From a virus, in the IMG/VR virus record IMGVR_UViG_3300020200_000017, positions 1 to 64,000 of that record: 64,000 nucleotides of DNA; one strand, given 5' to 3'. Both the position numbers and the translations under genes were made by a program. Below the pieces are notes generated by a model. The model saw only the letters and a list, made by a program, of their open reading frames with translations. It was not told the DNA's origin and did not search any database. Below are positions 1 through 64,000 of this stretch, piece by piece; the stretch's first letter is position 1; each line of letters opens with the position of its first letter.

Positions 1-32
1 CGAGAGTGAGAGTTCGAACCTCTCCGCCGGCA
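1..32 (+). tRNA. 3' end of a tRNA cut by the window edge
   Basis: Positions 8-12 and 20-24 form a five-pair T stem around a TTCGAAC loop (13-19), followed by a seven-base 3' acceptor strand (25-31) and discriminator A. This is the standard 3' end of a tRNA. The anticodon lies outside the window, so identity is unknown. CCA is not encoded. Confidence 0.7.
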
Positions 33-181
33 CGACGCGCGCCGTTCCCGAGTCCAGCGCGCCGGGCCGCCGACGGCGGCCGGCCGCTCGGGACCGCGGA
101 GCGGGACGACGGGGAACGGGACCGCGGAGCCCGCCGCGGGAGCCCCGGGGGGCTCCGTATCCGACGGTGGCGGATGACCCG

Positions 182-409
182 TCACCAATGGCGCCAGGTC
201 CTCCCCCATCTCGGGGACGTCGAGCGCAGGTAGTCGGCCGCCCCGGGCAGCCTGCCGCCGATCACCTCGGGCAGGACCACGTGCACGAGCAGGTCCACCA
301 CCCTCACGAACCTGCACGGGGAACCGAAGCGCGTCCTGCTCACGGGGAGCAGCTCGTGGCCCCGGGCCAGCAGCAGGCGCGTGCTGACGCGGACGAAGAT
401 CCCGATCAC
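182..409 (-). CDS. Small hypothetical protein, leftward from a divergent promoter
   Basis: A 75-residue reading frame with a GTG start preceded by a G-rich stretch that could act as a ribosome binding site. I do not recognise it. It is basic, with a hydrophobic middle (VVDLLVHVVLPEVIGG). The main support is position: a leftward TTGCAA-17-TAGCGT promoter lies about 40 bases upstream. An 11-codon frame starting ATGGACAAC ends in a GTGA overlap with this GTG, so it could be a leader peptide. A copy of the GACGGTGGCGGATG repeat lies just beyond its stop. Frames on the other strand here are equally open because of the high GC, so the gene is uncertain. Confidence 0.4.
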   Translation of the reverse strand: MIGIFVRVSTRLLLARGHELLPVSRTRFGSPCRFVRVVDLLVHVVLPEVIGGRLPGAADYLRSTSPRWGRTWRHW

Positions 410-448
410 GCCCCCGCCGATCGCATCCGTTGGTTGTCCATCCCCCGA

Positions 449-477
449 ACGCTACCTGGCCGCCTTGTTGGTTGCAA
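449..477 (-). promoter_or_regulatory. Leftward promoter TTGCAA-17-TAGCGT
   Basis: On the - strand TTGCAA (477-472) is separated by exactly 17 bases from TAGCGT (454-449). The -35 sits in a palindrome, GGTTGCAACC, so the same hexamer is also available to the + strand, but there no TAG-type -10 follows at 17 bases. The form is the same as at 514, 2389 and 9784. Confidence 0.6.
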
Positions 478-513
478 CCCACAAGGCTGTGAAGAATGTC
501 ACACACTTAAAGG

Positions 514-542
514 TTGCAAGAGGCAAGGTGGGATCGTAGCGT
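514..542 (+). promoter_or_regulatory. Rightward promoter TTGCAA-17-TAGCGT
   Basis: TTGCAA at 514-519, 17 bases, TAGCGT at 537-542. It is the mirror image of the leftward promoter at 449-477 and begins the first + strand operon. Transcription should start near 549-550, almost on the ATG of the next gene. Confidence 0.65.
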
Positions 543-549
543 GGTGGCC

Positions 550-789
550 ATGGAAACAAAGTACCCAGACATAAACATCCCGATGGTCGGCGAGGACGGC
601 AACGCCTTCTCGATCCTCGGCCGCATCAGGCGCATCATGCGACGCGCCAACCTGCCCGACTCCGAGTGGGAGGCGTTCCGCGCCGAGGCGACCTCGGGCG
701 ACTACGACAACCTGCTCGCGACCGTCATGCGATGGTTCGAGGTGGATCGCGACCTGGACGACGACCACGAAGACGAGGACTACGAATGA
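550..789 (+). CDS. Hypothetical acidic small protein, first gene of left operon
   Basis: A 79-residue protein of unknown function starting METKYPDINIP. I chose the ATG at 550 because the longer frame begins inside the -35 box of the promoter at 514-542. The ATG lies seven bases after the -10 box, so the mRNA may be leaderless. The middle is basic and probably helical (LGRIRRIMRRANLP). The C-terminus is strongly acidic (DLDDDHEDEDYE), as in the next gene product. The stop overlaps the next ATG as ATGA, implying translational coupling. The same kind of acidic tail in two adjacent genes may mean related roles, but sequence similarity outside the tails is not evident. Confidence 0.65.
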   Translation: METKYPDINIPMVGEDGNAFSILGRIRRIMRRANLPDSEWEAFRAEATSGDYDNLLATVMRWFEVDRDLDDDHEDEDYE

Positions 790-1184
790 GCACGAAGCTC
801 CAGGCCGACTACGAGAAGCACGACGCCTACGACCTGGACGAGGGCTGGGCGGCGACCCGCGAGCACGCGGAGAACGCGATCCTCATCGCGTTCGACGGCT
901 GCCACAAGATCTACCTCGCCATGGACGAGGCCCAGGCGAGGTGGTTCCGGGACAACTACAACGGCCGGGGCTGCGACGACCGCACCTTCGCCGGCTCGCC
1001 CGACCAGATGTTCGACCAGCTCACCGAGTGGTACGAGGATTCCTGCTCGCTGCGGTTCATCCAGGCGGTCTGGAAGAACGAGGACGACCCGAACGCGGGC
1101 TTCGTTTCGCTCATCGACCAGGGCGCGGGCGACCCGAGGGACGAGTACGAGGACGACGAGGACGACGAGGACTACGATGGCTGA
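786..1184 (+). CDS. Hypothetical protein with acidic tail
   Basis: A 132-residue protein of unknown function. The start at 786 overlaps the preceding stop (ATGA). The body has mixed alpha/beta character with several aromatic residues (ENAILIAFDGCHKIYLAMDE, then WFRDNYNGRGCDD). The last 20 residues are nearly all Asp, Glu, Tyr and Gly. Acidic tails on phage proteins sometimes mimic DNA or bind basic proteins, but nothing here proves that. The gene overlaps the next one by eight bases, so the run 550-1440 is probably co-translated. Confidence 0.65.
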   Translation: MSTKLQADYEKHDAYDLDEGWAATREHAENAILIAFDGCHKIYLAMDEAQARWFRDNYNGRGCDDRTFAGSPDQMFDQLTEWYEDSCSLRFIQAVWKNEDDPNAGFVSLIDQGAGDPRDEYEDDEDDEDYDG

Positions 1185-1440
1185 CCCGGTGCTGTACCAC
1201 GGCACGCCCGTGGCGTTCCCGAGCCGCACGCGCAAGGTTCACCCCACGCCGACGACGCAGGACACGGGCGGCTACCCGCCGGGTTGGCGCATCGCGCACG
1301 CGACCAGCGACATGGCCGAGGCGCGGCGATACGGCGCGGTCGTCTACGAGGTCGCATTCGACGAGCACACGCAAGAGGGGTACGGCGACACCTGCTACTT
1401 CAGCGAGCGCGGGTTCCGCATCGTCAGGCGGGTGTCCTAG
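1177..1440 (+). CDS. Small ADP-ribosyltransferase-like protein (Arr/PARP-like fold suspected)
   Basis: An 87-residue protein that starts MADPVLYHGTPVAF. The YHGT near the N-terminus, the ATSDMAEARRYG segment near residue 45 and the following VVYEVAFDE strand resemble the core of small Arr-type ADP-ribosyltransferases. In those, a His of an HGT motif binds NAD and an 'A-x-x-YG' helix follows. Arr proteins are about 140 residues, so this is a minimal version without an obvious terminal catalytic acid. If active it would transfer ADP-ribose from NAD to a host target. It lies in the first + strand operon among genes of unknown role. The call is by motif resemblance only. Confidence 0.45.
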   Translation: MADPVLYHGTPVAFPSRTRKVHPTPTTQDTGGYPPGWRIAHATSDMAEARRYGAVVYEVAFDEHTQEGYGDTCYFSERGFRIVRRVS

Positions 1441-1833
1441 GTGGGCACCCCGACCCGCGAGGAGTTCCGGGCGTTCCGCGCCCAGCGCCCCGACGCCATG
1501 GGCGTGCACGACGACATGAGGACGGAGTACGGCCCGGTGGGCCCGCTCTTCCCGGCCGTCCACGGCGCCGACGGGAGGCCGACCAAGGAGACCATCGAGG
1601 CGTACGAGAAGCTGAGGGGGGTCTGCGCGAGCCGCTCGGCGGTCGGATCGGTCTGGACCGTGTACGAGGAGACCGCGGATTCCGCGGTCACCCGGAGGGA
1701 CCGCGTCTATGCGCGCAACAAGCTCGAGCTGAACAGCCACAGCGACAGGATAAAGGTCCTCGGATGGGTCGTCACCGCCAAGGCATCGGGCCCGGTGTAC
1801 CAGGTCTACCTCCTCGACAGGGACGAGCTCTGA
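1441..1833 (+). CDS. Hypothetical protein
   Basis: A 130-residue protein with a GTG start directly after the previous stop (TAG GTG). I do not recognise it. The N-terminal third is rich in Arg and Glu (TREEFRAFRAQRPDAMG). The C-terminal third has alternating strand-like segments (SVWTVYEETADS, KVLGWVVTAKA, PVYQVYLLDRDEL), suggesting a small beta domain. It lies in the left operon without an intergenic gap, so it is probably expressed with its neighbours. Confidence 0.6.
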   Translation: MGTPTREEFRAFRAQRPDAMGVHDDMRTEYGPVGPLFPAVHGADGRPTKETIEAYEKLRGVCASRSAVGSVWTVYEETADSAVTRRDRVYARNKLELNSHSDRIKVLGWVVTAKASGPVYQVYLLDRDEL

Positions 1834-1834
1834 C

Positions 1835-2269
1835 ATGACCGACTCCGACATGATCGACGCCGGGAGGGAGAACGAACTCGCGTCCCTGGTGCGGACCGTC
1901 CACGGCGAGAACGCCGTGGAGTACCTCGTCGGCGCCCTCGCGTCGGTGACGACGGGGCCCCAGCTCGACCACCTGCTCCGCCACCTGGCCGGGGCGATGA
2001 CGCGGCCCCTCGCGCCGGCCGAGGCCGAGCGCCTGATCAGGGCGATATTCGACGGGGACCTCGTCGCGGACGACGGGGCGGCGACGACCGACTACCGGAT
2101 CCGCGTCGCGTTCACCGCGAGCCGCCCGCTCACCAAGCACGAGATCGACTCCCTCAGGGACTCCATCGCCACCCGGGTCGGGGACCCGAGGTCCTGGCGA
2201 CGACAGGAGCGCGGGACGTACGCCGAACCAGGGTTCGGCGTGAGCGACGTCGCCGTGGACGTGCGATGA
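1835..2269 (+). CDS. Hypothetical protein sharing a C-terminal domain with the 2448-2780 gene
   Basis: A 144-residue protein. Residues 1-75 look helical. Residues about 86-144 (RIRVAFTASRPLTKHEIDSL and the VGDP that follows) match the 2448-2780 product (VSFSADRKLTAEEIDRL and VEDP) in the pattern beta strand, R-x-LT-x-x-EID-x-L, helix, V-x-DP. The two therefore share a small alpha/beta domain and are probably paralogues. The function is unknown. The ATG at 2266 of the next small gene overlaps this stop. Confidence 0.6.
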   Translation: MTDSDMIDAGRENELASLVRTVHGENAVEYLVGALASVTTGPQLDHLLRHLAGAMTRPLAPAEAERLIRAIFDGDLVADDGAATTDYRIRVAFTASRPLTKHEIDSLRDSIATRVGDPRSWRRQERGTYAEPGFGVSDVAVDVR

Positions 2270-2361
2270 GCAGGGTGACCGACGCGCTCGCCCGCCTGTG
2301 GGGGATCGTGACGACCGTCACCGAGTGGGTGCTGTCGCTGGTCTGGGAGGGGATCTTCTGA
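2266..2361 (+). CDS. 31-residue amphipathic/hydrophobic peptide
   Basis: An ATG that overlaps the preceding stop (ATGA) opens a 31-codon frame: MSRVTDALARLWGIV, then TTVTEWVLSLVWEGIF. It has four Trp or Phe residues and one continuous helix-like pattern, so it may be a small membrane-associated peptide. Translational coupling to the upstream gene and a GACGGTGGCGGATG repeat directly after its stop support it. No homologue is known to me. It would be missed by a usual length cut-off. Confidence 0.5.
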   Translation: MSRVTDALARLWGIVTTVTEWVLSLVWEGIF

Positions 2362-2388
2362 CGACGGTGGCGGATGTGCCCTTAGGGG

Positions 2389-2417
2389 TTGCAACCGGCC
2401 AGGTCGGCCGATAGGAT
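2389..2417 (+). promoter_or_regulatory. Promoter TTGCAA-17-TAGGAT
   Basis: TTGCAA at 2389-2394 and TAGGAT at 2412-2417 with exactly 17 bases between them. It is in a short gap after a gene end, 12 bases downstream of a GACGGTGGCGGATG copy, and drives 2448-3735. Confidence 0.65.
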
Positions 2418-2447
2418 GTTCCAATGAGAAGAAAAAAGGAGGCCCCA

Positions 2448-2780
2448 GTGGCCAAGAAAAACGAGAAGAACAAGAAGAGGCAGCTCTCGAGGCGCGTGAG
2501 GGACCTGGAGAACGAGTTCTCCGCCATCATGCGGGCCCTGCAGACGCACACGCAGCCGATCGTCGAGCACAAGACGCCCAACACGTACGTTGCGACCGTC
2601 TCGTTCTCGGCCGACCGCAAGCTGACGGCCGAGGAGATCGACAGGCTCGCGTTCGCCATCAGCGTGCAGGTGGAGGATCCCTCCGGCCTCGACGACGAGA
2701 AGCGCGCCGAGTTCTCCACCGCCCAGGTGAGGACGATCATCAAGCGCACGCGCAGGCGACGACGCGCCGTCGGGAAGTAG
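2448..2780 (+). CDS. Basic hypothetical protein, paralogue of the 1835-2269 C-terminal domain
   Basis: A 110-residue protein. I chose GTG at 2448 because AAGGAGG lies five bases upstream. An in-frame ATG at 2424 sits six bases after the -10 box and could only be used on a leaderless mRNA. The N-terminus is very basic (AKKNEKNKKRQLSRRV), the middle forms a helix (LENEFSAIMRALQ), and residues about 49-80 share the strand-LT-EID-helix pattern with the 1835-2269 protein. The C-terminus is again basic (KRTRRRRRAVGK). The two basic ends suggest nucleic acid binding, but this is inference. Confidence 0.65.
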   Translation: MAKKNEKNKKRQLSRRVRDLENEFSAIMRALQTHTQPIVEHKTPNTYVATVSFSADRKLTAEEIDRLAFAISVQVEDPSGLDDEKRAEFSTAQVRTIIKRTRRRRRAVGK

Positions 2781-2785
2781 CCGGC

Positions 2786-3301
2786 ATGGGGTACCACATC
2801 GAGGCGACGGAGATCTCCGTGCGCATCAAGACCCAGGACGAGGACGCCGCCTTCAGGGCGATCTGCGCGTTCAACGCCGAGTGCCCGCCCACGATGAAGC
2901 GTGGCGGCACCGTGGGCGAGGACGGCAAGGAGGAGAAGTGGTTCTCGTGGATGCGGGCGGACTTCTCCGAGTACGCCGACCTGCGCGAGGTCCTGCGCGA
3001 GATGGGGTTCTCGCTCGACGCCTGGGACGGATGGATGGTCCTCACCGGGTGGCACGGCGACAAGCGCGGGCAGGAGGACCTCCTCATGGAGTCGATCGCC
3101 CGCTGGGTGGAGCCCGGCTCGTACGTCAACTGGATCGGCGAGGACTGCGCCCGGTGGCGCTGGGAATTCTCCGACGACAGGCTCTGGGTCCGCGCCGCGA
3201 CGACGGGGTGGGCCACCGAGAAGTCGACCCCGACCGAGAACCACATGGCCGGCATCATCCGCGCGGAACGCTTCGCGCGGCTGGCGGCCAGGGAGGCCTG
3301 A
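2786..3301 (+). CDS. Hypothetical protein, phage-type, Trp-rich C-terminal half
   Basis: A 171-residue protein of unknown function. The N-terminal half begins with strand-like residues (YHIEATEISVRIKTQ) and a helix (DAAFRAICAFNAEC). The second half has YVNWIGEDCARWRWEFSDD, a pattern I associate with small phage orphan proteins whose role is not known. The stop TGA shares its A with the ATG of an 18-codon gene (TGATG), so the two are probably coupled. A homologous arrangement, a larger gene followed by the same micropeptide, exists at 9850-10319, although the two larger proteins are not alike. Confidence 0.65.
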   Translation: MGYHIEATEISVRIKTQDEDAAFRAICAFNAECPPTMKRGGTVGEDGKEEKWFSWMRADFSEYADLREVLREMGFSLDAWDGWMVLTGWHGDKRGQEDLLMESIARWVEPGSYVNWIGEDCARWRWEFSDDRLWVRAATTGWATEKSTPTENHMAGIIRAERFARLAAREA

Positions 3302-3357
3302 TGTGGACGCTGCAATTTTTCGCGTTCTGCGCGTTCGTCGTCTGGCTGTGGAGCTGA
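3301..3357 (+). CDS. 18-residue hydrophobic micropeptide (copy 1)
   Basis: Encodes MWTLQFFAFCAFVVWLWS. It starts at the A of the preceding TGA (TGATG) and is followed by a GACGGTGGCGGATG copy that overlaps its own stop. A second gene at 10263-10319 encodes MQPILFFAFCGFIVWLWS: 12 of 18 residues are identical and the DNA for the last 14 codons is nearly the same. Both are placed the same way, overlapping the end of a larger gene. That shared placement is strong evidence of a real gene. The peptide is long enough for one short membrane helix. Function unknown. Confidence 0.7.
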   Translation: MWTLQFFAFCAFVVWLWS

Positions 3358-3379
3358 CGGTGGCGGATGATAGGGTGAA

Positions 3380-3616
3380 ATGATGGAGAAAACGCTGAAC
3401 AAGGCAAGGACCTTCACGGCCGCGGACAAGAGGAAGCACCGCTCGGTCGTCGGAAGGGTGGGGTTCGTCGCGGTGGACGACATCTCGGTGGCCGTCAAGG
3501 TCGTCGGGGAACGCTTCAGGTACGGCAGGCTGGACCTCCAGGTCAAGCCGCTGGCCGGCAGGGGCAGCCGATGGGTCGAGTTCCACAACGTGCACCTCTC
3601 GAAGAAAGGGGAATGA
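3380..3616 (+). CDS. Small basic hypothetical protein
   Basis: A 78-residue protein (77 if the second of two adjacent ATG codons is used). The N-terminus is basic (KARTFTAADKRKHRSVVGR) and is followed by strand-rich sequence (VGFVAVDDISVAVKVVGE) and a further basic segment. AGGGTG just upstream may be a ribosome binding site. The same bases form TAGGGT, like the -10 of other promoters in this window, so a leaderless start at 3383 is also possible. The end overlaps the next small gene as ATGA. No family recognised. Confidence 0.55.
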   Translation: MMEKTLNKARTFTAADKRKHRSVVGRVGFVAVDDISVAVKVVGERFRYGRLDLQVKPLAGRGSRWVEFHNVHLSKKGE

Positions 3617-3735
3617 TGGAGTTCTGGATCAACGAAATCGCAATCGCCGCGATCGCCGCCCTGGCGGCGGTGGTCGTGGCGGCGAAGGCCTGCGTGCGCA
3701 TATTCGCGCGCGGAGAAAACGAAAACGACGCGTAG
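3613..3735 (+). CDS. 40-residue single-span membrane protein
   Basis: ATG at 3613 overlaps the previous stop. The protein starts MMEFWINEIAIAAIAALAAV, and an Ala/Val/Ile-rich helix of about 20 residues is followed by a basic and then polar tail (CVRIFARGENENDA). This is a typical single transmembrane segment with the basic end probably inside. It is the last gene before a strong terminator. Role unknown. Confidence 0.55.
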   Translation: MMEFWINEIAIAAIAALAAVVVAAKACVRIFARGENENDA

Positions 3736-3757
3736 ACCCCCTTCGCGGCCATTTCGA

Positions 3758-3793
3758 CCCCGGGTACCGAAAGGCGCCCGGGGTTCTTTTTTC
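3758..3793 (+). terminator. Intrinsic terminator of the left operon
   Basis: CCCCGGG (3758-3764) pairs perfectly with CCCGGGG (3777-3783) across a 12-base loop and is followed by TTCTTTTTTC. It lies 22 bases after the last stop. Confidence 0.75.
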
Positions 3794-4511
3794 ATACCGA
3801 AACGCCCGGGCGCGGGTACCTGCAGTCGCCGCGCGGCGCGCTCCTGAGTCCAGCGGGCGCCGCGCGGGGTACCGAAACGGCCGGCCGGCGCCACCCGGGT
3901 ACCGAAACGCGCGCTCCTGAGTCCAGCCCCGCGATCCCCCGAAGAAACGACCCCTCGGGACCGCGAAACGGCGCGCGGGCCGGGAAACGAGCCGAAAACG
4001 GGACCGGAATTCGCCGCGCGCGAGTCGCCGGTTGTCCAGGTCTTCCGACGGTGGCGGATGAGGGGCCGGGCCGGGGGCCCTCGTCGCCGACGGTGGCGGA
4101 TGGACGAGCCGCCGCCCGGGCAGAAAGGAGAAAAGACCCGGGCGGCGACCCTGATAGCTCGGGAAAGGGGGGTGATCACCGAGCGATGACGATTGTAGCC
4201 CGGGACGCCCGTCCCGGCCGCAACCCCCCGGAGGGCGACCAAGGTCCTTGACGAAGGGGGTCTGGGCGCGCTAGAAACGTCTGAAAAAAGTTAGTCGTGA
4301 TGCCTCCCCGACCCCGTGGACGACGGGACGGTCGGGTCGGTGGGCTGTCGTACTGGAACGACGAAGGCGTCGTTCCGATACGACGACGGACTCCCGCGTT
4401 GCGAGGGACGTCCGGTAAGTACAACTTGTGGTACGTACTCTCTACAAGGGGTCCGCGCGAGGCGTTCGCACGATGCGGTCGGGAGTCTGCCCCGGGGGCG
4501 GCCGATCGCCC
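3794..4511. other. Repeat-rich non-coding gap with hairpin 4348-4383
   Basis: This 0.7 kb has no convincing gene. TACCGAAA recurs at about 3765, 3797, 3872 and 3898, mostly as GGGTACCGAAA. CTCCTGAGTCCAGC occurs twice (about 3841 and 3912), with a related CGAGTCCAGCGCG near 51. Two GACGGTGGCGGATG copies are at 4047 and 4089. At 4348-4383 a large hairpin has arms GGAACGACG (4355-4363) and CGTCGTTCC (4368-4376) with a four-base loop, extended by TCGTA (4348-4352) and TACGA (4379-4383). The next genes look like replication initiators, so an origin or control region is possible but unproven. Confidence 0.45.
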
Positions 4512-4540
4512 TTGACCGCGCGGCCGGGGCGGTGTACGAT
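4512..4540 (+). promoter_or_regulatory. Promoter TTGACC-17-TACGAT
   Basis: TTGACC (4512-4517), 17 bases, TACGAT (4535-4540). It is a standard sigma-70-like promoter, different from the TTGCAA type, and lies 25 bases before the GTG of the replication-type gene pair. Confidence 0.6.
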
Positions 4541-4564
4541 GTCCGCGTGCAGGGGGTGCTATTC

Positions 4565-4936
4565 GTGACCGAACCGGGGCGTGGGAGAGCCGGCAAGTAC
4601 GCGCGGCGCAGGAAGAAGGCCGCCGCGGCCGGCGCCGGCGACGTGATGCGCGTGTGGAACGAGTGGGTGCGCGTGCACCGGCCCGGGCAGGAGAACAGGG
4701 TCAGGCTGACCGAGGAGCGCGAGGAGAGGATCTCGTGGGCCGTGGCCACCTACGGCGCCGACGCGTGCGTCGAGGCGATAGAGGGCTGCAGGCTCAGCCC
4801 GTTCCACCAGGGCGACAACGACCGCCGGCGCAAGTACGACGACGTGGAGCTCATACTGCGCGACGCGGCCAAGATCGAGAGGTTCCGCGAGATCGCGAGG
4901 GAGCACCGCGCGCGGCCGAGGGGCACCGACTTCTGA
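4565..4936 (+). CDS. Replication initiation-like protein (C-terminal domain of phage replisome organisers)
   Basis: A 123-residue protein. I chose GTG at 4565 (TEPGRGRAGKYARRRKK) because a promoter lies just upstream and AGGGGGTG precedes it; the longer frame would run through the promoter. The segment VEAIEGCRLSPFHQGDNDRR, followed by KYDDVELILRDAAKIERFR, is the pattern at the C-terminus of many phage replication initiators and helicase loaders (C-x-x-SPFH-x-G-x-N, then ELILRD-x-x-KIE-x-F). The basic N-terminus may bind DNA. The following gene overlaps by TGATG and may supply another part of the initiator. The exact biochemical role is not established from sequence. Confidence 0.6.
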   Translation: MTEPGRGRAGKYARRRKKAAAAGAGDVMRVWNEWVRVHRPGQENRVRLTEEREERISWAVATYGADACVEAIEGCRLSPFHQGDNDRRRKYDDVELILRDAAKIERFREIAREHRARPRGTDF

Positions 4937-5415
4937 TGGACCGCGAGTCGGCGGGCAGGGTCGTCGTGGCCTTCTACAACGCCTGGAACGAGCGCATCCC
5001 CAAGGGGACCGACTGGGACGAGCTGCTCTCCACCTGGGCCCGCTTCTTGTCCGACGTGAGCGTCGAGGAGGCCCGCCACGCCTACCGCCGCCTCGTGGCC
5101 CAGGACTCCAACTGGCTCCCGAGGCCCGGCACCGCGCGCCGGGTCGCGATCGCGTCGAGGGGCGGGCAGCCGCCGAGGGAGTGGGAGGCGTGGGCGCAGC
5201 TCCGCAGGATCGCCGAGGCCTCGTACGCCGGCGTCGGCTCGGGCGAGAAGCTCCACGCCGTCGTCTCCGCCACGCTCGCCTCGCTCGGCGGCAGGGACGC
5301 GCTCGAGCTCCACACGAACGGCGACCGCGAGCTCTTCTTCCGCGCGTACCGCGAGAAGCTCGCCGACTGGGAGGCCGCCGAGTACGGGGTCCCCCCGGCG
5401 GAGGGGAGGGCGTAG
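4936..5415 (+). CDS. Possible helicase-loader/replication protein
   Basis: A 159-residue protein whose ATG shares its A with the upstream TGA. The N-terminal half (VVVAFYNAWNERIPKGTDWD, TWARFLSDVSVEEARHAYRR, then NWLPRPGTARRVA) has the helical layout of small phage helicase-loader-like proteins: a 'W-x-x-x-L-x-D-V' helix, then 'A-x-x-A-x-R-R-L', then a Pro-containing turn. Together with the preceding gene it would form a replication start module. Identity to a named family cannot be shown here, so the call is tentative. The C-terminal half is Glu/Ala-rich and helical. Confidence 0.45.
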   Translation: MDRESAGRVVVAFYNAWNERIPKGTDWDELLSTWARFLSDVSVEEARHAYRRLVAQDSNWLPRPGTARRVAIASRGGQPPREWEAWAQLRRIAEASYAGVGSGEKLHAVVSATLASLGGRDALELHTNGDRELFFRAYREKLADWEAAEYGVPPAEGRA

Positions 5416-5427
5416 TAGCCTCGCCCC

Positions 5428-5613
5428 GTGGCGAACGGGAGAGGCGGCAGGCCGGCCAAGAGGGCCGACGGGGACTGGGCGACGGTGACCGTGCGCGTGC
5501 CCGCCTGGTTCAAGAACCACCTGATCGAGGTGTCCGAGGGCTACGACATGTCGATCACCGACTACGTGAAGGCCCTGGTGCTCAGGGATGCCCCGCCGCC
5601 CGACGCCTCCTAG
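5428..5613 (+). CDS. Ribbon-helix-helix DNA-binding protein
   Basis: A 61-residue protein from a GTG start. After a basic tail (ANGRGGRPAKRADGDW) comes a strand (ATVTVRVPAWFKNHL) and two helices (IEVSEGYDMSITDYVKALVL). That is the size and layout of a MetJ/Arc-type ribbon-helix-helix dimer, which uses the strand in the DNA major groove. The next gene encodes a second such protein and overlaps by 26 bases. The pair may act as early regulators. Confidence 0.65.
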   Translation: MANGRGGRPAKRADGDWATVTVRVPAWFKNHLIEVSEGYDMSITDYVKALVLRDAPPPDAS

Positions 5614-5929
5614 GGGCGACGACGACCCCCACCAGGTCTGCGTGCGGATCCCGGGCTGGCTGAAGGGCAGGGTGCTGGCGATCTGCGAGCGCGACGGGAT
5701 CTCCGTCAACGCGTTCGTCTCCAACGCGATCCGCGAGTCCGAGAGGGCGGGCCGCGGGCTGCCGTCCCCGCCCGAGGGCCGTCCCAACCCGGGGATAGCC
5801 GAGGTGCTCGCCGCCTACGCCACCGGGGGGAGGGTCGTGAGACCCTGCGGGAGGACCAGGTGCGACCAGAGGCTGGTGCGCCTGGACGGGCGCGAGTTCT
5901 GCGACGAGTGCGGGATCAGGGTCGGATAG
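5588..5929 (+). CDS. Ribbon-helix-helix protein with C-terminal zinc ribbon
   Basis: A 113-residue protein. Residues about 15-50 repeat the pattern of the preceding gene (HQVCVRIPGWLKGRVLAICE, then RDGISVNAFVSNAIRESE), a ribbon-helix-helix fold. After a Pro/Gly linker the C-terminus has RPCGRTRCDQRL and FCDECGIRVG, four Cys arranged C-x4-C and C-x2-C, which should bind one zinc. The two probably arose by duplication, with the zinc ribbon added. It is the last + strand gene before a set of tandem T-run hairpins. Confidence 0.6.
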   Translation: MPRRPTPPRGDDDPHQVCVRIPGWLKGRVLAICERDGISVNAFVSNAIRESERAGRGLPSPPEGRPNPGIAEVLAAYATGGRVVRPCGRTRCDQRLVRLDGREFCDECGIRVG

Positions 5930-5966
5930 ATCGGCCCGCGCGCGTAGTTCTATTTTTTCTTAGCCT

Positions 5967-6118
5967 CGCATAAATTAGCCCGCGCACGCGCGGTCGCAAT
6001 TTTTTTTAGCCGCGATTATTCCCGGTCTCGCATAGATTAGCCCGCCCGCGCGCGGCCACGATTTTTTTTTCGCCGCATAAATTAGCCCGCACGCGCGCGG
6101 CTACGATTTTTTTTCGCC
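5967..6118 (+). repeat. Three imperfect tandem repeats with GC hairpins and T-runs (tandem terminators)
   Basis: Units begin at about 5967, 6028 and 6074, each as CGCATARATTAGCCCGC, followed by a GC-rich self-complementary stretch (for example CCGCGC, AC, GCGCGG in unit 1) and a run of 8 to 9 T. The block lies between converging genes (+ ending 5929, - ending 6272). The best reading is tandem intrinsic terminators for the rightward transcript. The 342-base gap otherwise holds no gene. Confidence 0.6.
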
Positions 6119-6271
6119 GCTTCGGGCCGGCCGCTTTCCCTCCCCCGCCGATCCGGGCAGGCACGCCTGGCAAACACAAAATCCCGGCCCGGGGCTCGAA
6201 CCGGCCCCGCGGCCGTTCGCGCGGGCGTTCAGGCGGCCATCCTGCGTTCGCGCGGGCGTCCCGCATCCGCG

Positions 6272-6637
6272 TCACTCGCCCCACATCTGGCTGAGCGTCG
6301 GCCTCGTCGGCGCGATCCCCCTGCGCTTCTGCTCGGCGGCCAGCTGCCTCGAGGTCAGGCCGGCCCACACGCCGTGCATGTCGGCGGCCGGGAACTCCAG
6401 CGCGTAGTCGAGGCACCTCGGCCGGACGGTGCAGTGCGCGCACATCTCGCGCGCCTCCTGGATGTAGCTGATGTCCTTGTGCCCCTTGGGGAACATCTTG
6501 TCCGTCTCGCCCCGGCACCTGGCGTTCTTCATCCACCCGTATCTTGGTATATCGGGCGCCCGCGGCCCGTCGGCCCGTTTCCCCCCGCCCCCGCCCGTCG
6601 GCCGCTTGCGCTCCCGGGCGTCCCTCTTCCTCGGCAT
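6272..6637 (-). CDS. WhiB-family Fe-S transcription regulator
   Basis: A 121-residue protein. After a basic, Gly-rich tail the WhiB domain follows: NARCRGE (first Cys), MCAHCTVRPRCLDYAL (three more Cys, C-x2-C-x5-C) and the turn GVWAGLTSRQLAAEQKRRG, the conserved G-[VI]-W-G-G-type loop and basic helix. WhiB-like proteins hold a 4Fe-4S cluster and bind the primary sigma factor of actinobacteria. Phage copies can alter host transcription. The start has a strong ribosome site (GGGAGG six bases upstream). This is the last gene of a leftward block. Confidence 0.85.
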   Translation of the reverse strand: MPRKRDARERKRPTGGGGGKRADGPRAPDIPRYGWMKNARCRGETDKMFPKGHKDISYIQEAREMCAHCTVRPRCLDYALEFPAADMHGVWAGLTSRQLAAEQKRRGIAPTRPTLSQMWGE

Positions 6638-6687
6638 GTCGCCTCCCTGGGGGGCGAGATTACCGGATGGCTACTAACTAATTGGCG

Positions 6688-7341
6688 CTACTGCTTGCGC
6701 CTGTTTTTCCGGGGGACGTTTTTCCTGCGGCTACTTCCCGCGCGCCTCTTCTGGTGCTGGGTGGCGACGTGGAACGGCGCCCCCGTCCCCGGGTCGAACC
6801 TGCTCGCGACCGAGAGCGCCTTGAGCACCGAGTTGCGCGCCGTCAGCACCGACCTCCCCCAGCCCGTGGCCGTCAGCGCCCCCAGGGCGTAGTGCGCCCC
6901 GCTCCCGACGGCGTACAGGCCCGAGGCGTCCGAGATCCAGCTGTAGTCCCCGTCTATCGGGTAGGCCCTGCCGTTCACCGCCACTATCAGCTCGCTGTCG
7001 AACTCCGTCTTCCCCGGGTGGTCCTTGATCACGGGGGCGTACCCCGACTTCTCCAGCACCTCGCGCAGGGACGGGACGAACTCGGCCGAGACGAACCTGT
7101 CGAGCCCCTGCCCCGAGAGCGTGGGCCTGGGCGCCGGCGGGTTGAAGTTGTGCGACAGCACGTTGATCGCCCTGAGGTCGCCCGCCGCCCCGATCAGCCA
7201 CGGCCCGTTCTGGACGACCTTCCTCTGGCTCTCGGCGAGGACGTGGATCTCCGCCCTGCCCTCGCCGTCGGTGACCGAGATCCGCGAGTCCCAGCCCACG
7301 ATGCACCAGCCGTCGCCCTGGACGGCGACTATGGTCGTCAT
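6688..7341 (-). CDS. Ntn hydrolase, proteasome-beta/HslV-like
   Basis: A 217-residue protein. I chose the ATG at 7341 because the protein then begins MTTIVAV with GGGAGCG upstream. The longer frame adds 17 unrelated residues. Removal of Met would expose a Thr nucleophile. Counting from it, Asp17 falls in GWDSR as in proteasome beta subunits. A Lys follows at about position 40 (QRKVV) and a Gly-rich segment matches the usual IGAAGD. The C-terminal tail is very basic (QKRRAGSSRRKNVPRKNRRK), perhaps for nucleic acid or capsid contact. It could be a self-assembling peptidase acting on phage or host proteins. The neighbour is a WhiB gene. Confidence 0.7.
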   Translation of the reverse strand: MTTIVAVQGDGWCIVGWDSRISVTDGEGRAEIHVLAESQRKVVQNGPWLIGAAGDLRAINVLSHNFNPPAPRPTLSGQGLDRFVSAEFVPSLREVLEKSGYAPVIKDHPGKTEFDSELIVAVNGRAYPIDGDYSWISDASGLYAVGSGAHYALGALTATGWGRSVLTARNSVLKALSVASRFDPGTGAPFHVATQHQKRRAGSSRRKNVPRKNRRKQ

Positions 7342-7450
7342 CGGTCGCTCCCGCGCCGGTGCCCCCTTGGCGTCGCTGGGACGGTGCCACAAGGAGGGCT
7401 TTGAGGGGTGCGTGTCTGGTCGGTGGACAAGTGCGTTCCTCGTTCCCGGC

Positions 7451-8674
7451 CTAGGACGCCTTGACGACGGGGGGCTTGGTCTTCCGCGCGTCGTACTCCC
7501 TGCCCCTGAACATGGCGTAGCCGTCGTAGATCGTGACCACCTCGTAGCTGAAGAAGTTCTTCCCCGTCTCCTCGTAGGTGACGAGCCCGACGCCCTGCTG
7601 CCAGTCCTCCACGACGGTCTTGGGGCGCCCCCAGGCGTCCACCCCGCCCTTGGTGGACGGCACCGCGCCGTCTATGCGGGCGAGCGTGCCCGGGCTGGCG
7701 GCCATGATCGTGCGGGCCCCGTCCCAGTCGTGGCGGGTCCTGTAGGCCAGCTCGATCCTGTGGATGTGCCCGTAGATCACCGAGAGCTTCTGCTCGTTGA
7801 GGTAGATGTGGGCCGTCGAGCCGCGGGAGCGGACCCTGGTTCCGTGGATGCAGGCGAGCTGGTTGTTCAGCAGGTAGCGCCCGGCCGGGTAGCCGCTCTC
7901 GAACCCCACGCCGTACTCCTCCATCCTGCAGAGCGACGGGATCGACATGTCGGGCCACGCCTTCGGGGTGTTCCCCTTGGTGATGCCGAAGGCGGCCTTG
8001 GCGTTGTCGAGGATGTAGTTGGTGAGCCTCTCCTCGTGGTTGCCGGCCAGCCACACGATCTTCGCCTTCGGCGCCGCCGACCTGAGCTCGGCGCACAGGG
8101 TCGTCGCCCTGTCGATCGACGCCTGCGTCGTGAGCGCGAACGCCGGGCTGAGCCTGTACTTGCCGAACTCCGGCAGGTCCAGGTTGTCGCCGAGCAGGAC
8201 GATCTGGTCGGGACGTATATCGTTCACCATCGACATCATTATCGCGATAGCTTTCTCGTCGTGCGTGGGCACGAGTTCGCCGTCGATGTCCCGGAAATAT
8301 CCGATCTGTATATCGGGCACGATGATGGCGGTCTTCTTGTCCGAAGCGTTCCTCGGTTTCACCTCGGACTTTTGTATTTGCACCGGGGGGCCCGGCTTGG
8401 GCAGTTCCCACTTCGGGCCCTCCTCCCACGCGGGGGAGAACTGGATCGCCTGCAGGTCGTGCACCTGGAAGTCGCCCTCCGCGTCCTTCGTGACCTGCTG
8501 GTAGATCGAGACCTTCTTGATCGACCCGATGTCGGATATGTCGATGCCCTTGGCGCGGATCATCTCCTCGATGGCGTTGAGGATGCGTCTCGATTTGGTG
8601 GCGTCGGCGGCCTTGTCCTTCATCCGCTTCATCCCCTCGGCCAGTCTCGCGTTGTCGGGTCTGACCTTTTTCAT
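7451..8674 (-). CDS. Calcineurin-like metallophosphoesterase
   Basis: A 407-residue protein. I placed the start at ATG 8674, four bases after GGGAGGG. The upstream in-frame ATG is part of that same stretch. The N-terminal 115 residues are helical and unassigned. Metal-binding motifs then follow in order: PDIQIGY (D-x-Q instead of D-x-H), LLGDNLDLPEFG, WLAGNHEERL, CIHGTRVRSRG and YGHIHRIEL. This is the calcineurin-like phosphoesterase set for two metal ions. Substrates of such phage enzymes are unknown and could be nucleic acids, nucleotides or phosphoproteins. It lies between the HTH protein and the Ntn hydrolase in a leftward operon. Confidence 0.85.
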   Translation of the reverse strand: MKKVRPDNARLAEGMKRMKDKAADATKSRRILNAIEEMIRAKGIDISDIGSIKKVSIYQQVTKDAEGDFQVHDLQAIQFSPAWEEGPKWELPKPGPPVQIQKSEVKPRNASDKKTAIIVPDIQIGYFRDIDGELVPTHDEKAIAIMMSMVNDIRPDQIVLLGDNLDLPEFGKYRLSPAFALTTQASIDRATTLCAELRSAAPKAKIVWLAGNHEERLTNYILDNAKAAFGITKGNTPKAWPDMSIPSLCRMEEYGVGFESGYPAGRYLLNNQLACIHGTRVRSRGSTAHIYLNEQKLSVIYGHIHRIELAYRTRHDWDGARTIMAASPGTLARIDGAVPSTKGGVDAWGRPKTVVEDWQQGVGLVTYEETGKNFFSYEVVTIYDGYAMFRGREYDARKTKPPVVKAS

Positions 8675-8713
8675 ATTCCCTCCCATGGTTTCCTGAATGC
8701 CCCCGCGTTTTTT

Positions 8714-9043
8714 TTATTGGCCGAACTTCTCGTCCAGCCCGCACTTGTCCTCGTGGGCGCACGAGCAGACCCTCGCCCGGTAGTCGTAGACCGTCTGGCG
8801 GGCGATCCTTATCCCCGACGCCCGCATCTCGCGGATTATGTCGCTCGTGGTGGTTATCTGGTCGTTGAGCACGTCGTACAGGCACTGGCTGGTCTCGTCG
8901 TCGAGCCTCTTCAGGATCTTCGCCATCGGGCACACGAGGTGCGTGCATTCCTTCTCGGCGTTCGTCCCTATCTTTTTCAGCCTCTGGGAGAGCCTGTCTA
9001 TTTTCCGGTCTATCTTCAGCGTCTTCTTCGGGTCTTTGGCCAC
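8714..9043 (-). CDS. Small HTH protein with Cys clusters
   Basis: A 109-residue protein with a GTG start preceded by GGAGGAG. The N-terminus is basic with a coiled look (KTLKIDRKIDRLSQRLKKIG). A helix-turn-helix follows: TTTSDIIREMRASGIRIARQ, then TVYDYRARV. Cys residues near 33 and 38 (ECTHLVC) and near the end (CSCAHEDKC) could form a zinc site. The fold suggests DNA binding, possibly a regulator of the leftward block it begins. I cannot exclude a terminase small subunit, but no terminase large subunit lies nearby. Confidence 0.55.
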   Translation of the reverse strand: MAKDPKKTLKIDRKIDRLSQRLKKIGTNAEKECTHLVCPMAKILKRLDDETSQCLYDVLNDQITTTSDIIREMRASGIRIARQTVYDYRARVCSCAHEDKCGLDEKFGQ

Positions 9044-9063
9044 ATCTCCTCCTCCGCGGCAAC

Positions 9064-9100
9064 CTTATACCACGGAGGGGCGTTCGCACAATAGTATAAG
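9064..9100. promoter_or_regulatory. Inverted pair CTTATAC/GTATAAG between divergent genes
   Basis: CTTATAC (9064-9070) and GTATAAG (9094-9100) are perfect inverted copies 23 bases apart. On the - strand TATAAG follows TTGTGC at 16 bases, which gives a reasonable promoter for the HTH gene at 9043. On the + strand no matching -35 was found. The symmetry may instead mark an operator for either flanking regulator. Confidence 0.45.
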
Positions 9101-9103
9101 TCG

Positions 9104-9541
9104 GTGACCTCAGGGGAATACAGAAAGCACTCGATAGACGACGCCCTCGCGAAGGCGATAAGGGACAGCGTGGGCGACGACGACGAGGCGCGCCGGCTCG
9201 CCCAGAAGGTCATGAAGCAGCTGGACAAGCACGGGTTGATCTACTACTCGGCCCCCGACGAGATCAGCCTGCTCAGCGCCGCCGGCCGGCTCCTCGTGGC
9301 CCTGGCCGAGACCCCCAACGCGACCCAGCGGTCCCTCGCCGTGTTCCTGGGCGTGAGCGAGGGGGCGGTCCGCAAGTCGGTCGACCAGCTCGTGGCGGCG
9401 GGCCTGGTGGCAAAGACAAAAGTCAAGAACAGGAACCTCCTCGTGATCGTCCCCAGGAAGGTCGCCGAGACGAGCGATATCAGGAGGTTCGGGGCGCTGC
9501 TCAGGGTCGCGTCGGCGGGCGGGGACGACGAGCTCTTCTGA
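9104..9541 (+). CDS. MarR/winged-helix-like regulator
   Basis: A 145-residue protein from GTG 9104. The N-terminal half is acidic and helical (DDALAKAIRDSVGDDDEARR). The core, LLVALAETPNATQRSLAVFL, then GVSEGAVRKSVDQLVAAGLV and a basic wing (AKTKVKNRNLLVIVP), has the helix-turn-helix and wing of MarR-type repressors. No good ribosome site precedes the GTG, so the exact start is uncertain. It is divergent from the HTH gene at 9043 and shares the inverted-repeat region. It is followed 12 bases later by a small membrane protein. Confidence 0.65.
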   Translation: MTSGEYRKHSIDDALAKAIRDSVGDDDEARRLAQKVMKQLDKHGLIYYSAPDEISLLSAAGRLLVALAETPNATQRSLAVFLGVSEGAVRKSVDQLVAAGLVAKTKVKNRNLLVIVPRKVAETSDIRRFGALLRVASAGGDDELF

Positions 9542-9552
9542 TATCTTGGGGC

Positions 9553-9726
9553 ATGCAACTGCTCTGGTTCCTCATCGGACTGCTCGTCGGTCTCGTCCTG
9601 GATTTCTTCCTCGTCGTCTGCTTGCTCCGGCCCATCATGGCGCGCGTCGCGGAACTGGAGCGCTCGAATCTCTGTCTCCACGGGCGGATCCGGGGGGAGG
9701 TGGCGCCCGAACCGGACCACAACTAG
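9553..9726 (+). CDS. 57-residue membrane protein with cytoplasmic tail
   Basis: An ATG at 9553, 12 bases after the previous stop, gives MQLLWFLIGLLVGLVLDFFL followed by VVCLLRPIMARVAELERSNL and a short polar tail. The first 25 residues form one transmembrane helix, and the following part could be a short coiled coil. The layout resembles phage spanin-like or small membrane-anchoring proteins, without a diagnostic motif. It is shorter than usual gene-calling limits. Confidence 0.5.
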   Translation: MQLLWFLIGLLVGLVLDFFLVVCLLRPIMARVAELERSNLCLHGRIRGEVAPEPDHN

Positions 9727-9783
9727 TGTGACCAAAGTCACACGATTTTTTTGGTAGTTATTTGAAAAAAATCCCCTTACGGG

Positions 9784-9812
9784 TTGCAATGCCGAACGCC
9801 GTGCCCTAGCGT
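9784..9812 (+). promoter_or_regulatory. Promoter TTGCAA-17-TAGCGT
   Basis: TTGCAA at 9784-9789, 17 bases, TAGCGT at 9807-9812. It is identical in both boxes to the promoter at 514 and lies in the gap before the 9850 gene. Confidence 0.65.
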
Positions 9813-9849
9813 GTCCCATAAGTTATCCAACTACATAGGAGAAGAGGAC

Positions 9850-10263
9850 ATGAAAGAGAAGCAGAAGAAACCGGCCAGCGCGATGCAGGCGGCCCGAGCG
9901 TTCGCCGACGCCAAGTCGTGCTACGACGAGGCGGTCAAGACGAAGAAGCTCGCCGAGCAGAACTTCATCGAGGCGTGCGCCAAGGAGGGCGTGGAGTTCT
10001 CGGTGATCACCAACGACGCCGGCGTTTCGTCCAAGGTGTTCGTGCGCCGCACGATCCGCACCAAGGTCATCCTGGACAAGCTGCGCAAGCTCGTCAAGCC
10101 GGCCGTGCTCAAGAAGCTCGTAGTCGAGGAGCTCGACCAGAAGCTGGTCGCCAGCGCCATCAACATGAACATACTCGACCAGGCCACGGTAGACCAGGCC
10201 AGCGAGGCCACCACCGTCGTCTCGGTCATGATCGCCGAGCTCGAGTCCAAGATCGACGCCTGA
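9850..10263 (+). CDS. Helical hypothetical protein upstream of micropeptide copy 2
   Basis: A 137-residue protein. The start at 9850 (MKEKQKKPASAMQ) has AGGAG 10 bases upstream and follows the TTGCAA-type promoter. A longer frame would begin inside the promoter. The sequence is mostly helical with many Lys and Ala residues (AARAFADAKSCYDEAVKTKK, and LRKLVKPAVLKKLVVEELDQ). No family recognised. It could be an abundant early protein. Its TGA shares an A with the ATG of the 18-codon gene. Confidence 0.65.
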   Translation: MKEKQKKPASAMQAARAFADAKSCYDEAVKTKKLAEQNFIEACAKEGVEFSVITNDAGVSSKVFVRRTIRTKVILDKLRKLVKPAVLKKLVVEELDQKLVASAINMNILDQATVDQASEATTVVSVMIAELESKIDA

Positions 10264-10319
10264 TGCAGCCGATCTTGTTCTTCGCGTTCTGCGGGTTCAT
10301 CGTCTGGCTGTGGAGCTGA
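10263..10319 (+). CDS. 18-residue hydrophobic micropeptide (copy 2)
   Basis: Encodes MQPILFFAFCGFIVWLWS, starting in a TGATG overlap. It is the close relative of the 3301-3357 product. The conserved part is FFAFC-x-F-x-VWLWS with stop TGA followed by C. Conservation of both sequence and coupling in two places argues against chance. It may act in the membrane, perhaps in complex with or regulating a host membrane protein. Confidence 0.7.
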   Translation: MQPILFFAFCGFIVWLWS

Positions 10320-10363
10320 CCGACGACCCGGCCGCTCGCAACGCGACGACGCACCAGTACGCT

Positions 10364-10414
10364 CGCCATGGGGACGATGTCCCCATGGCGAACGGGAAAA
10401 CAAAACGATAGGGT
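10364..10414 (+). promoter_or_regulatory. Palindromic operator and promoter of the XRE regulator
   Basis: CGCCATGGGGAC (10364-10375) and GTCCCCATGGCG (10379-10390) are perfect 12-base arms around a GAT centre. Nineteen bases on is TAGGGT (10409-10414), the same -10 form as elsewhere. The matching -35 position (10386-10391, TGGCGA) lies inside the right arm. A repressor bound here would block the promoter. No T-run follows, so it is not a terminator. The regulator encoded at 10427 is the obvious ligand. Confidence 0.6.
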
Positions 10415-10426
10415 CAGGAGGACCAG

Positions 10427-10651
10427 ATGAAGAGAACGATAAGCACAGTGGAGAAAGAAGTAGCCAAGCGCCTTCGCGCGGCCCGGACGAGGGCCGAGAT
10501 GTCGCAGGGCAACCTCGCCGACGCCGCGGGGATCGAGCGCAAGACCGTGAACCGGATCGAGAACGGACATTTCTCGCCCAACTTGGAAACGCTCACCCGC
10601 CTTTGCGCGGCGCTGGGCACCAAGCTCTCGGCGTTCCTGAAAGGGATTTAA
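10427..10651 (+). CDS. XRE (Cro/CI)-type transcription regulator
   Basis: A 74-residue protein with AGGAGG eight bases before the ATG. It is a single helix-turn-helix domain: VAKRLRAARTRAEMSQGNLA, DAAGIERKTVNRIENG, and LETLTRLCAALGTKLSAFLK, the standard five-helix layout. It resembles small Xre or HigA-type repressors. The perfect palindrome over its own promoter suggests autoregulation. It might be a phage switch regulator, but no integrase was seen in this window. Confidence 0.85.
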   Translation: MKRTISTVEKEVAKRLRAARTRAEMSQGNLADAAGIERKTVNRIENGHFSPNLETLTRLCAALGTKLSAFLKGI

Positions 10652-10735
10652 CCGAGTAGAAGAGCGGCCCCCGGGGTCTCCCTCCCTTTTCCGACCTCGG
10701 GGACCGGCTTCACTATATTACGTCAACGTAATTCC
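10652..10735. promoter_or_regulatory. Gap before tRNA with two inverted repeats
   Basis: CCCCGGGGTC (about 10667-10676) can pair with GACCTCGGGG about 14 bases on, a possible stem without a T-run. ATTACGT (10717-10723) and ACGTAAT (10726-10732) form a 7-base inverted repeat four bases before the tRNA. A role as operator or tRNA processing site is speculative. Confidence 0.3.
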
Positions 10736-10809
10736 GTCCTCGTAGCTCAGCCGGATAGAGCGACGGCTTCCTAAGCCGCAGGTCGCAGGTTCGACTCCTG
10801 CCGGGGACG
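10736..10809 (+). tRNA. tRNA-Arg (anticodon CCU)
   Basis: Acceptor strands GTCCTCG (10736-10742) and CGGGGAC (10802-10808) pair over seven positions. D arm GCTC...GAGC, anticodon loop TTCCTAA with anticodon CCT, and T arm GCAGG-TTCGACT-CCTGC are all present. CCA is not encoded. AGG is a rare Arg codon in many GC-rich hosts and is well used in the phage genes here, which may explain its retention. Confidence 0.9.
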
Positions 10810-10812
10810 CAG

Positions 10813-11130
10813 TCAGTTGACGAAGGCCTCGTTGATGGCGGCGACGACCTTGTCCGGCCCCATCGCCCCGACGATGGACGAGACCTTCCGCCCGCCGGCG
10901 AACATCAGGAGCGTGGGGATGCTCAGCACGTTGAAGCGTCTCGCCAGCTCCGGGTTCTCGTCCACGTTGCACTTGTAGAAGGCGACGGCCCCCTCGTAGA
11001 TGACCGAGATGTCCTCCAGCATCGGGCCCATCACCTGGCACGGCCCGCACCACTCGGCCCACATGTCGACGACGACTGGGTCCCCCTGGTCGAGGATTGC
11101 GTCGAGCTCGTTGTCGCCTATTTCCCGCAT
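10813..11130 (-). CDS. Thioredoxin
   Basis: A 105-residue protein of normal thioredoxin length. The active site is WAEWCGPCQVMGP with the standard CGPC pair, preceded by the VVVDMW strand. The cis-Pro loop is LSIPTLLMF. It reduces disulfides in the cytoplasm. In phages it can serve ribonucleotide reductase or the DNA polymerase, but neither was seen here. It is a single leftward gene between the tRNA and the WhiB-like gene, transcribed against both. Confidence 0.9.
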   Translation of the reverse strand: MREIGDNELDAILDQGDPVVVDMWAEWCGPCQVMGPMLEDISVIYEGAVAFYKCNVDENPELARRFNVLSIPTLLMFAGGRKVSSIVGAMGPDKVVAAINEAFVN

Positions 11131-11151
11131 GAAAGAATTTTATCGCCCGGG

Positions 11152-11180
11152 TTGCCGCCCGGGGAGGATGGCCGTAGGGT
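11152..11180 (+). promoter_or_regulatory. Promoter TTGCCG-17-TAGGGT
   Basis: TTGCCG (11152-11157), 17 bases, TAGGGT (11175-11180). It is a one- or two-base variant of the TTGCAA-17-TAGCGT form and drives the WhiB-like and helicase genes. Confidence 0.55.
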
Positions 11181-11210
11181 GGACCTTACTACCTACAAGG
11201 AGTGTTTACC

Positions 11211-11444
11211 ATGATCTACATACCAGGAGAATCTTGGCGACGCAAAGCGAAGTGCGCGACCATACCTCAGACCAACGACTTCTTCCCGGTCGGGAGGAAG
11301 CACCCGAAGATCGCGCTGCAGGCGTGCTCCGTCTGCTTGGTCCGCAAGCCCTGCCTCAAGTACGCTCTGGACAACGACATAGAGCACGGCATATGGGGCG
11401 GCAAGACCGAGAGCCAGCGAAGACGCATGAGGAAGTGCAAGTAG
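11211..11444 (+). CDS. Short WhiB-like protein
   Basis: A 77-residue protein. I chose ATG 11211 because AAGGAG lies eight bases upstream. The GTG at 11202 is part of that site. Four Cys are present: AKCATIP, then ACSVCLVRKPCLKYAL (C-x2-C-x5-C). The WhiB loop is GIWGGKTESQRRRMRK. The spacing between first and second Cys matches the family. As a second WhiB in the same genome it may compete with the 6272-6637 product for the host sigma factor. It is nine bases before the helicase gene and probably in the same transcript. Confidence 0.85.
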   Translation: MIYIPGESWRRKAKCATIPQTNDFFPVGRKHPKIALQACSVCLVRKPCLKYALDNDIEHGIWGGKTESQRRRMRKCK

Positions 11445-11453
11445 GGGGCAAGC

Positions 11454-13397
11454 GTGAACCAACGTTATCTTTGGCTCGGTGACGGGGAGCTCGTGATGGA
11501 TTTCCCCTACGACGCGGGCGACGTCCAGGCGATCAAATGCATACAGGGCGCCCGCTGGGACAAGCTCGGCAAGGTCTGGAGGCTCCCTGCCACGAGCATC
11601 CGCGAGGCCAGGCATTTCGCCTCGTCGCGGGGTTTCAGGATAGACCCGGCGGTTCTGAAGTTCGATGCCCCCGCCCGGCTCCACGACCCAGCAGGGATCA
11701 CCTGCACGGCCTCCTGGATCTACGTGGACTTTTCGTGGGACGAGGTGAAGGTCCGCCAGGTCAAGAAGATCCCGGGCGTCACGTGGAACTCGAAGACCAA
11801 GGCTTGGAAGGTGCCGAAGACGTCGGCCATGGAGGTGATCGGATTCGCAGAGTCCTTCAAGATGGGGGTTCCCGACGACCTCCGCGAGTACGCGGAACGC
11901 CGCAAGCTCGAGAGCAAGACCATGACGGAGGCGTCCAGGGCGGAGTCCGCAGACATCAAGGTGGACGACATCAACGGCAACCTCCTGCCGTACCAGCTGG
12001 CGGGCGTCAGCTACGCCTTCAATGCCCGTCGCTGCTTCATCGCCGACGACATGGGCCTCGGCAAGACCCTCCAGGCGATAGCGACCCTCGAGTACGCCGA
12101 GCAGAACGGGTCGTCCCCGTTCCCGGTGGTGGTCGTCTGCCCGCCGAACCTGGTCCTCAACTGGAAGGCGGAGTACGCGAAATGGGCTCCGCACCGGTCG
12201 GTCGCCGTGGTGACCGACAGGAAGAACCTCCCCGAGGACGAGCACGACGTGCTCATTGTGGGGTATTCGAACATCGACCACTGGGCCAAATTCCTGAACG
12301 ACTACAAGAGCCTCGTGTGCGACGAGTCGCACTACCTCAAGACCAAGGACGCGCAACGGACCAAGGCGGCGACGAGGATCGCCAAGCGGGTCGGCACGGG
12401 AATAGTCCTTTGCCTCACTGGCACCCCTGTCACCAACAGGCCGATGGAGTACGCGAGCCAGCTCGGCATAATCGGGCGGCTCGACGAGTTCGGCGGCGAG
12501 TGGGGTTTCTACCGCCGCTACTGCGCGGCCTTCAAGGACAAGTTCGGCCACTGGATTCTCAGCGGCGCGTCCAACCTGGAAGAGCTGAACGACAGGCTCC
12601 GCTCGTCCTGCTACATCAGGAGGACCAAGGACCAGGTGCTCGCCGAGCTCCCTGACGTCGTGCACGACATGTACCACGTGGGCATGTCGGAGAAGCACGC
12701 CAAGGAGTACGTCAAGGCCGAGGACGACATCGTGGAGTACCTCGTGGCGCGGGCGAGGAAGATCGCCGAAGATCTCGGCACGTCCCCGGGGTCGGCCGCC
12801 GTCATGGCCAGAATGAAGACCGAGTCGCACCTGCATCTTGTGAAGATATCCGTGCTCCGCAGGCTGGCGGCCAAGGCGAAGATGGAGGCGATCAAGGAGT
12901 GGGTGCAGGCGAACATCGACGCCGGGGAGAAGGTCGTGATCGCGGCCCACCACAGGGACATCGTGGACGAGCTGGCCCTGCATTTTGGTGGTCTCAAGAT
13001 TCAGGGGGGAATGAAGGTGGAGGAGGTCGAGGATGCCAAGAAGAAATTCCAGACCCTCCCGATTGAGGATGCCCCTGCGATCGTCCTGTCCATCCAGGCG
13101 GCGAAGACTGGCCACACCCTCACGGCGGCGCAGAAGGTCCTCTTCGTGGAGCTTCCGTGGACGCCGGCCGACGTGGATCAGCTCTACTCCCGCTGCCACA
13201 GGCTCGGCCAGAAGGGGTCCGTGATGGTCACCTACTCCATCGCCGACGGAACGGTGGACGAGAAGATCTACGGCCTGATCGAGTCAAAGCGGGATGTCGT
13301 CAACGCCGCAGTCGACGGAATCTACGAGGACCTCGAGAGGGAAAACGCCGAGCAGCTCATGCTCTCCCTGCTCGACAGGGGTTTGAAAAGTAGGTAA
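11454..13397 (+). CDS. SNF2-family DNA-dependent ATPase/helicase
   Basis: A 647-residue protein from a GTG start with AGGGGG upstream. Residues 1-165 are an accessory region with two repeats of a small domain (RWDKLGKVWRLPATS and TWNSKTKAWKVPKTS), like the HARP-type repeats of SMARCAL1 relatives. The SNF2 motor follows: IADDMGLGKTLQAI (motif I), VCDESHYLKT (II), LTGTPVTNRP (III), and QLYSRCHRLGQKG (VI). These ATPases move on double-stranded or forked DNA. SMARCAL1-like enzymes reanneal single strands and remodel forks, so a part in phage replication or recombination is likely. An SSB gene lies nearby. Confidence 0.9.
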   Translation: MNQRYLWLGDGELVMDFPYDAGDVQAIKCIQGARWDKLGKVWRLPATSIREARHFASSRGFRIDPAVLKFDAPARLHDPAGITCTASWIYVDFSWDEVKVRQVKKIPGVTWNSKTKAWKVPKTSAMEVIGFAESFKMGVPDDLREYAERRKLESKTMTEASRAESADIKVDDINGNLLPYQLAGVSYAFNARRCFIADDMGLGKTLQAIATLEYAEQNGSSPFPVVVVCPPNLVLNWKAEYAKWAPHRSVAVVTDRKNLPEDEHDVLIVGYSNIDHWAKFLNDYKSLVCDESHYLKTKDAQRTKAATRIAKRVGTGIVLCLTGTPVTNRPMEYASQLGIIGRLDEFGGEWGFYRRYCAAFKDKFGHWILSGASNLEELNDRLRSSCYIRRTKDQVLAELPDVVHDMYHVGMSEKHAKEYVKAEDDIVEYLVARARKIAEDLGTSPGSAAVMARMKTESHLHLVKISVLRRLAAKAKMEAIKEWVQANIDAGEKVVIAAHHRDIVDELALHFGGLKIQGGMKVEEVEDAKKKFQTLPIEDAPAIVLSIQAAKTGHTLTAAQKVLFVELPWTPADVDQLYSRCHRLGQKGSVMVTYSIADGTVDEKIYGLIESKRDVVNAAVDGIYEDLERENAEQLMLSLLDRGLKSR

Positions 13398-13409
13398 TCG
13401 GTGTACACT
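13382..13409 (+). promoter_or_regulatory. Probable promoter of tmRNA
   Basis: TTTGAA (13382-13387), 16 bases, TACACT (13404-13409). It overlaps the end of the helicase gene and would start transcription about ten bases before the mature tmRNA 5' end. Confidence 0.45.
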
Positions 13410-13425
13410 GGTCCTGCAATCCCAA

Positions 13426-13805
13426 GGGGCTGACAGGTTTCGACGATCGGTCTGTCCGGAGAGGATGCGACCCGAGTTGCTCAGACTCGTTAAACAGGGC
13501 AAAAAAATAACTGCCAACAAGCAGTTCGCTCTCGCCGCCTAATCGGGCGACAGGGGAGCAACCGTGAGCCGCAAGGTCGCACGGGGCCGATCCACCGCAG
13601 CCCGGCAACAGAAGCGGGGATGACGACGGGAAAGGCCGTTGACCTCGGGGAACGAAAGCCCGACGACCTCTCGGAAAGACGAGACGCGGCCTGGGCGACT
13701 AGGCGGCCGACCCGTCGGCGGCGGAGCGACAACGTCACAACGGGGATGGTCGTAGCAGTCTCCTCGGTATCCGCTCGGACGGGGGTTCGATTCCCCCCAG
13801 CTCCA
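13426..13805 (+). ncRNA. ssrA: tmRNA (transfer-messenger RNA)
   Basis: The 5' end GGGGCTGACAGGTTTCGAC and 3' end GGGGGTTCGATTCCCCCCAG followed by CTCCA are the classic tRNA-like ends. GGGGCTG pairs with CAGCTCC. The tag frame follows an upstream Leu/Arg-rich pseudoknot region: resume codon GGC at 13498-13500, then codons for KKITANKQFALAA and TAA at 13540-13542, giving tag GKKITANKQFALAA. The ALAA end is the standard degradation signal. CCA is not encoded. At about 380 bases it has normal length for a one-piece tmRNA. It would rescue stalled ribosomes during infection. Phage-borne tmRNAs are known but uncommon. Confidence 0.95.
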
Positions 13806-13827
13806 CTCTCGGGACCGCCCGGTGCCG

Positions 13828-14688
13828 TCAGCCGCCGCTAGGCGGATACCCCGAAACGGCGCCGGCGCCGCCGGTCAAAACTTCGACGCCCGTCCCGGTT
13901 ACCAGCACCGTGTGCTCGAACTGCGCCGTTCGTTTCCCGTCGGCGGTCACGGCCGTCCAGCCGTCGTCCCACATCCTGTGCCGCCAAGTGCCGAGGGTGA
14001 TCATCGGCTCGATCGTGAAGGTCATGCCCGGCCGCATCCGCAGGTGGCTGTAAGGGTCGAAGAAATGCGGCACCTGGATGTCGGTGTGGAACTGCTCGCC
14101 GATGCCGTGGCCCACGAACGCGCGCACCACGCCGAGTTTGTGGGCCTTGGCGTGGTCTTCGATCGCCCGACCGATGTCGCTCAGCGGTCGCCCCGGCCTC
14201 ACCGCCCCGATGCCGCGCCAGGCGCACTCCTCGGTCACGCGGATCAGATCGCGGCTCTCGGCGTCGATCTCGCCGACGGCGAATGTCGCGTTCGTGTCGC
14301 CGTGCACCCCGCCGACGAAGCACGTCACGTCCAAGTTGACGATGTCGCCCTCGGCCAGCTTGCGCGAGTCGGGTATGCCGTGGCAGATCACCTCGTTCAC
14401 CGAGGTGCAGACGCTCTTCGGGTAGCCCATATAGTTCAACGGGCTGGGGTACGCGTTGTGCGCGATGCACAACTCGTGCACGACCTTGTCGATCTCGTCC
14501 GTCGTCACGCCGGGTTCCACCGCTTGTCCGGCCAGGCGCAAGACTTCCGCCGCCGTCGCGCCTGCGTGTCGCATGCGCTCGATGATCTCTGGCGACTTGA
14601 CCGCCGGTTCGTTCCATCTCACCACTTCGCCCGAGTCGGCGTACGGTGGGCGGGCGATCGTGCTCGGCACGTCGCGCCGCGGGCTCAC
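13828..14688 (-). CDS. map: Methionine aminopeptidase, type I
   Basis: A 286-residue protein that removes N-terminal Met from new proteins. The metal and catalytic residues are present in order: VICHGIPD (His), VNLDVTCFVGG (Asp), HGDTNATF (Asp), VGHGIGEQFH (His), FTIEPMI (Glu) and QFEHTVLV (Glu). An N-terminal extension (ARPPYADSGEVVRW) is like that of host actinobacterial enzymes. All required residues are kept, so it should be active. The gene overlaps the upstream 92-residue gene by ATGA and converges on tmRNA. The unusual placement next to tmRNA suggests a block of translation-related genes. Confidence 0.92.
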   Translation of the reverse strand: MSPRRDVPSTIARPPYADSGEVVRWNEPAVKSPEIIERMRHAGATAAEVLRLAGQAVEPGVTTDEIDKVVHELCIAHNAYPSPLNYMGYPKSVCTSVNEVICHGIPDSRKLAEGDIVNLDVTCFVGGVHGDTNATFAVGEIDAESRDLIRVTEECAWRGIGAVRPGRPLSDIGRAIEDHAKAHKLGVVRAFVGHGIGEQFHTDIQVPHFFDPYSHLRMRPGMTFTIEPMITLGTWRHRMWDDGWTAVTADGKRTAQFEHTVLVTGTGVEVLTGGAGAVSGYPPSGG

Positions 14689-14963
14689 GATGAGACGCGG
14701 TTACCGTCTCGTGGTGGTATCTTGCCGTCCAGTAGGTGGGCGAGGATGAATTTGACGTGGGCGTTTCCGTCCTCGTCGACTGCCGTCACCTCGGCCTGGG
14801 TCAGCTCAATCAATCCCCTTGCGATGTCGCCGCAACGATCGAACCATTCCGATTGGTCCGTGTCCTCGGCCTCGGGGTCAAAGGACATCTCAAATATGGC
14901 GTCTTGGAACTGGTCAATTACGTACAATCGCGCCTTCTCGGGCGTCATCGGTCCTGTGGTCAT
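14685..14963 (-). CDS. Hypothetical protein coupled to map
   Basis: A 92-residue acidic protein, MTTGPMTPEKARLYVIDQFQ and onward, with helical character (FDRCGDIARGLIELTQAEVT) and the segment VDEDGNAHVKFILAHLLDGK. I do not recognise it. Its stop overlaps the map start by ATGA, so it is translated just before it. It lies opposite to the SSB promoter, which starts 29 bases away. Confidence 0.6.
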   Translation of the reverse strand: MTTGPMTPEKARLYVIDQFQDAIFEMSFDPEAEDTDQSEWFDRCGDIARGLIELTQAEVTAVDEDGNAHVKFILAHLLDGKIPPRDGNRVSS

Positions 14964-14991
14964 AGCCTTCAGGCTATCACGAAACTACCTC

Positions 14992-15020
14992 TTGACGACA
15001 ACCACCCCCCGTGATATGCT
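14992..15020 (+). promoter_or_regulatory. Promoter TTGACG-17-TATGCT
   Basis: TTGACG (14992-14997), 17 bases, TATGCT (15015-15020). This is the most consensus-like sigma-70 promoter on the + strand and lies 39 bases before the SSB start. Confidence 0.7.
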
Positions 15021-15059
15021 GCAAGTGGCGAATTCAACCGACACGAGGAGGATATTGAC

Positions 15060-15530
15060 ATGTCACTAGCGCCTGTAACAATCACCGGAAATCTCACTGC
15101 CGATCCGGAGGTGAGGTACTTCGATTCGGGAACATCAAAGCTCCAGTTCTCGGTCGCAGTGAACAACTACTGGACCGACGCCAAGGGCGAGAAGCAAGAA
15201 AAGACATCGTTCTTCAACGTCGTCGCTTGGAGAAACCTTGCGGAGGACGCAGCCAACATTCTCGCCAAGGGATTGCGGGTCACCGTCACTGGCCGTCTCG
15301 AGCAGGAAAGCTGGGACGACAAGGAGACCGGCAAGAAGCGTTCAACCGTCCACATTCTGGCCGACGAGATCGGCGTTTCGGTCCGCTCGATCGAGAAATT
15401 CGATCGCAAGCAGCGTCCGCAGGGCGATGGCAACGGCAAGGAACAAGCACGTCCGAGGCCACAGGCTAAGCAACCCGCCCGGGTTGGCGGCGGGAACCCC
15501 GACGCCTTCAACGGCGAAGAACCCTTCTGA
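15060..15530 (+). CDS. ssb: Single-stranded DNA-binding protein
   Basis: A 156-residue protein with GAGGAGG ten bases before the ATG. The OB fold has the family pattern: ITGNLTADPEVRYFDSG, LQFSVAVNNYW, EKTSFFNVVAWRNLAEDAAN, LAKGLRVTVTGRLEQESW and TVHILADEIGVSV. A Pro/Gln/Gly-rich linker is followed by the acidic tip NGEEPF, the usual binding point for replication and repair partners. Length and layout are those of normal bacterial SSB. It begins the operon that includes the methyltransferase. Confidence 0.95.
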   Translation: MSLAPVTITGNLTADPEVRYFDSGTSKLQFSVAVNNYWTDAKGEKQEKTSFFNVVAWRNLAEDAANILAKGLRVTVTGRLEQESWDDKETGKKRSTVHILADEIGVSVRSIEKFDRKQRPQGDGNGKEQARPRPQAKQPARVGGGNPDAFNGEEPF

Positions 15531-17062
15531 CCCTAACTTTCGGCAGTCTTTTCGCCGGCGTCGGTGGCTTCGATCTTGGCTTCGAGGCCGCCGGTTGGCG
15601 TTGCCGATGGCAAGCGGAATGGGACGAGCAGTGCCAGCGGATTTTACGCAAGCACTGGCCCAACACCCCCAAGTATTATGATGTGAAAGACGTTGACGGA
15701 AGGCTCCTGGAGCCGGTGGACGCGATCAATTTCGGTTCGCCGTGCCAGGATCTTTCCGTCGCCGGTAAGAGGGCCGGCCTAACTGGTTCTCGTTCTAATT
15801 TGTTTCACGAGGCAATGCGGATTATCAGGGAGATGCGCGATGCAACAAACGGAACTTTTCCAAGGCTCGCAATATGGGAGAACGTCCCAGGGGCCCTCAA
15901 CTCCAACAAGGGAGCTGACTTCGGGGTCGTCCTCGACGAAATGGCTCTCGCAGGGGCTGTGGCTATCGAGTGGGCAGTCCTGGATGCGCAATACTTCGGA
16001 ATCCCCCAGCGACGGCGCCGCGTTTTCGTGTGTGCTCTCTTCGATTCTGGCGCCGCAGAACGAAGTTCCTTCCCGATATTATCTGTCTGCGAGGGCGTGC
16101 GCAGGAATTCTCAGAAGGGCAATAAGAAGAAACAAGACCCTGCCTCCGCGCTTGAAGGCGGCGCTGCAGGCGGTGGTGGACAAGGACCCGGACCGGGACA
16201 GGGACAACTCGAGTTCGGAGTGAATGAGGAGCAGGACTCCACGGCGTTCAGGATGCGCGGCTTCGGCGACTACACATCGGACGGGACGGTCTCCGCGATC
16301 AAGGCGCGCGATCACAAGGACGCTACCGATCTGATCGTGTCCGAACCGGAACCGTTCACTGCTACGAGTTTCGCCAAGTACGTCGAGGGAGTGGGAACTC
16401 TCCGGGCTGCCGGTGGGGACCTCGGCGGGGGCAGCGAAACGCTTCTTGCCTACGAAGATCCGGACACCATGGTGTTCCACCCGCACCGTCAGGACGGAGT
16501 GAGAATGCAGGGCGACACGATCAACACGCTCACCGCCTTCATGGGGACCGGGGGCCTCAACACCCCGATGGTCGCCCAGGCGATCGGTTTCTCCCACACC
16601 CAGTGCCTCGATGCCCAGCCCTCGGAGGTGGCTTTCCCCACGCTGAGGACGGGCGGGGCGGGTCACGCCGTCGCCCACGCCGACATGAACGACGGACTGG
16701 CCATGACATTGAGATCTGGCGGGGACGGAGGGGTGCCCTCGTCCCGCGGGGAGAACCTAGTCATTGAGCCGGACCGACCGATCGCCTACGACGAGTACAA
16801 CGACAGGCTCGTCGACGGCGACGTGCATCACTCCCTTCGGGCCGGGACCAAGCAGTCGAGCGGCGTCATCCAGAACATGGTCGTGAGGAGGTTGATGCCG
16901 TCGGAGTGCGAGGCCCTAATGGGCTGGCCGAAAGACCACACTAGGTACACCGACGACGGCAAGGAACTCAGCGACACCCATCGGTACAAGCAATGCGGTA
17001 ACGGGGTGGCGGCGCCGGTGGCCGAATGGATCGCACGAAAATATGCGGTCATTTTTGAATAG
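15527..17062 (+). CDS. C5-cytosine DNA methyltransferase, apparent CTG start
   Basis: About 511 residues if translation begins at CTG 15527, which overlaps the SSB stop (CTGA). The motifs run in order: LFAGVGGFDLGFEAAGW (motif I, SAM), FGSPCQDLSVAG (IV, catalytic Cys), AIWENVPGAL (VI), QRRRRVF (VIII), a long variable region, then RRLMPSECEALMGWP (IX) and QCGNGVAAPVAEW (X). Motif I lies before the first GTG at 15683, and no ATG, GTG or TTG occurs in this frame between the stop at 15467 and motif I. So CTG, a frameshift from ssb, or a sequence error must be assumed. It methylates cytosine at C5, probably protecting phage DNA or marking it. Confidence 0.88.
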   Translation: MTLTFGSLFAGVGGFDLGFEAAGWRCRWQAEWDEQCQRILRKHWPNTPKYYDVKDVDGRLLEPVDAINFGSPCQDLSVAGKRAGLTGSRSNLFHEAMRIIREMRDATNGTFPRLAIWENVPGALNSNKGADFGVVLDEMALAGAVAIEWAVLDAQYFGIPQRRRRVFVCALFDSGAAERSSFPILSVCEGVRRNSQKGNKKKQDPASALEGGAAGGGGQGPGPGQGQLEFGVNEEQDSTAFRMRGFGDYTSDGTVSAIKARDHKDATDLIVSEPEPFTATSFAKYVEGVGTLRAAGGDLGGGSETLLAYEDPDTMVFHPHRQDGVRMQGDTINTLTAFMGTGGLNTPMVAQAIGFSHTQCLDAQPSEVAFPTLRTGGAGHAVAHADMNDGLAMTLRSGGDGGVPSSRGENLVIEPDRPIAYDEYNDRLVDGDVHHSLRAGTKQSSGVIQNMVVRRLMPSECEALMGWPKDHTRYTDDGKELSDTHRYKQCGNGVAAPVAEWIARKYAVIFE

Positions 17063-17687
17063 GTTCAACCCAGCGCCCCTCAAGACATGGAACGACTCGG
17101 CGGCCAACGCCCTGTTGATGTTTCTCCCCGGCGACCACGGCCAGTACATTTGCGAGCCGTTCCCCCTGCCGCACTACTTCCCGATGTTGAAACACGACTC
17201 CGACCTCATGGGCAGACTCGGCAGGCTGAGGATGTCGGTGGACTATCTCATCGCCCACCAATTCGAGGAAGACGGAAGCATCAAGGCGTCCAGCGTTGCG
17301 GCCGACGGCGTCATCCAGTCCTGGCGGCAGATCGGTTTTTACGGTAGGGAGTTCGGCACCGTGGCGTGTCCGTTCTCCCCCCTGGATTTCAAGAGCGTGG
17401 CCAAACACGTCCACCACGTGCTCGTGCGCAAGCAGACGGACTACGGGCACGAGAACATCAGGAGGTTCGGGAGAATCGGATTGATCGTTCGCATGCACGA
17501 CAAGGTGGCGAGACTTGAGAACTTGGTAGCCCGCGGGGCGATCGACGACCCGCGCAACGAGTCCATCTTCGACAACGTCGTGGATGTGATGGGTTACTCG
17601 GCGATAGGCATCATGTGGGAGTCGGACAGTTTCCTTCTGCCCCTCAGGGAGGACGCTCAGTCTCGGCTGGAGGTCTTGCCGCTGTAG
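17043..17687 (+). CDS. Nucleotide-modification-associated domain (Nmad1-like) protein
   Basis: A 214-residue protein overlapping the methyltransferase end by 20 bases. Residues about 120-200 have VRKQTDYGHENIRRFGRIGL, RMHDKVARLENL, and ESIFDNVVDVMGYSAIGI: the K-x-x-DYG-x-x-N, R-x-x-DK-x-x-R and D-x-x-GY pattern of the all-alpha Nmad1 (DUF1599) family. That family occurs with DNA base modification genes and resembles MazG-type nucleotide pyrophosphatases. The coupling to a cytosine methyltransferase fits this. The N-terminal 110 residues are unassigned. Substrate unknown. Confidence 0.65.
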   Translation: MRSFLNRFNPAPLKTWNDSAANALLMFLPGDHGQYICEPFPLPHYFPMLKHDSDLMGRLGRLRMSVDYLIAHQFEEDGSIKASSVAADGVIQSWRQIGFYGREFGTVACPFSPLDFKSVAKHVHHVLVRKQTDYGHENIRRFGRIGLIVRMHDKVARLENLVARGAIDDPRNESIFDNVVDVMGYSAIGIMWESDSFLLPLREDAQSRLEVLPL

Positions 17688-17869
17688 ATGTCGTAGACGG
17701 TGGCTATCCCGAGGGCGTTTTGCCAATCAAACTTGGGAAGTTCGCCCAGCGGTTTTTCGTTTTTGTCCCGCGGACGGGCGAGCCGGACCACGAGCGTCTC
17801 GAGCTCCGAGATTCTGCGCTCCATTTCCTCGAACCTCTCGTCGATGTCAATCCTGTCGTTGTCTTTCAT
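17657..17869 (-). CDS. Small coiled-coil protein, end of late operon
   Basis: A 70-residue protein. The start at 17869 overlaps the nuclease stop by ATGA. A longer frame would run into the nuclease gene. The N-terminal part (DIDERFEEMERRISELETLV) is a clear short coiled coil and the tail is basic and polar. No family recognised. Its end overlaps the converging Nmad1-like gene by 31 bases, so the two transcripts collide here. Confidence 0.55.
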   Translation of the reverse strand: MKDNDRIDIDERFEEMERRISELETLVVRLARPRDKNEKPLGELPKFDWQNALGIATVYDIYSGKTSSRD

Positions 17870-18267
17870 TTGTGTTTGAATTCCACCCAGGTCTTGTCGC
17901 CGACGCCATAGTACTCCCGTGCGTAACCGGACTGGATGATGTCCTTGTTGAGGCATGCCGTCGTCGGATCGTCGATCTCGTCGGACGAGTAGATATTGGC
18001 GAGGATTCGCCCGTACTTGTCGTTCTTGTCCGGGATCGTGTTGACGAAAACCCAGTCATGATTGGTCAGCCAGTCCAAAGTAAACGACTTCGCCTTCAAT
18101 CCGAGCTCTTTTTCCTTGAGGTCTTTTGTCCGCGACTCTGGTGCGTTGACACCGAACAAGCGGACGCGGATCTTATGGTGGATATTGAAACCAAGGTCGA
18201 TCATCAGGTCCAGGGTGTCGCCATCCACGACGTTGAGCACCTTGGCTCCGTACCAGAACCTTTGCAT
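17866..18267 (-). CDS. Staphylococcal-nuclease-like (thermonuclease) domain protein
   Basis: A 133-residue protein, a bare SNase OB-fold domain. VVDGDTLDLMIDLGF holds the metal-binding Asp, IRVRLFGVNAPES the catalytic Arg and a Glu, and KYGRILANIY the second Arg. It should cut DNA or RNA using calcium. No signal peptide is visible, so it may be packaged or act inside the cell. Its start overlaps the upstream gene as TGATG, which places it in the virion-protein operon just after the capsid gene. Confidence 0.85.
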   Translation of the reverse strand: MQRFWYGAKVLNVVDGDTLDLMIDLGFNIHHKIRVRLFGVNAPESRTKDLKEKELGLKAKSFTLDWLTNHDWVFVNTIPDKNDKYGRILANIYSSDEIDDPTTACLNKDIIQSGYAREYYGVGDKTWVEFKHK

Positions 18268-20072
18268 CAGTTACTCCCGAAATTTCTTCCGGGACCCCTT
18301 TGGCGACCTCGGTTCGGATTATTCGGCGTCCTAGTTATCGGTTGCATACGAGACGGAGGATTCTTTGGCACGTTGCGACCCGGAATTTCGCGAGGATTTA
18401 CGGTCGCCGGTCTTGGTCGTGGGTTGTCGTCGGTCGGCATTCTTCTCGGGTAAGTGGGCTCTTGTCGCGGTCTCATTGGTCTCATTGGTCTCCGTGGGGC
18501 GGACGGCCCTCGTTCAAACCCTCGTCCGCCCCTCCCGCCATCCCCCCTGCGGGGCGGGTTCGGGTACCTGTCGGCGGGTCTCGGGTTGCCCGTCGCAGCC
18601 GATGGTCCTGGCGGACCGGACGGCCCTGGTTCAAACCCTCGTCCGCCCCTCCCGCCATCCCCCCTGCGGGGCGGGTTCGGGTACCTGTCAGCCGGTCTCG
18701 GGTTGCGCGTCGCCGGGGAAGGTCCCTCGGGCGTCTGACCGGGCGGGTACTTTTTCGGCGGGGGGTTGGGGTACCTGTCGGCCGGCTTGGGATTTTTGGT
18801 CGCCGCGGATGGGGGTTCTGGCTTCTGTCCCGGCGGATATTTCTTCTGCGGGTCAGGGTACCTGTCGGCCGGCTTGGGATTGGTGGTCGCCGGAGAACGG
18901 ACCCTCCCTCTTTCGATTCGATTCTCCTCCTCGAGTCCTGCCATGTACGTCATCTTGTCGTACGCAGCGCGAGCCTTCGCGCGGGCGTCCCTCTCCTTCT
19001 GCGAGCGGTCCTGCACCTTCGGGTTGCGCTTGATGCCCTGTCTCCTTAGTTCCGAGCGGACGAACTTCCTGCGATCCATTTCGTACTTGTTGTTGCTCTG
19101 CCTCTTGTACGGGGCGCGCTGCTCCTGCGGGGTCCCCTCGAAAATAATTCCGTCCATGTCGTGGTCGATCGCCTCGTCGGCCGGTCCCATGGAGCCCGAG
19201 CCGATCGCGGCGCCGAGAGCCTTGACCGACGGGCGGACGGCGACGGACTTCGTCTCGGTGATCGGGCCTCCCGTCACCCACGCGCGGCAGGTCCTCTTCG
19301 ACGCGCACTTGAAGTCGAACGCCTCGCAGTAGCCGAGCCCGCCGGCCGCGTCGATCGCGTCCCACTCGTCCTTCCGCGTGGGACCGGTCACGCCCTTCTG
19401 TATGCACGATTTCATCTCGGGCGTGACGATGAACATCGAGCAGTTGCCGCACATCTGCTTGCGGGCCTGGTCTGGGGCGACAGCCCACTCCGTGGCGAGC
19501 TTCTTGTAGAAGGCGTCGTTGGGCTCGTCGGGGTTGAGGGGCCCGTACGTGGCCGTCTTGATGGCCTTCGTCCTGTTCTTCAGGTTGGTGGCGATGTCTC
19601 TCGTGGCTTTCGGGCAGTTCCCGGAATTGGCGGGTTCCTCCTTGATCTTCATCCTGCGCTTCCCGACGTTGGTGGGCATGACGGGCATCTGAGCGGCCGG
19701 GTCGTAGACGCCCTTCACCACGCCGTCTGGGATCACGGCGAACCTGCACTTGCCGCCGTCCTCGACCTTCTGGGCGATTATCTTGCAGACCCCGTTCCCC
19801 GCGTACAGGGCGCAGTTTGCGCACTTGACGCCGATGTGCGCGACGACGTTGTCCTTGGCCGGCTCGTAGCCCGCCCATATCCCGGTCTCGTCCTCGTTGA
19901 ACTTGCCGTACTTCTTGGCGATGGCGATGAGGGCATCGGCGAGCTCCTGCTCCTCGGCGGCTAGCTTGGGCTTGACCTGCGCCGGCTTTTCTGGCTCGTC
20001 CTGAACGACCATTACGATCTCGCCTGAAACAAGCCTGCCGAGAATGTCGTTGATGTCCAAGAAATCTCCCAA
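18267..20072 (-). CDS. Cys-rich (HiPIP-like) and Pro-rich repeat virion-associated protein
   Basis: Up to 601 residues from TTG 20072. An ATG at 20012 (MVVQDEPEKP) is a good alternative start. Residues about 75-120 have CANCALYAGNGVCKIIAQKV and GGKCRFAVIPDGVV, like a high-potential iron-sulfur-type domain. A second Cys region follows (QMCGNCSMFIVTPEMKSC, then GYCEAF, FKCASKRTCRAWVTGG), a pattern found in virion proteins of other large phages. HDMDGIIFEGTPQEQR is a short version of the D-x-D...EG-P module of the giant proteins. The C-terminal third is tandem Pro/Arg-rich repeats (NPKPADRYP, KYPPGQ). It follows the capsid gene, so a structural role is likely. Confidence 0.6.
   Translation of the reverse strand: MGDFLDINDILGRLVSGEIVMVVQDEPEKPAQVKPKLAAEEQELADALIAIAKKYGKFNEDETGIWAGYEPAKDNVVAHIGVKCANCALYAGNGVCKIIAQKVEDGGKCRFAVIPDGVVKGVYDPAAQMPVMPTNVGKRRMKIKEEPANSGNCPKATRDIATNLKNRTKAIKTATYGPLNPDEPNDAFYKKLATEWAVAPDQARKQMCGNCSMFIVTPEMKSCIQKGVTGPTRKDEWDAIDAAGGLGYCEAFDFKCASKRTCRAWVTGGPITETKSVAVRPSVKALGAAIGSGSMGPADEAIDHDMDGIIFEGTPQEQRAPYKRQSNNKYEMDRRKFVRSELRRQGIKRNPKVQDRSQKERDARAKARAAYDKMTYMAGLEEENRIERGRVRSPATTNPKPADRYPDPQKKYPPGQKPEPPSAATKNPKPADRYPNPPPKKYPPGQTPEGPSPATRNPRPADRYPNPPRRGDGGRGGRGFEPGPSGPPGPSAATGNPRPADRYPNPPRRGDGGRGGRGFERGPSAPRRPMRPMRPRQEPTYPRRMPTDDNPRPRPATVNPREIPGRNVPKNPPSRMQPITRTPNNPNRGRQRGPGRNFGSN
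18501..18706 (-). repeat. 117-base direct repeat coding for Pro/Gly/Arg-rich units
   Basis: Two nearly identical copies start at 18501 and 18618. Each codes for NPRPADRYPNPPRRGDGGRG and the residues after it. Shorter, more divergent units (NPKPADRYP followed by KYPPGQ) continue to about 18900. This tandem array of the 601-residue protein probably grows and shrinks by recombination. Confidence 0.8.
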
Positions 20073-20142
20073 AAGATGGTAGTTAGATTATTGCACGTCT
20101 ACGATGAAATAAACATAACCCATGTTCGCCGTGAAAGGCAAC

Positions 20143-20183
20143 GCCCCCGTCCCTGCCGAATGTTCCTCGGCCGAGACGGGGGC
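20143..20183 (-). terminator. Hairpin after the capsid gene
   Basis: GCCCCCGTC (20143-20151) pairs perfectly with GACGGGGGC (20175-20183) across a 23-base loop, in the 137-base gap between the capsid gene and the next gene. On the - strand a weak T-containing stretch follows. It may weaken transcription past the capsid gene or stabilise the capsid mRNA. Confidence 0.45.
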
Positions 20184-20209
20184 GACGCTTATTCCTGCGT
20201 TAGTTCGGA

Positions 20210-21544
20210 TCAGGCTGGTGCGCTGTTGAAGGTAACCTTCACGAAGGCTTCCGGCCTCTTGACCGCCAGCGCCAGGCGCTGCTCGGCCAGGATGACGATC
20301 GCGTTGCGGACGAAGAAGTCCGAGTGCTGTTCGCTGACTCGGATGCTTGCCTGCTCGCGGTCGTATAGCTGGGCGCCGGTTCCGAACGCACCGACGAGGG
20401 CGGTGCCCTCGGCGATTGCCGGTGACTCGACAACCGAGGTCCTCCACAGCCTCGGCTGACCGCCGAGAGCCACGGAAACCGCGACTAGGTACTGACCGTT
20501 GTCATCTTTCGAGAGTTCGATCTTCTCCCAGTCGCTCGGGTGCATGACCACGCCGGTCGGCTCGTAGTAGGCAAGGAACGACAGGGTCAGGGCGCGACGA
20601 ATCGCGTCTCCCCTATTGTCCCCGGTCTGACCAGACGACCAGTTGTAGGTCTGGATTCCCGCCGTCTGAAGGACGCCCCTCAGGTTCTCGCCCGACCCGC
20701 TGCCGTTGAGGATTTGCGAGTCCTCAAGGAGACGCAAACCGTACATGAGCTCGTTGTCGATGATGCTGCGGAGCTGCGGTTCGTCGGCCAGCACGTTGCG
20801 GTGCGCGGCTTCCCAGTGGGCAAGCGTGCGGACCGAAGCGGCTTCGGCGACGAACTGGAGGCTCGACTGCGGCTTGGCAGCGAACACGTCCGGGTTCGGA
20901 GTCGTGTCTCGCTGTGCCACCGCAGCAGCGGCGTTTGTTGCCGTCGTTCCCGGCGTTGTGTAGCCGAGGTGACGGAAGTACTCGATCACGGCCGCAGTGG
21001 TCGTGCGCGACGGGAACAGGTCCCTGACGCGCTTCGTCCTCGTCGGCTGGGTGACCATCGGGTCGCGCTGCACGGTTCCGAAGTTCGCCGTCGCACCGTT
21101 GGCAAGGTTGCCCGTCGGCATCGCCGAGAACACGTCCTTGACACCGTACTCGGTGAGCGAACCGGTGTACTGCCATGGTGAGGCCATGTTGGCACCGTTG
21201 CGTCCCCCGTTGAGGGCCTTGAACTCCGGTGAGTCGACGAACTGTTGTCCGATCGACCTCGGGGCTTGCTGAACTGGTGCGATGACCGCTGCTTGGGCGG
21301 CTATCGATGCATCGGCCGGGGATGAACCCCAGTCCTTCACCTGGTTGAGCGACTCGAGACCCTCAATGAGTCCCTTGATCTCGCGGATGTCGGACATGTT
21401 CTTGTCGAAGGCCGACTTCTGCTCGGTCGTAACGACGACCGTTCCGTTGTCAACGCGGAATGAGTCCGCGATCTCTTTGTTTTGCTGCATCTTTTCGCGG
21501 AGTGCTGACTGCAACTCGCGGAGCCTGCTCGTGTCTTCCGACAT
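20210..21544 (-). CDS. Major capsid protein, HK97 fold
   Basis: A 444-residue protein with AGGAGG seven bases before the ATG. The N-terminal 80 residues (RLRELQSALREKMQQNKEIA and DIREIKGLIEGLESL) form the coiled scaffold-like delta region that is usually cut off in maturation. The capsid body follows: VKDVFSAMPTGNLANG, an RVRDLFPSRTTTAAVIEYFR segment, and ADEPQLRSIIDNELMYGLRL with the DSQILNGSGSGENLRGVLQT loop. PTGVVMHPSDWEKIEL, DRE and QHSDFFVRNAIVILAEQRLAL at the end are hallmark segments of this family. This anchors the - strand operon as virion morphogenesis. The gene before it is the 4972-codon giant, with one 68-codon gene between. Confidence 0.95.
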   Translation of the reverse strand: MSEDTSRLRELQSALREKMQQNKEIADSFRVDNGTVVVTTEQKSAFDKNMSDIREIKGLIEGLESLNQVKDWGSSPADASIAAQAAVIAPVQQAPRSIGQQFVDSPEFKALNGGRNGANMASPWQYTGSLTEYGVKDVFSAMPTGNLANGATANFGTVQRDPMVTQPTRTKRVRDLFPSRTTTAAVIEYFRHLGYTTPGTTATNAAAAVAQRDTTPNPDVFAAKPQSSLQFVAEAASVRTLAHWEAAHRNVLADEPQLRSIIDNELMYGLRLLEDSQILNGSGSGENLRGVLQTAGIQTYNWSSGQTGDNRGDAIRRALTLSFLAYYEPTGVVMHPSDWEKIELSKDDNGQYLVAVSVALGGQPRLWRTSVVESPAIAEGTALVGAFGTGAQLYDREQASIRVSEQHSDFFVRNAIVILAEQRLALAVKRPEAFVKVTFNSAPA

Positions 21545-21669
21545 GATTTTGCCTCCTGGGCATTATTGTTGTTGCTGTTCTACTAGACAGCGCTAGGTGA
21601 GCACCCGCTGCTTGCGTCTGGATTCAAAGTTAGCAGAATACTAAACGCCGTAGTGTAAGTAGCGTATTT
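21545..21669 (-). other. Non-coding gap upstream of the capsid gene
   Basis: 125 bases, richer in A and T than the surroundings, hold no gene. Capsid genes are often given their own promoter in such gaps. I could not fix a -35/-10 pair with confidence. The capsid ribosome site (AGGAGG) is at the low-coordinate end. Confidence 0.3.
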
Positions 21670-21876
21670 TTATGTGGCTATGTCTATGCCGTAACCGTGG
21701 CTACGCATGTCTGCGTAGATGTCCTTCAATTTGTCAAGCATTTTGCGATTTTCTGGGGTGTCGGCAAGTCCGTAATGGGACAGGGGTTGGTCCAGACACG
21801 CCGCGAGTTGCAGCGCCTCAAAGGCGTTCAGGCCTGCGCCGGCCCTCGGTCGATCGGAAATCCTGTCGTCGCTCAT
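21670..21876 (-). CDS. Small hypothetical protein between giant gene and capsid
   Basis: A 68-residue protein, MSDDRISDRPRAGAGLNAFE and onward, mostly helical (ALQLAACLDQPLSHYGL, ENRKMLDKLKDIYADMRS). The ribosome site GGGAGG overlaps the last codons of the giant gene, whose TAG stop is three bases before the ATG. Function unknown. Its position just before the capsid gene would suit a small scaffold or decoration protein, but nothing in the sequence proves it. Confidence 0.6.
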   Translation of the reverse strand: MSDDRISDRPRAGAGLNAFEALQLAACLDQPLSHYGLADTPENRKMLDKLKDIYADMRSHGYGIDIAT

Positions 21877-21878
21877 CC

Positions 21879-24800
21879 CTACCTCCCAGAGAACGGAATA
21901 GTTATCGTTTGCGTCTTGCGCACCTCAATTTTACTGCCATCGGGGGCTGTCCTGTCCTTGTACAAGTATCTTAACAGGTAGGGGTGCTTTATCTGGAGGA
22001 TCTGCGGCGCACCCAGCTGCCCGAGGAGCATCTGTCCGACGAGGAGGGGTTTCGTCGGGTCCTTCTCCGAGTCCCAGATGTACAACTCGTCGAACAATTG
22101 CCTCTCAATGATGATGGGAAGTATCTGCTGGAGGTTCCACTGGATCTGTTCAACTATCCCTTCCGGCACGTGACGCCCGAACTGATCTTCCCTGTTCAGC
22201 ACCCTTTTTTGGATGACTGGCAACGGTGCGAAGAAGTAGTGGCCGACGATGTTGTATCCCTTCTTGCGCCAGTCAACCAGGTCCTGGAACCCGTCGTTGA
22301 ACTGTCCGCTGGTGTCGTACACGAGGTCAAGCCCCTCCTCCGTGGCGGCCCTCGCCATCACGGCTGCCACCTGCCGCGACTCTCGGTGCACCAGGCCGGA
22401 CGCGCTCTCCAGCCTGCGCGCGTACCAGAGCCTCGTCTCGGGCATCATTATTTTTGCGTCGTCCGGATCCGCCACGATGGCGCTGTCGTAGTTCGGTATG
22501 CCCGCCAAACCCATGTTCCTCGCCGTGGACTTCCCGGTCCCTGATCCTCCCCCGAGTATGTAGGCGGTCGGTCTCTGCTGGTCGTTGGGAATGTCGCCCC
22601 TCCTCGCCCGCTCGAGACTCAACTCCACGTACGGCCTCCATAACTGCTCCACCCGGTCCTTGTCGCCCCAGGCCGCAAACAGGTCGTCCCCGCCCCTCGA
22701 GGTGCCCACCCTGTAGAACCCTGCGGTGTCGCTGCCCTTTTCGAGGTGACTCGGCGGCATCTTGCTTTGCACCGACAGGAGACCGAGCTCGCGTGGCAGC
22801 GAATCATCTATGGGTTTGTCCGACATGCCCGCCTCGGCGCCCGGTCCGAATCTCCAGGTGGATGCGGCGACCCTGTTGCCCCACGGCATCAACGGGTGGG
22901 GCATCTTGTTCGATCCAAGGAACAGCTTCCTCCCCGTGGCCCTGCGGATGTCGTTTATCTGGGCGATCATCTTCTGGTTCCTCACCCTCGCCGCCCGCGC
23001 AAGCATCCCGAGTCTTCTGTTGATCGACAGACTCAGGTCGCCGTACGGATCCGACGACGGATCGTTCTGCAGGTTTGCGACCGCCCTTCGTATCCACTCG
23101 GCATGGCCGAAGGCGAGCCTGTGCTGGCCCGCGGCTATCTCGGAGAGAGGAACCCAGCGAGCTCCCGACGCATCCGAGGCGGCGACGAGTTGCGTGTCCC
23201 AGGGGACGACGAACATTCCGGCGCCGACCCTCACCCCGTTGACGAACCTCGGGTCCCAGTCTGGGGCTTCCATGGCGCCGAGGTAATCCGCCTGCAGGGC
23301 GTTCTCAAGGGAAACCCCCACCTCTTCGAAGGTCTCGCGGGTCGCGGTCGTCATGAGGTCCTCGCCATCGTCCTTCAATCCGCCGACGAGCGCCAAGGCA
23401 TTCCTGTACGGGCCGCTCTTGCGCGTGATCATCGCTATCTCCGCCGTGCGAAGATCCAAGTCCCTCATCCTTATCATCACGGAGTCGGCCCCCTCGACGT
23501 AGATCGCGTCCTTGTTGAAGGACCAATTGCTGGTGCTCCAGTTGATGTCGTCTTCGGTGTAGTCAAGGTTGTGAAAGATGTTGAACGGCGATCCCATGGA
23601 TATGTTGTCGGCGACCTTTCGCAGTTCCGATTCGCTCATATCGACGTCCCCGTAGACCCCCTCGAAGTAACGCCTCTGATCGACTTCTTCGGAGCGAGCG
23701 AAGTTCCCGACGATGGGCTCGATCATGTCGGCGAAGTTCCTCGCCATCCCCGCCTCGGCGTCGTCGGTCTCGTCCGGCATGTGCTCGTCGTTGTCGAAGT
23801 ACAGGCGCATGCTTGACTTCAGTTTCGTGAGTCGCGTTTGTTCCGAGTTGTCGGTCACCATCGCGTCCGCCCTGTCCATGGCGTGCCTTATCGCCCCCAG
23901 GAGGTCCGCCGGTTCCTGGCCGTTGTCACCGAAAATGAGACGAGAGTTCGTTGGGCGCACGGCGTCCGCCGAGAACGGGGATTCCCCTCCCCTGAAGTCC
24001 ACGGGGGAGATTTCATTGCTCGCCGCCATCAGTGAGTAGATGTCCATTAGGCGCTCGACCTCGTCGACCAGCTCCCCGTCGGTGGCCGTCCCCACGGCGA
24101 CCGATATGCGTCGGTCCGAGTTAAACCACATCCCGTTCGCGAGGAGTTTGTTTCGCTTGAGGTCGTCACTTCTGTCCGTAGAGTTTGTTCTGGCGCGACT
24201 TGGCGACATTCCCGCCTCCGGACTCAACGGCATTCCGCTCAAAACCCTTGCCGTAGCAATTGTCGCCTCGATGACGTCCGGGCTTATGTTCTTTGATCGA
24301 AGCGCCTGTTTCACGCCGTCGTCGTTTTCGTTGCCCCTGAGCCTGTCGTTGAGAATCGCCAGGATCAGGTCGCCGAGGTCAATGAATTCGTTGCCTCTTT
24401 GCGAGGAGGCCTTGAGTGCGCCGATCAGCGCCCGGTGTGCGGCCTTCGTCCATTTGGTGGGTTTCGGGGAGGGACCGTCCTTCGGGGTGGTCACGCCTTG
24501 GAGGGCGTTGATCATGTTCTCTACCGAGATGTTCAGTCTTCTCAGGGCCGTCAAGTACGTACCAGTTTCGGGGTGGGTCATCACATATCTCCAGGCCCCC
24601 AACAGGAGGTGTCCTGCGTTTACATCGGGCGACCCCGACTTCGCCGCGTCCTCGTAGGCTTCCACGATTGAGAAAACTGTGTCGTTGGTGAACCGGGCCA
24701 TCACCATTCTGGTCAGTGCGGACATGCCCGCCTCCGCGCCGGTTCCTCTGTCGCCTCTGTCGTAGGTCAGCTCGGGGAATCCGTTGGCGTCCAGCCATTC

Positions 24801-27800
24801 GTTGAAGGTTAAGAGCTTCGCGAATCTCTCGTCGTCGCTTAGCAGCGAGTCCTTGATCGGGTCTATCATCTCCCTCTTGTACCTCGGCAGCAAAATCCTC
24901 CGTTTGCGCGCCCGCTCGGTCGCAAGTATGAAGGGCTCCATCTCCCTGACGGCCTCGCCGAGCGTCTTGACCGACCCGTAGATGCCGCTCCGTATGTGCT
25001 GCTCGAAAAGGGTGCCCAAAGTATCCTGGGCCTCGGCGTAGTACCTGTTGTACCGGGTTAGGAATTCGCTCTGCTCGGGGGTGAGCTGACGAACATCGTC
25101 GGCGCCGTCGGCACCCGTGTGCCGTGCGATAATTCCCAAGAAAGTGACCCAACCGTCCTGGTCGTCGTGAATCTTTTCTACGACAGTCTGGCCGAATTCC
25201 AAATCACCGAACAGGGAATGGACGTGCGCGCGGGCGACCTCCTCCGCCAGCTTAAGGTGCGTCTCGTCGTTGATGGATCCGCTCTCTCGCAGGGTGTTCA
25301 GGAGTTGCTCTATGACATACATTTGTGTCTGGAAATCGGTCTGTCGCATCCCAATCCCAACCCTCATAGTGTCCAAGCCATTCTTGAACGCGGCGACCTG
25401 CCTGTATCCGATTTCCATGTTGGATCGGTGGGTCTGCAGGATGCCCTTGATCAGCGGTATCATGAAATTGTTTCTAAAATCGTTAGACTCAGGCCCGTCG
25501 GGTCTGCTCAGGATTGTGTGGGCCAAAGTCAGGTGCGGTTTTCCCCCGAACATTGTGATCACTTCGAGCGGTGACGTGATAAACATTTCTTTCATCGCAT
25601 TGATTGACTCCGAGAAACTCTTGCCCGTGACGGGGTAGATGTCGTCCATTCGGTCCAGGTCCAGCCACGGGAAGATATTCTTCAGCTGACGAAGGACGGC
25701 GTCTTTCGTCACCGTTCCCGCTGGGATCCCTTTGATGATGGGCCCGATCCACTCGTCGAAGCGGTCCAGTTCGGCGACTGGGTAGCCCATTCCCAGAAGC
25801 CGTCCAAAAGCCCTTTTGAGCAACTGGCTCGGTTTCTCCTCGACGAGCGCGGCATCCTCGAAGGCAATCATCGACGAAACGTAGTCCGCGAACTCCTCGG
25901 GGTGCATCTCCAGTATCTGATCGTCCCCGAGTTCACCGTAGGCGGATGCGGTCTCCCACCAGTACTTCCCCGGGGTCTCGTCTATCACGCGCTGCAATTC
26001 TCGTAACGATTCTCTTTCGGCGGCGAGTGCTTCGGGGGTGAGCGCTGAGCTCGCCGCGCCCGGCTCCGTGATCGGGTTTGTCTCATCGTTCCAGCCCGGC
26101 AGGTAAGGATTGCCATCCGGCCCGGAGTAGACGATGTTTGGTCCGTACATCGACCAGTACCCGTACGAGTCGACCCTTGGTCTCGCAAACCTGAACCAGT
26201 CGGTGTCGTTGTCGCCAAAAGGGTCAGACGACGTGGTGAGGGGCGTATGGAAGGGCGAGATCTTCCTCTTGTCTCGCGCGGCGATTGATTGGACAGCCTT
26301 CCTGTAGATGCTCGTGGCGAGCACGTCGGCGAGGATCCTCGCCAGAATCTTCGTCGACTCGATCATTTGCGTGGCTTGGCGCGCGGCCTCGCCACCCGAC
26401 GATGGGTACAAACTGGACCAGGCCTCGGTCGGCAGTGCCTCCATCAAGAGCAGTCCTGGTTGCTCGGCCACCTCCTGCAAGGCCTTGAACAAGGAGTCGA
26501 AGGTGAAGGCGAACACTTGGTCATCCATCTCCCTCGTCGGGATGTAGAGCGGATCGCCCAGCATTCTCTCGGAGCCCGGCTCCTCGGGGATGTTAGGGGA
26601 GGCAGTGATATACGGGTTTTTCGGCATGATACTTCCGAACGCGTCCACCATCGGTTCAACCGCCGTGTACATGCCGTAGACCCAGTTGGCCATCATGATT
26701 TGCCTCGGCGTGAGGTTGTCGACTATCTTCTTGGCCTCGGCATTTCCCTCCAGCACTGAGCCGAGCAGGAGATTGGAGAACATGGGGACGCCTTGCAACA
26801 ACGGTAAGTCGGTATTTGATCCCGCTTCCCATGCCATCGTCCCCTCCGTCGTCGATGGCGCTATTTGGTCACTCGGCTGGTCAATGGTCCCTGTCGGGGT
26901 TGCCCCGAACTTGCTTCGCAGCAGGTTCCTTTCGTCCGTCGCCGCCATCATCGGGATGAGCAGGCGCATTACTTTCTCGTCGCCCGGTTCGAACATCGGT
27001 GGAGCGTCGACCAGGTTCGGGTTTCGCATGATCTGCTTCATCTGCCATAGCTTGAGGCGCAGTTCATCATTGACGTCCTCGGGAATTTCCGGCGCGGGGA
27101 GAATGCCCGATGCTACGCCTTCAATCAGGGTGTCTGTCCCAACTTCGACTGATTCGGAGGAGATGCGGTCCGAATCAGGGGAAAGTCGCCTGAACCATTT
27201 GTCGTAAATCGCCTGGAGCATTCCCCTCAGCATCGGCATGATGCCTCTGTAGAGGCCGGTTCCAAGGAATTCTCCTCGTATCACCGATGGAACGGTGTCG
27301 AAGCCGAACAGGGGGAACGTTGAGTTCTCCTGACGCGTGGCTATATCGAAGTTCCTGAATCTCTTGGCCCGCATTTTCCCGGCATCGCCCTGCGCAACAT
27401 CGCCAAGCATCCCAATGTCCACATCTTCGGAAGCCAAGTCGTCGAGGTGATCACGAGTTGAGCCGAAAATTGCGTCGTGGGTGGTCTCGTCGCCCGTCGT
27501 GTTATCGAGGTATCCGCCCTCCAGCGCGAATGACGTCCAGAGGGATATCACCCGACCCAGCATCTGCATTCTTTCCGGGTCCTTCGCTTCGCCATCCACG
27601 CCCAAAGACGCAGGCGAGCCGGGGTTGATGAAGGGATCGGCAACGATGGCTGGTGGCATCTGAAGTTCCGGGTCCACGGAAGTGCCGTCCGCGCGAGTCG
27701 GCCTGTCCTCTCTCCAGTTGGCCGACGGGCCGTCCGACATCGGGGTGTTGTCGGGCAACCTGCGATTTGCCATTCCTGCCTCGGCCCCGCCATACGAGTC

Positions 27801-30800
27801 GTACGCATCGTCCATCCGCGCTGACCCGCGGGCCGATGCGAGTATCGAGTCGAGAGTCTTCGCGCCGATTCCGTATTTCTTCATCAGCGCTCGTTTTGAG
27901 ACGCCCGACGAAAAATCGGCCATCACTGCATCCCCGTTTTTCGCTATCCACTTCGGTGACCCGACCACTTCGGGCAGTAGTCCTTGCTTTCTGAGTTCGT
28001 GCAGGGAGTTTCGGACGGTGTTCGGGTTGAACCCGGTGGCGTCGATTATGTCCTGTTCCCTGAACCCCGACGCGGCGAGGATCTCCACGACGCCCTTCCT
28101 GCTTCGTGGCGCGATCGACGAGGCGAAAGCCGCTGCGTCCTCCTGGGTTATTTCCTCCAGCCCGATCTGGTCGTAGAAGCGATCGATCGTTCCGTCGTTG
28201 AGCAGCTCGGACACCTTGTCGGCCACGAACTGGCCGTTGGGCATCTCCGCCGCCGCCGCGAACGGGTCTGATCCTTCGTTGATGGCGGCTACGACCTCTC
28301 CGGAACGGTCCCAGGTCGAGGCGAGCCAATAGAAATTGCCGGCGTCGGCGTCCGACTGTGGGATGTCAGATGGCCACACCTCGGAGGCGGTCCTGCCGAA
28401 GGCCCGTGCCAAGCGCTCGGCTTCCGTCGGGGAAACGGCGGCGCCGTCCCTTCTGAACTCGGCGATCACCTCGAGGGGGGCGCCAAGGAACCGGCTCAAC
28501 GCCCTGTCGGACATCTGCGAAATCCCCGGCACGACGGACGCGAGCGCGGATATCTGGTTCTGGCCGTTGCGGACCATGTCGGCCCTCTCGAGGCCCCGGG
28601 AAGCGTAAATCGGACTTCTGCCGTTTGCCGTGATCAGTTGCCCACCGAAGGCACCCGTGGTGGTGTCGTTCCCCGAAATCATCCTGGCCAAGGCAGGGTA
28701 CGGCCCGTCCATTGATCCGAAATCCTCTATCTGTTTCTGCAGCTTGGACAATTCGTCGTTGACGCCCATCCTGCCGAGGGAGTTGAATGCCTCCTCCGAA
28801 CCCAGCCACGTCTGCCTGTCGCGGAACGTCATGAAGTTCCAGTCGAAGGGCAGGGGGTTGTGCATGTCCGACAGGATCCTCCTCGGGGGCGCCGAGGCGG
28901 AGATGAGCTGGGCCACGTCGTCCGACACGCCGAAGGCCACCGGGATGGAACGCGGATTCAGTCTCATCAAATTGTTGAGCGATATCGCCGAGTTCAGCTT
29001 TTGCGTCGCCCGGTCGGATGATCCCTTCGGGGTGAAAATCGAATCGAGATACAGCGGACCGAGGTTCCTGAGCTCGGGGAATCGGTTGTCCGTCATTCGG
29101 CGAACCGATGCCTCGCTGTAGGCCCCGGACAAACCCGATGCGTACGATTGGGCCATCCTCAGGATGTTGCTGGTTTTGCTGAGCAGGGTCTCCGTCGCTA
29201 TGGCGTCCGAGACGTCTTCTGGCTCCACGCCGAACAGGCGGGCCGTCGCCGACACCGGGTTGAAAATCGCGAAGTATTTGGCGTTGCGGATTGCCTCGGC
29301 GTACATCACGAGGGCGGCGTCTATGTCCGCCTCCTTGACTCCGTTGGCCTGCATGGCGTCGGCGATCCCGTCGACCATGACGTCCTCGATTATTCGCTTG
29401 GTCAGGCTGGGCAGGGAGTTGATGGCCAGCTCCGAGAAGCGCTTGTAACGAGCACCCATGATTTTCCTTGTCGTCGCGTCGGCCTCGGCGTCCGCGATCA
29501 TCATCAGGACGGCCGTGCTCTTGGCCTGCTCGATTTCGGCAGGGCTGCCGAAGCGCATCTGCGGAACGACCCTGTCTGGTTTGCCACGGCGAAGGGTCGC
29601 CATCGCCGTCCTTATGTCCGGGATGCGTTCCATCTCGTCGACGTTGACCCTCGAGAGGATTTCGTTTACTTTGGCTATCTCGGCGGCGAGTCTTTTTTCC
29701 TTCGTGGAGAGGAGGACCCTCTTGTCTGGGATTTGGATCCTTTCCGTTCCGACGATCCCGAATCTGGTGCGACCGACCGACATGCCACCAGCGGGTTCGT
29801 CCGACAGGCCCGACGGGTCATCGGCGAGGTGCGAAAGGGCGTTGTTCACTCCTCTGACCAGTCTCATGCCCGCCTCGGCGTCCCTGCCGGTTAGTTTGGC
29901 CGCCGCGCGGATCTCTTCAATTCGCTCTTCTATCTCCCCTCGTTCGATTTCGTTGATGGCCCTCGCCCTCGCGGACGCCTCAGTTTCACGGCTAAGATCC
30001 GCGATCAGGTTCGTGGCCTGGTAGATCGCTGGTTGTATCGTGAAATAAAACTTTTGAATTTCATCGACGGCCTGCTGCGGCGTGATCTCGCCACGCGCGG
30101 ACTGCCTGAAGAGCTGGTCTCGATGCCGGTTGTACGAGTCGAGTAGCACCCCCCAGGCGGAGTAGGTGGCTTGTATCCTGGCCCTGATTCTGTCCTGGTA
30201 GTTGACGCTTAACATTTTCCAGTGCTGCTCGAGGTGGCGCAAGCGCTGGTCTAGCCTGTGTATTTCGCCCCGGATGCCGCCCGTCGAGTTCAAGGCGATG
30301 TCGTTGAGCACGTTGTTGATTTTCGTGAGGGCGACGGAATTGAAGCGGGCCTTTGCCGCTGCCTGGGCCGCGGAGTACAGGGATTTGAACTGTGCGTCCG
30401 AAATGTTGTTATCCCTCGCCCACTTCCTCAATCCCGTCAGAATGGCGTCGGGGTGGAAATTGTCCCCGTCCGTGGTCTTCGCGACCGCGGCGATCTCGTA
30501 TTCGTCCATGAGATTTCCCGATGTGAACATGCCCCACCAGGACTGTCTCGCGACATCGCTGGCCTTGGCCGAGGAGTTGGCGATCTTCTTCTGCTTTGCC
30601 AACTTGTCTTTCGAGATGCCGAGATTGGCGATCGTGTTGGGGTCAGGGTAGCTCTCTAGGCTCGGGAACGGGCTTACGATGTCCGGGTCTGGGCCCAGGT
30701 CTTCCACGTCCTGCAAGAGTCGCGGCTGTTGCTTATGGAGGGGGTAGTCCGATCCGATTTTGAGGAACTGATCGGCGACTTCTCGGACCACCTTGTCGAG

Positions 30801-33800
30801 GTCCATGGAACCCGGGTCACTCATCACCTCTTCTGTGATGAAAAAACCGTACTTGCTCGGATCCTTCTCGTAGTGCTGGCCTCCGAGGATCCGCGAATAC
30901 CTGTTCGCCTGTGAGAGCCAATCATGGAAGCTCGGGAACAGTCTCTTGTGTTGATCGATCGACTTACCGATGGCCTTGACTGCTGGGTGCTCCGACGGGT
31001 CCCCGGTAAATTCCCCTGCTTGGTCCTGCCGGATGGAGTTGTTCGGCTGACCTGGGTCGTAGTTTAGTTTGTAGTTCAGGAGATCGTCCCCGACACTCAT
31101 TTGGAAGTCGTCCCGGGTTATGTTGAACGAGTAACGAACCGGATCACGACCGTGTCTGATGTCCTCGATTGGGAACATGTCCTCGCCCAGCGTCATGTGG
31201 AGCAGCAGGTACTCCTTCAGCGCGGCGAGGAAGAAGTTCGCTCTTGCTTTGTTCTGGTCGTCCCTAACGACGTATGGGCCGTCGGGGAAGTCGAATGGCG
31301 CGTTGGGCATCCGCCTGATCAAATCAAGCGTCGCGTTCTGGAGCGCCTGGAAGATGAGCTGCGAGGCAGAGTATGAGCCGTCCTTCCTCTGACGGATCGC
31401 AATTTCGTCAGGGACGTCTCCCTCCTGCGCGCGGAAGAAGGCGGCCAACGCCTTCATCGCGTAGTCGTTCTCCTCGGGCACCGAGATCCGTGGAACGGTT
31501 GTGTCCCCGCTCGTGTAGTCGCCGCTTCTTATGAGGTCATAATCGTCTTTGCCGAACAGCGCGACAGCGGTTTCTTCGGGCAGGTCCAAATTTTCGTTGT
31601 TTCCCTGTTGGTCGCCGAGAGCCATCCCGGCCTCGGCACCGATACCCATGTACCTGTTAAAGTTCGCCTCGGAATCCGGTAACGCCCCCGATCGGAATTC
31701 GCCCCAAGACAAGACCTCCCCATCGGTTTCCGCCTCGGCGATCCTCCGGGCCCGCGCCGCCGCCCCGTACTCGGCGGGATCGTCGAAGGTTTCCGAGCCA
31801 CCGGAGAAGAAATAATCGATTATCTCGCTGTAATGCTGGCGTTCCTGCGGCGTAAGCAAGGACGGTTCGAGGATCTTCTCGCCGAAAGCCCCAGCTAGGG
31901 CCTCGTCCGTCCTCGAGAGAACGTCGTCAAAGGTCCTCTTGGAGCCCTCCGTTCCGAAGGTCAGCATCATCATGCGCCTTCCTAAATTGTCGATCTTGGC
32001 CCTCGTTTGGGCAATCGGGCCCTGTTCGAGCCTTGCCTCGTAAGCTTGCCTGTCCATCCTCTGCAGGATTGACGGGATGATGTAGTTGTCTCTCAGTCGC
32101 TCGAGTTGTGCGTCTGACAGCGCTCCGATAATTTTCGCGGCGGAATCGGGAGATCCGTCATAGGTTCGCAGGAGTTCCGCAAGATTCGGCATCGCCGCTT
32201 GGCCATCCGCGGGTTCGGTGACGACTTGGACCATCTCGTAGCCTCTTCCCTCCTTCGGGAAACGGTCAATGACGTCGCGGGCCATTCGCCGGCCCCCGTC
32301 CCGTTGCGACCGAAGAACACCGATCGCCTTGGCCCGTAGTGAGGTCAGCCTTTCTGCGTCGGCGATCTTCGGCGGCAACAGGGGGACGATGAAGGTTCCC
32401 TGCGAGTTTCTGCCCATTTCCCACAACACATTTACGAGGGAGGCCACATTCTCCTCATTCGGCTCCATTTTCGCGAGAGCCCGTGAGACGGCACTATCGT
32501 CTTTGGCAAGGATCGCCGAGACCAGGTCCCTGACAGGCACCGACACAGATTCGTCACCGAGGACACGTCTAACCTGGTCCCCGAAGAACCTATTTTCCGC
32601 GGGCTCGCGATCCGCCAACTGCCTCACGCCGAGCAACTTTCTCGCGACGGTGGCGAACGATATCGCCCGCAACTCGTTCTCGGTCAGTTCTTTTGCCTCG
32701 GGCGTCAGGATTTGAGCGGCCGACAGGGACGTGAGTTGTGCGTCGTTGAGCGAGGCGACGAAGGCAACGAGGGACTCCGAATCAAGCGGGGTTATGGCGT
32801 CGGCCATGGCCAGTTGAGCCATGTGCACCGGGGTCGGTATGTATTCGCCGCGGACGCCGGACATGCGATCCGATGTCTTGGGTGCAGGAGTCTCCCCGGT
32901 GATGAGCTCGATCAACCGGCCCCTGTCCAAGGCCAGAGCCTGTAGCGCCGCCCTGGCTTTGGCCTTAACCGGGGAAACCGCATCGATGTCCGACGGTGTC
33001 ACTGTTAATTCGCCCTCGGCCGGCAGTAGGTCTTCCCACAAATTGACGTTGAGGTTCTGGAGCAGTTCCGCATCGGTGAAATTTTCCGCGGACTCCGCCA
33101 TAAGCTCGGGTTCGTCCAACGCCATTGTCATTTTCGCGGCGTTGTACATGACGGCGTAGGGTGAGTTCAATCCACCTTCGGTCATATCCAATCTCGCCTG
33201 CGAGACAAAATCGGCCACACTCTTCCACATTTCATTTATTTGTGAATCCGACAGTCTGTCTATGTAGGGCTCCAATCCCCCCATTTGCGACGCCGCCGAC
33301 CGCATGTAAAAAGGCGAGCGCTGGTCGGTGACGCCCCGCGTGATGAAATCAAGGAAACCGCCGGGTTCCGCCATCCCCAGCAACCTTCGTCGTCGCACCT
33401 CCACCGCACGCATCGCGTAGTCGCCCTCGTCGCTGAGGGTTGCCACCCTGCTCAGCTCCCTAGCTCGGCGTTCGGCGACGACCCTCCCCCTGATCCCGTC
33501 CATCGTGGGACCGACCATGCCTGCCTCGGCCCCGTCCACCGGCTTGGGCAGGTCGATCATGTCGTAAAAGTCCGGGAATCTCCCGGTGACCTTGTTCCTG
33601 ATCGCCGAGTCCGTCAGGTAGGAGTTTCCCATCAGTTGCTCGGAGATGTCGGCGCCGCTTGCCAACCCGTTTTTTGCGCTGAGGGAGCGAACCAGGCTAT
33701 GGAAATCAGCGCTGTCCCTCACGCCCATCAGCCTTTTCAGGTTCGAAACAACTTTTTCGGTTTTGTCCCCCGCACCGACGCCAACCTCGTCCAAAACTAT

Positions 33801-36797
33801 GTCAAGAATGTCGTCGATGGACTCGACGGCATCGGTTGAGACACCAGCAAAGGGGTTCCTGAAGACGGGCGGTTGGCCCCCGGATGCGGCGGGGAAGGTC
33901 GTGTCGGCCACGTCCTTGAGTCCGTCGACGTCGGCAAACGGGATGTTGGCTCCCGCCGCCCTAACCTTCTCCCTCCAGGAGTCCAAATCGTCGGGGTTGT
34001 AGGCGGCGTTCGGGTTCTCCAACGAGCGCACGAGCCGCAAAACCTCGTCGTAGAGCATAACGGTGTCCGCGTCGGACACGCGCTTCCTGGCAGGCGGCGG
34101 AGCAACGGACGGTTCTGGTGCCACCCCCGGTTCCATGGTCGGCTCTATCTGATCGTCCGGCCCGGCGCCCATGCCGGCCTCCGGTTGCCTGTCGCCGGCG
34201 ATGATCCTGCGGGCCAGTCTGCCGACGGTTCGCGAGGGGATGTCGCCGGTTCTCAGGAAGAACTGCGTGTTTTCGTCGTCCATGTTGTAGGAAATTTCCT
34301 CGAGCGCGTCTGTGAACATGCTCGCAAGACGCGGACGCTTGCTCTCGTCGGGCAAATCCTCAACTATCTTGTTCATCATCTCGGCGAGGTCTTCGTAGAA
34401 TGCCGCGATCGTTTCCTGATCGAATTTGAATTGTTCGGCGGTGGCCAGGAAGGTCTCCGCTATGTCCACCACCGGACCCTCTGGATCGTTTTCGATCCTG
34501 CCCAACAAGTCGTCTGGCAAGGCGTCGTCCAGGAGCTCGCTCGTCCTCGACATCAGCTTCCTTTGCATGCGCATCCTCGGCGTGCCCCCGATCGCGGGGC
34601 GTAAAGAGCCCGGTTCATCCGCCAAAGATTCCCTGATGTCCTGTCGCACAAGTCTCGCGGCGTCCATTCCCGCCTCGCCGCCGCTGGACACCTCCGGGAA
34701 TATTCCCCTCTTGTGCGAGGTCACCGAGCGCGGAACCGAGTATCCAGGAAGGACGGTGAGGCTCCACAGGGCGACCTCGTCCATGATGTTCATGACGCTG
34801 TCCTCCTCGGCTGGCGTCGGGGCAATCTTGGCCGCTGCCGACAGAACCACGCCGATGGATTTCAGGAGCCCCATCTTTTTGCCGGGGTCGAAGATTGACT
34901 CGAGGTTCATCGGATCAAACTCGTCAAGAGCCAGGTCCATGTCGTCCCTGCTCCTCCAGCCCTCGCTGGCGTAGTCATCCAACCTCAGGGAGCCAAACTC
35001 TATTTTTTCCTTGAAAACGTCAATTAGTTCCGCCGCCTCATCGAGGAGTTCGGGGTAGGCGAAGTCGACAAATCTAGCCAAATTGGCTGAATTTGCCGCC
35101 GGCGCACCGTAGCGGATCTTGTAGCGCTGAATCGAGTCGCGGATTTTGTTCGCTATCGGCGACCAGTCCCCGCTCTTCCTGCGACGCTTCGGGTAGTTCC
35201 TGCCGTAACGGAAGGAGAAGTTGCCCATCGCGGCCATAGCCTCGTCCCCCGAAACCATCGCCTCGGACACTCGGGCCACCGCCTTGCGGGACGCACTCCA
35301 TGTGGAATCGTTCTCCGTGGCGTTGGCTATCAGGTCCCTCGCGACCATGAGCAACTTGTTGCCTGATCTGGCTGTGGACACGGATCCGTCGTATGCCGCG
35401 GACAATCTGTCCCGGTTCGCCCCGACCAGCGACGAAAAAATCGCCGCCGTCTCCGAGGCGTTGCTACCGACGAGTTCGTCGACAGCGTTCATCAACTCGG
35501 GGGAGTCCGAACCGTTGGCTATGGCGGACAGGTGGTAATCCTTCGCCCTCAAAAGATGGACCGCCACCTCGAACGGGTCGTGGTCTATTCTCGTCGCCCA
35601 GGAACCGACCGGCCTCAGTTTTTTCTTGGCCGATCTCGCCGCCGTTATCATGACACGCGGATTCACCGCCAGAAAATCCTCAACCGATTCGGGGGACATC
35701 CCGAGGATCGCTCTCGCCACCCTGGGCAACCTGCCCTCCTCCACGAGGGCCACCAGTTGGGCAACGTACGGGGAGCCCGTTGGGGCGACAAAATTCCGCA
35801 AACTCGATTGGTTGCTTAGTGCCTGGTGGAGGAGCGATGCGTTGAGCGAACCGAGTCCGTCGGCTCCGCCCGCCGCTATCAGTCTTGCCGCCGCGCCGTC
35901 TGAGCTCGTCGGAGCGCTGATCCTTGACGCGTCAAACACGTCGAGAATGCCGGTCGGTATGCCGATCAGGTCCAATCGGTTTCGTGTGATCAGGTCTTCG
36001 TCCACCAAATCCCGTGGGGTCTTTTGGGGCTTTCTCGTGTCGGGCTCACCGAAGCCCGTGGCGGCCCTCACCCTCCTGATGACTTCGTCAATGGGTACCG
36101 CGCGCGCGGCGTCCGATGGCGACGGGCCGGCAATCGTTTCCGCGTCGGGAACGTTGATTACCTGGTCCCTCACCCTCCCCGTGCGCCGTCTGATGCTTGG
36201 TCGTCTTACCGTTGGGCCAATCTCGAGTGAGGACGGTCTGGGCATGCGCTCCATCGTCCGTCTCGGTTTCCCGCCCGGTATTTCGGCAGATGGAAGGTTG
36301 GGGCTGTCGGGCACGAGGGATTGTATAAGGTTCGACCCCGGGGTCGGGTCGGGGATCCCCCGCCCCATGTTGATCATCGGCAGACCCTCCAGGACCAGGC
36401 CGTCGAGGTCGGCGTCGATGGCGGTGAATGGGTTGAGGTTGACATTCCCGTCGACGAACCCGACGGTCGCCCCAAGCGCCTTTGTCTTGACGTCGTCAGG
36501 GAAGGCCGCCTTCACCATCCTTCTGCGTCGCCTTCTCGACGAAACGTCCTGTCCGGTCACCTTCCTGTAATCCGACTCGTTGCTGCACGGCATCCAGACC
36601 GTTCCGCCGGTCGTGGAGCTGTACTGACGTATCCCTATGCAACCCAGCATCCGGGCTCGGGCGCGGGCCGATTCCTTGTCAACGTATGCGTCAAAATTGT
36701 CCGGACGGACCTGCCGCGGACCGAAAGAGAAACCCTTGGTCTCCATTTCGTCCTGCGAAATGGGGCAACAATCGCCCTGCTCGGTTGAATCGTCCAT
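21879..36797 (-). CDS. Giant polyvalent protein, 4972 residues, EAGM-punctuated
   Basis: One uninterrupted frame of 4972 codons. Residues 1-120 hold a Cys motif (MLGCIGIRQ, WMPC), then DADLDGLVLEGLP and INMGRGIPDPTPG. EAGM occurs at residues about 708, 873, 1091, 1722, 2308, 3006, 4022, 4194, 4348 and 4655, cutting the chain into eleven segments. Segments up to 4021 are mostly helical and unassigned, with HTH-like parts near 2770-2990. Segment 4022-4193 resembles a Clp N-domain pair (NAGHLLLGAWRYVM; FIDLGDLILAILND). Segment 4348-4654 has a perfect Nudix box (GLKDDGE...RETFEEVGV; 23311-23380). Segment 4655-4972 is a zeta-toxin-like kinase: ILGGGSGTGKST, DPDDAKIMMPE, VHRES, LVYDTSGQ. Probably packaged and injected. 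Confidence 0.9.
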   Translation of the reverse strand: MDDSTEQGDCCPISQDEMETKGFSFGPRQVRPDNFDAYVDKESARARARMLGCIGIRQYSSTTGGTVWMPCSNESDYRKVTGQDVSSRRRRRRMVKAAFPDDVKTKALGATVGFVDGNVNLNPFTAIDADLDGLVLEGLPMINMGRGIPDPTPGSNLIQSLVPDSPNLPSAEIPGGKPRRTMERMPRPSSLEIGPTVRRPSIRRRTGRVRDQVINVPDAETIAGPSPSDAARAVPIDEVIRRVRAATGFGEPDTRKPQKTPRDLVDEDLITRNRLDLIGIPTGILDVFDASRISAPTSSDGAAARLIAAGGADGLGSLNASLLHQALSNQSSLRNFVAPTGSPYVAQLVALVEEGRLPRVARAILGMSPESVEDFLAVNPRVMITAARSAKKKLRPVGSWATRIDHDPFEVAVHLLRAKDYHLSAIANGSDSPELMNAVDELVGSNASETAAIFSSLVGANRDRLSAAYDGSVSTARSGNKLLMVARDLIANATENDSTWSASRKAVARVSEAMVSGDEAMAAMGNFSFRYGRNYPKRRRKSGDWSPIANKIRDSIQRYKIRYGAPAANSANLARFVDFAYPELLDEAAELIDVFKEKIEFGSLRLDDYASEGWRSRDDMDLALDEFDPMNLESIFDPGKKMGLLKSIGVVLSAAAKIAPTPAEEDSVMNIMDEVALWSLTVLPGYSVPRSVTSHKRGIFPEVSSGGEAGMDAARLVRQDIRESLADEPGSLRPAIGGTPRMRMQRKLMSRTSELLDDALPDDLLGRIENDPEGPVVDIAETFLATAEQFKFDQETIAAFYEDLAEMMNKIVEDLPDESKRPRLASMFTDALEEISYNMDDENTQFFLRTGDIPSRTVGRLARRIIAGDRQPEAGMGAGPDDQIEPTMEPGVAPEPSVAPPPARKRVSDADTVMLYDEVLRLVRSLENPNAAYNPDDLDSWREKVRAAGANIPFADVDGLKDVADTTFPAASGGQPPVFRNPFAGVSTDAVESIDDILDIVLDEVGVGAGDKTEKVVSNLKRLMGVRDSADFHSLVRSLSAKNGLASGADISEQLMGNSYLTDSAIRNKVTGRFPDFYDMIDLPKPVDGAEAGMVGPTMDGIRGRVVAERRARELSRVATLSDEGDYAMRAVEVRRRRLLGMAEPGGFLDFITRGVTDQRSPFYMRSAASQMGGLEPYIDRLSDSQINEMWKSVADFVSQARLDMTEGGLNSPYAVMYNAAKMTMALDEPELMAESAENFTDAELLQNLNVNLWEDLLPAEGELTVTPSDIDAVSPVKAKARAALQALALDRGRLIELITGETPAPKTSDRMSGVRGEYIPTPVHMAQLAMADAITPLDSESLVAFVASLNDAQLTSLSAAQILTPEAKELTENELRAISFATVARKLLGVRQLADREPAENRFFGDQVRRVLGDESVSVPVRDLVSAILAKDDSAVSRALAKMEPNEENVASLVNVLWEMGRNSQGTFIVPLLPPKIADAERLTSLRAKAIGVLRSQRDGGRRMARDVIDRFPKEGRGYEMVQVVTEPADGQAAMPNLAELLRTYDGSPDSAAKIIGALSDAQLERLRDNYIIPSILQRMDRQAYEARLEQGPIAQTRAKIDNLGRRMMMLTFGTEGSKRTFDDVLSRTDEALAGAFGEKILEPSLLTPQERQHYSEIIDYFFSGGSETFDDPAEYGAAARARRIAEAETDGEVLSWGEFRSGALPDSEANFNRYMGIGAEAGMALGDQQGNNENLDLPEETAVALFGKDDYDLIRSGDYTSGDTTVPRISVPEENDYAMKALAAFFRAQEGDVPDEIAIRQRKDGSYSASQLIFQALQNATLDLIRRMPNAPFDFPDGPYVVRDDQNKARANFFLAALKEYLLLHMTLGEDMFPIEDIRHGRDPVRYSFNITRDDFQMSVGDDLLNYKLNYDPGQPNNSIRQDQAGEFTGDPSEHPAVKAIGKSIDQHKRLFPSFHDWLSQANRYSRILGGQHYEKDPSKYGFFITEEVMSDPGSMDLDKVVREVADQFLKIGSDYPLHKQQPRLLQDVEDLGPDPDIVSPFPSLESYPDPNTIANLGISKDKLAKQKKIANSSAKASDVARQSWWGMFTSGNLMDEYEIAAVAKTTDGDNFHPDAILTGLRKWARDNNISDAQFKSLYSAAQAAAKARFNSVALTKINNVLNDIALNSTGGIRGEIHRLDQRLRHLEQHWKMLSVNYQDRIRARIQATYSAWGVLLDSYNRHRDQLFRQSARGEITPQQAVDEIQKFYFTIQPAIYQATNLIADLSRETEASARARAINEIERGEIEERIEEIRAAAKLTGRDAEAGMRLVRGVNNALSHLADDPSGLSDEPAGGMSVGRTRFGIVGTERIQIPDKRVLLSTKEKRLAAEIAKVNEILSRVNVDEMERIPDIRTAMATLRRGKPDRVVPQMRFGSPAEIEQAKSTAVLMMIADAEADATTRKIMGARYKRFSELAINSLPSLTKRIIEDVMVDGIADAMQANGVKEADIDAALVMYAEAIRNAKYFAIFNPVSATARLFGVEPEDVSDAIATETLLSKTSNILRMAQSYASGLSGAYSEASVRRMTDNRFPELRNLGPLYLDSIFTPKGSSDRATQKLNSAISLNNLMRLNPRSIPVAFGVSDDVAQLISASAPPRRILSDMHNPLPFDWNFMTFRDRQTWLGSEEAFNSLGRMGVNDELSKLQKQIEDFGSMDGPYPALARMISGNDTTTGAFGGQLITANGRSPIYASRGLERADMVRNGQNQISALASVVPGISQMSDRALSRFLGAPLEVIAEFRRDGAAVSPTEAERLARAFGRTASEVWPSDIPQSDADAGNFYWLASTWDRSGEVVAAINEGSDPFAAAAEMPNGQFVADKVSELLNDGTIDRFYDQIGLEEITQEDAAAFASSIAPRSRKGVVEILAASGFREQDIIDATGFNPNTVRNSLHELRKQGLLPEVVGSPKWIAKNGDAVMADFSSGVSKRALMKKYGIGAKTLDSILASARGSARMDDAYDSYGGAEAGMANRRLPDNTPMSDGPSANWREDRPTRADGTSVDPELQMPPAIVADPFINPGSPASLGVDGEAKDPERMQMLGRVISLWTSFALEGGYLDNTTGDETTHDAIFGSTRDHLDDLASEDVDIGMLGDVAQGDAGKMRAKRFRNFDIATRQENSTFPLFGFDTVPSVIRGEFLGTGLYRGIMPMLRGMLQAIYDKWFRRLSPDSDRISSESVEVGTDTLIEGVASGILPAPEIPEDVNDELRLKLWQMKQIMRNPNLVDAPPMFEPGDEKVMRLLIPMMAATDERNLLRSKFGATPTGTIDQPSDQIAPSTTEGTMAWEAGSNTDLPLLQGVPMFSNLLLGSVLEGNAEAKKIVDNLTPRQIMMANWVYGMYTAVEPMVDAFGSIMPKNPYITASPNIPEEPGSERMLGDPLYIPTREMDDQVFAFTFDSLFKALQEVAEQPGLLLMEALPTEAWSSLYPSSGGEAARQATQMIESTKILARILADVLATSIYRKAVQSIAARDKRKISPFHTPLTTSSDPFGDNDTDWFRFARPRVDSYGYWSMYGPNIVYSGPDGNPYLPGWNDETNPITEPGAASSALTPEALAAERESLRELQRVIDETPGKYWWETASAYGELGDDQILEMHPEEFADYVSSMIAFEDAALVEEKPSQLLKRAFGRLLGMGYPVAELDRFDEWIGPIIKGIPAGTVTKDAVLRQLKNIFPWLDLDRMDDIYPVTGKSFSESINAMKEMFITSPLEVITMFGGKPHLTLAHTILSRPDGPESNDFRNNFMIPLIKGILQTHRSNMEIGYRQVAAFKNGLDTMRVGIGMRQTDFQTQMYVIEQLLNTLRESGSINDETHLKLAEEVARAHVHSLFGDLEFGQTVVEKIHDDQDGWVTFLGIIARHTGADGADDVRQLTPEQSEFLTRYNRYYAEAQDTLGTLFEQHIRSGIYGSVKTLGEAVREMEPFILATERARKRRILLPRYKREMIDPIKDSLLSDDERFAKLLTFNEWLDANGFPELTYDRGDRGTGAEAGMSALTRMVMARFTNDTVFSIVEAYEDAAKSGSPDVNAGHLLLGAWRYVMTHPETGTYLTALRRLNISVENMINALQGVTTPKDGPSPKPTKWTKAAHRALIGALKASSQRGNEFIDLGDLILAILNDRLRGNENDDGVKQALRSKNISPDVIEATIATARVLSGMPLSPEAGMSPSRARTNSTDRSDDLKRNKLLANGMWFNSDRRISVAVGTATDGELVDEVERLMDIYSLMAASNEISPVDFRGGESPFSADAVRPTNSRLIFGDNGQEPADLLGAIRHAMDRADAMVTDNSEQTRLTKLKSSMRLYFDNDEHMPDETDDAEAGMARNFADMIEPIVGNFARSEEVDQRRYFEGVYGDVDMSESELRKVADNISMGSPFNIFHNLDYTEDDINWSTSNWSFNKDAIYVEGADSVMIRMRDLDLRTAEIAMITRKSGPYRNALALVGGLKDDGEDLMTTATRETFEEVGVSLENALQADYLGAMEAPDWDPRFVNGVRVGAGMFVVPWDTQLVAASDASGARWVPLSEIAAGQHRLAFGHAEWIRRAVANLQNDPSSDPYGDLSLSINRRLGMLARAARVRNQKMIAQINDIRRATGRKLFLGSNKMPHPLMPWGNRVAASTWRFGPGAEAGMSDKPIDDSLPRELGLLSVQSKMPPSHLEKGSDTAGFYRVGTSRGGDDLFAAWGDKDRVEQLWRPYVELSLERARRGDIPNDQQRPTAYILGGGSGTGKSTARNMGLAGIPNYDSAIVADPDDAKIMMPETRLWYARRLESASGLVHRESRQVAAVMARAATEEGLDLVYDTSGQFNDGFQDLVDWRKKGYNIVGHYFFAPLPVIQKRVLNREDQFGRHVPEGIVEQIQWNLQQILPIIIERQLFDELYIWDSEKDPTKPLLVGQMLLGQLGAPQILQIKHPYLLRYLYKDRTAPDGSKIEVRKTQTITIPFSGR

Positions 36798-36870
36798 TTT
36801 TCCCGTTCACTCGCGCTCTGGGCGCGCTTTTAGTACCGATAAGAATACCCCAACAGGAGCATTCGCAGAG
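36798..36870 (-). other. Short gap upstream of giant gene
   Basis: 73 bases without a gene. On the - strand TTGGGG, 15 bases, TAAAAG could be a weak promoter, and CGCGC/GCGCG around CCAGA is a small hairpin. The giant gene has only a weak ribosome site (ACGGGA). Confidence 0.3.
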
Positions 36871-37821
36871 TTAGTCGGCCAAAAACCGGGATGTTGTCAA
36901 TACTTGTTTGACTTCGGTCGCAATTTTTTGGTAGCGCGAGGCTTGGGATTTCGAGGTGAGGCCAAGATTCGGGGTCGAGACGATCTCGGATGGACCCCGT
37001 TCGGTCAGTTTTTCCCATCTTTTGCCCCTCTTGCGGCGCCTGCTCCGCGGTCCCCTGCCATCCATCTCGGAAAATCTTTCCATCACGAGGGTCTTCTTCA
37101 CGATGATCGGAAAATCTGATTTCACGAGATTCTTTCTCGCCTGCGCGGCCGCGTCGGTGTTCGCGACGAACTGGCGACCGCGTTTGCCGCCCTGGACCTT
37201 CTTCCTGTTCGTCGCGGCCCTCTGGGCGGGCGTGAGCCTCGACCAAACCTTGGCTGGCAGGTAGCGTCTGGTTCCTCCCTGGCGGATTGCTGGCTTGCCG
37301 TCGGACGTGGTCCATTTCTCCTCGGCCCACTTTGATAGAGAGCGTTGTCTCTTGTTCTTCTTGCCCCTGTAGCCACCGCCGCGTTTCTTATACTCCCGGG
37401 TCACCAGCTGGGCTTTCCGGGCCGACCATTGCCCCGGTTTGCCCCCTTGCGAGCTGGTCATGATTCGCTTCTTGATGCTCTCCCTCATCGCCGGCTTGGT
37501 GTAGTTGTCGGCGGATTTGTTTTCTCCGAACTCGGGGGGCTTCACGTCGAAGGGTTTCACGCCCCTCTTTTTCCTACCGTTCATGTCGACGTTCACGGCG
37601 GGTCCGCCGATCGGGCCGTTGCCTGAGTGCACGTCTTTCTCGTTCCTATTCAGCCAGTCGTCGTCCTCGGCCGCCGACGATAGACGATTCAAGGTCTCGG
37701 CGTCGGCGCATGGGAGCCAGTTCCCCGAGTCGTCCTGGTGCGCACCCCTGCATCCCATGTATCGAGCTATCTTCAGCGCATCGTCCCTGGACGCCCCCTT
37801 CTTCACACCAAACCACCCCAC
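36871..37821 (-). CDS. Virion-associated protein with Cys motif and DUF5872-like domain
   Basis: A 316-residue protein. Residues about 12-50 have DDALKIARYMGCRGAHQ and NWLPCADAETLNRL, the same GC-x-G...PC motif as the N-terminus of the 4972-residue protein. Residues about 118-225 (GGKPGQWSARKAQLVTREYK, KRGGGYRGKKNKRQRSLSKW, ... TRRYLPAKVW, ... KVQGGKRGRQFVANT) match the pattern of DUF5872, a short basic domain found in phage and bacterial proteins of unknown role. The C-terminal 90 residues are basic. Its 5' end overlaps the upstream gene by 19 bases. A nucleic-acid-binding, packaged protein is plausible. Confidence 0.7.
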   Translation of the reverse strand: MGWFGVKKGASRDDALKIARYMGCRGAHQDDSGNWLPCADAETLNRLSSAAEDDDWLNRNEKDVHSGNGPIGGPAVNVDMNGRKKRGVKPFDVKPPEFGENKSADNYTKPAMRESIKKRIMTSSQGGKPGQWSARKAQLVTREYKKRGGGYRGKKNKRQRSLSKWAEEKWTTSDGKPAIRQGGTRRYLPAKVWSRLTPAQRAATNRKKVQGGKRGRQFVANTDAAAQARKNLVKSDFPIIVKKTLVMERFSEMDGRGPRSRRRKRGKRWEKLTERGPSEIVSTPNLGLTSKSQASRYQKIATEVKQVLTTSRFLAD

Positions 37822-38228
37822 GGCAACTGCTCATCGGCGAACATCACCCATTCCTTGGCGAACCGGTTGTAATCGCTAGCCGTTTGAGACTTCACGGACT
37901 CTTCAGATAGGCCCGCGTCCCTGTACCCGCGGGCGATGACCTCCCGAGCAGCCTCCTCCGGCGAGTAGCCCAGGGACCTCCAGGCGCGAGCCTCAACGAG
38001 TTCTTCGGAGTACGCCTGAAGGACGGCATCAAAGGAGTCGTAGGGTTTGTTCTTTTTCACGAATTCGTCGAATTCCTTCGAGAGCACCAACACGAAGTCG
38101 TTCTCCTTAGCGTTCGTGGGGATGCTGAAGGGCGGGAATCTTGCGTCTTCGGCGACGGACTTGAAATCGTCCAGCACTTCGTGCATCTCGGCCTCGGTCA
38201 TGTGGTTTGTTTTGAATCTGTCGCTCAT
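37803..38228 (-). CDS. Hypothetical helical protein
   Basis: A 141-residue acidic, helical protein (MTEAEMHEVLDDFKSVAED, ... FDAVLQAYSEELVEARAWRS, ... EEAAREVIARGYRDAGLS). No family recognised. It begins in an ATGA overlap with the 1869-codon gene and ends 19 bases inside the next gene. The tight linkage suggests it is made with the giant proteins, perhaps as a chaperone or a partner for one of them. Confidence 0.6.
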   Translation of the reverse strand: MSDRFKTNHMTEAEMHEVLDDFKSVAEDARFPPFSIPTNAKENDFVLVLSKEFDEFVKKNKPYDSFDAVLQAYSEELVEARAWRSLGYSPEEAAREVIARGYRDAGLSEESVKSQTASDYNRFAKEWVMFADEQLPWGGLV

Positions 38229-41200
38229 GTTTCGTCCTGCGCCGTCGTTCCAAAATCAGGGTCGTCGATCCATCTTTGGTAGTATGGGTTCCAGACCTTG
38301 GACGGGTCGTCTGGTTTACGAATCTGCGGGTTGCGTATGAGAGAATATATCTCCGCCTCGGCGGCCTGTGTGACCGGTTTGTGTAGCATCACCAACGCGG
38401 TTCTGTTGAGAACCATAATGTGGTCACCGATCACGGATGGCCTAAATAAGGCGACCGGGTTCTGGGTCATAGGAAGGTCACCGCCGGATTGATACACATC
38501 CACGCCGAACAGCATCCCCATAGTCACCTCGTCGTTCCAGAACGATAGGATCTCCTGCGCGCTGACGAGGTTCGCCAGTCTTTCGTTCCATGGCACCTTC
38601 CCCTCGGCTTTCAGTTTTGCCATCTCCATGGATTTCAAAACTTCCAGTTGAACCATCCACCCGAAAATTTGCATTCTCGTGGCCCTCCACCACTGCTTGC
38701 CGTACAGTGGATCGGCCTGGGCGTCCACTCTGGCCCCCCGTTCAGAGTCCCAACTGAACTCGTTGTCGTTTCTCGAGAACAGGTCCTCGGAGATCGTCAG
38801 CAGGATCTTGGCCAGGTCGCGTATGGCCTCGGGATCCGCCGTGTCAACTTGCGGGATGGTGATGCCTTTTGCTCTGGCGTGCGATTCTAGTGTCGCGCCC
38901 CCGATTTGGCCTCGGTGGGCACCGACGCTCTTTTTGCCGTAGGGCACGAAATAACCGTGGGCCGTGAGGGACCGGTTTGATCTGTAGAACGGGTTGGCCA
39001 TGTTATCGTGCGACCAGTCGGGGTCGTTGTCGGCGTCGAGGTCTATCGGCATGGTTTTCTCGATGCCCGAAAAGTGGGTTATTGCGCTGAAGAAGGCCCC
39101 GTACATCTCTAAGAGCTGCCCGTGAATGGCGCTCATCCTGTCTTTATTCTCTATCCGAGTGGTGCGAGGAATCAATGCGAGGACGATGTCCCCGGAAGGG
39201 TCTCTCCCCCCGTAGTTCAACATGCCCGCTCTTCGCGCAAAGTTGATTCCGGACCCCCCGTGTTCGCCACCCTCACCGACGATGTATAACGGTCCTTTTA
39301 TGAGTTCCGCGGCCATCTGGTTCGTCGTCATGGGCGGTTTAGCCATTGCGATCCCCCTGCGCATCTCTACGAAGTTCATCACCCACTGATCGCCGCTGAC
39401 TGGAGGGACGGTGACTTCTTTCAGCATTGTTGATCCGGCGAGCAGCTCGAATTCATCTTCGGTAACCAATATTGGCCGCCCCTTGGCCCCCGTCGCCCAA
39501 TATATGGCGTTGTGGAGGGCGTTCCTCTGGGGGTTGCCCATATGATGGCGCCCGAGGACCTCCTGAAGCGGCCTTTGTGTCTCTGGGTCTTTCAATTCTT
39601 CCACCGCCATGTTTATCAAAGCGAGGGTGCTGATCGCTTCTTCGCTCAATTCAGCTAGCTCGATCGGGTCGTCCGACGTCAGCGTTCGGGGAATGTGCGG
39701 GAGGAAGCCCAGGGTGGTGTGACGCTCGACCATGCCCAAAATTTCATCTACCCCTCGAGGCGGGAGCGGGGTGCCGTCGAGGTTGACTGGCGGAATTAGT
39801 AGGCTCTCCTCCAGGCCTGCCACGTTTCTCAAACCCGACTGGACCGCGCGCTTTCGCAGGCGCCCCATCTCGTTCACCACCCTTGCTGTCCCGGCGCTTT
39901 TTTGTCGCACCGAGTCCTCGACCTTGTGCATATTGTTCTCGAATATGTCGGCAAGAATGGTCTCCAGCGATTCCAGCATCTCGCCCGCGAGGATGAACTC
40001 CCTGCGCGGTCTCGGGCTCCTGCTTGCCGCCCCTTTGACGTTCCTCCATTTATTGAGGGCGTCCCGGCGCCTCTCCCTCGCTTGGTCGTAGGCGTTTCGC
40101 ACCGCTTCAAAGGCCGCGAACCAGTCGTTGGGGTGGTCCGTCGACAGGGCCTTGTTGACGGCTAGCGCTATCTCCTGTACTTGGGTGAGGTTGTCGCGGT
40201 AAGCCAGATGCTTCATGGAAAAGTTGTCGGGGTGCCTCCAGAGCACGACCATCTTGCGGACCCGTGGTTTCGCATCAGCTGCCATTCCCGGGATCAACGT
40301 TTGGAAATCGTCCGAAGGGTCTTCCGCCGCGAAGATGCTGCTCAGAATAGCGGAGCGGTAGTAGCGATTAAAATCGTATCCCTTGAGATGCTCGGGGAGC
40401 AAGCTAGTATCAGGGATGTTCATCCCCTCCCGGGCATTGGTTGCGTTGGCCCGTGGCGATCGTGCCTGGGTTGCGCGCGATTGAAATTCGAGGAAATTCG
40501 CTGGCCTGCCCGCCGCCACGTAGCCCACGGCGATGTCCGGCCTTCCTATGTAGTTGAGGTAGCTCTCTATGGGGTCAGAGCCCTCAGGGATGTCGACGAC
40601 GTCGAGCATTTGAAGCTTTTGTTTTTCGCCTTGGGGGATCGCGTTGTTCAGTGTCGATGTGTTCAGCAGAAGCAGGGCGGCTTGACGAAAGCTGTTCGTG
40701 GACTTGCCTGGCAAGACCCCGGGGGCGTAGTAAATCTTCGTCCCGAGAAGGTCCTTTGCTAGCTCTTCGTCAATGTTGAATACCCTGGCCAGCACCTCGG
40801 TCACTGTTAATTTTTGGGGTCCTTCGTCGGATAGCCCGTACTTTCTCCCCGTGTCGTCTTTTGACGGCGTTATGGATGGGTAGCTCACGAGGTCTGGCAA
40901 TTTTTTCGATGACTGCACCGGTCCCAGCGCGTCGGCGATGGAGATCTGGCTGTTAATCGAGATCGGCACCTGCGAGTAATCCGTCAGGTAGTTGCCCGTA
41001 ACGGGGTCCCTGTAGAGCCCGAGGCTGGGTTCAAAGACGTAGAACACGTCGTCTATCAGCAGCGAGTTGGTAAGGTCGTACTGGTTCGGCCTGCCGAACG
41101 ACGACAGGGGCTTCGTTTCCTGCGTTCCGTCTTCCAGCGTCGTCGTGACGACTCGGTTGGTGGCGTCCACGACCACGGAGACGGGCGTCTTGGTTGCCTC

Positions 41201-43834
41201 GCCGAAGTCTCCGAGCCTGCTCTGTACCGGCGACAATCCGATGGGGACGTTCCCTTTCGGGGGGGACGGAGACGAAGTGGGTTGTTGGGGCGGCGTCGGG
41301 GCGACGGGCGTGGCGGTGACCCTGGGCGTCCTTGACTTCCTTGGTTTCGGTTTGCTGGTCTTGGAGACCTGCGGGACCAACCCGACGTTCGCCTCCGACA
41401 GGATCTTGTCTCGCGCGGGGATGGTGAGGGCCGACCACAAGGGTTCCATCGAAGGGCCGACCTGCCCCCGGGTTCCATAGACCACGGGCGCGGCCGAGGT
41501 AACTAGCTCGTCCAGCACGATCAGGTTGTGTGCGTACTGCTGGATCTTGGCCGCATCATCCGGGGCGAGGTTCAAGATGCGGGTCGCGAGCACGTCCTCC
41601 GTCATGGGCGTGTCCCCCGCGATGTTGAGTTTGCTCCGCAGATAATCTGCGATGCCATGCCTCAGCCTATGGGCGCTTTCGATGATCGCCTGCTGCTCCA
41701 GCGCCGTGTACTCCGTTATCTTTTTCAAGTCGGCCGGTTTTTCGGGCGTGAACACGAGTCGACGAGGTTGGATCTTGCTGAGCGGCAGCAGGAGGGATGT
41801 CATCGATCCCCGCTCGCGCCACTTCGGATTGATGACCGTCCGCTCCCCGATGGCGCCCTGGGTCCTCCGGTGACTGGCGTCCCTCATGTCTCTTCTCTGG
41901 ATCTCCGCCGCCCGCGACACGACCGACCTGTTCCTGTCGTCAATCATCCGCCAAGCAGAGGACTGCTTCGCTGGGTCCGTGGACGAGAGGATGTCGTCTA
42001 TGGCGAGCAGGGCCGTGACGTCCGGGTACAGGTTGGCACCGCCTTCCGTCAGGAAATAGTGGCCGTCGGCCACCGCGTTGGCCACCGACTCGGGCGTGAC
42101 GACCCCGTCGACTCGGTAGTCCGGGTCGCCGGGGAGTTCGGGCGTCATGATTTCGTTTATGCTCGCGACGAGTTGGTCCCGGCGAGACCTGAGTTGCCCG
42201 ACCAAACTTGACTGCTCGGCGGGCGTGAAGTCGGACCACTCTATTTCGTCCTCGGCGAATCTGCTGTTGAAGGGCCGGCGCGCGCCATTGGGTTCCGTCG
42301 CCCTGAGCGCGTCGATCGCCGACAGGAGGTTTCGCTTCGACGCATCGTCCATCAGCCACGGGTCGCCGACGACACCACTTGGCGCATCGGCGGGGGTGGG
42401 CGGAACGGGGACATCGTCCATGTCCGCGGTCTCCGCGGCGTCGGATCGGCCCAAACCTCTTGAGATTCGTGAAAGACGAGCCGAGAGCCTGTCGAGTATG
42501 CGCTCCCCGTCCTTGCGGGGATTTTTCCCGTGACCGGATCTTTGGCCGCCGCTGGAGCCCCGGGCGATGTCGGCCTCGGTTCTTTGCTCGGCCGCACGGA
42601 CGATCGGGGATGTCTCCGGTGACTCGCCCCTCTCGTTTCGCATCGCCGCCATCGGTCCATCGCCGAACGGACGCGAGACGAGGTTGCCTGCCTGTGCGAG
42701 GCGGGATTCGCCCTCGAGGATCCGCCTGTTTTCCCTCCTAGTCCTTGGCCGGTCCCCGATGAAGGAGGATTGCGTCGCTGGCTTTATGCTGTCGGCCAAG
42801 TCGGACAGCCGCCTCCTGAGCCTGCTGGCTCCCGCGGCGTTTTGCGAGGCATTGGGAATTAGGCGGTTCAAGTCGTTGGTGGCCGCTGCCAGCGCGTTGA
42901 TCCTCTCGGCTTCGGCGTTCCGTCTGGTCATCCTCGACACCCTGGACGGTTTGTTGAGTATGTTGGCCATCCCACCGCCGAATGACCTCACCCCGCGGAT
43001 CATCTCGCCCATCCCCAGCGGGGTCGGATCAAGGATTCCCCGTCCCATGTTGATCCACGGGATTCCCTCGTAGATCAGCGTGTCGGAGTCGGCGTCCCTC
43101 ACGATGTGGGGCGGGGGCAGGTTCACCAGACCGATCGGCGCCGATTTCTCGAAGTAACCGATCCTGTCGAGGAAGACGAAGGCGTTCGTCTTTATCTTCC
43201 TGTCGAACCTCTCGAGGACGTTGGTCAGATCCATCGCCGGCCTGGGCATCGCCCTCCAGCGACCGTCGAACACGGTTGCCTTCGAGCCCTTGACGCACGT
43301 GATGAACGATGCGAAATTTTTGTTCCTGGTGAATTGCCTCGCTTTGAATTCGACGGCGTCCTTTTTGATCTGCACGTCGAACATGCTTATGCCGACGTCC
43401 GACATCAGCCAGGTCTGTATCGGTTCCGATTCGGGTTCCTGTTCCTCCACGGGTTCCGGGGGGAGCGCCTCGGTGTCTCCGGTCTCCGCCGATTTGGACT
43501 CGATGTCCGGGAACTCGATGCTCACCGGCGCGTTCGGGGCATCGCCTTCTATCAGTGCGATCAGATGTTTCGCGGTCGTGGGACCGAACAGGGAGTATCT
43601 CGCCATCAGGTTCTCCCTGCTGAGGGGGACGAACTCGGTCATCCTGAGGGACGGGTCGAGGGACAGACGTATCTGGTCCAACGATTTGGCGCCCGCGTTC
43701 ACCCAGCCCGCCCAGTCCTTGCCCTGCTTGACCGAGCCGTGGGCAGTCATTCTCCCCTCGTCAAGAACGACGACGGCGAAGGTGGTGTTCGTGTCGCAGT
43801 CGTTGACCGTGGAGAAGAAAGTTTCAGACCCCAT
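38225..43834 (-). CDS. Giant polyvalent protein, 1869 residues, possible ADP-ribosyltransferase
   Basis: A single 1869-codon frame. Residues about 230-275 hold the shared module (PPPHIVRDADSDTLIYEGIP, then WINMGRGILDPTPLG). A Pro/Thr-rich linker lies near 800-850. Most other regions are helical and unassigned. Near residues 1512-1552 (39180-39300) IKGPLYIVGEGGEHGGSG, then INFARRAGMLNYGG and GDIVLALIPRTTRI, resemble the core of phage ADP-ribosyltransferases: a strand, a Gly-rich loop, 'A...YGG', then a strand. I do not see the catalytic Glu with certainty. It has no clear EAGM site (a related REGM occurs once). It overlaps both neighbours. Confidence 0.8.
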   Translation of the reverse strand: MGSETFFSTVNDCDTNTTFAVVVLDEGRMTAHGSVKQGKDWAGWVNAGAKSLDQIRLSLDPSLRMTEFVPLSRENLMARYSLFGPTTAKHLIALIEGDAPNAPVSIEFPDIESKSAETGDTEALPPEPVEEQEPESEPIQTWLMSDVGISMFDVQIKKDAVEFKARQFTRNKNFASFITCVKGSKATVFDGRWRAMPRPAMDLTNVLERFDRKIKTNAFVFLDRIGYFEKSAPIGLVNLPPPHIVRDADSDTLIYEGIPWINMGRGILDPTPLGMGEMIRGVRSFGGGMANILNKPSRVSRMTRRNAEAERINALAAATNDLNRLIPNASQNAAGASRLRRRLSDLADSIKPATQSSFIGDRPRTRRENRRILEGESRLAQAGNLVSRPFGDGPMAAMRNERGESPETSPIVRAAEQRTEADIARGSSGGQRSGHGKNPRKDGERILDRLSARLSRISRGLGRSDAAETADMDDVPVPPTPADAPSGVVGDPWLMDDASKRNLLSAIDALRATEPNGARRPFNSRFAEDEIEWSDFTPAEQSSLVGQLRSRRDQLVASINEIMTPELPGDPDYRVDGVVTPESVANAVADGHYFLTEGGANLYPDVTALLAIDDILSSTDPAKQSSAWRMIDDRNRSVVSRAAEIQRRDMRDASHRRTQGAIGERTVINPKWRERGSMTSLLLPLSKIQPRRLVFTPEKPADLKKITEYTALEQQAIIESAHRLRHGIADYLRSKLNIAGDTPMTEDVLATRILNLAPDDAAKIQQYAHNLIVLDELVTSAAPVVYGTRGQVGPSMEPLWSALTIPARDKILSEANVGLVPQVSKTSKPKPRKSRTPRVTATPVAPTPPQQPTSSPSPPKGNVPIGLSPVQSRLGDFGEATKTPVSVVVDATNRVVTTTLEDGTQETKPLSSFGRPNQYDLTNSLLIDDVFYVFEPSLGLYRDPVTGNYLTDYSQVPISINSQISIADALGPVQSSKKLPDLVSYPSITPSKDDTGRKYGLSDEGPQKLTVTEVLARVFNIDEELAKDLLGTKIYYAPGVLPGKSTNSFRQAALLLLNTSTLNNAIPQGEKQKLQMLDVVDIPEGSDPIESYLNYIGRPDIAVGYVAAGRPANFLEFQSRATQARSPRANATNAREGMNIPDTSLLPEHLKGYDFNRYYRSAILSSIFAAEDPSDDFQTLIPGMAADAKPRVRKMVVLWRHPDNFSMKHLAYRDNLTQVQEIALAVNKALSTDHPNDWFAAFEAVRNAYDQARERRRDALNKWRNVKGAASRSPRPRREFILAGEMLESLETILADIFENNMHKVEDSVRQKSAGTARVVNEMGRLRKRAVQSGLRNVAGLEESLLIPPVNLDGTPLPPRGVDEILGMVERHTTLGFLPHIPRTLTSDDPIELAELSEEAISTLALINMAVEELKDPETQRPLQEVLGRHHMGNPQRNALHNAIYWATGAKGRPILVTEDEFELLAGSTMLKEVTVPPVSGDQWVMNFVEMRRGIAMAKPPMTTNQMAAELIKGPLYIVGEGGEHGGSGINFARRAGMLNYGGRDPSGDIVLALIPRTTRIENKDRMSAIHGQLLEMYGAFFSAITHFSGIEKTMPIDLDADNDPDWSHDNMANPFYRSNRSLTAHGYFVPYGKKSVGAHRGQIGGATLESHARAKGITIPQVDTADPEAIRDLAKILLTISEDLFSRNDNEFSWDSERGARVDAQADPLYGKQWWRATRMQIFGWMVQLEVLKSMEMAKLKAEGKVPWNERLANLVSAQEILSFWNDEVTMGMLFGVDVYQSGGDLPMTQNPVALFRPSVIGDHIMVLNRTALVMLHKPVTQAAEAEIYSLIRNPQIRKPDDPSKVWNPYYQRWIDDPDFGTTAQDET

Positions 43835-45917
43835 TGATGACGTTCCTGATGAACTTCAGGGATCCGGAGAGTAACCTCACCCTGTTGTCGTAGATTACCG
43901 AGACTATTTCCATGTGGCGGCGCTCTGCCTCCGAGAGTTTCCCGTCTATCGCCATGCGCCTGTAGAATTCTGCCATATCGAACTGCCGTGCTCGCTCAAG
44001 TATTTCCTCCAGCAACGCCTCCGCGCGCCTTCTCTGCTCCTTGCGCAGGCGCATGAAGAACGCTCTGTACATTGAGTTTTCCAGCTCGTTGAGGACGGCG
44101 GTTTTGGGCATGTTGATTCTCTGCTCCAGCTCGTTCCTCGTCAGGCCTGCGCCACCGGATGACGCGACCGGCCCCGCAAAGGTCCTTTTCTGGGACGAGT
44201 CTCCGACGGTGAACAGGTTGGACGGGTTCCTTTCCCTCACGTCCGTGAGCATGTCGGCGATCATCAACCTGACCATGTCCTCGGGGTCGGCCAGGTCCAT
44301 CCCCGTGCTCCTGGCGAATCGCCCGAGGGATTCGGAGTCATTGGGGTACGAGACTATATAGGGTCTCCGCGAGCCCGAACCGGTGAACCAGACCTCTGGC
44401 GACAATGCCCCCAACTGGGACTGCACCTCGGCGGCGACCATGACACCTATGTGCTCGTTGGCGAGAGTGGGCGTCACGGCCGTCAGCAGGTCGTCGCCGA
44501 GTCTGTAGCGGGTCATGCGGTTGTTCAGTCGCCTGCTCTCCGAAAGAGGACTCAGGTCAAGGGCGGGAATCCGCAACTCGGGCGCGATGTTGCCGATCTG
44601 GCCCCCTTGGTTCAGCATGTTCACTGCCATGCGGAGATCGTCGATCATCCCGGCCTCGTCCTCGATCTGGGTGGGCCGAGAGGACATTTGGCGCGGAGCC
44701 TTCTCGAGCGCGAACGCGTCGCGGTACCAGCGACGCATCTGGCGTTGTTTTTTCGTTCTCGGATCCATGACGGTGATCATGTCGTTCGGCCCGCGGAGAT
44801 CACCGAAAGATTGCTCGTAGGCGACAGGGCCGTCCATCTCCGCGGCAATGTGCTCTATTCTTGCTCCTGCGTCGGATCCGTTCTGCATGTGCTCGGCCTC
44901 GGCCACGAGCCTGCCGAGTTTTCGTCTCTCCCCGTTGCTCAGGTTGCGGGTCTTCCTCAGGGTGAGCGTGCCGCCGTTCGGCAAAACGTAAACGAGGGCA
45001 TTTATCCCGCTGTTTGAGAACATCCCCAGTTCGTTTCCGCCTATCTGCGCCGGCTTGGCCACGTACAGGACGTACGCGGCCCCGTCCATGTTCCTATTGT
45101 CTGGCACGGTCCTGAGAACGGTCGGCGACACGAGGGGGCTGAGGACGACGCCATCCCGCCTGACCAGCCTCGCCACCGGTCTGGAAAAGTCCGTCATTTC
45201 CGACGACACGTTTTTTATCGCCGATTTGTACAACCCGAAATTTGGGGAACCGACCTTAGGGATCTCGATTTCGGGTTTCCTGATCACGGAGACCTGGCCC
45301 ATTTCCCCGATCGGCTTTACGGGGACGCCCGAAATGTTCAATTCGCGCGGGAGACTCGGGGAGCGCAACTCCAGCGTCTGCGAGGCGCCCGTCAGGATCG
45401 AAACGGCGAGGGCGAACAGTTTTTTGCCGCACGTTGAGTAGTACTTGTCGGTGAATTGTCCGCCGAACTGGAACCCTTCCGGGCAACGGAATCCCCTGTC
45501 GGGTTTCGGAAACGACGCCGCGGCGGCCCTCGCTAGCGGGTTTTGGACGATCGATGACACGGGCGAGCCGCCCCCGGGCGTCAAGGCCGACCACATCGCC
45601 GACCTGCCTGGGCTCCTCACCGTGGACATGTTGCCGGGCATGGCGACGGCGACCGCCGACTGAAGCGCCCTGCCCACCGGGTTGGACGACCCGACGAGGC
45701 CGACCTTGAACTTGATTCTGTGGTCGTAGATCGCGCCGTCGGGGCCGACCTTGGCCATCTGGTAGCACTTGAAGTCGACCGCATTCTGCTTGCTGGTCGC
45801 GACGGACAAGGGCAAGGTGTAGACGTTGTCCCTCGACACGGCGATGGACGGCAGTATCGTCCTGACCATCGTCCCTTTTCGGGGACAACATTCCGTCGTT
45901 TCGGTCACGTCAGACAT
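43824..45917 (-). CDS. Large virion-associated protein, 697 residues, C...FTD...C motif
   Basis: I chose the start at 45917 (MSDVTETTECCPRKGT), which overlaps the upstream stop; the longer frame adds ten unlikely residues. Residues 140-170 have RCPEGFQFGGQFTDKYYSTC, a C-x9-FTD-x5-C motif seen again in the 2828-residue protein. EAGM occurs once at about residue 421 (PTQIEDEAGMIDD). The C-terminal third is helical and Arg/Glu-rich, with LRKEQRRRAEALLEEILERA as a coiled coil. Its position before the capsid gene and the Cys/FTD motif resemble minor head (MuF-like) proteins of actinophages, but a catalytic domain is not visible. Confidence 0.7.
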   Translation of the reverse strand: MSDVTETTECCPRKGTMVRTILPSIAVSRDNVYTLPLSVATSKQNAVDFKCYQMAKVGPDGAIYDHRIKFKVGLVGSSNPVGRALQSAVAVAMPGNMSTVRSPGRSAMWSALTPGGGSPVSSIVQNPLARAAAASFPKPDRGFRCPEGFQFGGQFTDKYYSTCGKKLFALAVSILTGASQTLELRSPSLPRELNISGVPVKPIGEMGQVSVIRKPEIEIPKVGSPNFGLYKSAIKNVSSEMTDFSRPVARLVRRDGVVLSPLVSPTVLRTVPDNRNMDGAAYVLYVAKPAQIGGNELGMFSNSGINALVYVLPNGGTLTLRKTRNLSNGERRKLGRLVAEAEHMQNGSDAGARIEHIAAEMDGPVAYEQSFGDLRGPNDMITVMDPRTKKQRQMRRWYRDAFALEKAPRQMSSRPTQIEDEAGMIDDLRMAVNMLNQGGQIGNIAPELRIPALDLSPLSESRRLNNRMTRYRLGDDLLTAVTPTLANEHIGVMVAAEVQSQLGALSPEVWFTGSGSRRPYIVSYPNDSESLGRFARSTGMDLADPEDMVRLMIADMLTDVRERNPSNLFTVGDSSQKRTFAGPVASSGGAGLTRNELEQRINMPKTAVLNELENSMYRAFFMRLRKEQRRRAEALLEEILERARQFDMAEFYRRMAIDGKLSEAERRHMEIVSVIYDNRVRLLSGSLKFIRNVINGV

Positions 45918-46485
45918 CCGCGTCGAACATCTCCCAGTTGCTGTCATCGCAGATGAACGCCACGAACTTGGCTTCCATTTTCACGAAATCATCCATGACC
46001 TCCCATGCGTGATCCCAGTCGTCGTCGGTCACGACCGGAACGAACGGCTCGTACGCAGGGGCGGAGTCGATGCCGCCGCTTGACCGCAGGTCCTTCTTCT
46101 TCGCCACCCTGCGGGTCAGCTTCCTGAGCCGATCGTCGAAATCCGAGTCGCTCCAGATTGACCCGCTCACGACCCCGCGCAGCTTCCTCCTGCAGTTCTT
46201 CATCCCGGGGTGATGGCAACCCTCGTTGGGCCACAGGCCGGTCGTCTCGTGGTGCAGCCAGGCGCAGATGTTGTTCAGCGGGTAGAGCTCGGGGTGGTCC
46301 GCGAGTATCACCCTGCACCTCCGGAAACCACCGGGCTTTTTCATGATCGGACGCCAGTAACGGAGCAACCTCTCGAGGTTGCCCCTTCTGGGCCCGTAGC
46401 CCCTCAAGATATCGCCCGTCACCACCTCCTGCGGCAGCAGGCCGCCGAGCGGGTCGAGTTTTATGTCTATTTTGTCATTCGGCAT
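45910..46485 (-). CDS. Conserved phage protein (GYGPRRGNLERLLRYW type)
   Basis: A 191-residue protein. The central part, GDILRGYGPRRGNLERLLRY, WRPIMKKPGGFRRCRVILAD, HPELYPLNNICAWLHHETTG and LWPNEGCHHPGMKNCRRKLR, is a strongly patterned domain with three Cys and several His that could bind metal. I know this pattern from head-region genes of actinophages, where its function is not established. The C-terminal 60 residues are acidic with Trp. It overlaps both neighbours by several bases and is part of the structural operon. Confidence 0.75.
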   Translation of the reverse strand: MPNDKIDIKLDPLGGLLPQEVVTGDILRGYGPRRGNLERLLRYWRPIMKKPGGFRRCRVILADHPELYPLNNICAWLHHETTGLWPNEGCHHPGMKNCRRKLRGVVSGSIWSDSDFDDRLRKLTRRVAKKKDLRSSGGIDSAPAYEPFVPVVTDDDWDHAWEVMDDFVKMEAKFVAFICDDSNWEMFDADV

Positions 46486-46864
46486 CGTTCAACATCCTCC
46501 GGATTTTGTGACTGATTTTTTCGAGCTCAGCGACCTCCCCGTCAGTCGAGACGCGGGCCGCCTCGGCCCTGTCCGCGTGGGTTTTCGCGATTATCGGTAT
46601 GGCTATTGTCATCAGCAGCTCCTGCTGTTCGGGGGTGTCTCCGTTTTGTATCGAACGCGCGAGAGTTGATTCAAGGGCCCTTTGGAAGCGTGATTTCGTG
46701 TAGGGCGGGAAGAAACGATCTGCCCTCTTCTCGAGCATCTTCATGACGCTCGCGGTCGCTTCGGCGTTGCTTGGCATCCCTATGAAAGCCCTGAGTTCGG
46801 CCCGGCTCATCGATTCGATCTTCCGTCTCAATTCAATAGCTTTTTTGTCTTCTTCGTAGTCCAT
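46475..46864 (-). CDS. Helical hypothetical protein
   Basis: A 129-residue protein, almost entirely helical (EDKKAIELRRKIESMSRAEL, ... EATASVMKMLEKRADRFF, ... EVAELEKISHKIRRMLND). AGGAGG, which overlaps the end of the 918-codon gene, serves as ribosome site 10 bases before the ATG. No family recognised. It overlaps the following gene by eleven bases. Confidence 0.6.
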   Translation of the reverse strand: MDYEEDKKAIELRRKIESMSRAELRAFIGMPSNAEATASVMKMLEKRADRFFPPYTKSRFQRALESTLARSIQNGDTPEQQELLMTIAIPIIAKTHADRAEAARVSTDGEVAELEKISHKIRRMLNDAE

Positions 46865-46869
46865 TGTGT

Positions 46870-49626
46870 TCAGCCTCCTGCGCTGGTTCTGTTCATGACC
46901 GACCTGGCCCAGGCGATCATCTCGGCGTGCAGTCTTTCCACGGCACGCCTTTCTTTCTCATTCAATTTTCGCATAAATTTCTCCATTTTCATCAGCATAA
47001 CTGGATGTAATTCCGCATAGGTTTCCGAATTGCTGGCCAACTGGAACTTTGGCAGGAAGTTATGGTTGTCGTAGTCCGCTGGACCTGCGTAATCCGTGAT
47101 TTTGGACACCGCCGACTGGACGAGCCTGATTTCGTCATCCGTAAGGTTTTTCCAGCCGTTGCTACCCTGGACGGCGTACCACCTGTTCACCACCTGGGCG
47201 AGCATTGTTGTGTCGTTGCTCGTTGCGTCCTTCAGGTACTCGGTCGGGCTGAACGCCCCGTTTTGGTCAAACCAGGGACGGTTGTGATGCCGCCCGTAAA
47301 CTTCCATGAATTCCTTGACGACTGCTGGATTCTCTGAGATCAGGTTTGTCATCAGGATTCTGCCCCCGTCTATGTTGACTTGTTTGATCATCTCCTGGGT
47401 GACATTGTTGACGAACCAGTCGTTTGCGTAATCGAAACCCTTGATTTTGTTTTGCGCATCGGCATAAGCGTTGCGGGAGTTGGAGATGTAGGCGTAGAGC
47501 CCGTTGGTGTGCTTGCTGTGCGCAGCCACAACCGCCGAGACCAACGCCACGGCGCGCTGGGCCGGTTTTGGCAATCTGTCTATTTTTTTGTAGGCGCCCT
47601 TGATCATTGGTTCTATACTCTCCGTGTAGAACCTGTATTGATCCATGTCGCTCAGTTTCGTGATACTGGCGATGCTTTTCTCCCCGATCTGCCTCAACCG
47701 ATCCATGGCCTCCTGGGCCGTTCGCAGCAATTTTTCGGGCTGGTAGAGCAGATCGCGCCGGATGATGCCCGAGTTGATTATCTCGCCAGTCGTTTTTTCG
47801 AGTCTCTTCGGACTCACCGCCGGCCCATGTTGGCTGTCGTCGGCGAATCCCTTGTAATACAGGTTGACCAACCTTTGTCTGTCCGAATCTCCGATCCCCG
47901 CGGTCAGGATGGAGTCAATCAGCGGGTCCAACTCGGAAAGCTCGTCCTTTATGTCATTGGCGATAGCTAGAGCAATCGGAAAATCCCCTAATTCGGACTT
48001 GGCGCGAATCATTTCCAAGACCGTTGATTTGACGAAATCGCGAGACACCATCTCCGAGAGATCGTCCCTGATCGGATGGTCCATTCCCAATCGCAGGGAT
48101 GCCAGGGTGTACAGATCCCGATCCTCCTCGTATTGACTGTTTATCCCGGTCGACGCCTTAGACATCGCCTGTTTGTACCCAGGGGAATTCTTGTAATCAC
48201 CGATGAAATCGAGCCCGTGCCCAAACTCATGTGTGGTCACCACGAGCGACGCGGCCTTATTCGTATGGGAGTACACCTCGGCCATTCGTTGCTCGAGGGA
48301 TCGGATCGATTGAAGGGCGTTCTCGTTCGGCACCTGCGAGTTGGCGCTCCTCATCTGCGCTATCTTTCCTTCTAGGTCTTCCATTTCCTGGATGCCGCCC
48401 ACTATTACCGACATTGCCACGGAATCCAGAAGCGGTTGGGTCGTCTCGCCGGTCTGATCCAACACGTTCTGCCAGAAATCGAGAAGTTGTTTTTTCATTT
48501 CCATCATATCGCCCGGCGGGTTCGCGATCTTGCCGTACGCCTTGTTGGGGTCCTGTCGCAAAACTTGCAGCGACAGGTTGAGCATCCCGGAGGGGATAAG
48601 CCTCATCAGGGCGCCTTTTTGGCCTTCGCTCTTGTAGATCGGTAGCATTATGGCTATCGGTATTCGCGCGCCGCTGGTGACCCTGCCTCCTAGTATATCC
48701 ATCGCAAACTGACTCATGTCCTTGGCGCCCGAGACCGCCTCTTGGGGCATAGATAGACCTGCCAACCGCGTTTGACGCTCGTTTCGGGAGTCCTGCGATA
48801 TGAGGTAATAGGTAGGCAACGCCGCGCTGCGGCCCCCGGCGTGATCACTTTCCGTCGCTTCGTCTGGGGGGTTTGTCGCCGCGACGAGGAGATGGACATC
48901 CCTGAAGGCTTCGGGATATTCGAGAACGTTCGCGGCCACGCCGTAGTAGACGCCGTAGTCGTAGCTGGACATCGGGGTACTGTCCCCCGAGAACCGCGGG
49001 CTCACTGCGCTGAGTTCGGGTTGCATCTGGGAGGCGAAATACGGGATATCTAGTTTGAAGTTGCTGCTTCCGGACTCTCTTGAGTTGACCAAATTCTCCA
49101 GTCTCTTCAGGCTGTCGGTCGCATCCCTCAAAGTTTTCGGTTTCGTCCCCAGTACCGCGTCGACACGGGTTTCGACCTCCTCGACGGAGGCGAAAATTTC
49201 GTCCATCAACATAATGTTCTCGGGCCTGGAAAAGATTCTCGAGCTGTACATGGCCGCCATCGGCCCGTCTGCGTGGCTCATTGTCATCAATGGGCTCGGC
49301 CGCATCGCGCTCATTCGTTTCGGGGTTCCGAGCTCGGCTTGCGCCTCCCGTCTCAGCCTCCTGTTGAGGGGTTGGAAATTCCCCGGAGTTGGGTCGATGA
49401 TCCCTCGTCCCCTGTTGATCCACGGGATTCCCTCGTAGACGTAGGGGTCAAGGTCGGCGTTCCTCACGAGGTGGGGCGGGAGGAGGGGTTTAGCGCCGAT
49501 GGGTCGCAAGATCTTGGTCCTCACGGTCTCCGTCAGCTGCGTCACGGACGACAGGGCGGCATCGGTCTTGTCGTCGACGAACGAGTCGCGACCCCTGCGC
49601 CTGGAACCTATCTTTCTACGAGTCAT
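46870..49626 (-). CDS. Large protein with metallopeptidase-like domain, 918 residues
   Basis: Residues about 45-80 contain the shared module (LLPPHLVRNADLDPYVYEGI, then PWINRGRGIIDPTPG), only about 50 residues from the start. At residues 466-470 THEFGHGLDFIGDY is a typical HExxH zinc-peptidase helix, and SEMVSRDF lies about 65 residues later, where a third ligand might be found. The regions before and after are helical and unassigned. There is no EAGM site. It starts in an ATGA overlap with the 69-codon gene. The peptidase could act on the other giant proteins or on host proteins. Confidence 0.75.
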   Translation of the reverse strand: MTRRKIGSRRRGRDSFVDDKTDAALSSVTQLTETVRTKILRPIGAKPLLPPHLVRNADLDPYVYEGIPWINRGRGIIDPTPGNFQPLNRRLRREAQAELGTPKRMSAMRPSPLMTMSHADGPMAAMYSSRIFSRPENIMLMDEIFASVEEVETRVDAVLGTKPKTLRDATDSLKRLENLVNSRESGSSNFKLDIPYFASQMQPELSAVSPRFSGDSTPMSSYDYGVYYGVAANVLEYPEAFRDVHLLVAATNPPDEATESDHAGGRSAALPTYYLISQDSRNERQTRLAGLSMPQEAVSGAKDMSQFAMDILGGRVTSGARIPIAIMLPIYKSEGQKGALMRLIPSGMLNLSLQVLRQDPNKAYGKIANPPGDMMEMKKQLLDFWQNVLDQTGETTQPLLDSVAMSVIVGGIQEMEDLEGKIAQMRSANSQVPNENALQSIRSLEQRMAEVYSHTNKAASLVVTTHEFGHGLDFIGDYKNSPGYKQAMSKASTGINSQYEEDRDLYTLASLRLGMDHPIRDDLSEMVSRDFVKSTVLEMIRAKSELGDFPIALAIANDIKDELSELDPLIDSILTAGIGDSDRQRLVNLYYKGFADDSQHGPAVSPKRLEKTTGEIINSGIIRRDLLYQPEKLLRTAQEAMDRLRQIGEKSIASITKLSDMDQYRFYTESIEPMIKGAYKKIDRLPKPAQRAVALVSAVVAAHSKHTNGLYAYISNSRNAYADAQNKIKGFDYANDWFVNNVTQEMIKQVNIDGGRILMTNLISENPAVVKEFMEVYGRHHNRPWFDQNGAFSPTEYLKDATSNDTTMLAQVVNRWYAVQGSNGWKNLTDDEIRLVQSAVSKITDYAGPADYDNHNFLPKFQLASNSETYAELHPVMLMKMEKFMRKLNEKERRAVERLHAEMIAWARSVMNRTSAGG

Positions 49627-49832
49627 CGGCTATTCCAGATTTCGCGCCATTCTTCCAGATTGTCGTCGTTTATGATCGTCGGCTTCTGTTCGGGTTCGTT
49701 GACCTGCAACCAACCCCACTCGTACGGCTCGAGGGAGGAGTTCCGCACCACAACCTTGTACCACGTCGTCTGGCCGTCCTCGGACATGATGTAAAAATGG
49801 CCTCGGTCTGTAACGAAAACGCGCTCACGCAT
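49623..49832 (-). CDS. Small hypothetical protein
   Basis: A 69-residue protein, MRERVFVTDRGHFYIMSEDG and onward, strand-rich with many aromatics (TTWYKVVVRNSSLEPYEWGW). It looks like a small beta-barrel or SH3-like fold, but I cannot assign it. It sits 14 bases after the 2828-codon gene and overlaps the 918-codon gene by ATGA. Confidence 0.6.
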   Translation of the reverse strand: MRERVFVTDRGHFYIMSEDGQTTWYKVVVRNSSLEPYEWGWLQVNEPEQKPTIINDDNLEEWREIWNSR

Positions 49833-49846
49833 GGTCTTGGGTCCCC

Positions 49847-52800
49847 TTATTGCCGGACGGAATCCCAGTCAAGTTTCAATGCTGGCACTTTGCCCAACAT
49901 TCTCTCCAGCCTAGCAAAATGCTCCTTCGCTTCCGGTGTCAGGTTCCGCACCGCCACGCCAACGGACCCGTCCGGAATTATCCGTTCCAGCATTTCCATC
50001 ATCTCCTCGACTTGCTGGAGTTGTTTCACGCTGAGCGCCTCGCGGAAACGCTCGGCGTAGAGGGTCAGAACGCGGGCCTCGGCGACGGCCTCAAAGATGT
50101 TCGTCTGCCCGTACTTCGACGACCTGCCCAGAACCCGCATGACGTCGTCGGTCGGCACGCCAAGCGTCGAGGCGAACTTGGAGTCGTAACCAAGCACCTG
50201 ATCCATGATCCGCTTGTGCGTGGCCAGGAACTCTTCCGGCGTTTGCCCCTCCAGCACCTCCGTCACGATCTTTCTCACGTCCTCGGGCCCGAGGAACTTC
50301 GTTTCGTCCGAATTGTCGTCCAACGCGAGGAAGAAACTCCCCACTTTTTCGGGCATTTTGTTCCTTGCGATTATCGACCGTTTCTGGTCCTCTGTCAGGT
50401 TCTCGGGAAACGTGCCCGCAAACGGATTGGCCGCCGTGTCGTCGTATGTCTGCAGCGCGTCCACCATCCTGCTGAAATTGTCTGCCGATACGTTCTTTCT
50501 TGTGGATCCCGCCGTTCCCATGGTCTCCATTAGTCGTTCTCGCATGCTTTCGCCAGTAAAACCGCCACCTTCTTTTCGGCGTTGGTCCCGAACTTGATTC
50601 AACCTGTAGAGGCGCTCGACTATCTCGTTCATGGAGTGGTCGAGGGGCGGAGCGAGGTGGACCCAACTGATGTCGTGGGTTTTCTGCGACTCTTGTACGT
50701 CAACCCACTCCTCGGGTGTCGCTTCGATAACTGAAGCGTGAGTTTCCAAGTTCGCTGGGTCTCGTAAGGGATTCGTCTTGGCGAATGTCTCCCGAACGTC
50801 GTCCCAGGTTGCATCCTGCGGAAAATTGTGTCTCCGGGCGATCTCCGTTCCCATCAGGCTTTTGTCAAGGCGGCCGTCCAGCTGCTCCGACAACGGAGGC
50901 GCGTCCCGTCCGACCTGCAACCCGAGGCTCGAGTACCACGTTTTGTAGTGCTCCAAGTGCGCGTACTCGTGCACGCCGAGCCCGAAGTGATAATCGTCGG
51001 CGCCGGCGAAGCGGATAACTTCAGACAGACCCTGCCCCTTGGACAACGGGCCTTCGTCGGATCCGAAGAACAAACTCGAGTCGAAGGCCAATATGGTGGG
51101 ATTCAGCGTTACGACGAGCTTGACCTTGCCGTCTCGACCGAGTTCCGTTTGCGCATATCCGGCAAACTTTCTCCAATCCGACTTGTCGTTAATGTGCATT
51201 CTGATGGTCGTGGCCCGCCTCAGTGACGGGTCCTTCTCCAGTGCCGGCTCGGCCCCAGCCAAAACATCGAGGAACCCCTGCGCCATCGCCTCCCTGACCT
51301 CCCTCCTTCCCTCCTCGGTCTGGGCCAGCTCGAGGGCCGCCAGTTTGGCCGCCCCCTTCATGTGGTTGAGTTCCCTGTCCTCGAAACTGTCATTCGGGTC
51401 GGGAATCTGATCTTCTTTGCCGTCTTGTTCGGCGGTCCTCAGGAAGTAGTCCATGGCTTGGTCCAGTTGCTCGCTGAACGTCATGGGCGTGCCACCGGGC
51501 CACGACCATCCGCTCTCGCGCGCGACGCCCATGTTGTCCATGAGCTCGTCCGCATAGGACTCAACTGGCTCGCCGTGCCTGCCCGGTGCGTACTTCTCGA
51601 CGAGGGCCTTTCTCTGCTGGGCGATCGATGCGGTGAGCGCGTCGGAATCCGCAGTCACTTGCGTCAATGTCTGCGAGTCCCTTGCCGAAAATGGCGGCGG
51701 CATCGCCATGACGGTCTTTGCGTCGGCATCCGTGTCCCTTTTGAGCGCCGGACCGTTACGCCTCTCCATTTCTGCGTTTACTGCGTCCGCGCGGGACATC
51801 GCCCTCCCCGCCTCCGCCATGCCGGCCTCTGGGCCGAGACCAGGTTTGTCCCTTCGCCCCGGCGGAACCAGGTCCCTCCTGTAGTGCACGACCGCTCCGT
51901 CCTCGGCGAACAGCCTGTCCGCGCTCTCGAAGTTGACGAGATCTTTGGCGGTGGCGCGAGTCTCGAATTTGCCGTCCCCGCCCTTTCTGTAGAGCGAACC
52001 GATCCTCTGCCTCTCCTCCGTGGAGAAGATCTCCGGCCTGTCCCGGAGCGCCCTGTCGATCACGCCGATGAAGTTCTGCTTGGACTTTTCGTCTTGCCAC
52101 GTGAACCCGTTTCTGGCCCAGTGGGTTGCCCCCGTCTGGAAGACCATGTCCGGCATCTCCGGGTTGTCGGAGTCAGGCAACGACGACGAGGTGCCCTTCA
52201 GCGTGATGCTCCTTGCCCCGATCGCCTTGTAAATGTTCTCGTTGCGGGCGTTGAACTCGCTGGCGAGACCCATGCCCCGGTATTTATCATAGACGACGAT
52301 ATCGGCGTGCTCTATCTCGATGTCGCCGTGACTGTTTACGTTGACGAAGTTCGTGGCGTGCCCGTAGAGGACTTTGCCGTCAGGCGAAGTGAGTTCCATG
52401 GGTATTTCTATCCTCAATCCACCGTTGCGGTTGGCGGTCACATGCGACGGGGAATTCCTCACCCTGATGCGCACGTCGCGCACGCCGGCATTTTCCCTGT
52501 CCAACCGGAAATTTCCCGAGAAAAGCTTGTTCATCGCCCAATAGATGGCGGCCCTCTCCTCGTAGATGGCGTTCTTCTCCGCCGGGGTCTGGCCACGCCG
52601 ATGACGCGCGCCACGGGCAGCGTTCGCGAGACTGCGTCGCGCTTCGTCTATCTCGTCTCGCTTCGTCGAGACGACGTCCGCGTGTTTGCGCACTAATCTG
52701 CCGTAAGTGCTTCCCCCTTCTCGGCGTGCTCCAGCCATGCCAGCCTCGGCCTGGGAATCTAAATCCCTTTCATTTCTTCGCAACGCCCTATCCAGCAAAA

Positions 52801-55800
52801 AGCTCGCTCGCTGTTTGCTTATTTTCAATTCGTCAGCAATATCCTGGACTTTTCCACCATTGGCCCGTATTTCCAAGATCCGGTTATCGCGATCATCAAG
52901 TTTTCCAATATTTTGAAGTTTTCGCCGCTCCGGCGTTTTATCGGCCATCAACCATGCGTCTCCAAAAATCTCCATGGGGTTAGCACCAAGGGCCGAAACA
53001 ACAAGCCTGTCGGCGTCGAACGGCTCAATCGACGCGTCTGGTTCGTGCATCTTGTCAATAATTTCCCTGGTAACCCCCAAAACCGATGCCTGTTCATCTC
53101 GATTTTTGCGGCGCAATCTGTCAAAATTCAAAATTTCCTGCGCTTTAAGTGCTCCGCCCTTTTTAATTTTATTTGACGTAAACCAGTTATTTCTGGCCGG
53201 CAACTTTTCGTTCGGTACCTCGCCCTGCGGCAGGCCCATTCCGGCCTCTGCGACGTCGCCGCGCGGTCTCCCTATTCGCCGACCCACCTCGCGCGCCCTC
53301 CCCCTAGCCGAATCGACGATCCCCTCGCCCATTTCGGCGAGCCTTCTTCTGTTTTCGGGGGTGTTGATTCGCTCGTTGAAAAGATCCGCCGCTTCCGAGA
53401 AAGCCCTACCGAGTTGTCTCCTTGCTCCGTCCGGAAGGCCGTCCGGGGCTATTCTGTCGACGGCCGCCATGGCCCTGCGCGCTTGTTCGGCGTCTATCTT
53501 CCCTCGCTTGAGCAATTCGTCTATCGTGAATTCGGCGAGATCCCTTCCGCCTCTTCTCGCCGCCTCCACCGCGACGTAGGTAGCCGCGCCGGCGGGCCCC
53601 CCGGCGCTGAACGCCGTTGCCAATCCGAGGCCTATTTTAACTTTTTCCTTGGTTTCCTCGTCCGCCCCGGTTCTTTTCAAAATCTTGTCAAGCAACTTGG
53701 CCAGGGCGCGGTCCCTCAGCGTTCCCCTTGTCACCCTTCCGACGGTGCGAGACCTGTCGCCGCTTGCCATCCCCGCCTCCGCGCCGATCCCGGGACGATC
53801 CTGACGGCGCCATTCCTCGTTGAACCGATTGGACTCCCGCCTGATGATTTCTTGGTCCCGGCGAGACAATCTTCCCAACATCCCGGCATCCGCGCTGCCG
53901 ACCATCCCGCGATCCCTGTATCCGTCTCTTCGGGCGTCGTAATAACCGTCTCCGTCGTCCACCGAAATGAGTATCTCGTCACCGCTATCGTTGACCATTC
54001 TGTGGAACCTGCCACCGCCCCGGTTTCTCTTCCTCGGTCCTGTCTGCCGTCCGCTCCCCTGCCCGTCGTCGCCCAATCTGCCGATGGGCCTGCTGATCTG
54101 CTGGAATTGCTCTCTCTCCAGAGCTTCAATGAGATCGTCCGGTCGGTCGTCTTCTCCGGCCTTCCTCGCTCGCTCGTACCAAACGTTCTTGAACGTCACC
54201 ACCCTCCCGTCCTTGTAGGTGACCCTGAGATCGCCGTTTTTCGGATCGTAGATAATCACTCGCGCTAGATCAGAATTTTTGGTGTCCACGAGCATCAGAT
54301 GCGCTGCGGCTGTGCGCGGTGGATTGTCCGGATCGTCCGGGCGCGCCGCCGTCGGTTTGCGCTTGGATGCGCGGTCGGTGGGGACGAAGCCGTGGAGCTT
54401 CAGATCCGCCATGGCCTCGCGGTTTCTTCGGTTAACGTAGACGGTCTCTCCGGTTTCCTTATTGGTCATCCGAATCTGTCCGTCCGCCGAACTACCGTCG
54501 AGGAACTGCATGTTCCTCTCCTCCATCTCGGTGGACGAACCTTGGTGCGCCCCTTCGGGGCCGAGCGCCGGCGGTTCGTTTTTCGATATGCGCTCCTCCA
54601 ATTCCCTGGATTCGCGCGACAACTGATTGTTTTCCGCGTCCGCCTCGTTCAAATCTTCGTAGGCCACCCTGTACTCCGCCCACGCGGCCGGGTCGCCGTC
54701 CCCGCCCCTGTCCGGGTCGGATCCGGTCCGTCTCGCTCGCCTGAGGGCGTCGTCGTGGCGAGTTTCGGCTTCCGACACTCGGGCCCGGCTTCGGGGAAGT
54801 TCCTGCGTGCGGATTTCAGTCACGCGTAGCCGGTCCCTTTCCCTACCGGGTGGTATTTCCGAAGATTCGGGGGCTTCAGGGACCGTCGCCACCGGTACGG
54901 CGGACTCGTCGTCGTCGAATAGTTCGCGCATCCTTCTTCCCTTGTCGGCGTCGGCTCTTCGTCTTTCCGGAGAGACTCGATCGGCGTCGGTTTCGGGTCT
55001 GACCGTCGGCTCGACGAGATCGTCGTCGGTCTTGGGTCTGACTGGTCTCTTTACTCCCGTGCCGGTGACCCTTGGGGGAGCCTCGGGTTTTGGTCCGTCA
55101 ACATCCTCAATAACAACTTCTCGTCCACGCCTGCCAGTGCCCGGGACGTCCGGCCCCACGCCCGAACCCCTCAACCTGCCCGCATCCGGAGCCGGTGGGA
55201 CGTCGCCCGGGACGTCCGGGTCGTCGGCCCTCGGGACGGTCGGAATCGTTGGTCCGGTGCCGGGGCCCAGGAGGATCGGAGGCCTGCCGATCGCGGCTCC
55301 CCCGCCGCCACCCGGGGCTCCCCCGCCGCCACCCGGGGCTCCCCCGTCAAACGGCCCAAAACCCTGGTTTGATCCCCGCGGCGCTTTTTTCCCGTAGAGC
55401 CGGTACACCTCGTCCTGCCCGACGTACCTCGCGACCAAGGTCATAAACGTGTTTTCATCAAGGTTGTGCGAGTTCCTTTCCGTGTCGGCGAGGAACTCCC
55501 GGATCTCGGCGAGCGCCCCCTGTTTGTTCAGGTGGCTCCTCAGCTCGGCGGCGAATTCGTAGTCGTTCTCTCCCGCGTACGTCCCGCCGATGAACCCGTG
55601 AAGCATATTCGAGACGAGGTTGTCGAGGCGCGCCTGGCCGAATGGGGTGTCAACATCGCCCGGCACGAGACTCCTCGGATGCACAGGCTGATTCGTAGCA
55701 CCGGATAAGGGTCCCAGCCTGCCATCTATTAAGTTGAACGGTGTCGTATCCCGCCTACCGGTGAGCGGGTTGTACGGAAACTCAAAACGTCCCTCGTCCT

Positions 55801-58333
55801 TGTTCCATCGTCCCAGCGGCGTGTCCAGGAAGTCCCTCCAGAAATTGAGTAACGGAATTCCGTGTTCATCCGTGTAGCCCCGTATCGCCAGCTCTTCCCG
55901 GATCTGCTCGAGCATTTTTGCCTGCGCTTCTTTGCTGAGGCGTTGGCCGCCGTGGCGTGGCGCCTCGTTTGCAAGCCATCTGGCGAAGGCCGATTCAACC
56001 TGCGAGTCGAACTGGATGTTGAACATGTAGAACTCCCACAGCGCCTTCTTCTTTTCGTAGGGAGTCTTCAACGCAGCGGGGTCCAATACTTGCTGTAGTT
56101 TCTCGATCTGCTGCCCGAGGTAGGACACGGGGCGATAACCAAAGATCTCTCCGCTCGCGTCCTTTTCCGCGAGCCGGACGTAGTCTCTCCCGAGGTCGAT
56201 TCGGTCTATCCACGACCCCGACGCCGGGTCGAATCTCTGGCGCGACAGCCTCTCCTTCCATTCGGCTTCTCCGTACCCCGCGGAGGAGGAAAAATACCCG
56301 AGCTTATTTCCCAGCCTCTGCGCGAAATCGTCTATGTGGCTCAACTCGTGATCGGCTGTGTGCATTAGGAAGGCTTCCCTTTTGGGGTCCATGCCGAGAT
56401 GGTCGAAGCTGAATCCTGTGAGACTGTCCTTCTGGTATTGGCTGTCGGCGAACCACTTCGGGTCGATGGTGATGGTCGCCATGAACGGCACGCTGTCTCC
56501 TGAGTTAAGCAACCACAAGGGAGTCGCTCCGTTAAGGTGGTCTAGAGGCTCCGATCCGGGATTATAGGGAAACGGGGTCATGTCGTCGAGGTGCGGGCGT
56601 TCGACGAAGCCTTCGTCGCCGAAGAAGCCGGTCACGGCCGTGATCACGGACGCATCCTTGAGATTTGAGTCGGGGGCCGCCGACCTGTCGCGCCAATGCT
56701 TGATCCGTATAAACGTCGGGATCACCTCAGCGAAGCGCTTCTTGTGCTCGGGGTTGTCGGTTCCGTCCGGCAGCTTCGCTGGGCCGCCCGTGTTCAGCAT
56801 GCCTTCCGCCGTCATGAGCATATACTCGGCGAGTCGTTCCGCCGCTTCTTTCCGTAACCTTTCCTTCGCCCTGTCCGACTTCTGGTCGAACATCAAGCCA
56901 TTATTCTCCGGGGCGTGGACTATCTGCTCGACGATCGCCTCGAAGAGGGTCAGGTCATCCCTTATTGCGCCGTTGACGACCGCGGTGTCGGCCCCGCCCA
57001 TGAAACTTCCGATGGGCCTGCGGTAAGCGTCCACCAGTGCGTTGCCCTGCGCGTCCTTGAAGGAACCCGTCCATCCATGGTGTCTAACGAACTGGTCAAT
57101 TTGCTCCCCGGGGTGCGGCGCCCTTCCCGTTCGCAACTCGAAGTCTGCGGCCCATCGCTTGTGTTCGTCGGACCCAATGAACTCTTCGAACATTCTCCGT
57201 ATTTTCTTTGCTCTCTCGGTTGCCCTTTTTTCCCGCTCTCTTTGCTTGTTCCTCGACACCAACGAACGCAGGCCGATAAATCCGAATCGCTCCGAGCGTC
57301 TGGCCGCTATCGTGTCGATCATGCCCGCGGCCGGGTCGAGGTCGTTGGGTCTGTCGGCCTCGTAGTGCGGTGTGTGCCCGCCCCTCACGCCGGTCAACCT
57401 AGCCCTCAGCCTCTCGGCAAGGCTCGGGCGCGAGCCCGGCACGTCGGGGCCGTCCGCGGCGTCGGCGAGTTTCTCCCTCGCCCCCTCGGCCCTACCGACG
57501 ATCTCGTCGACCGGACCCGGCACATCAACCACGCCCCGGACCGCCCCCACGACGTTCCCCAGTATGTTGGCTCCCGGCACGTCGCAACCCGTCCCGAAGA
57601 TATCGGTGAACCTGTTGGCATTGGGGCCCGACCCGCAACGAATCTTGTTCAGCTCGTCCTTCCACAGACCCCTGGCCCTGAGGATGGAGTCCATGACGTT
57701 CCTCGCCATGTCCCTAATCTCCCTGCCGAGGATTCCCTTCTGCTCGAAAGGGGGCATGCTCTTCGTCTCGGGCTCCGGGGCGAAGGCAAGCGCGGGGTTT
57801 ACCTCGGGCACACCCAACGCTCTCAGCCCCGCGTCGACCACTTGCTCTACCCCGTACTCATCCTGAGAGTACGAGTCGTCGTTTATGTTTTTCTCGCACA
57901 GCGTCACGCTTCCGTAACCCGGCATCATCGGCGGGAGGGGGTCCCCGACCTCGTACGACGCCGCCCAGTCGAGGAATTTTTTCGGGATGAACGGGAGCAT
58001 CCGCGCGAACGGCTCGTCTGGTAAATCCTCCCCGGGTGGTTCGGGCTCGGCGACGGGGGATCTCGATTGCTTGGGTTTCAGCGCCTTGGTCATCGCAAAC
58101 GACGCCGACCCGCCCTTGGCGGCGACCGCCGTGAGTCGCGCGTCGGCCCAGGCCGAGTTGTGCCCGGACCCGTACGTGCCCGATCCGACGTCCCTGCTGC
58201 CGTCGAGGAACATGCGGTTCCTGGCGTGATCCACGAACGCGATACGCCCGTCCTTCAGGGCATACACGAACGTCGTTCCGTGTTTTGCGACCATTTTTGC
58301 GTTGAGCGGAACGTTGAACGGGGTTGGCGACAT
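49847..58333 (-). CDS. Giant polyvalent protein, 2828 residues, two metallopeptidase-like sites and GNAT-like domain
   Basis: I place the start at ATG 58333 (MSPTPFNVPLNAK); the frame also opens at TTG 58384 inside the likely promoter. The C-x8-FTD-x5-C motif (IRCGSGPNANRFTDIFGTGC) is near residue 240. EAGM or near-variants occur at residues 335 (AAGM), 1482 (DAGM), 1519, 1696, 1863 and 2169. Segment 335-1481 has ADHELSHIDDF (HExxH at 662) and Gly-rich repeats. Segment 1519-1695 has a Gly/Ala-rich hydrophobic stretch. Segment 1696-1862 has two HTH-like parts. Segment 1863-2168 has DKYRGMGLASEF (GNAT motif A). Segment 2169-2828 has GVHEYAHLEHYK (HExxH at 2455). Likely a packaged multi-effector protein. 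Confidence 0.88.
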   Translation of the reverse strand: MSPTPFNVPLNAKMVAKHGTTFVYALKDGRIAFVDHARNRMFLDGSRDVGSGTYGSGHNSAWADARLTAVAAKGGSASFAMTKALKPKQSRSPVAEPEPPGEDLPDEPFARMLPFIPKKFLDWAASYEVGDPLPPMMPGYGSVTLCEKNINDDSYSQDEYGVEQVVDAGLRALGVPEVNPALAFAPEPETKSMPPFEQKGILGREIRDMARNVMDSILRARGLWKDELNKIRCGSGPNANRFTDIFGTGCDVPGANILGNVVGAVRGVVDVPGPVDEIVGRAEGAREKLADAADGPDVPGSRPSLAERLRARLTGVRGGHTPHYEADRPNDLDPAAGMIDTIAARRSERFGFIGLRSLVSRNKQREREKRATERAKKIRRMFEEFIGSDEHKRWAADFELRTGRAPHPGEQIDQFVRHHGWTGSFKDAQGNALVDAYRRPIGSFMGGADTAVVNGAIRDDLTLFEAIVEQIVHAPENNGLMFDQKSDRAKERLRKEAAERLAEYMLMTAEGMLNTGGPAKLPDGTDNPEHKKRFAEVIPTFIRIKHWRDRSAAPDSNLKDASVITAVTGFFGDEGFVERPHLDDMTPFPYNPGSEPLDHLNGATPLWLLNSGDSVPFMATITIDPKWFADSQYQKDSLTGFSFDHLGMDPKREAFLMHTADHELSHIDDFAQRLGNKLGYFSSSAGYGEAEWKERLSRQRFDPASGSWIDRIDLGRDYVRLAEKDASGEIFGYRPVSYLGQQIEKLQQVLDPAALKTPYEKKKALWEFYMFNIQFDSQVESAFARWLANEAPRHGGQRLSKEAQAKMLEQIREELAIRGYTDEHGIPLLNFWRDFLDTPLGRWNKDEGRFEFPYNPLTGRRDTTPFNLIDGRLGPLSGATNQPVHPRSLVPGDVDTPFGQARLDNLVSNMLHGFIGGTYAGENDYEFAAELRSHLNKQGALAEIREFLADTERNSHNLDENTFMTLVARYVGQDEVYRLYGKKAPRGSNQGFGPFDGGAPGGGGGAPGGGGGAAIGRPPILLGPGTGPTIPTVPRADDPDVPGDVPPAPDAGRLRGSGVGPDVPGTGRRGREVVIEDVDGPKPEAPPRVTGTGVKRPVRPKTDDDLVEPTVRPETDADRVSPERRRADADKGRRMRELFDDDESAVPVATVPEAPESSEIPPGRERDRLRVTEIRTQELPRSRARVSEAETRHDDALRRARRTGSDPDRGGDGDPAAWAEYRVAYEDLNEADAENNQLSRESRELEERISKNEPPALGPEGAHQGSSTEMEERNMQFLDGSSADGQIRMTNKETGETVYVNRRNREAMADLKLHGFVPTDRASKRKPTAARPDDPDNPPRTAAAHLMLVDTKNSDLARVIIYDPKNGDLRVTYKDGRVVTFKNVWYERARKAGEDDRPDDLIEALEREQFQQISRPIGRLGDDGQGSGRQTGPRKRNRGGGRFHRMVNDSGDEILISVDDGDGYYDARRDGYRDRGMVGSADAGMLGRLSRRDQEIIRRESNRFNEEWRRQDRPGIGAEAGMASGDRSRTVGRVTRGTLRDRALAKLLDKILKRTGADEETKEKVKIGLGLATAFSAGGPAGAATYVAVEAARRGGRDLAEFTIDELLKRGKIDAEQARRAMAAVDRIAPDGLPDGARRQLGRAFSEAADLFNERINTPENRRRLAEMGEGIVDSARGRAREVGRRIGRPRGDVAEAGMGLPQGEVPNEKLPARNNWFTSNKIKKGGALKAQEILNFDRLRRKNRDEQASVLGVTREIIDKMHEPDASIEPFDADRLVVSALGANPMEIFGDAWLMADKTPERRKLQNIGKLDDRDNRILEIRANGGKVQDIADELKISKQRASFLLDRALRRNERDLDSQAEAGMAGARREGGSTYGRLVRKHADVVSTKRDEIDEARRSLANAARGARHRRGQTPAEKNAIYEERAAIYWAMNKLFSGNFRLDRENAGVRDVRIRVRNSPSHVTANRNGGLRIEIPMELTSPDGKVLYGHATNFVNVNSHGDIEIEHADIVVYDKYRGMGLASEFNARNENIYKAIGARSITLKGTSSSLPDSDNPEMPDMVFQTGATHWARNGFTWQDEKSKQNFIGVIDRALRDRPEIFSTEERQRIGSLYRKGGDGKFETRATAKDLVNFESADRLFAEDGAVVHYRRDLVPPGRRDKPGLGPEAGMAEAGRAMSRADAVNAEMERRNGPALKRDTDADAKTVMAMPPPFSARDSQTLTQVTADSDALTASIAQQRKALVEKYAPGRHGEPVESYADELMDNMGVARESGWSWPGGTPMTFSEQLDQAMDYFLRTAEQDGKEDQIPDPNDSFEDRELNHMKGAAKLAALELAQTEEGRREVREAMAQGFLDVLAGAEPALEKDPSLRRATTIRMHINDKSDWRKFAGYAQTELGRDGKVKLVVTLNPTILAFDSSLFFGSDEGPLSKGQGLSEVIRFAGADDYHFGLGVHEYAHLEHYKTWYSSLGLQVGRDAPPLSEQLDGRLDKSLMGTEIARRHNFPQDATWDDVRETFAKTNPLRDPANLETHASVIEATPEEWVDVQESQKTHDISWVHLAPPLDHSMNEIVERLYRLNQVRDQRRKEGGGFTGESMRERLMETMGTAGSTRKNVSADNFSRMVDALQTYDDTAANPFAGTFPENLTEDQKRSIIARNKMPEKVGSFFLALDDNSDETKFLGPEDVRKIVTEVLEGQTPEEFLATHKRIMDQVLGYDSKFASTLGVPTDDVMRVLGRSSKYGQTNIFEAVAEARVLTLYAERFREALSVKQLQQVEEMMEMLERIIPDGSVGVAVRNLTPEAKEHFARLERMLGKVPALKLDWDSVRQ
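55295..55343 (-). repeat. 21-base tandem repeat coding for APGGGGG
   Basis: A GC-rich unit (GGCTCCCCCGCCGCCACCCG plus one base) is repeated a little over two times inside the 2828-codon gene and codes for a flexible Gly/Ala/Pro linker. Confidence 0.75.
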
Positions 58334-58383
58334 CTGCCCTTGATCCTCTATTCCCGGGGGCGGGATTTGACAATTACAAAACA

Positions 58384-58412
58384 ATTATAGACGTATAGTT
58401 GTTAGCTATCAG
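58384..58412 (-). promoter_or_regulatory. Late promoter with perfect TATAAT
   Basis: On the - strand TATAAT (58389-58384) has CTGATA 17 bases upstream (58412-58407). It lies in an A/T-rich gap of 68 bases before the 2828-codon gene, with transcription start near 58377 and a leader of about 45 bases. It is the only clear promoter seen on the - strand of the giant-gene region. Confidence 0.5.
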
Positions 58413-58605
58413 TATCGTCGTCGCCCCCTGCGGCGTGGTTCCTTGCGCTCCGGATTTCCTCCCACTCCGTCTGGGCCTCGGCGAGGAACCCGTCGTCGTC
58501 GGCGGTCGCGAAGGACGCGAGCGCCGACCCTACGGCCTCCAGGGACGACCCGGGTTCGACCACCACGAGTATGGGCCTGGTGTCGGCGGCGTCGTTGCGT
58601 CTCAT
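58402..58605 (-). CDS. Small acidic hypothetical protein
   Basis: A 67-residue protein, MRRNDAADTRPILVVVEPGS and onward, with an acidic C-terminus (GGDDDTDS). The start overlaps the stop of the 1798-codon gene by ATGA. The middle (LEAVGSALASFATADDDGFL) is helical. Function unknown. It separates two giant genes and ends in the promoter region of the next. Confidence 0.55.
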   Translation of the reverse strand: MRRNDAADTRPILVVVEPGSSLEAVGSALASFATADDDGFLAEAQTEWEEIRSARNHAAGGDDDTDS

Positions 58606-61600
58606 GCGTCCCCCCCGAAGAGTATCTTGCTTTCCCCGCCGTACGGCCAGTACTCCCTCGGCACGAGGAAATCGTGGACGGTCATCAGTTGCATCACGGG
58701 GACGTACTGGGTCAGGGAAACGTTGAACCGCCGCGAAGAATTCCTGAACTGGTTCCGTATGAGTTCCTCGATCCTCAGCTCGTCGGCCGTCGACACCCCC
58801 ACGAATTCGGGGAAGACCTGGCCCAGCAACCTTGCCCTGGCGTCGGGCGAGGCGAGCATCTCCTGCAACCTGTCATAGATCGCCCTCGCGACCGACTCGA
58901 ACAGCTCGCTGCTGTAATTGTCGAGCGTGGACGACTTGTTCTTCGTGTCCGCGCCCAGCCCCTCCAGCAGGATCTTCGACGCGAACATGCCGAGCTGGTA
59001 GTCTTGGTTGAACGCCCACTGCAAGTGCCCGTGGTAGGAGTCGATCAGATCGGCCGGACCCCTGAACGCTACGTACTCCCCGTGCCTGGTGAAACCCTGG
59101 CCCAGGTAGTGGTGGAAGAACTCGTGCAGGCCGAAATCCTCCTCCTCGCGGAGGCCCTCGGATTCGTCGTCGTACTTGCGCCCCCGGCTTATCGGCGAGT
59201 ACCTCGAGGAGAACGCCTTCACGCCCAGCCTCGCCGCGTGACCCAGCACGCTCCCCGGTTGCACCGTGGCGACTTTGAACCTTGATGCTTTCGTCCAGTG
59301 TTCGTTGACAACGAAAGCCACCTCTGCGTCCGTCAGGCCAGCCTCCCTCATCAAGTCGTAGGCGGTTTGCGCCCACTTCTTCGTCAGCTCGCCGTGTCGC
59401 CTGGCGTGGTCCAACACTATTTCCGCCTGCTTCCTGACCATGGGGGCGAACCTTCTGGAGATGTCGTCGTCTTCCCTGATTATGATGCTCTCGAAGTGCG
59501 AGGTGTTCCCCCAGGACCTGTCCTGGTAGATCACGCCAGGTATCTTCTCCTCGGCGGGGGAGAAGGCCAGCCCCGATCTGACCTGCTCCGGCAACGCGTC
59601 GATCACGGCCTTGAGGAAGTTGGAATCGCCCTCGAAGTAGCTGAACGGGTCGAGGTGCAAGGGGATGCCGATCTGCGAGGTGTCCCACAGTTTCTGGGGC
59701 AATTTTGGGCCCCCGAGTATGACATTATGTGGGGCGAGTGACGCGGATCTGAACAGGATTGCCTCGTTTACCTGGTCCGCGTTGAGGACGGAGTCGGAAA
59801 GGTACTCGGCCCTCGCCCTGATCAGGGCGTTGACCGCGTAGGCAGTCAGCAACTCGTCGGCCGTCGGGAATGTGCCGGATATTGCGTCGGCGACGGCCTT
59901 CGGGCCGATCAGCTCGTCGGCGAAGTCCCTGACCACCGGACCCTGGATCTTGGGAACCTTGTGTCCCTCCACGGGGTACGAACCGAGGCCCGCCCGGCCC
60001 AGCGCGGGCGCCAGCGACCGGATCGCTGGGTTGTCGGGTGCGAGATGGTCGATGCTCACGTGGGGGGCGAGAAGATAGGGCTTCATGATCGCGTTCCTGC
60101 CGGGAACGGTCGGGACGCCCTCGGTGTTCCTCATCACCACGCTGGTCCTGACCCCGGGCACCGAGTAGATGAGGTTGAGTTGGGCGTCGTCGTCGGTGAC
60201 CTTCCTCACGAGGGCGGACGACATCCCCGCCTCGCCGCCGAGGGCCTCGGTCAGCTTGCGTTCGCGCCGATGGCTGGTGACGATGAGGGCGCGCGTTTGC
60301 GAGGCGCTGAAGAGGCGTTTGTATTGGTTGGGGGTCAGGCCCATCGCCCTCATGATCTCCGTCTTGCTCGCCCCCCAGTTGTACATCTCGGCGAATCTCT
60401 CCGCGGACTCGGTCAGCTCGGGATCCAGGCGCGCGTCCCTTCGCCCGAACGGTTCTCTCAGGCCACGGCGTCTCAGCGAATCGTAATGGCTCATGTATTG
60501 GGCGTGGGTCAAATTCATTTGTCTCATGATTTCCGGTTTGCTCACCCCACTATTGAACAACTCGGCGAATCTTGGCTGAGATTCGATGAACCCGGGGTCC
60601 TTGCTCCTCCCCCCTGGCCGGTTGAGCTCCACCAGGCCACGATCTCTTGCCTTCCTCAGCAACCAATCCAACCTGCTTGGGGCGATTCCCAATCGGTCTG
60701 CGATGTCGGCTCGCCTCTCCCCGTCCCTGAACCTGACTACGGCTTCGTTCATTAATCTTTCGTTTTCCGGAGAGTCGTGAAGGTCGCCGGCCATGCCCGC
60801 CTCCGCTCCCGGGCCGTCGTTCGGATCCTTCGAAAGACCGCGCTGACGGTCTCTAAATTCACGGCGGAATGGCATCAGGTCACGGCGGGGATTCACCAGG
60901 CCTCGTTCGCGCAAAAATTGATACCTACGCGTGTATTCTTCAGGCGACAAACCGAGTTCGTCCATGATCTGGGACCTGGTCTTCCCCTCCCCGTAAAGTC
61001 GGAGGAATTCGTTGTCGGTGTCCGTGAGGGGCCGCCGGCCGCGGCGGCGCCGCGGGTGATCCTTAAAAAGATCGCCATAACGCAAATATTCGTAGATGGT
61101 GGCGTACTCCCGTTCCGACAAACCGAGTTCGTCCATGATCTGGGACCTGGTCTTCCCCTCCCCGTGAAGTCGGAGGAATTCCTTGTCGGTGTCCGTGAGG
61201 GGCCGCCGGTTGCGACGCCTGTCGGGCCCCTTAAAAAGACCGCGTCCGCGCAAAAATCCGTAGATGGTGGCGTACTCCCGTTCCGACAAACCGAATTCGG
61301 CCATGATCTGGCGCATGGACTTCCCCTCCCCGTAAAGTCGGACGATTTCCTTCTCGGTCTCCGTGAGGGGCCGCTGACTCGCTCCCCTACGGCGGGGATT
61401 CACCAGGCCTCGTCCGCGCAAAAATGCAGATGTACGCGCGTATTCTTCAGGCGACAGGCCGAGTTCGTCCATGATCTGGGACCTGGACTTTCCTTCCCGG
61501 CGAAGTCGGAGAAATTCGTTGTCGGTGTCCGTGAGGGGCCGCTGGCGAGACCGATCCTTGAAAAGACCGCGCTGCGACAAATATTGGTAGATGGTGCGGA

Positions 61601-63998
61601 ACTCCCGTCTCGACAAACCGAGTTCGGCCATCACCTCGGTCACGGTCTTCCCCTCCATGTAAAGTCGGACGAATTCCTTGTCGATGTTCGCGCGGAGGCG
61701 CTTCGGGCCGCGCCGCTTGGAGGCGACACCCCTAAAAAGACCGCGTTCGCGCAAAAATTGATACCTACTTATGTATTCTTCACGCGACAGGCCGAGTTCG
61801 GCCATGATCTGGGACATGGCCTTCCCCCCTCTGTAAAGTCGGACGAATTCCTTCTCGGTCTCCGTGAGGGGCCGCCGACCTTGACTCACTAACTCGCGGC
61901 TGGGATTCACCAGGCCTCGTCTGCGCAAAAATTGATACCTATTTATGTATTGTCCACGCGAGAGGCCGAGTTCGGCCATGATCTGGGGCATGGTCTTCCC
62001 CTCCCCGTAAAGTCGGACGAATTCCTTCTCGGTGTCCGACAGCTCCCTCCTGGGGCGGCCCGCGGGGCCGACACCCCGCGAAATGCCGCGCTGATACAAA
62101 AATCGGGCGACGTTCCGGTACTCCCGTTCCGATAAACCGAGTTCGTCCATGATTTGCGTTTTGGGCGTGCTCGCAAGGAGCAGCTCGGCGAATCTCTCCT
62201 CGGCGGCCGTGAGGGGCCGCAACTCCCCTGTCCAAGAGTGGCTCGTGCCTTCGGGTGCGGAACGCCTCGAGATCACTCCGGTCCGCAAGAGTTCGCTCTG
62301 CACGAGCGCGCCGTCCTCGTTGGAGATCCCGAGCCGGCGATTTATATCCCGCCACCCGACGCCGGCGTTCCACAGCTCCTTGTAGTCCTCCTTCGTCTGG
62401 TCCGGGATGTTCTCCGGCGCGCCTATCGATAGCTGGTAAACCTTTTTCGGTTTCCCGGGGACGAATGAATCCTTATCAAAGTCGGCCAGGAAGGAGCGGG
62501 ACCGACCGAAGATCTTGTCTTGCTCGGCGAGATCGAATTCCGACTCGATGAAGTCCTGTATCTCCGGGTCGCTCAAACTCATATCCGAATAATCGGGTTC
62601 TTCGTCCAGGCCCCGGAAGCGTCTTCCCATCCCGGCCTCGCCGTCGGAAGCTCCCGGGTCCAAGTCGGTGGGTTGGTAAATCAAGTCATCCTCGAGTATC
62701 GTCGGGTCCTCGAGGGCTTCGGCCAACTCCTCGAGGGTCTCCGCGTCGTCGGCGTAGCCCACCGAGTCCCAGATGGCCCGGGCGTACTCCCTCATCTTGG
62801 CGGCCGACTCCTGCCTGTCGACGTCGAAGTCCGACACCAGCTGATCGTCGTCCAACAGGCCCGTGGCGAAAAAAATGTCCTCGGCCATCATTGACCTCGT
62901 GTCCTCGTCTATCCGCTCGTACGGGTAGCCGAACTCCATCGTCCGGTCCGACTCGAACAGGAGGTCCGCAAGCTCCTCGGCGGCGATGACGACGCCGTAA
63001 ACGACCTGCATGGAGGAGTCATCGGAGTCGTACGCCAGCCCCGGCCACTCTTCCGGTCGGTCGGCGAACAGGTCGTCCCCCGTCTCAGGTCTTCGGCGGG
63101 TGACCTCGGGACTGGTCGGCCCCGACGCGGCTCCTCTGCGGTCGAATCGCGACTCGGTGGGGAACAGGCTGTACTGGCCCGTCGCGTCGCTCGCCGTGAA
63201 TCGTTGCGTCTGCTGTCTCTCCTGCCACGACGGGCCCAGCGACGGCACGTCGTTGATCGTCCCCGGGTCATTCCAGTAATCGACATTGTTGAATTTCACG
63301 CCCGCATCCTTGAGGGAGCGTTGCAGCATGAGCATGGATTCGAACTCCTCCTCGAGGCCGAAGATCTGAGCGGATCTCGTCGCCTTCCACAGCCTTATGG
63401 GATAGGCCTTGCGCCAGTCCTGGCCCTTCTCCCAGTCGATCTGTTCCAGGAAATTGGCGTCGTACAGCGACCATCCGAGGGCTAGGGCCTGAATTTCTAT
63501 CTCCCGGGCGAGGCTGGCAAGGAACTCGGGGTCCCTCCTCAGCCTCTTGAGCGGCTCCCCGGCGACGTTGAAGGTCTCCCCGTAGGCGGTGCTGCCCCTG
63601 TCGATCGGGTAGGCCCACCAATCGTAGTGATCCGAGTGTATGCGATCCCACGAGCCGGACGAGACGAGATCCTCGTGATTCATGCGCTCGATCCTCTGCT
63701 CATCCTTTATCAAGTCGTCGCCACCGTAGGAATCCGAGTAGCGAATCCTCGATGGCGGAACGGGGGAGGCCGAGACCGTCGGCGCGTTTTCGCGCGGCAC
63801 GGGTGCGGGTCGTTCGGCTGGGGCGTCGTCCCTTTCGGTCTTGCCGAATCTCCCGTCAGTCAATTTCGCCAGGAGCCTCCTGATCCCGCGGCTCTTCTCG
63901 TTCGACATGCCGGCCTCCGCGCCGCCCCCGGACCTCGCGGTCGAGGCGATTTCGAGGTCCGCATTCAGCAACGGGATCCACTCACCCGTCTGGTTCAT
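58602..63998 (-). CDS. Giant polyvalent protein, 1798 residues or longer, tandem HTH array and metallopeptidase
   Basis: The frame reaches the window edge. ATG 63998 sits in a TGATG context like other starts here, but it may be internal and the gene may continue. EAGM occurs at residues 28, 454, 1066 and 1256. Segment 28-453 is unassigned. Residues about 535-1247 are about 12 tandem units of 50 to 60 residues, each like PLTDTDKEFLRLHGEGKTRS followed by QIMDELGLSEREY and a basic linker. The array is interrupted by the EAGM at 1066, with nine units before and three after. Segment 1256-1798 has GLHEFFHHYLGQGF (HExxH at 1625), a likely zinc peptidase. Many DNA-binding units plus a peptidase suggest a DNA-associated packaged protein. 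Confidence 0.88.
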   Translation of the reverse strand: MNQTGEWIPLLNADLEIASTARSGGGAEAGMSNEKSRGIRRLLAKLTDGRFGKTERDDAPAERPAPVPRENAPTVSASPVPPSRIRYSDSYGGDDLIKDEQRIERMNHEDLVSSGSWDRIHSDHYDWWAYPIDRGSTAYGETFNVAGEPLKRLRRDPEFLASLAREIEIQALALGWSLYDANFLEQIDWEKGQDWRKAYPIRLWKATRSAQIFGLEEEFESMLMLQRSLKDAGVKFNNVDYWNDPGTINDVPSLGPSWQERQQTQRFTASDATGQYSLFPTESRFDRRGAASGPTSPEVTRRRPETGDDLFADRPEEWPGLAYDSDDSSMQVVYGVVIAAEELADLLFESDRTMEFGYPYERIDEDTRSMMAEDIFFATGLLDDDQLVSDFDVDRQESAAKMREYARAIWDSVGYADDAETLEELAEALEDPTILEDDLIYQPTDLDPGASDGEAGMGRRFRGLDEEPDYSDMSLSDPEIQDFIESEFDLAEQDKIFGRSRSFLADFDKDSFVPGKPKKVYQLSIGAPENIPDQTKEDYKELWNAGVGWRDINRRLGISNEDGALVQSELLRTGVISRRSAPEGTSHSWTGELRPLTAAEERFAELLLASTPKTQIMDELGLSEREYRNVARFLYQRGISRGVGPAGRPRRELSDTEKEFVRLYGEGKTMPQIMAELGLSRGQYINRYQFLRRRGLVNPSRELVSQGRRPLTETEKEFVRLYRGGKAMSQIMAELGLSREEYISRYQFLRERGLFRGVASKRRGPKRLRANIDKEFVRLYMEGKTVTEVMAELGLSRREFRTIYQYLSQRGLFKDRSRQRPLTDTDNEFLRLRREGKSRSQIMDELGLSPEEYARTSAFLRGRGLVNPRRRGASQRPLTETEKEIVRLYGEGKSMRQIMAEFGLSEREYATIYGFLRGRGLFKGPDRRRNRRPLTDTDKEFLRLHGEGKTRSQIMDELGLSEREYATIYEYLRYGDLFKDHPRRRRGRRPLTDTDNEFLRLYGEGKTRSQIMDELGLSPEEYTRRYQFLRERGLVNPRRDLMPFRREFRDRQRGLSKDPNDGPGAEAGMAGDLHDSPENERLMNEAVVRFRDGERRADIADRLGIAPSRLDWLLRKARDRGLVELNRPGGRSKDPGFIESQPRFAELFNSGVSKPEIMRQMNLTHAQYMSHYDSLRRRGLREPFGRRDARLDPELTESAERFAEMYNWGASKTEIMRAMGLTPNQYKRLFSASQTRALIVTSHRRERKLTEALGGEAGMSSALVRKVTDDDAQLNLIYSVPGVRTSVVMRNTEGVPTVPGRNAIMKPYLLAPHVSIDHLAPDNPAIRSLAPALGRAGLGSYPVEGHKVPKIQGPVVRDFADELIGPKAVADAISGTFPTADELLTAYAVNALIRARAEYLSDSVLNADQVNEAILFRSASLAPHNVILGGPKLPQKLWDTSQIGIPLHLDPFSYFEGDSNFLKAVIDALPEQVRSGLAFSPAEEKIPGVIYQDRSWGNTSHFESIIIREDDDISRRFAPMVRKQAEIVLDHARRHGELTKKWAQTAYDLMREAGLTDAEVAFVVNEHWTKASRFKVATVQPGSVLGHAARLGVKAFSSRYSPISRGRKYDDESEGLREEEDFGLHEFFHHYLGQGFTRHGEYVAFRGPADLIDSYHGHLQWAFNQDYQLGMFASKILLEGLGADTKNKSSTLDNYSSELFESVARAIYDRLQEMLASPDARARLLGQVFPEFVGVSTADELRIEELIRNQFRNSSRRFNVSLTQYVPVMQLMTVHDFLVPREYWPYGGESKILFGGDA
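60250..62400 (-). repeat. Tandem DNA repeat array encoding HTH units
   Basis: About 12 units of roughly 160-190 bases. The best-conserved part reads, on the + strand, CCGAGTTCGTCCATGATCTG followed by GGACCTGGTCTTCCCCTCC. Middle units (about 60900-62050) are most alike and outer units more diverged, as expected from repeated internal duplication. It is coding and not a CRISPR array: there are no unique spacers of fixed length and the frame is open throughout. Confidence 0.85.
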
Positions 63999-64000
63999 CA

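Follow-up and report, generated by a model that had tools for sequence, protein, structure and literature searches.

The window, a stretch of 64,000 nucleotides at the start of the IMG/VR virus record IMGVR_UViG_3300020200_000017, carries head-region genes of a phage, and all features given below with window coordinates lie on its minus strand. The head-region series of this strand ends with the gene for an HK97-type major capsid protein (20210..21544; Pfam Phage_capsid, E 2e-42; phrog_10, E 2e-59), relatives of which were found on 363 IMG/VR stretches. The same region holds a candidate giant polyprotein of 4972 aa, p4972 (21879..36797), the large ORF p1869 (38225..43834), the operon member p707 (43824..45947), p918 (46870..49626), which contains a zincin-type HEFGH, and two further candidate giant polyproteins, p2845 (49847..58384) and p2160 (58602..64000). 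HExxH is found twice in p2845 and also in p2160, whose GTG start lies at record position 65084, beyond the window; the 1798 residues given for this protein by the first-pass annotation are thus the window-truncated part of a 2160-aa ORF, while the four EAGM tetrapeptides counted in it are correct. Another giant outside the window, p3783, comprises DnaQ-type exonuclease, HTH and sigma-like units and adds two EAGM copies in the record. A scan for relatives of p918 returned only two contigs, both identical to this phage.

The N-termini of five of the six giants share the block DADLDxxVxEGxPxxNxGRGxPDPTPG, which reads NPFTAIDADLDGLVLEG..GRGIPDPTPG in p4972 (36336..36434) and stands at about 43013-43114 in p1869 and about 49381-49482 in p918; no such block was matched in p2845. 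A 60-aa copy, compared with the cultured-phage collection at E values up to 1, matched nothing there. The block is probably a head-targeting tag.

The C-terminal part of p4972 is divided into recognizable units. The last 315 residues (21882..22826) are zeta-toxin-like kinase (Pfam Zeta_toxin, whole-protein E 2e-19), and the 307-aa unit between the two preceding sites (22827..23747) contains a Nudix domain (Pfam NUDIX, E 3e-10), so that both assignments made earlier from the letters alone are borne out. The 172-aa unit between sites at 24210..24725 had been called Clp-N-like: Pfam Clp_N does not match it, but phmmer against PDB gives weak Clp N-domain matches (best E 0.009), with Clp N-domain chains making up 13 of 14 matches at E up to 1. 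An AlphaFold model of p4972 residues 3990-4972, meant for testing domain borders, reached a mean pLDDT of 37 and was left unused because it was too poor. The sole match of the C-terminal 2,999 aa of p4972 among cultured phages was Bacillus phage G (two records), covering 5% of the query.

These proteins are punctuated by a short motif. The head-region proteins of the record contain 21 in-frame copies of EAGM, versus 0.31 expected from composition, 0.43 under a first-order model and 6.5 under a second-order model, the last of which already includes the enriched triplets; it is the most over-represented tetrapeptide in these proteins, and three further copies lie upstream of the contig end. The 19 EAGM positions listed in the first-pass annotation are all in-frame codons on the minus strand, and its counts of 10, 4, 4 and 1 per protein are right. 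The motif has the broader form xA[GA]M (for example DGPMAAM, GASAGM and DGPLAGM) and is confined to the head region: among ORFs of at least 100 aa in the record, [EDNSQ]AGM was found 25 times in the 19,020 aa that belong to the head region, but never in the remaining 6,049 aa. In ORFs of the same minimum length, the relative G005 has 27 copies of its motif in 19,715 aa versus 0 in 18,012 aa, and the corresponding counts are 25 and 0 in G000, 30 and 0 in G004, 12 and 0 in G006, and 18 and 2 in G013. Order-promoting residues are scarce at 33 sites (0.179 versus 0.263).

Alignment with the relatives G004, G005 and G006 (quoted in this order when three are given) allows the single sites to be judged. 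In p4972, nine of the ten EAGM appear to be true sites, accompanied by two variants. From the N-terminus, they are the variant MAAM at residue 521 (35226..35237; MAAM/DAAM/MAAM/VAAM across four homologues), EAGM at residues 708 (34665..34676) and 873 (34170..34181), both DAGM in G004 and EAGM in G005, 1091 (33516..33527; SAGM in G004, EAGM in G005), 1722 (31623..31634; NAGM/DAGM/TASM), the variant AGGM at 2336 (29781..29792; NAGM/DAGM/TASM), and EAGM at 3006 (27771..27782; DAGM/MAGM/TASM), 4022 (24723..24734; NAGM/DAGM/VASM), 4194 (24207..24218; SAAM/EAGM/TASM), 4348 (23745..23756; SAGM/EAGM/TASM) and 4655 (22824..22835; NAGM/EAGM/TASM). The EAGM at residue 2308 (29865..29876), where relatives have QTRM/DARM/DDRM, is probably coincidental, and residue 2336 is the probable real site beside it. 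Likewise, the sole EAGM of p707 (44646-44657) lies in a conserved ungapped stretch, with EAGM in two relatives and EAGL in a third, and is probably no site; hence 2 of the 19 EAGM proposed earlier as processing signals look coincidental.

In p1869 and p918 the single candidates are DGP-MAAM variants at residue 395 (42641..42652; SAGM in G004 and G005, no aligned counterpart in G006) and residue 123 (49249..49260; LAAM/MAAM/FGSM), respectively. p2845 has the variant AAGM at residue 352 (57320..57331; MAGM/AAGM/VASM), a possible variant DAGM at 1499 (53879..53890) and EAGM at 1536 (53768..53779; SAGM in G004, with G005 and G006 gapped), 1713 (53237..53248, in a very gapped alignment), 1880 (52736..52747; SAGM in G004 and G005) and 2186 (51818..51829; LTRI in two relatives). 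In p2160, EAGM stands at residues 390 (63906..63917; DAGM in G004, EAGM in G005, gap in G006), 816 (62628..62639; EAGM/EAGM/TASM), 1428 (60792..60803; gaps) and 1618 (60222..60233; EAGM in G005, TASM in G006, none in G004). No counterpart is aligned in relatives at residues 1499, 1713 and 2186 of p2845 or at residue 1428 of p2160, a point against the cleavage reading given below.

Comparison with relatives shows that the places are mostly kept while the flanks diverge, and that all copies of the motif tend to be exchanged together from one lineage to another. In G004 and in G005, 16 of the 20 EAGM sites of the record that can be aligned have the relative's own motif within 3 columns, and in G006 8 of 14 do; for random columns the figures are 1.0%, 1.1% and 0.5%, respectively. 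Gaps (G000/G004/G005) are found near 18 of 21 sites versus 55% of random columns. The expectation that EAGM itself would stand at the same borders in related phages holds as to place at most positions, but the letters differ, the versions seen being [EDNS]AGM, TASM, ISGxM/ITGxM, GSM, LSSG and GF[AS]S. TASM occurs 10 times in G006 (0.2 expected), ISG.M 18 times in G013 (0.14 expected), LSSG 23 times in G021 (0.33 expected) and R.SSG 24 times in G022 (0.25 expected). With the motif classes fixed after the last three of these counts, a single class is clearly dominant in 22 of 24 records; G028 and G020, two of the 20 further records, lack a class motif despite having S78. The class tracks the capsid tree, with LSSG forming one clade. 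The site directly before the kinase unit is EAGM in p4972 and ISGRM at the equivalent place in G013 (31% identity), and the Nudix and kinase matches, adjacent in p4972, are separated in G013 by about 850 aa containing four copies of the motif. p316 is a gene of its own in this phage and is fused in G013 and G010.

Two details of the original proposal fare less well. It had invoked phiKZ-like proteases cutting after Glu; in relatives the residue aligned with it is D, N, S, M or T, or the motif there is quite different, so the Glu expected at P1 of A/G/S-x-E is replaceable and the rule finds no support. Selection on the peptide and not on the DNA had been argued from codon differences between copies. 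This agrees with the relatives, as G005 uses GAA 12 times and GAG 6 times for Glu at its [EDNST]A[GS]M sites, but in our record the Glu codon of EAGM is GAG in 21 of 21 cases against a background of 63% (p ~5e-5).

The protease had been left unnamed, and a candidate is now found, of HK97 and not phiKZ type. The first giant protein of this phage (L179), assigned to it by agreement with the record across the 2 kb compared, has a Peptidase_S78 (PF04586) domain at its N-terminus: residues 27-178 match with E 8e-11 and 42.9 bits against a cut-off of 21. The protein also matches phrog_80 (E 2e-28) and TIGR01543 (E 2e-12, 47.3 bits, under the model cut-off of 59), and adjoins a portal-MuF gene. Here some 4,700 more residues follow the S78 domain in the same chain. 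Of the 33 relatives that carry S78 among 52 records searched, some of them close copies, 20 have it within an ORF 1,900 aa or more in length. WGH and EWSIGY, which we take to hold the catalytic His and Ser, are present in 31 of 31 aligned S78 domains, 15 of which had been chosen via a loose pattern around the EWSIGY Ser. Domain identity ranges from 62 to 100% (median 73%), and records whose motif is of SSG or SGxM type are still 66-75% identical to this phage. With a domain so conserved and a motif so variable, specificity would have to rest on few residues, a point against cleavage by this enzyme. Residues beside the catalytic ones do vary with motif class (M/L/Q/E before EQEWS; D/N/S after WGH), but this link is no independent evidence, because the class tracks the capsid tree. 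The same applies to the capsid N-arm, for which 26 records given a motif class, 13 of them LSSG, were tallied by hand: it reads LSSR in 11 of the LSSG class and LTSR in its remaining two, while among the 13 outside that class LSSR is absent and LTSR stands in two; since the LSSG class is one clade, this is a hint only. A-x-E cutters are T4/phiKZ-type enzymes, and A-x-E are also the P3-P2-P1 letters of phage SPN3US.

We consider it probable, on the strength of these sequence comparisons, that the giants are head-cargo polyproteins cut at linker signals by an HK97-type prohead protease embedded in one of the chains. Much of the head cargo would be encoded as such chains; the N-terminal block would target them into the prohead and may itself be removed at the first site; and Peptidase_S78, the first domain of the first polyprotein, would most likely cut at xA[GA]M (mostly EAGM), releasing dozens of units, among them HTH/sigma-like DNA binders, a DnaQ-type exonuclease, a Nudix hydrolase, a zeta-toxin-like kinase and zincin-type HExxH units. 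In the xA[GAS]M classes we favour a scissile bond after G/S/A and before Met. If a trans-acting factor reads the signal, the copies of one genome should change together and relatives should have their own versions at corresponding places, where homology permits checking. The comparison with relatives supports both processing at domain borders and head packaging as proposed from the sequence, with sites conserved, flanks diverged and the protease fused; only the head-region location and the N-terminal block point to delivery with the DNA, and cleavage, packaging and injection would all belong to this scheme. Against this reading, no obvious xAGM is seen in the N-arm of the phage's own capsid protein. 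With somewhat less assurance, we favour on balance a true polyprotein strategy throughout the clade: six chains (~17,600 residues) with ~35 candidate sites would yield dozens of packaged, injected effectors, the fused prohead protease would be the cutter, and enzyme and sites would have switched specificity together several times.

The main rival assigns the cutting at the motifs to zincin-like metallopeptidase units of the giants themselves, S78 maturing only capsid and scaffold. Besides the HExxH motifs of p918, p2845 and p2160, HExxH occurs at least once in G000, G004, G005, G006 and 19 of 20 further records, so that another protease is possible, and G020 lacks both it and a class motif; that zincins process polyvalent proteins has also been predicted (PMC5512222, available part). 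Yet G028 has HExxH and no class motif, Pfam finds no metallopeptidase family in the HExxH regions and NCBIfam only a weak M6 match (E 0.018), these stretches sit inside units between sites, and fusion to a giant in 20 of 33 records would give S78 obvious access. We therefore hold this rival to be unlikely. A little less likely still is that the motif stays uncut and its copies serve for docking or packaging, for instance by binding a head or scaffold protein specific to the lineage, so that each unit is loaded into the prohead. The motif is short, repeated, confined to the head region and lineage-specific, as would be the case with any trans-acting partner; but the separate N-terminal block already resembles a targeting signal, and the gappy, order-poor sites and the units inserted between them in a relative are better explained by cleavage.

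Because GAGGCNGGNATG resembles a Shine-Dalgarno-like stretch plus ATG, each unit might also be made from a start of its own. The uniform GAG in this record fits such internal starts, and an SD-like tetramer precedes 23 of 36 motif Met codons versus 97 of 418 other Met codons. In relatives, by contrast, the tetramer is lost while the peptide is kept (present at 5 of 46 in G004, 6 of 40 in G005 and 0 of 14 in G006), GAA outnumbers GAG in G005, and the LSSG-class records inspected in detail have no fixed Met in the motif; internal starts at GAGGCNGGNATG are rejected on codon use in relatives and seem to us very improbable. Least credible is a functionless scar of gene fusion or recombination, such as old start codons with copied linkers. 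The terminal Met of several motif classes and the small residues after it look like an N-terminus, and p316 is separate here and fused in G013 and G010, but scars would decay independently; instead the same new sequence appears across the copies of a genome with varied codons, a concerted change that largely refutes this idea. Cleavage by the fused prohead protease remains our preferred reading.

Picornavirus and retrovirus polyproteins consist of one chain with an embedded protease and repeated cut sites. The phage chains would work alike, in a dsDNA tailed phage with an assemblin-like protease, and we know of no relationship between them. Closer at hand are the S78 proteases of Brevibacterium phage Cantare (gp13) and Gordonia phages GMA6 and Gray, whose protease parts share about 39-42% identity with the domain found here and which are encoded immediately upstream of a capsid gene homologous to that of this phage; they are stand-alone proteins (417, 484 and 455 aa), in contrast to the fusion described here. 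No such motif was found in Cantare gp11/gp12 or in the 4,624-aa gp48 of Streptomyces phage Gilgamesh. In giant phages such as SPN3US and phiKZ, head and ejection proteins are processed by a prohead protease. In SPN3US, according to the accessible text of the study, one head protease processes many packaged proteins at a short motif of three residues, P3-P2-P1, with 14 sites in nine proteins and some propeptides cut several times (PMC10052503). That arrangement is similar to the cutting we propose, but 13 of the 14 SPN3US cuts remove N-terminal propeptides (PMC10052503), whereas the candidate sites here separate units in one chain, the protease is of HK97/S78 type and Glu is dispensable.

Several unrelated effector-type domains per chain (Nudix and zeta-toxin kinase in p4972; the units of p3783) are also a property of polyvalent proteins of phages and conjugative elements. 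These giant multidomain proteins, in which zincin units are common, are believed to accompany the DNA into the cell; they have been likened to the polyproteins of RNA viruses, and embedded peptidases are predicted to release the units (Iyer et al. 2017, PMC5512222, available part). In the same portion of that work the assemblin-like peptidase is always C-terminal and no repeated cut signal is described (PMC5512222), whereas S78 is N-terminal here and the signal exists in lineage-specific versions. Our search for literature on phage polyproteins, or on Acidimicrobiia phages with a prohead protease, found none, and nothing on point was present among the wider matches listed, as judged by titles and the beginnings of abstracts.

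If the polyprotein reading is true, tailed phages load and release head cargo by RNA-virus polyprotein logic, and the site motif provides a simple means to divide many anonymous giant phage proteins into real units, so that what such phages inject at entry becomes testable as single proteins. The lineage-wise change of motif around a conserved protease core would be a ready set for studying the evolution of protease specificity, and a natural series of orthogonal protease/linker pairs. The group consists mostly of uncultured bacterial viruses, in which S78 is often the first domain of one giant chain. Host labels of seven metagenome-assembled contigs are mixed, including Actinomycetota, Acidimicrobiia, two Phycisphaerae, two Gammaproteobacteria and Verrucomicrobiales.

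From 20 kb onward the phage record (G000; 78,965 bases in full length, with the window covering its first 64 kb) holds a single series of minus-strand genes in the order p3783, p661, p2160, p2845, p918, two short genes, p707, p1869, two short genes, p4972 and, last, an HK97-type capsid gene (20210–21544, minus strand), proteins being named by residue count. EAGM is the top over-represented tetrapeptide of the head-region proteins, with 21 copies in the record versus 0.31 expected: all 19 positions listed in the first-pass annotation are real, and two further copies lie past the window end. The same annotation placed selection on the peptide and not on the DNA, which holds only in part. Codons do vary within and between records, but the Glu codon is GAG in 21 of 21 copies (22824–63917 for those in the window; background 63%, p ~5e–5), giving GAGG ahead of ATG, whereas the related record G005 is free of this bias (GAA 12, GAG 6). 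Outside the head operon we noticed genes for a single-strand binding protein (SSB) and a C5 cytosine methylase (15060–17062); the phage also carries a tmRNA gene (tag ANKQFALAA; 13426–13806) and tRNA-Arg(CCT) (10736–10810).

Relatives of the capsid protein were found in 363 IMG/VR stretches, the best 80 of which were retained. Homologs of the giants, as we call the six long candidate polyproteins, occur in the same order in three records, G004, G005 and G006, the last of which ends inside the first giant. Nine protein sets were aligned and seven of them used for the site count. A relative's own motif lies within three columns of an EAGM of our phage at 16/20 alignable sites in G004, 16/20 in G005 and 8/14 in G006, while random columns fall near a motif in about 1%, 1% and 0.5% of cases, respectively. 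The p707 copy, judged coincidental, was scored as a match in two of the three relatives; without it the counts become 15/19, 15/19 and 8/13. Sequence flanking the sites is below average in likeness (0.40 versus 0.47) and frequently gapped; mostly kept positions with diverging flanks match the check proposed in the first-pass annotation. Nothing is aligned in these relatives at residues 1499, 1713 and 2186 of p2845 and residue 1428 of p2160. The motif itself is mostly D/S/N-AGM in G004, EAGM with some S and D in G005, and TASM and VASM in G006. A cut after Glu, as originally proposed, is not supported, since E is exchanged for D, N, S, M or T while A-G/A/S-M is kept in the nearest relatives; we favour a predicted scissile bond after the small residue ahead of Met.

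The motif changes as a set from one lineage to another. Unbiased searches over four-residue patterns gave ISG.M in G013 (18 versus 0.14 expected) and R.SSG in G009 (19 versus 0.48); in G010 other repeats ranked above the motif, which is visible there only by fixed pattern. Among 20 further records a motif of this kind is the top pattern in 16, second in two (G039 and G019) and absent in two (G028 and G020). Counts of fixed classes, picked after the enrichment scans, form a near-diagonal table over 24 records: a single class is clearly dominant in 22, with at most 3 strays in other classes, the exceptions being G039, split between two overlapping patterns, and G019, with only 4 counts. Five class changes are needed on the capsid tree over 26 classed records, which are not all independent, some being close copies; the TASM record G006 clusters with the EAGM record G005 (SH-aLRT 86%). 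Changes this concerted, spread over several proteins and many sites, demand a single motif reader acting in trans.

The protease missing from the first account may be that reader. A Peptidase_S78 (HK97-type prohead protease) profile search of G000 was negative, because the contig end cuts the first giant. A scan that took the p3783 start as query recovered L179, a further contig from this phage that shows no differences across the 2 kb compared and reaches further upstream. There the p3783 ORF continues for 1,076 codons (4,872 stop to stop) and has an S78 domain at residues 27–178, together with a Pro-rich stretch, three extra EAGM and the N-terminal block described below; the preceding ORF is a portal-MuF fusion. 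S78 was also found in G004, G005 and G009, within ORFs of 4,384 to 4,740 residues, and in 29/45 further records, 17 of them within ORFs of 1,938 to 4,203 residues. Allowing for G013, part of both searches, the domain is present in 33/52 IMG/VR records (those lacking it may be fragments), in a giant ORF in 20/33 and in an ORF of 558 to 896 residues in the other 13. WGH and EWSIGY are found in 31/31 aligned domains. The closest cultured relatives, proteases of Gordonia and Brevibacterium phages (~39–42%), differ in being stand-alone.

Some observations count against this reading, among them the sites of p2845 and p2160 listed above that lack an aligned counterpart. The S78 domain of our phage is 66–75% identical to those of records with SSG- or SGxM-type motifs, and a zincin-type HExxH is almost as widespread as S78. 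Two S78-bearing records have no recognised motif, and there is no xAGM at the N-arm of the capsid of the G000 phage. Separately, p661 (65097–67082 of the record; L001:5097-7082) contains, at 61% and 42% identity, two copies of the tail seen at the C-terminus of the head protease of Gordonia phage GMA6, and no xAGM; it is perhaps a scaffold.

DADLDxxVxEGxPxxNxGRGxPDPTPG or close variants occur near the start of p4972, p1869, p918 and p2160, and at about residue 530 of the L179 ORF, downstream of the protease; p2845 has no match. A pattern scan gave 15 blocks in five of seven records and none in G009 and G010, seven further matches of different form (DGDGxIxDGTP and DHDMDGIIFEGTP) being excluded from the count. 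Measured with a loose pattern, the next motif is at most 75 residues away for 9 blocks and more distant for 6. Targeting sequences of T4 are the model for reading the block as head-targeting, and we infer by this analogy that it is a tag. Most likely, the tag would take the giants into the prohead; S78, whether fused in the first giant or, as in other lineages, made as a smaller protein, would cut tag and linkers; and the cut units would remain with the DNA and then be injected. The 601-aa protein right after the capsid gene (18267–20072) has the related block DHDMDGIIFEGTP, and its C-terminus is repetitive and rich in Pro.

The closest known case is that of polyvalent proteins with predicted peptidase release (PMC5512222), and PMC10052503 covers a well-studied system in which a head protease processes numerous packaged proteins. 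In the parts of these two papers covered by our survey of open-access literature, there is no description of a cut signal that recurs between units in lineage-specific form, nor of S78 fused at the N-terminus. The term 'polyprotein' has been applied to a phage polymerase fusion (PMC7689252).

As far as G000 covers them, the six giants are divided by 33 candidate sites into 39 units of 37 to 1,472 residues, and order-promoting residues are scarce around these sites (0.179 versus 0.263). Recognisable units include Nudix, zeta-toxin-like kinase, DnaQ-type exonuclease, HTH and sigma-like ones; family assignment gave none for the majority. Among cultured phages, the last 2,999 aa of p4972 match only gp273 of Bacillus phage G, a protein of the MutT/Nudix type, at 29.6% and in the Nudix unit (residues about 4430–4580). 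G013 has matching Nudix and kinase stretches (34% and 31% identity to ours), but with ~850 residues and four extra motif copies between them, and its ISGRM stands directly ahead of the kinase where our phage has EAGM; we read this arrangement as probable modular exchange at sites. Residues about 1030–1610 of p2160 (about 60.2–62.0 kb) form tandem HTH-like repeats, many with ELGLS, that match many HTH Pfam families and look like a multi-HTH DNA-binding array. Finally, p316 (36871–37821) is its own gene in G000, with a homolog near the N-terminus of a 3,464-aa ORF in G013 and a 3,918-aa ORF in G010, and it has DUF3721, below Pfam's cut-off, in common with the start of p4972.
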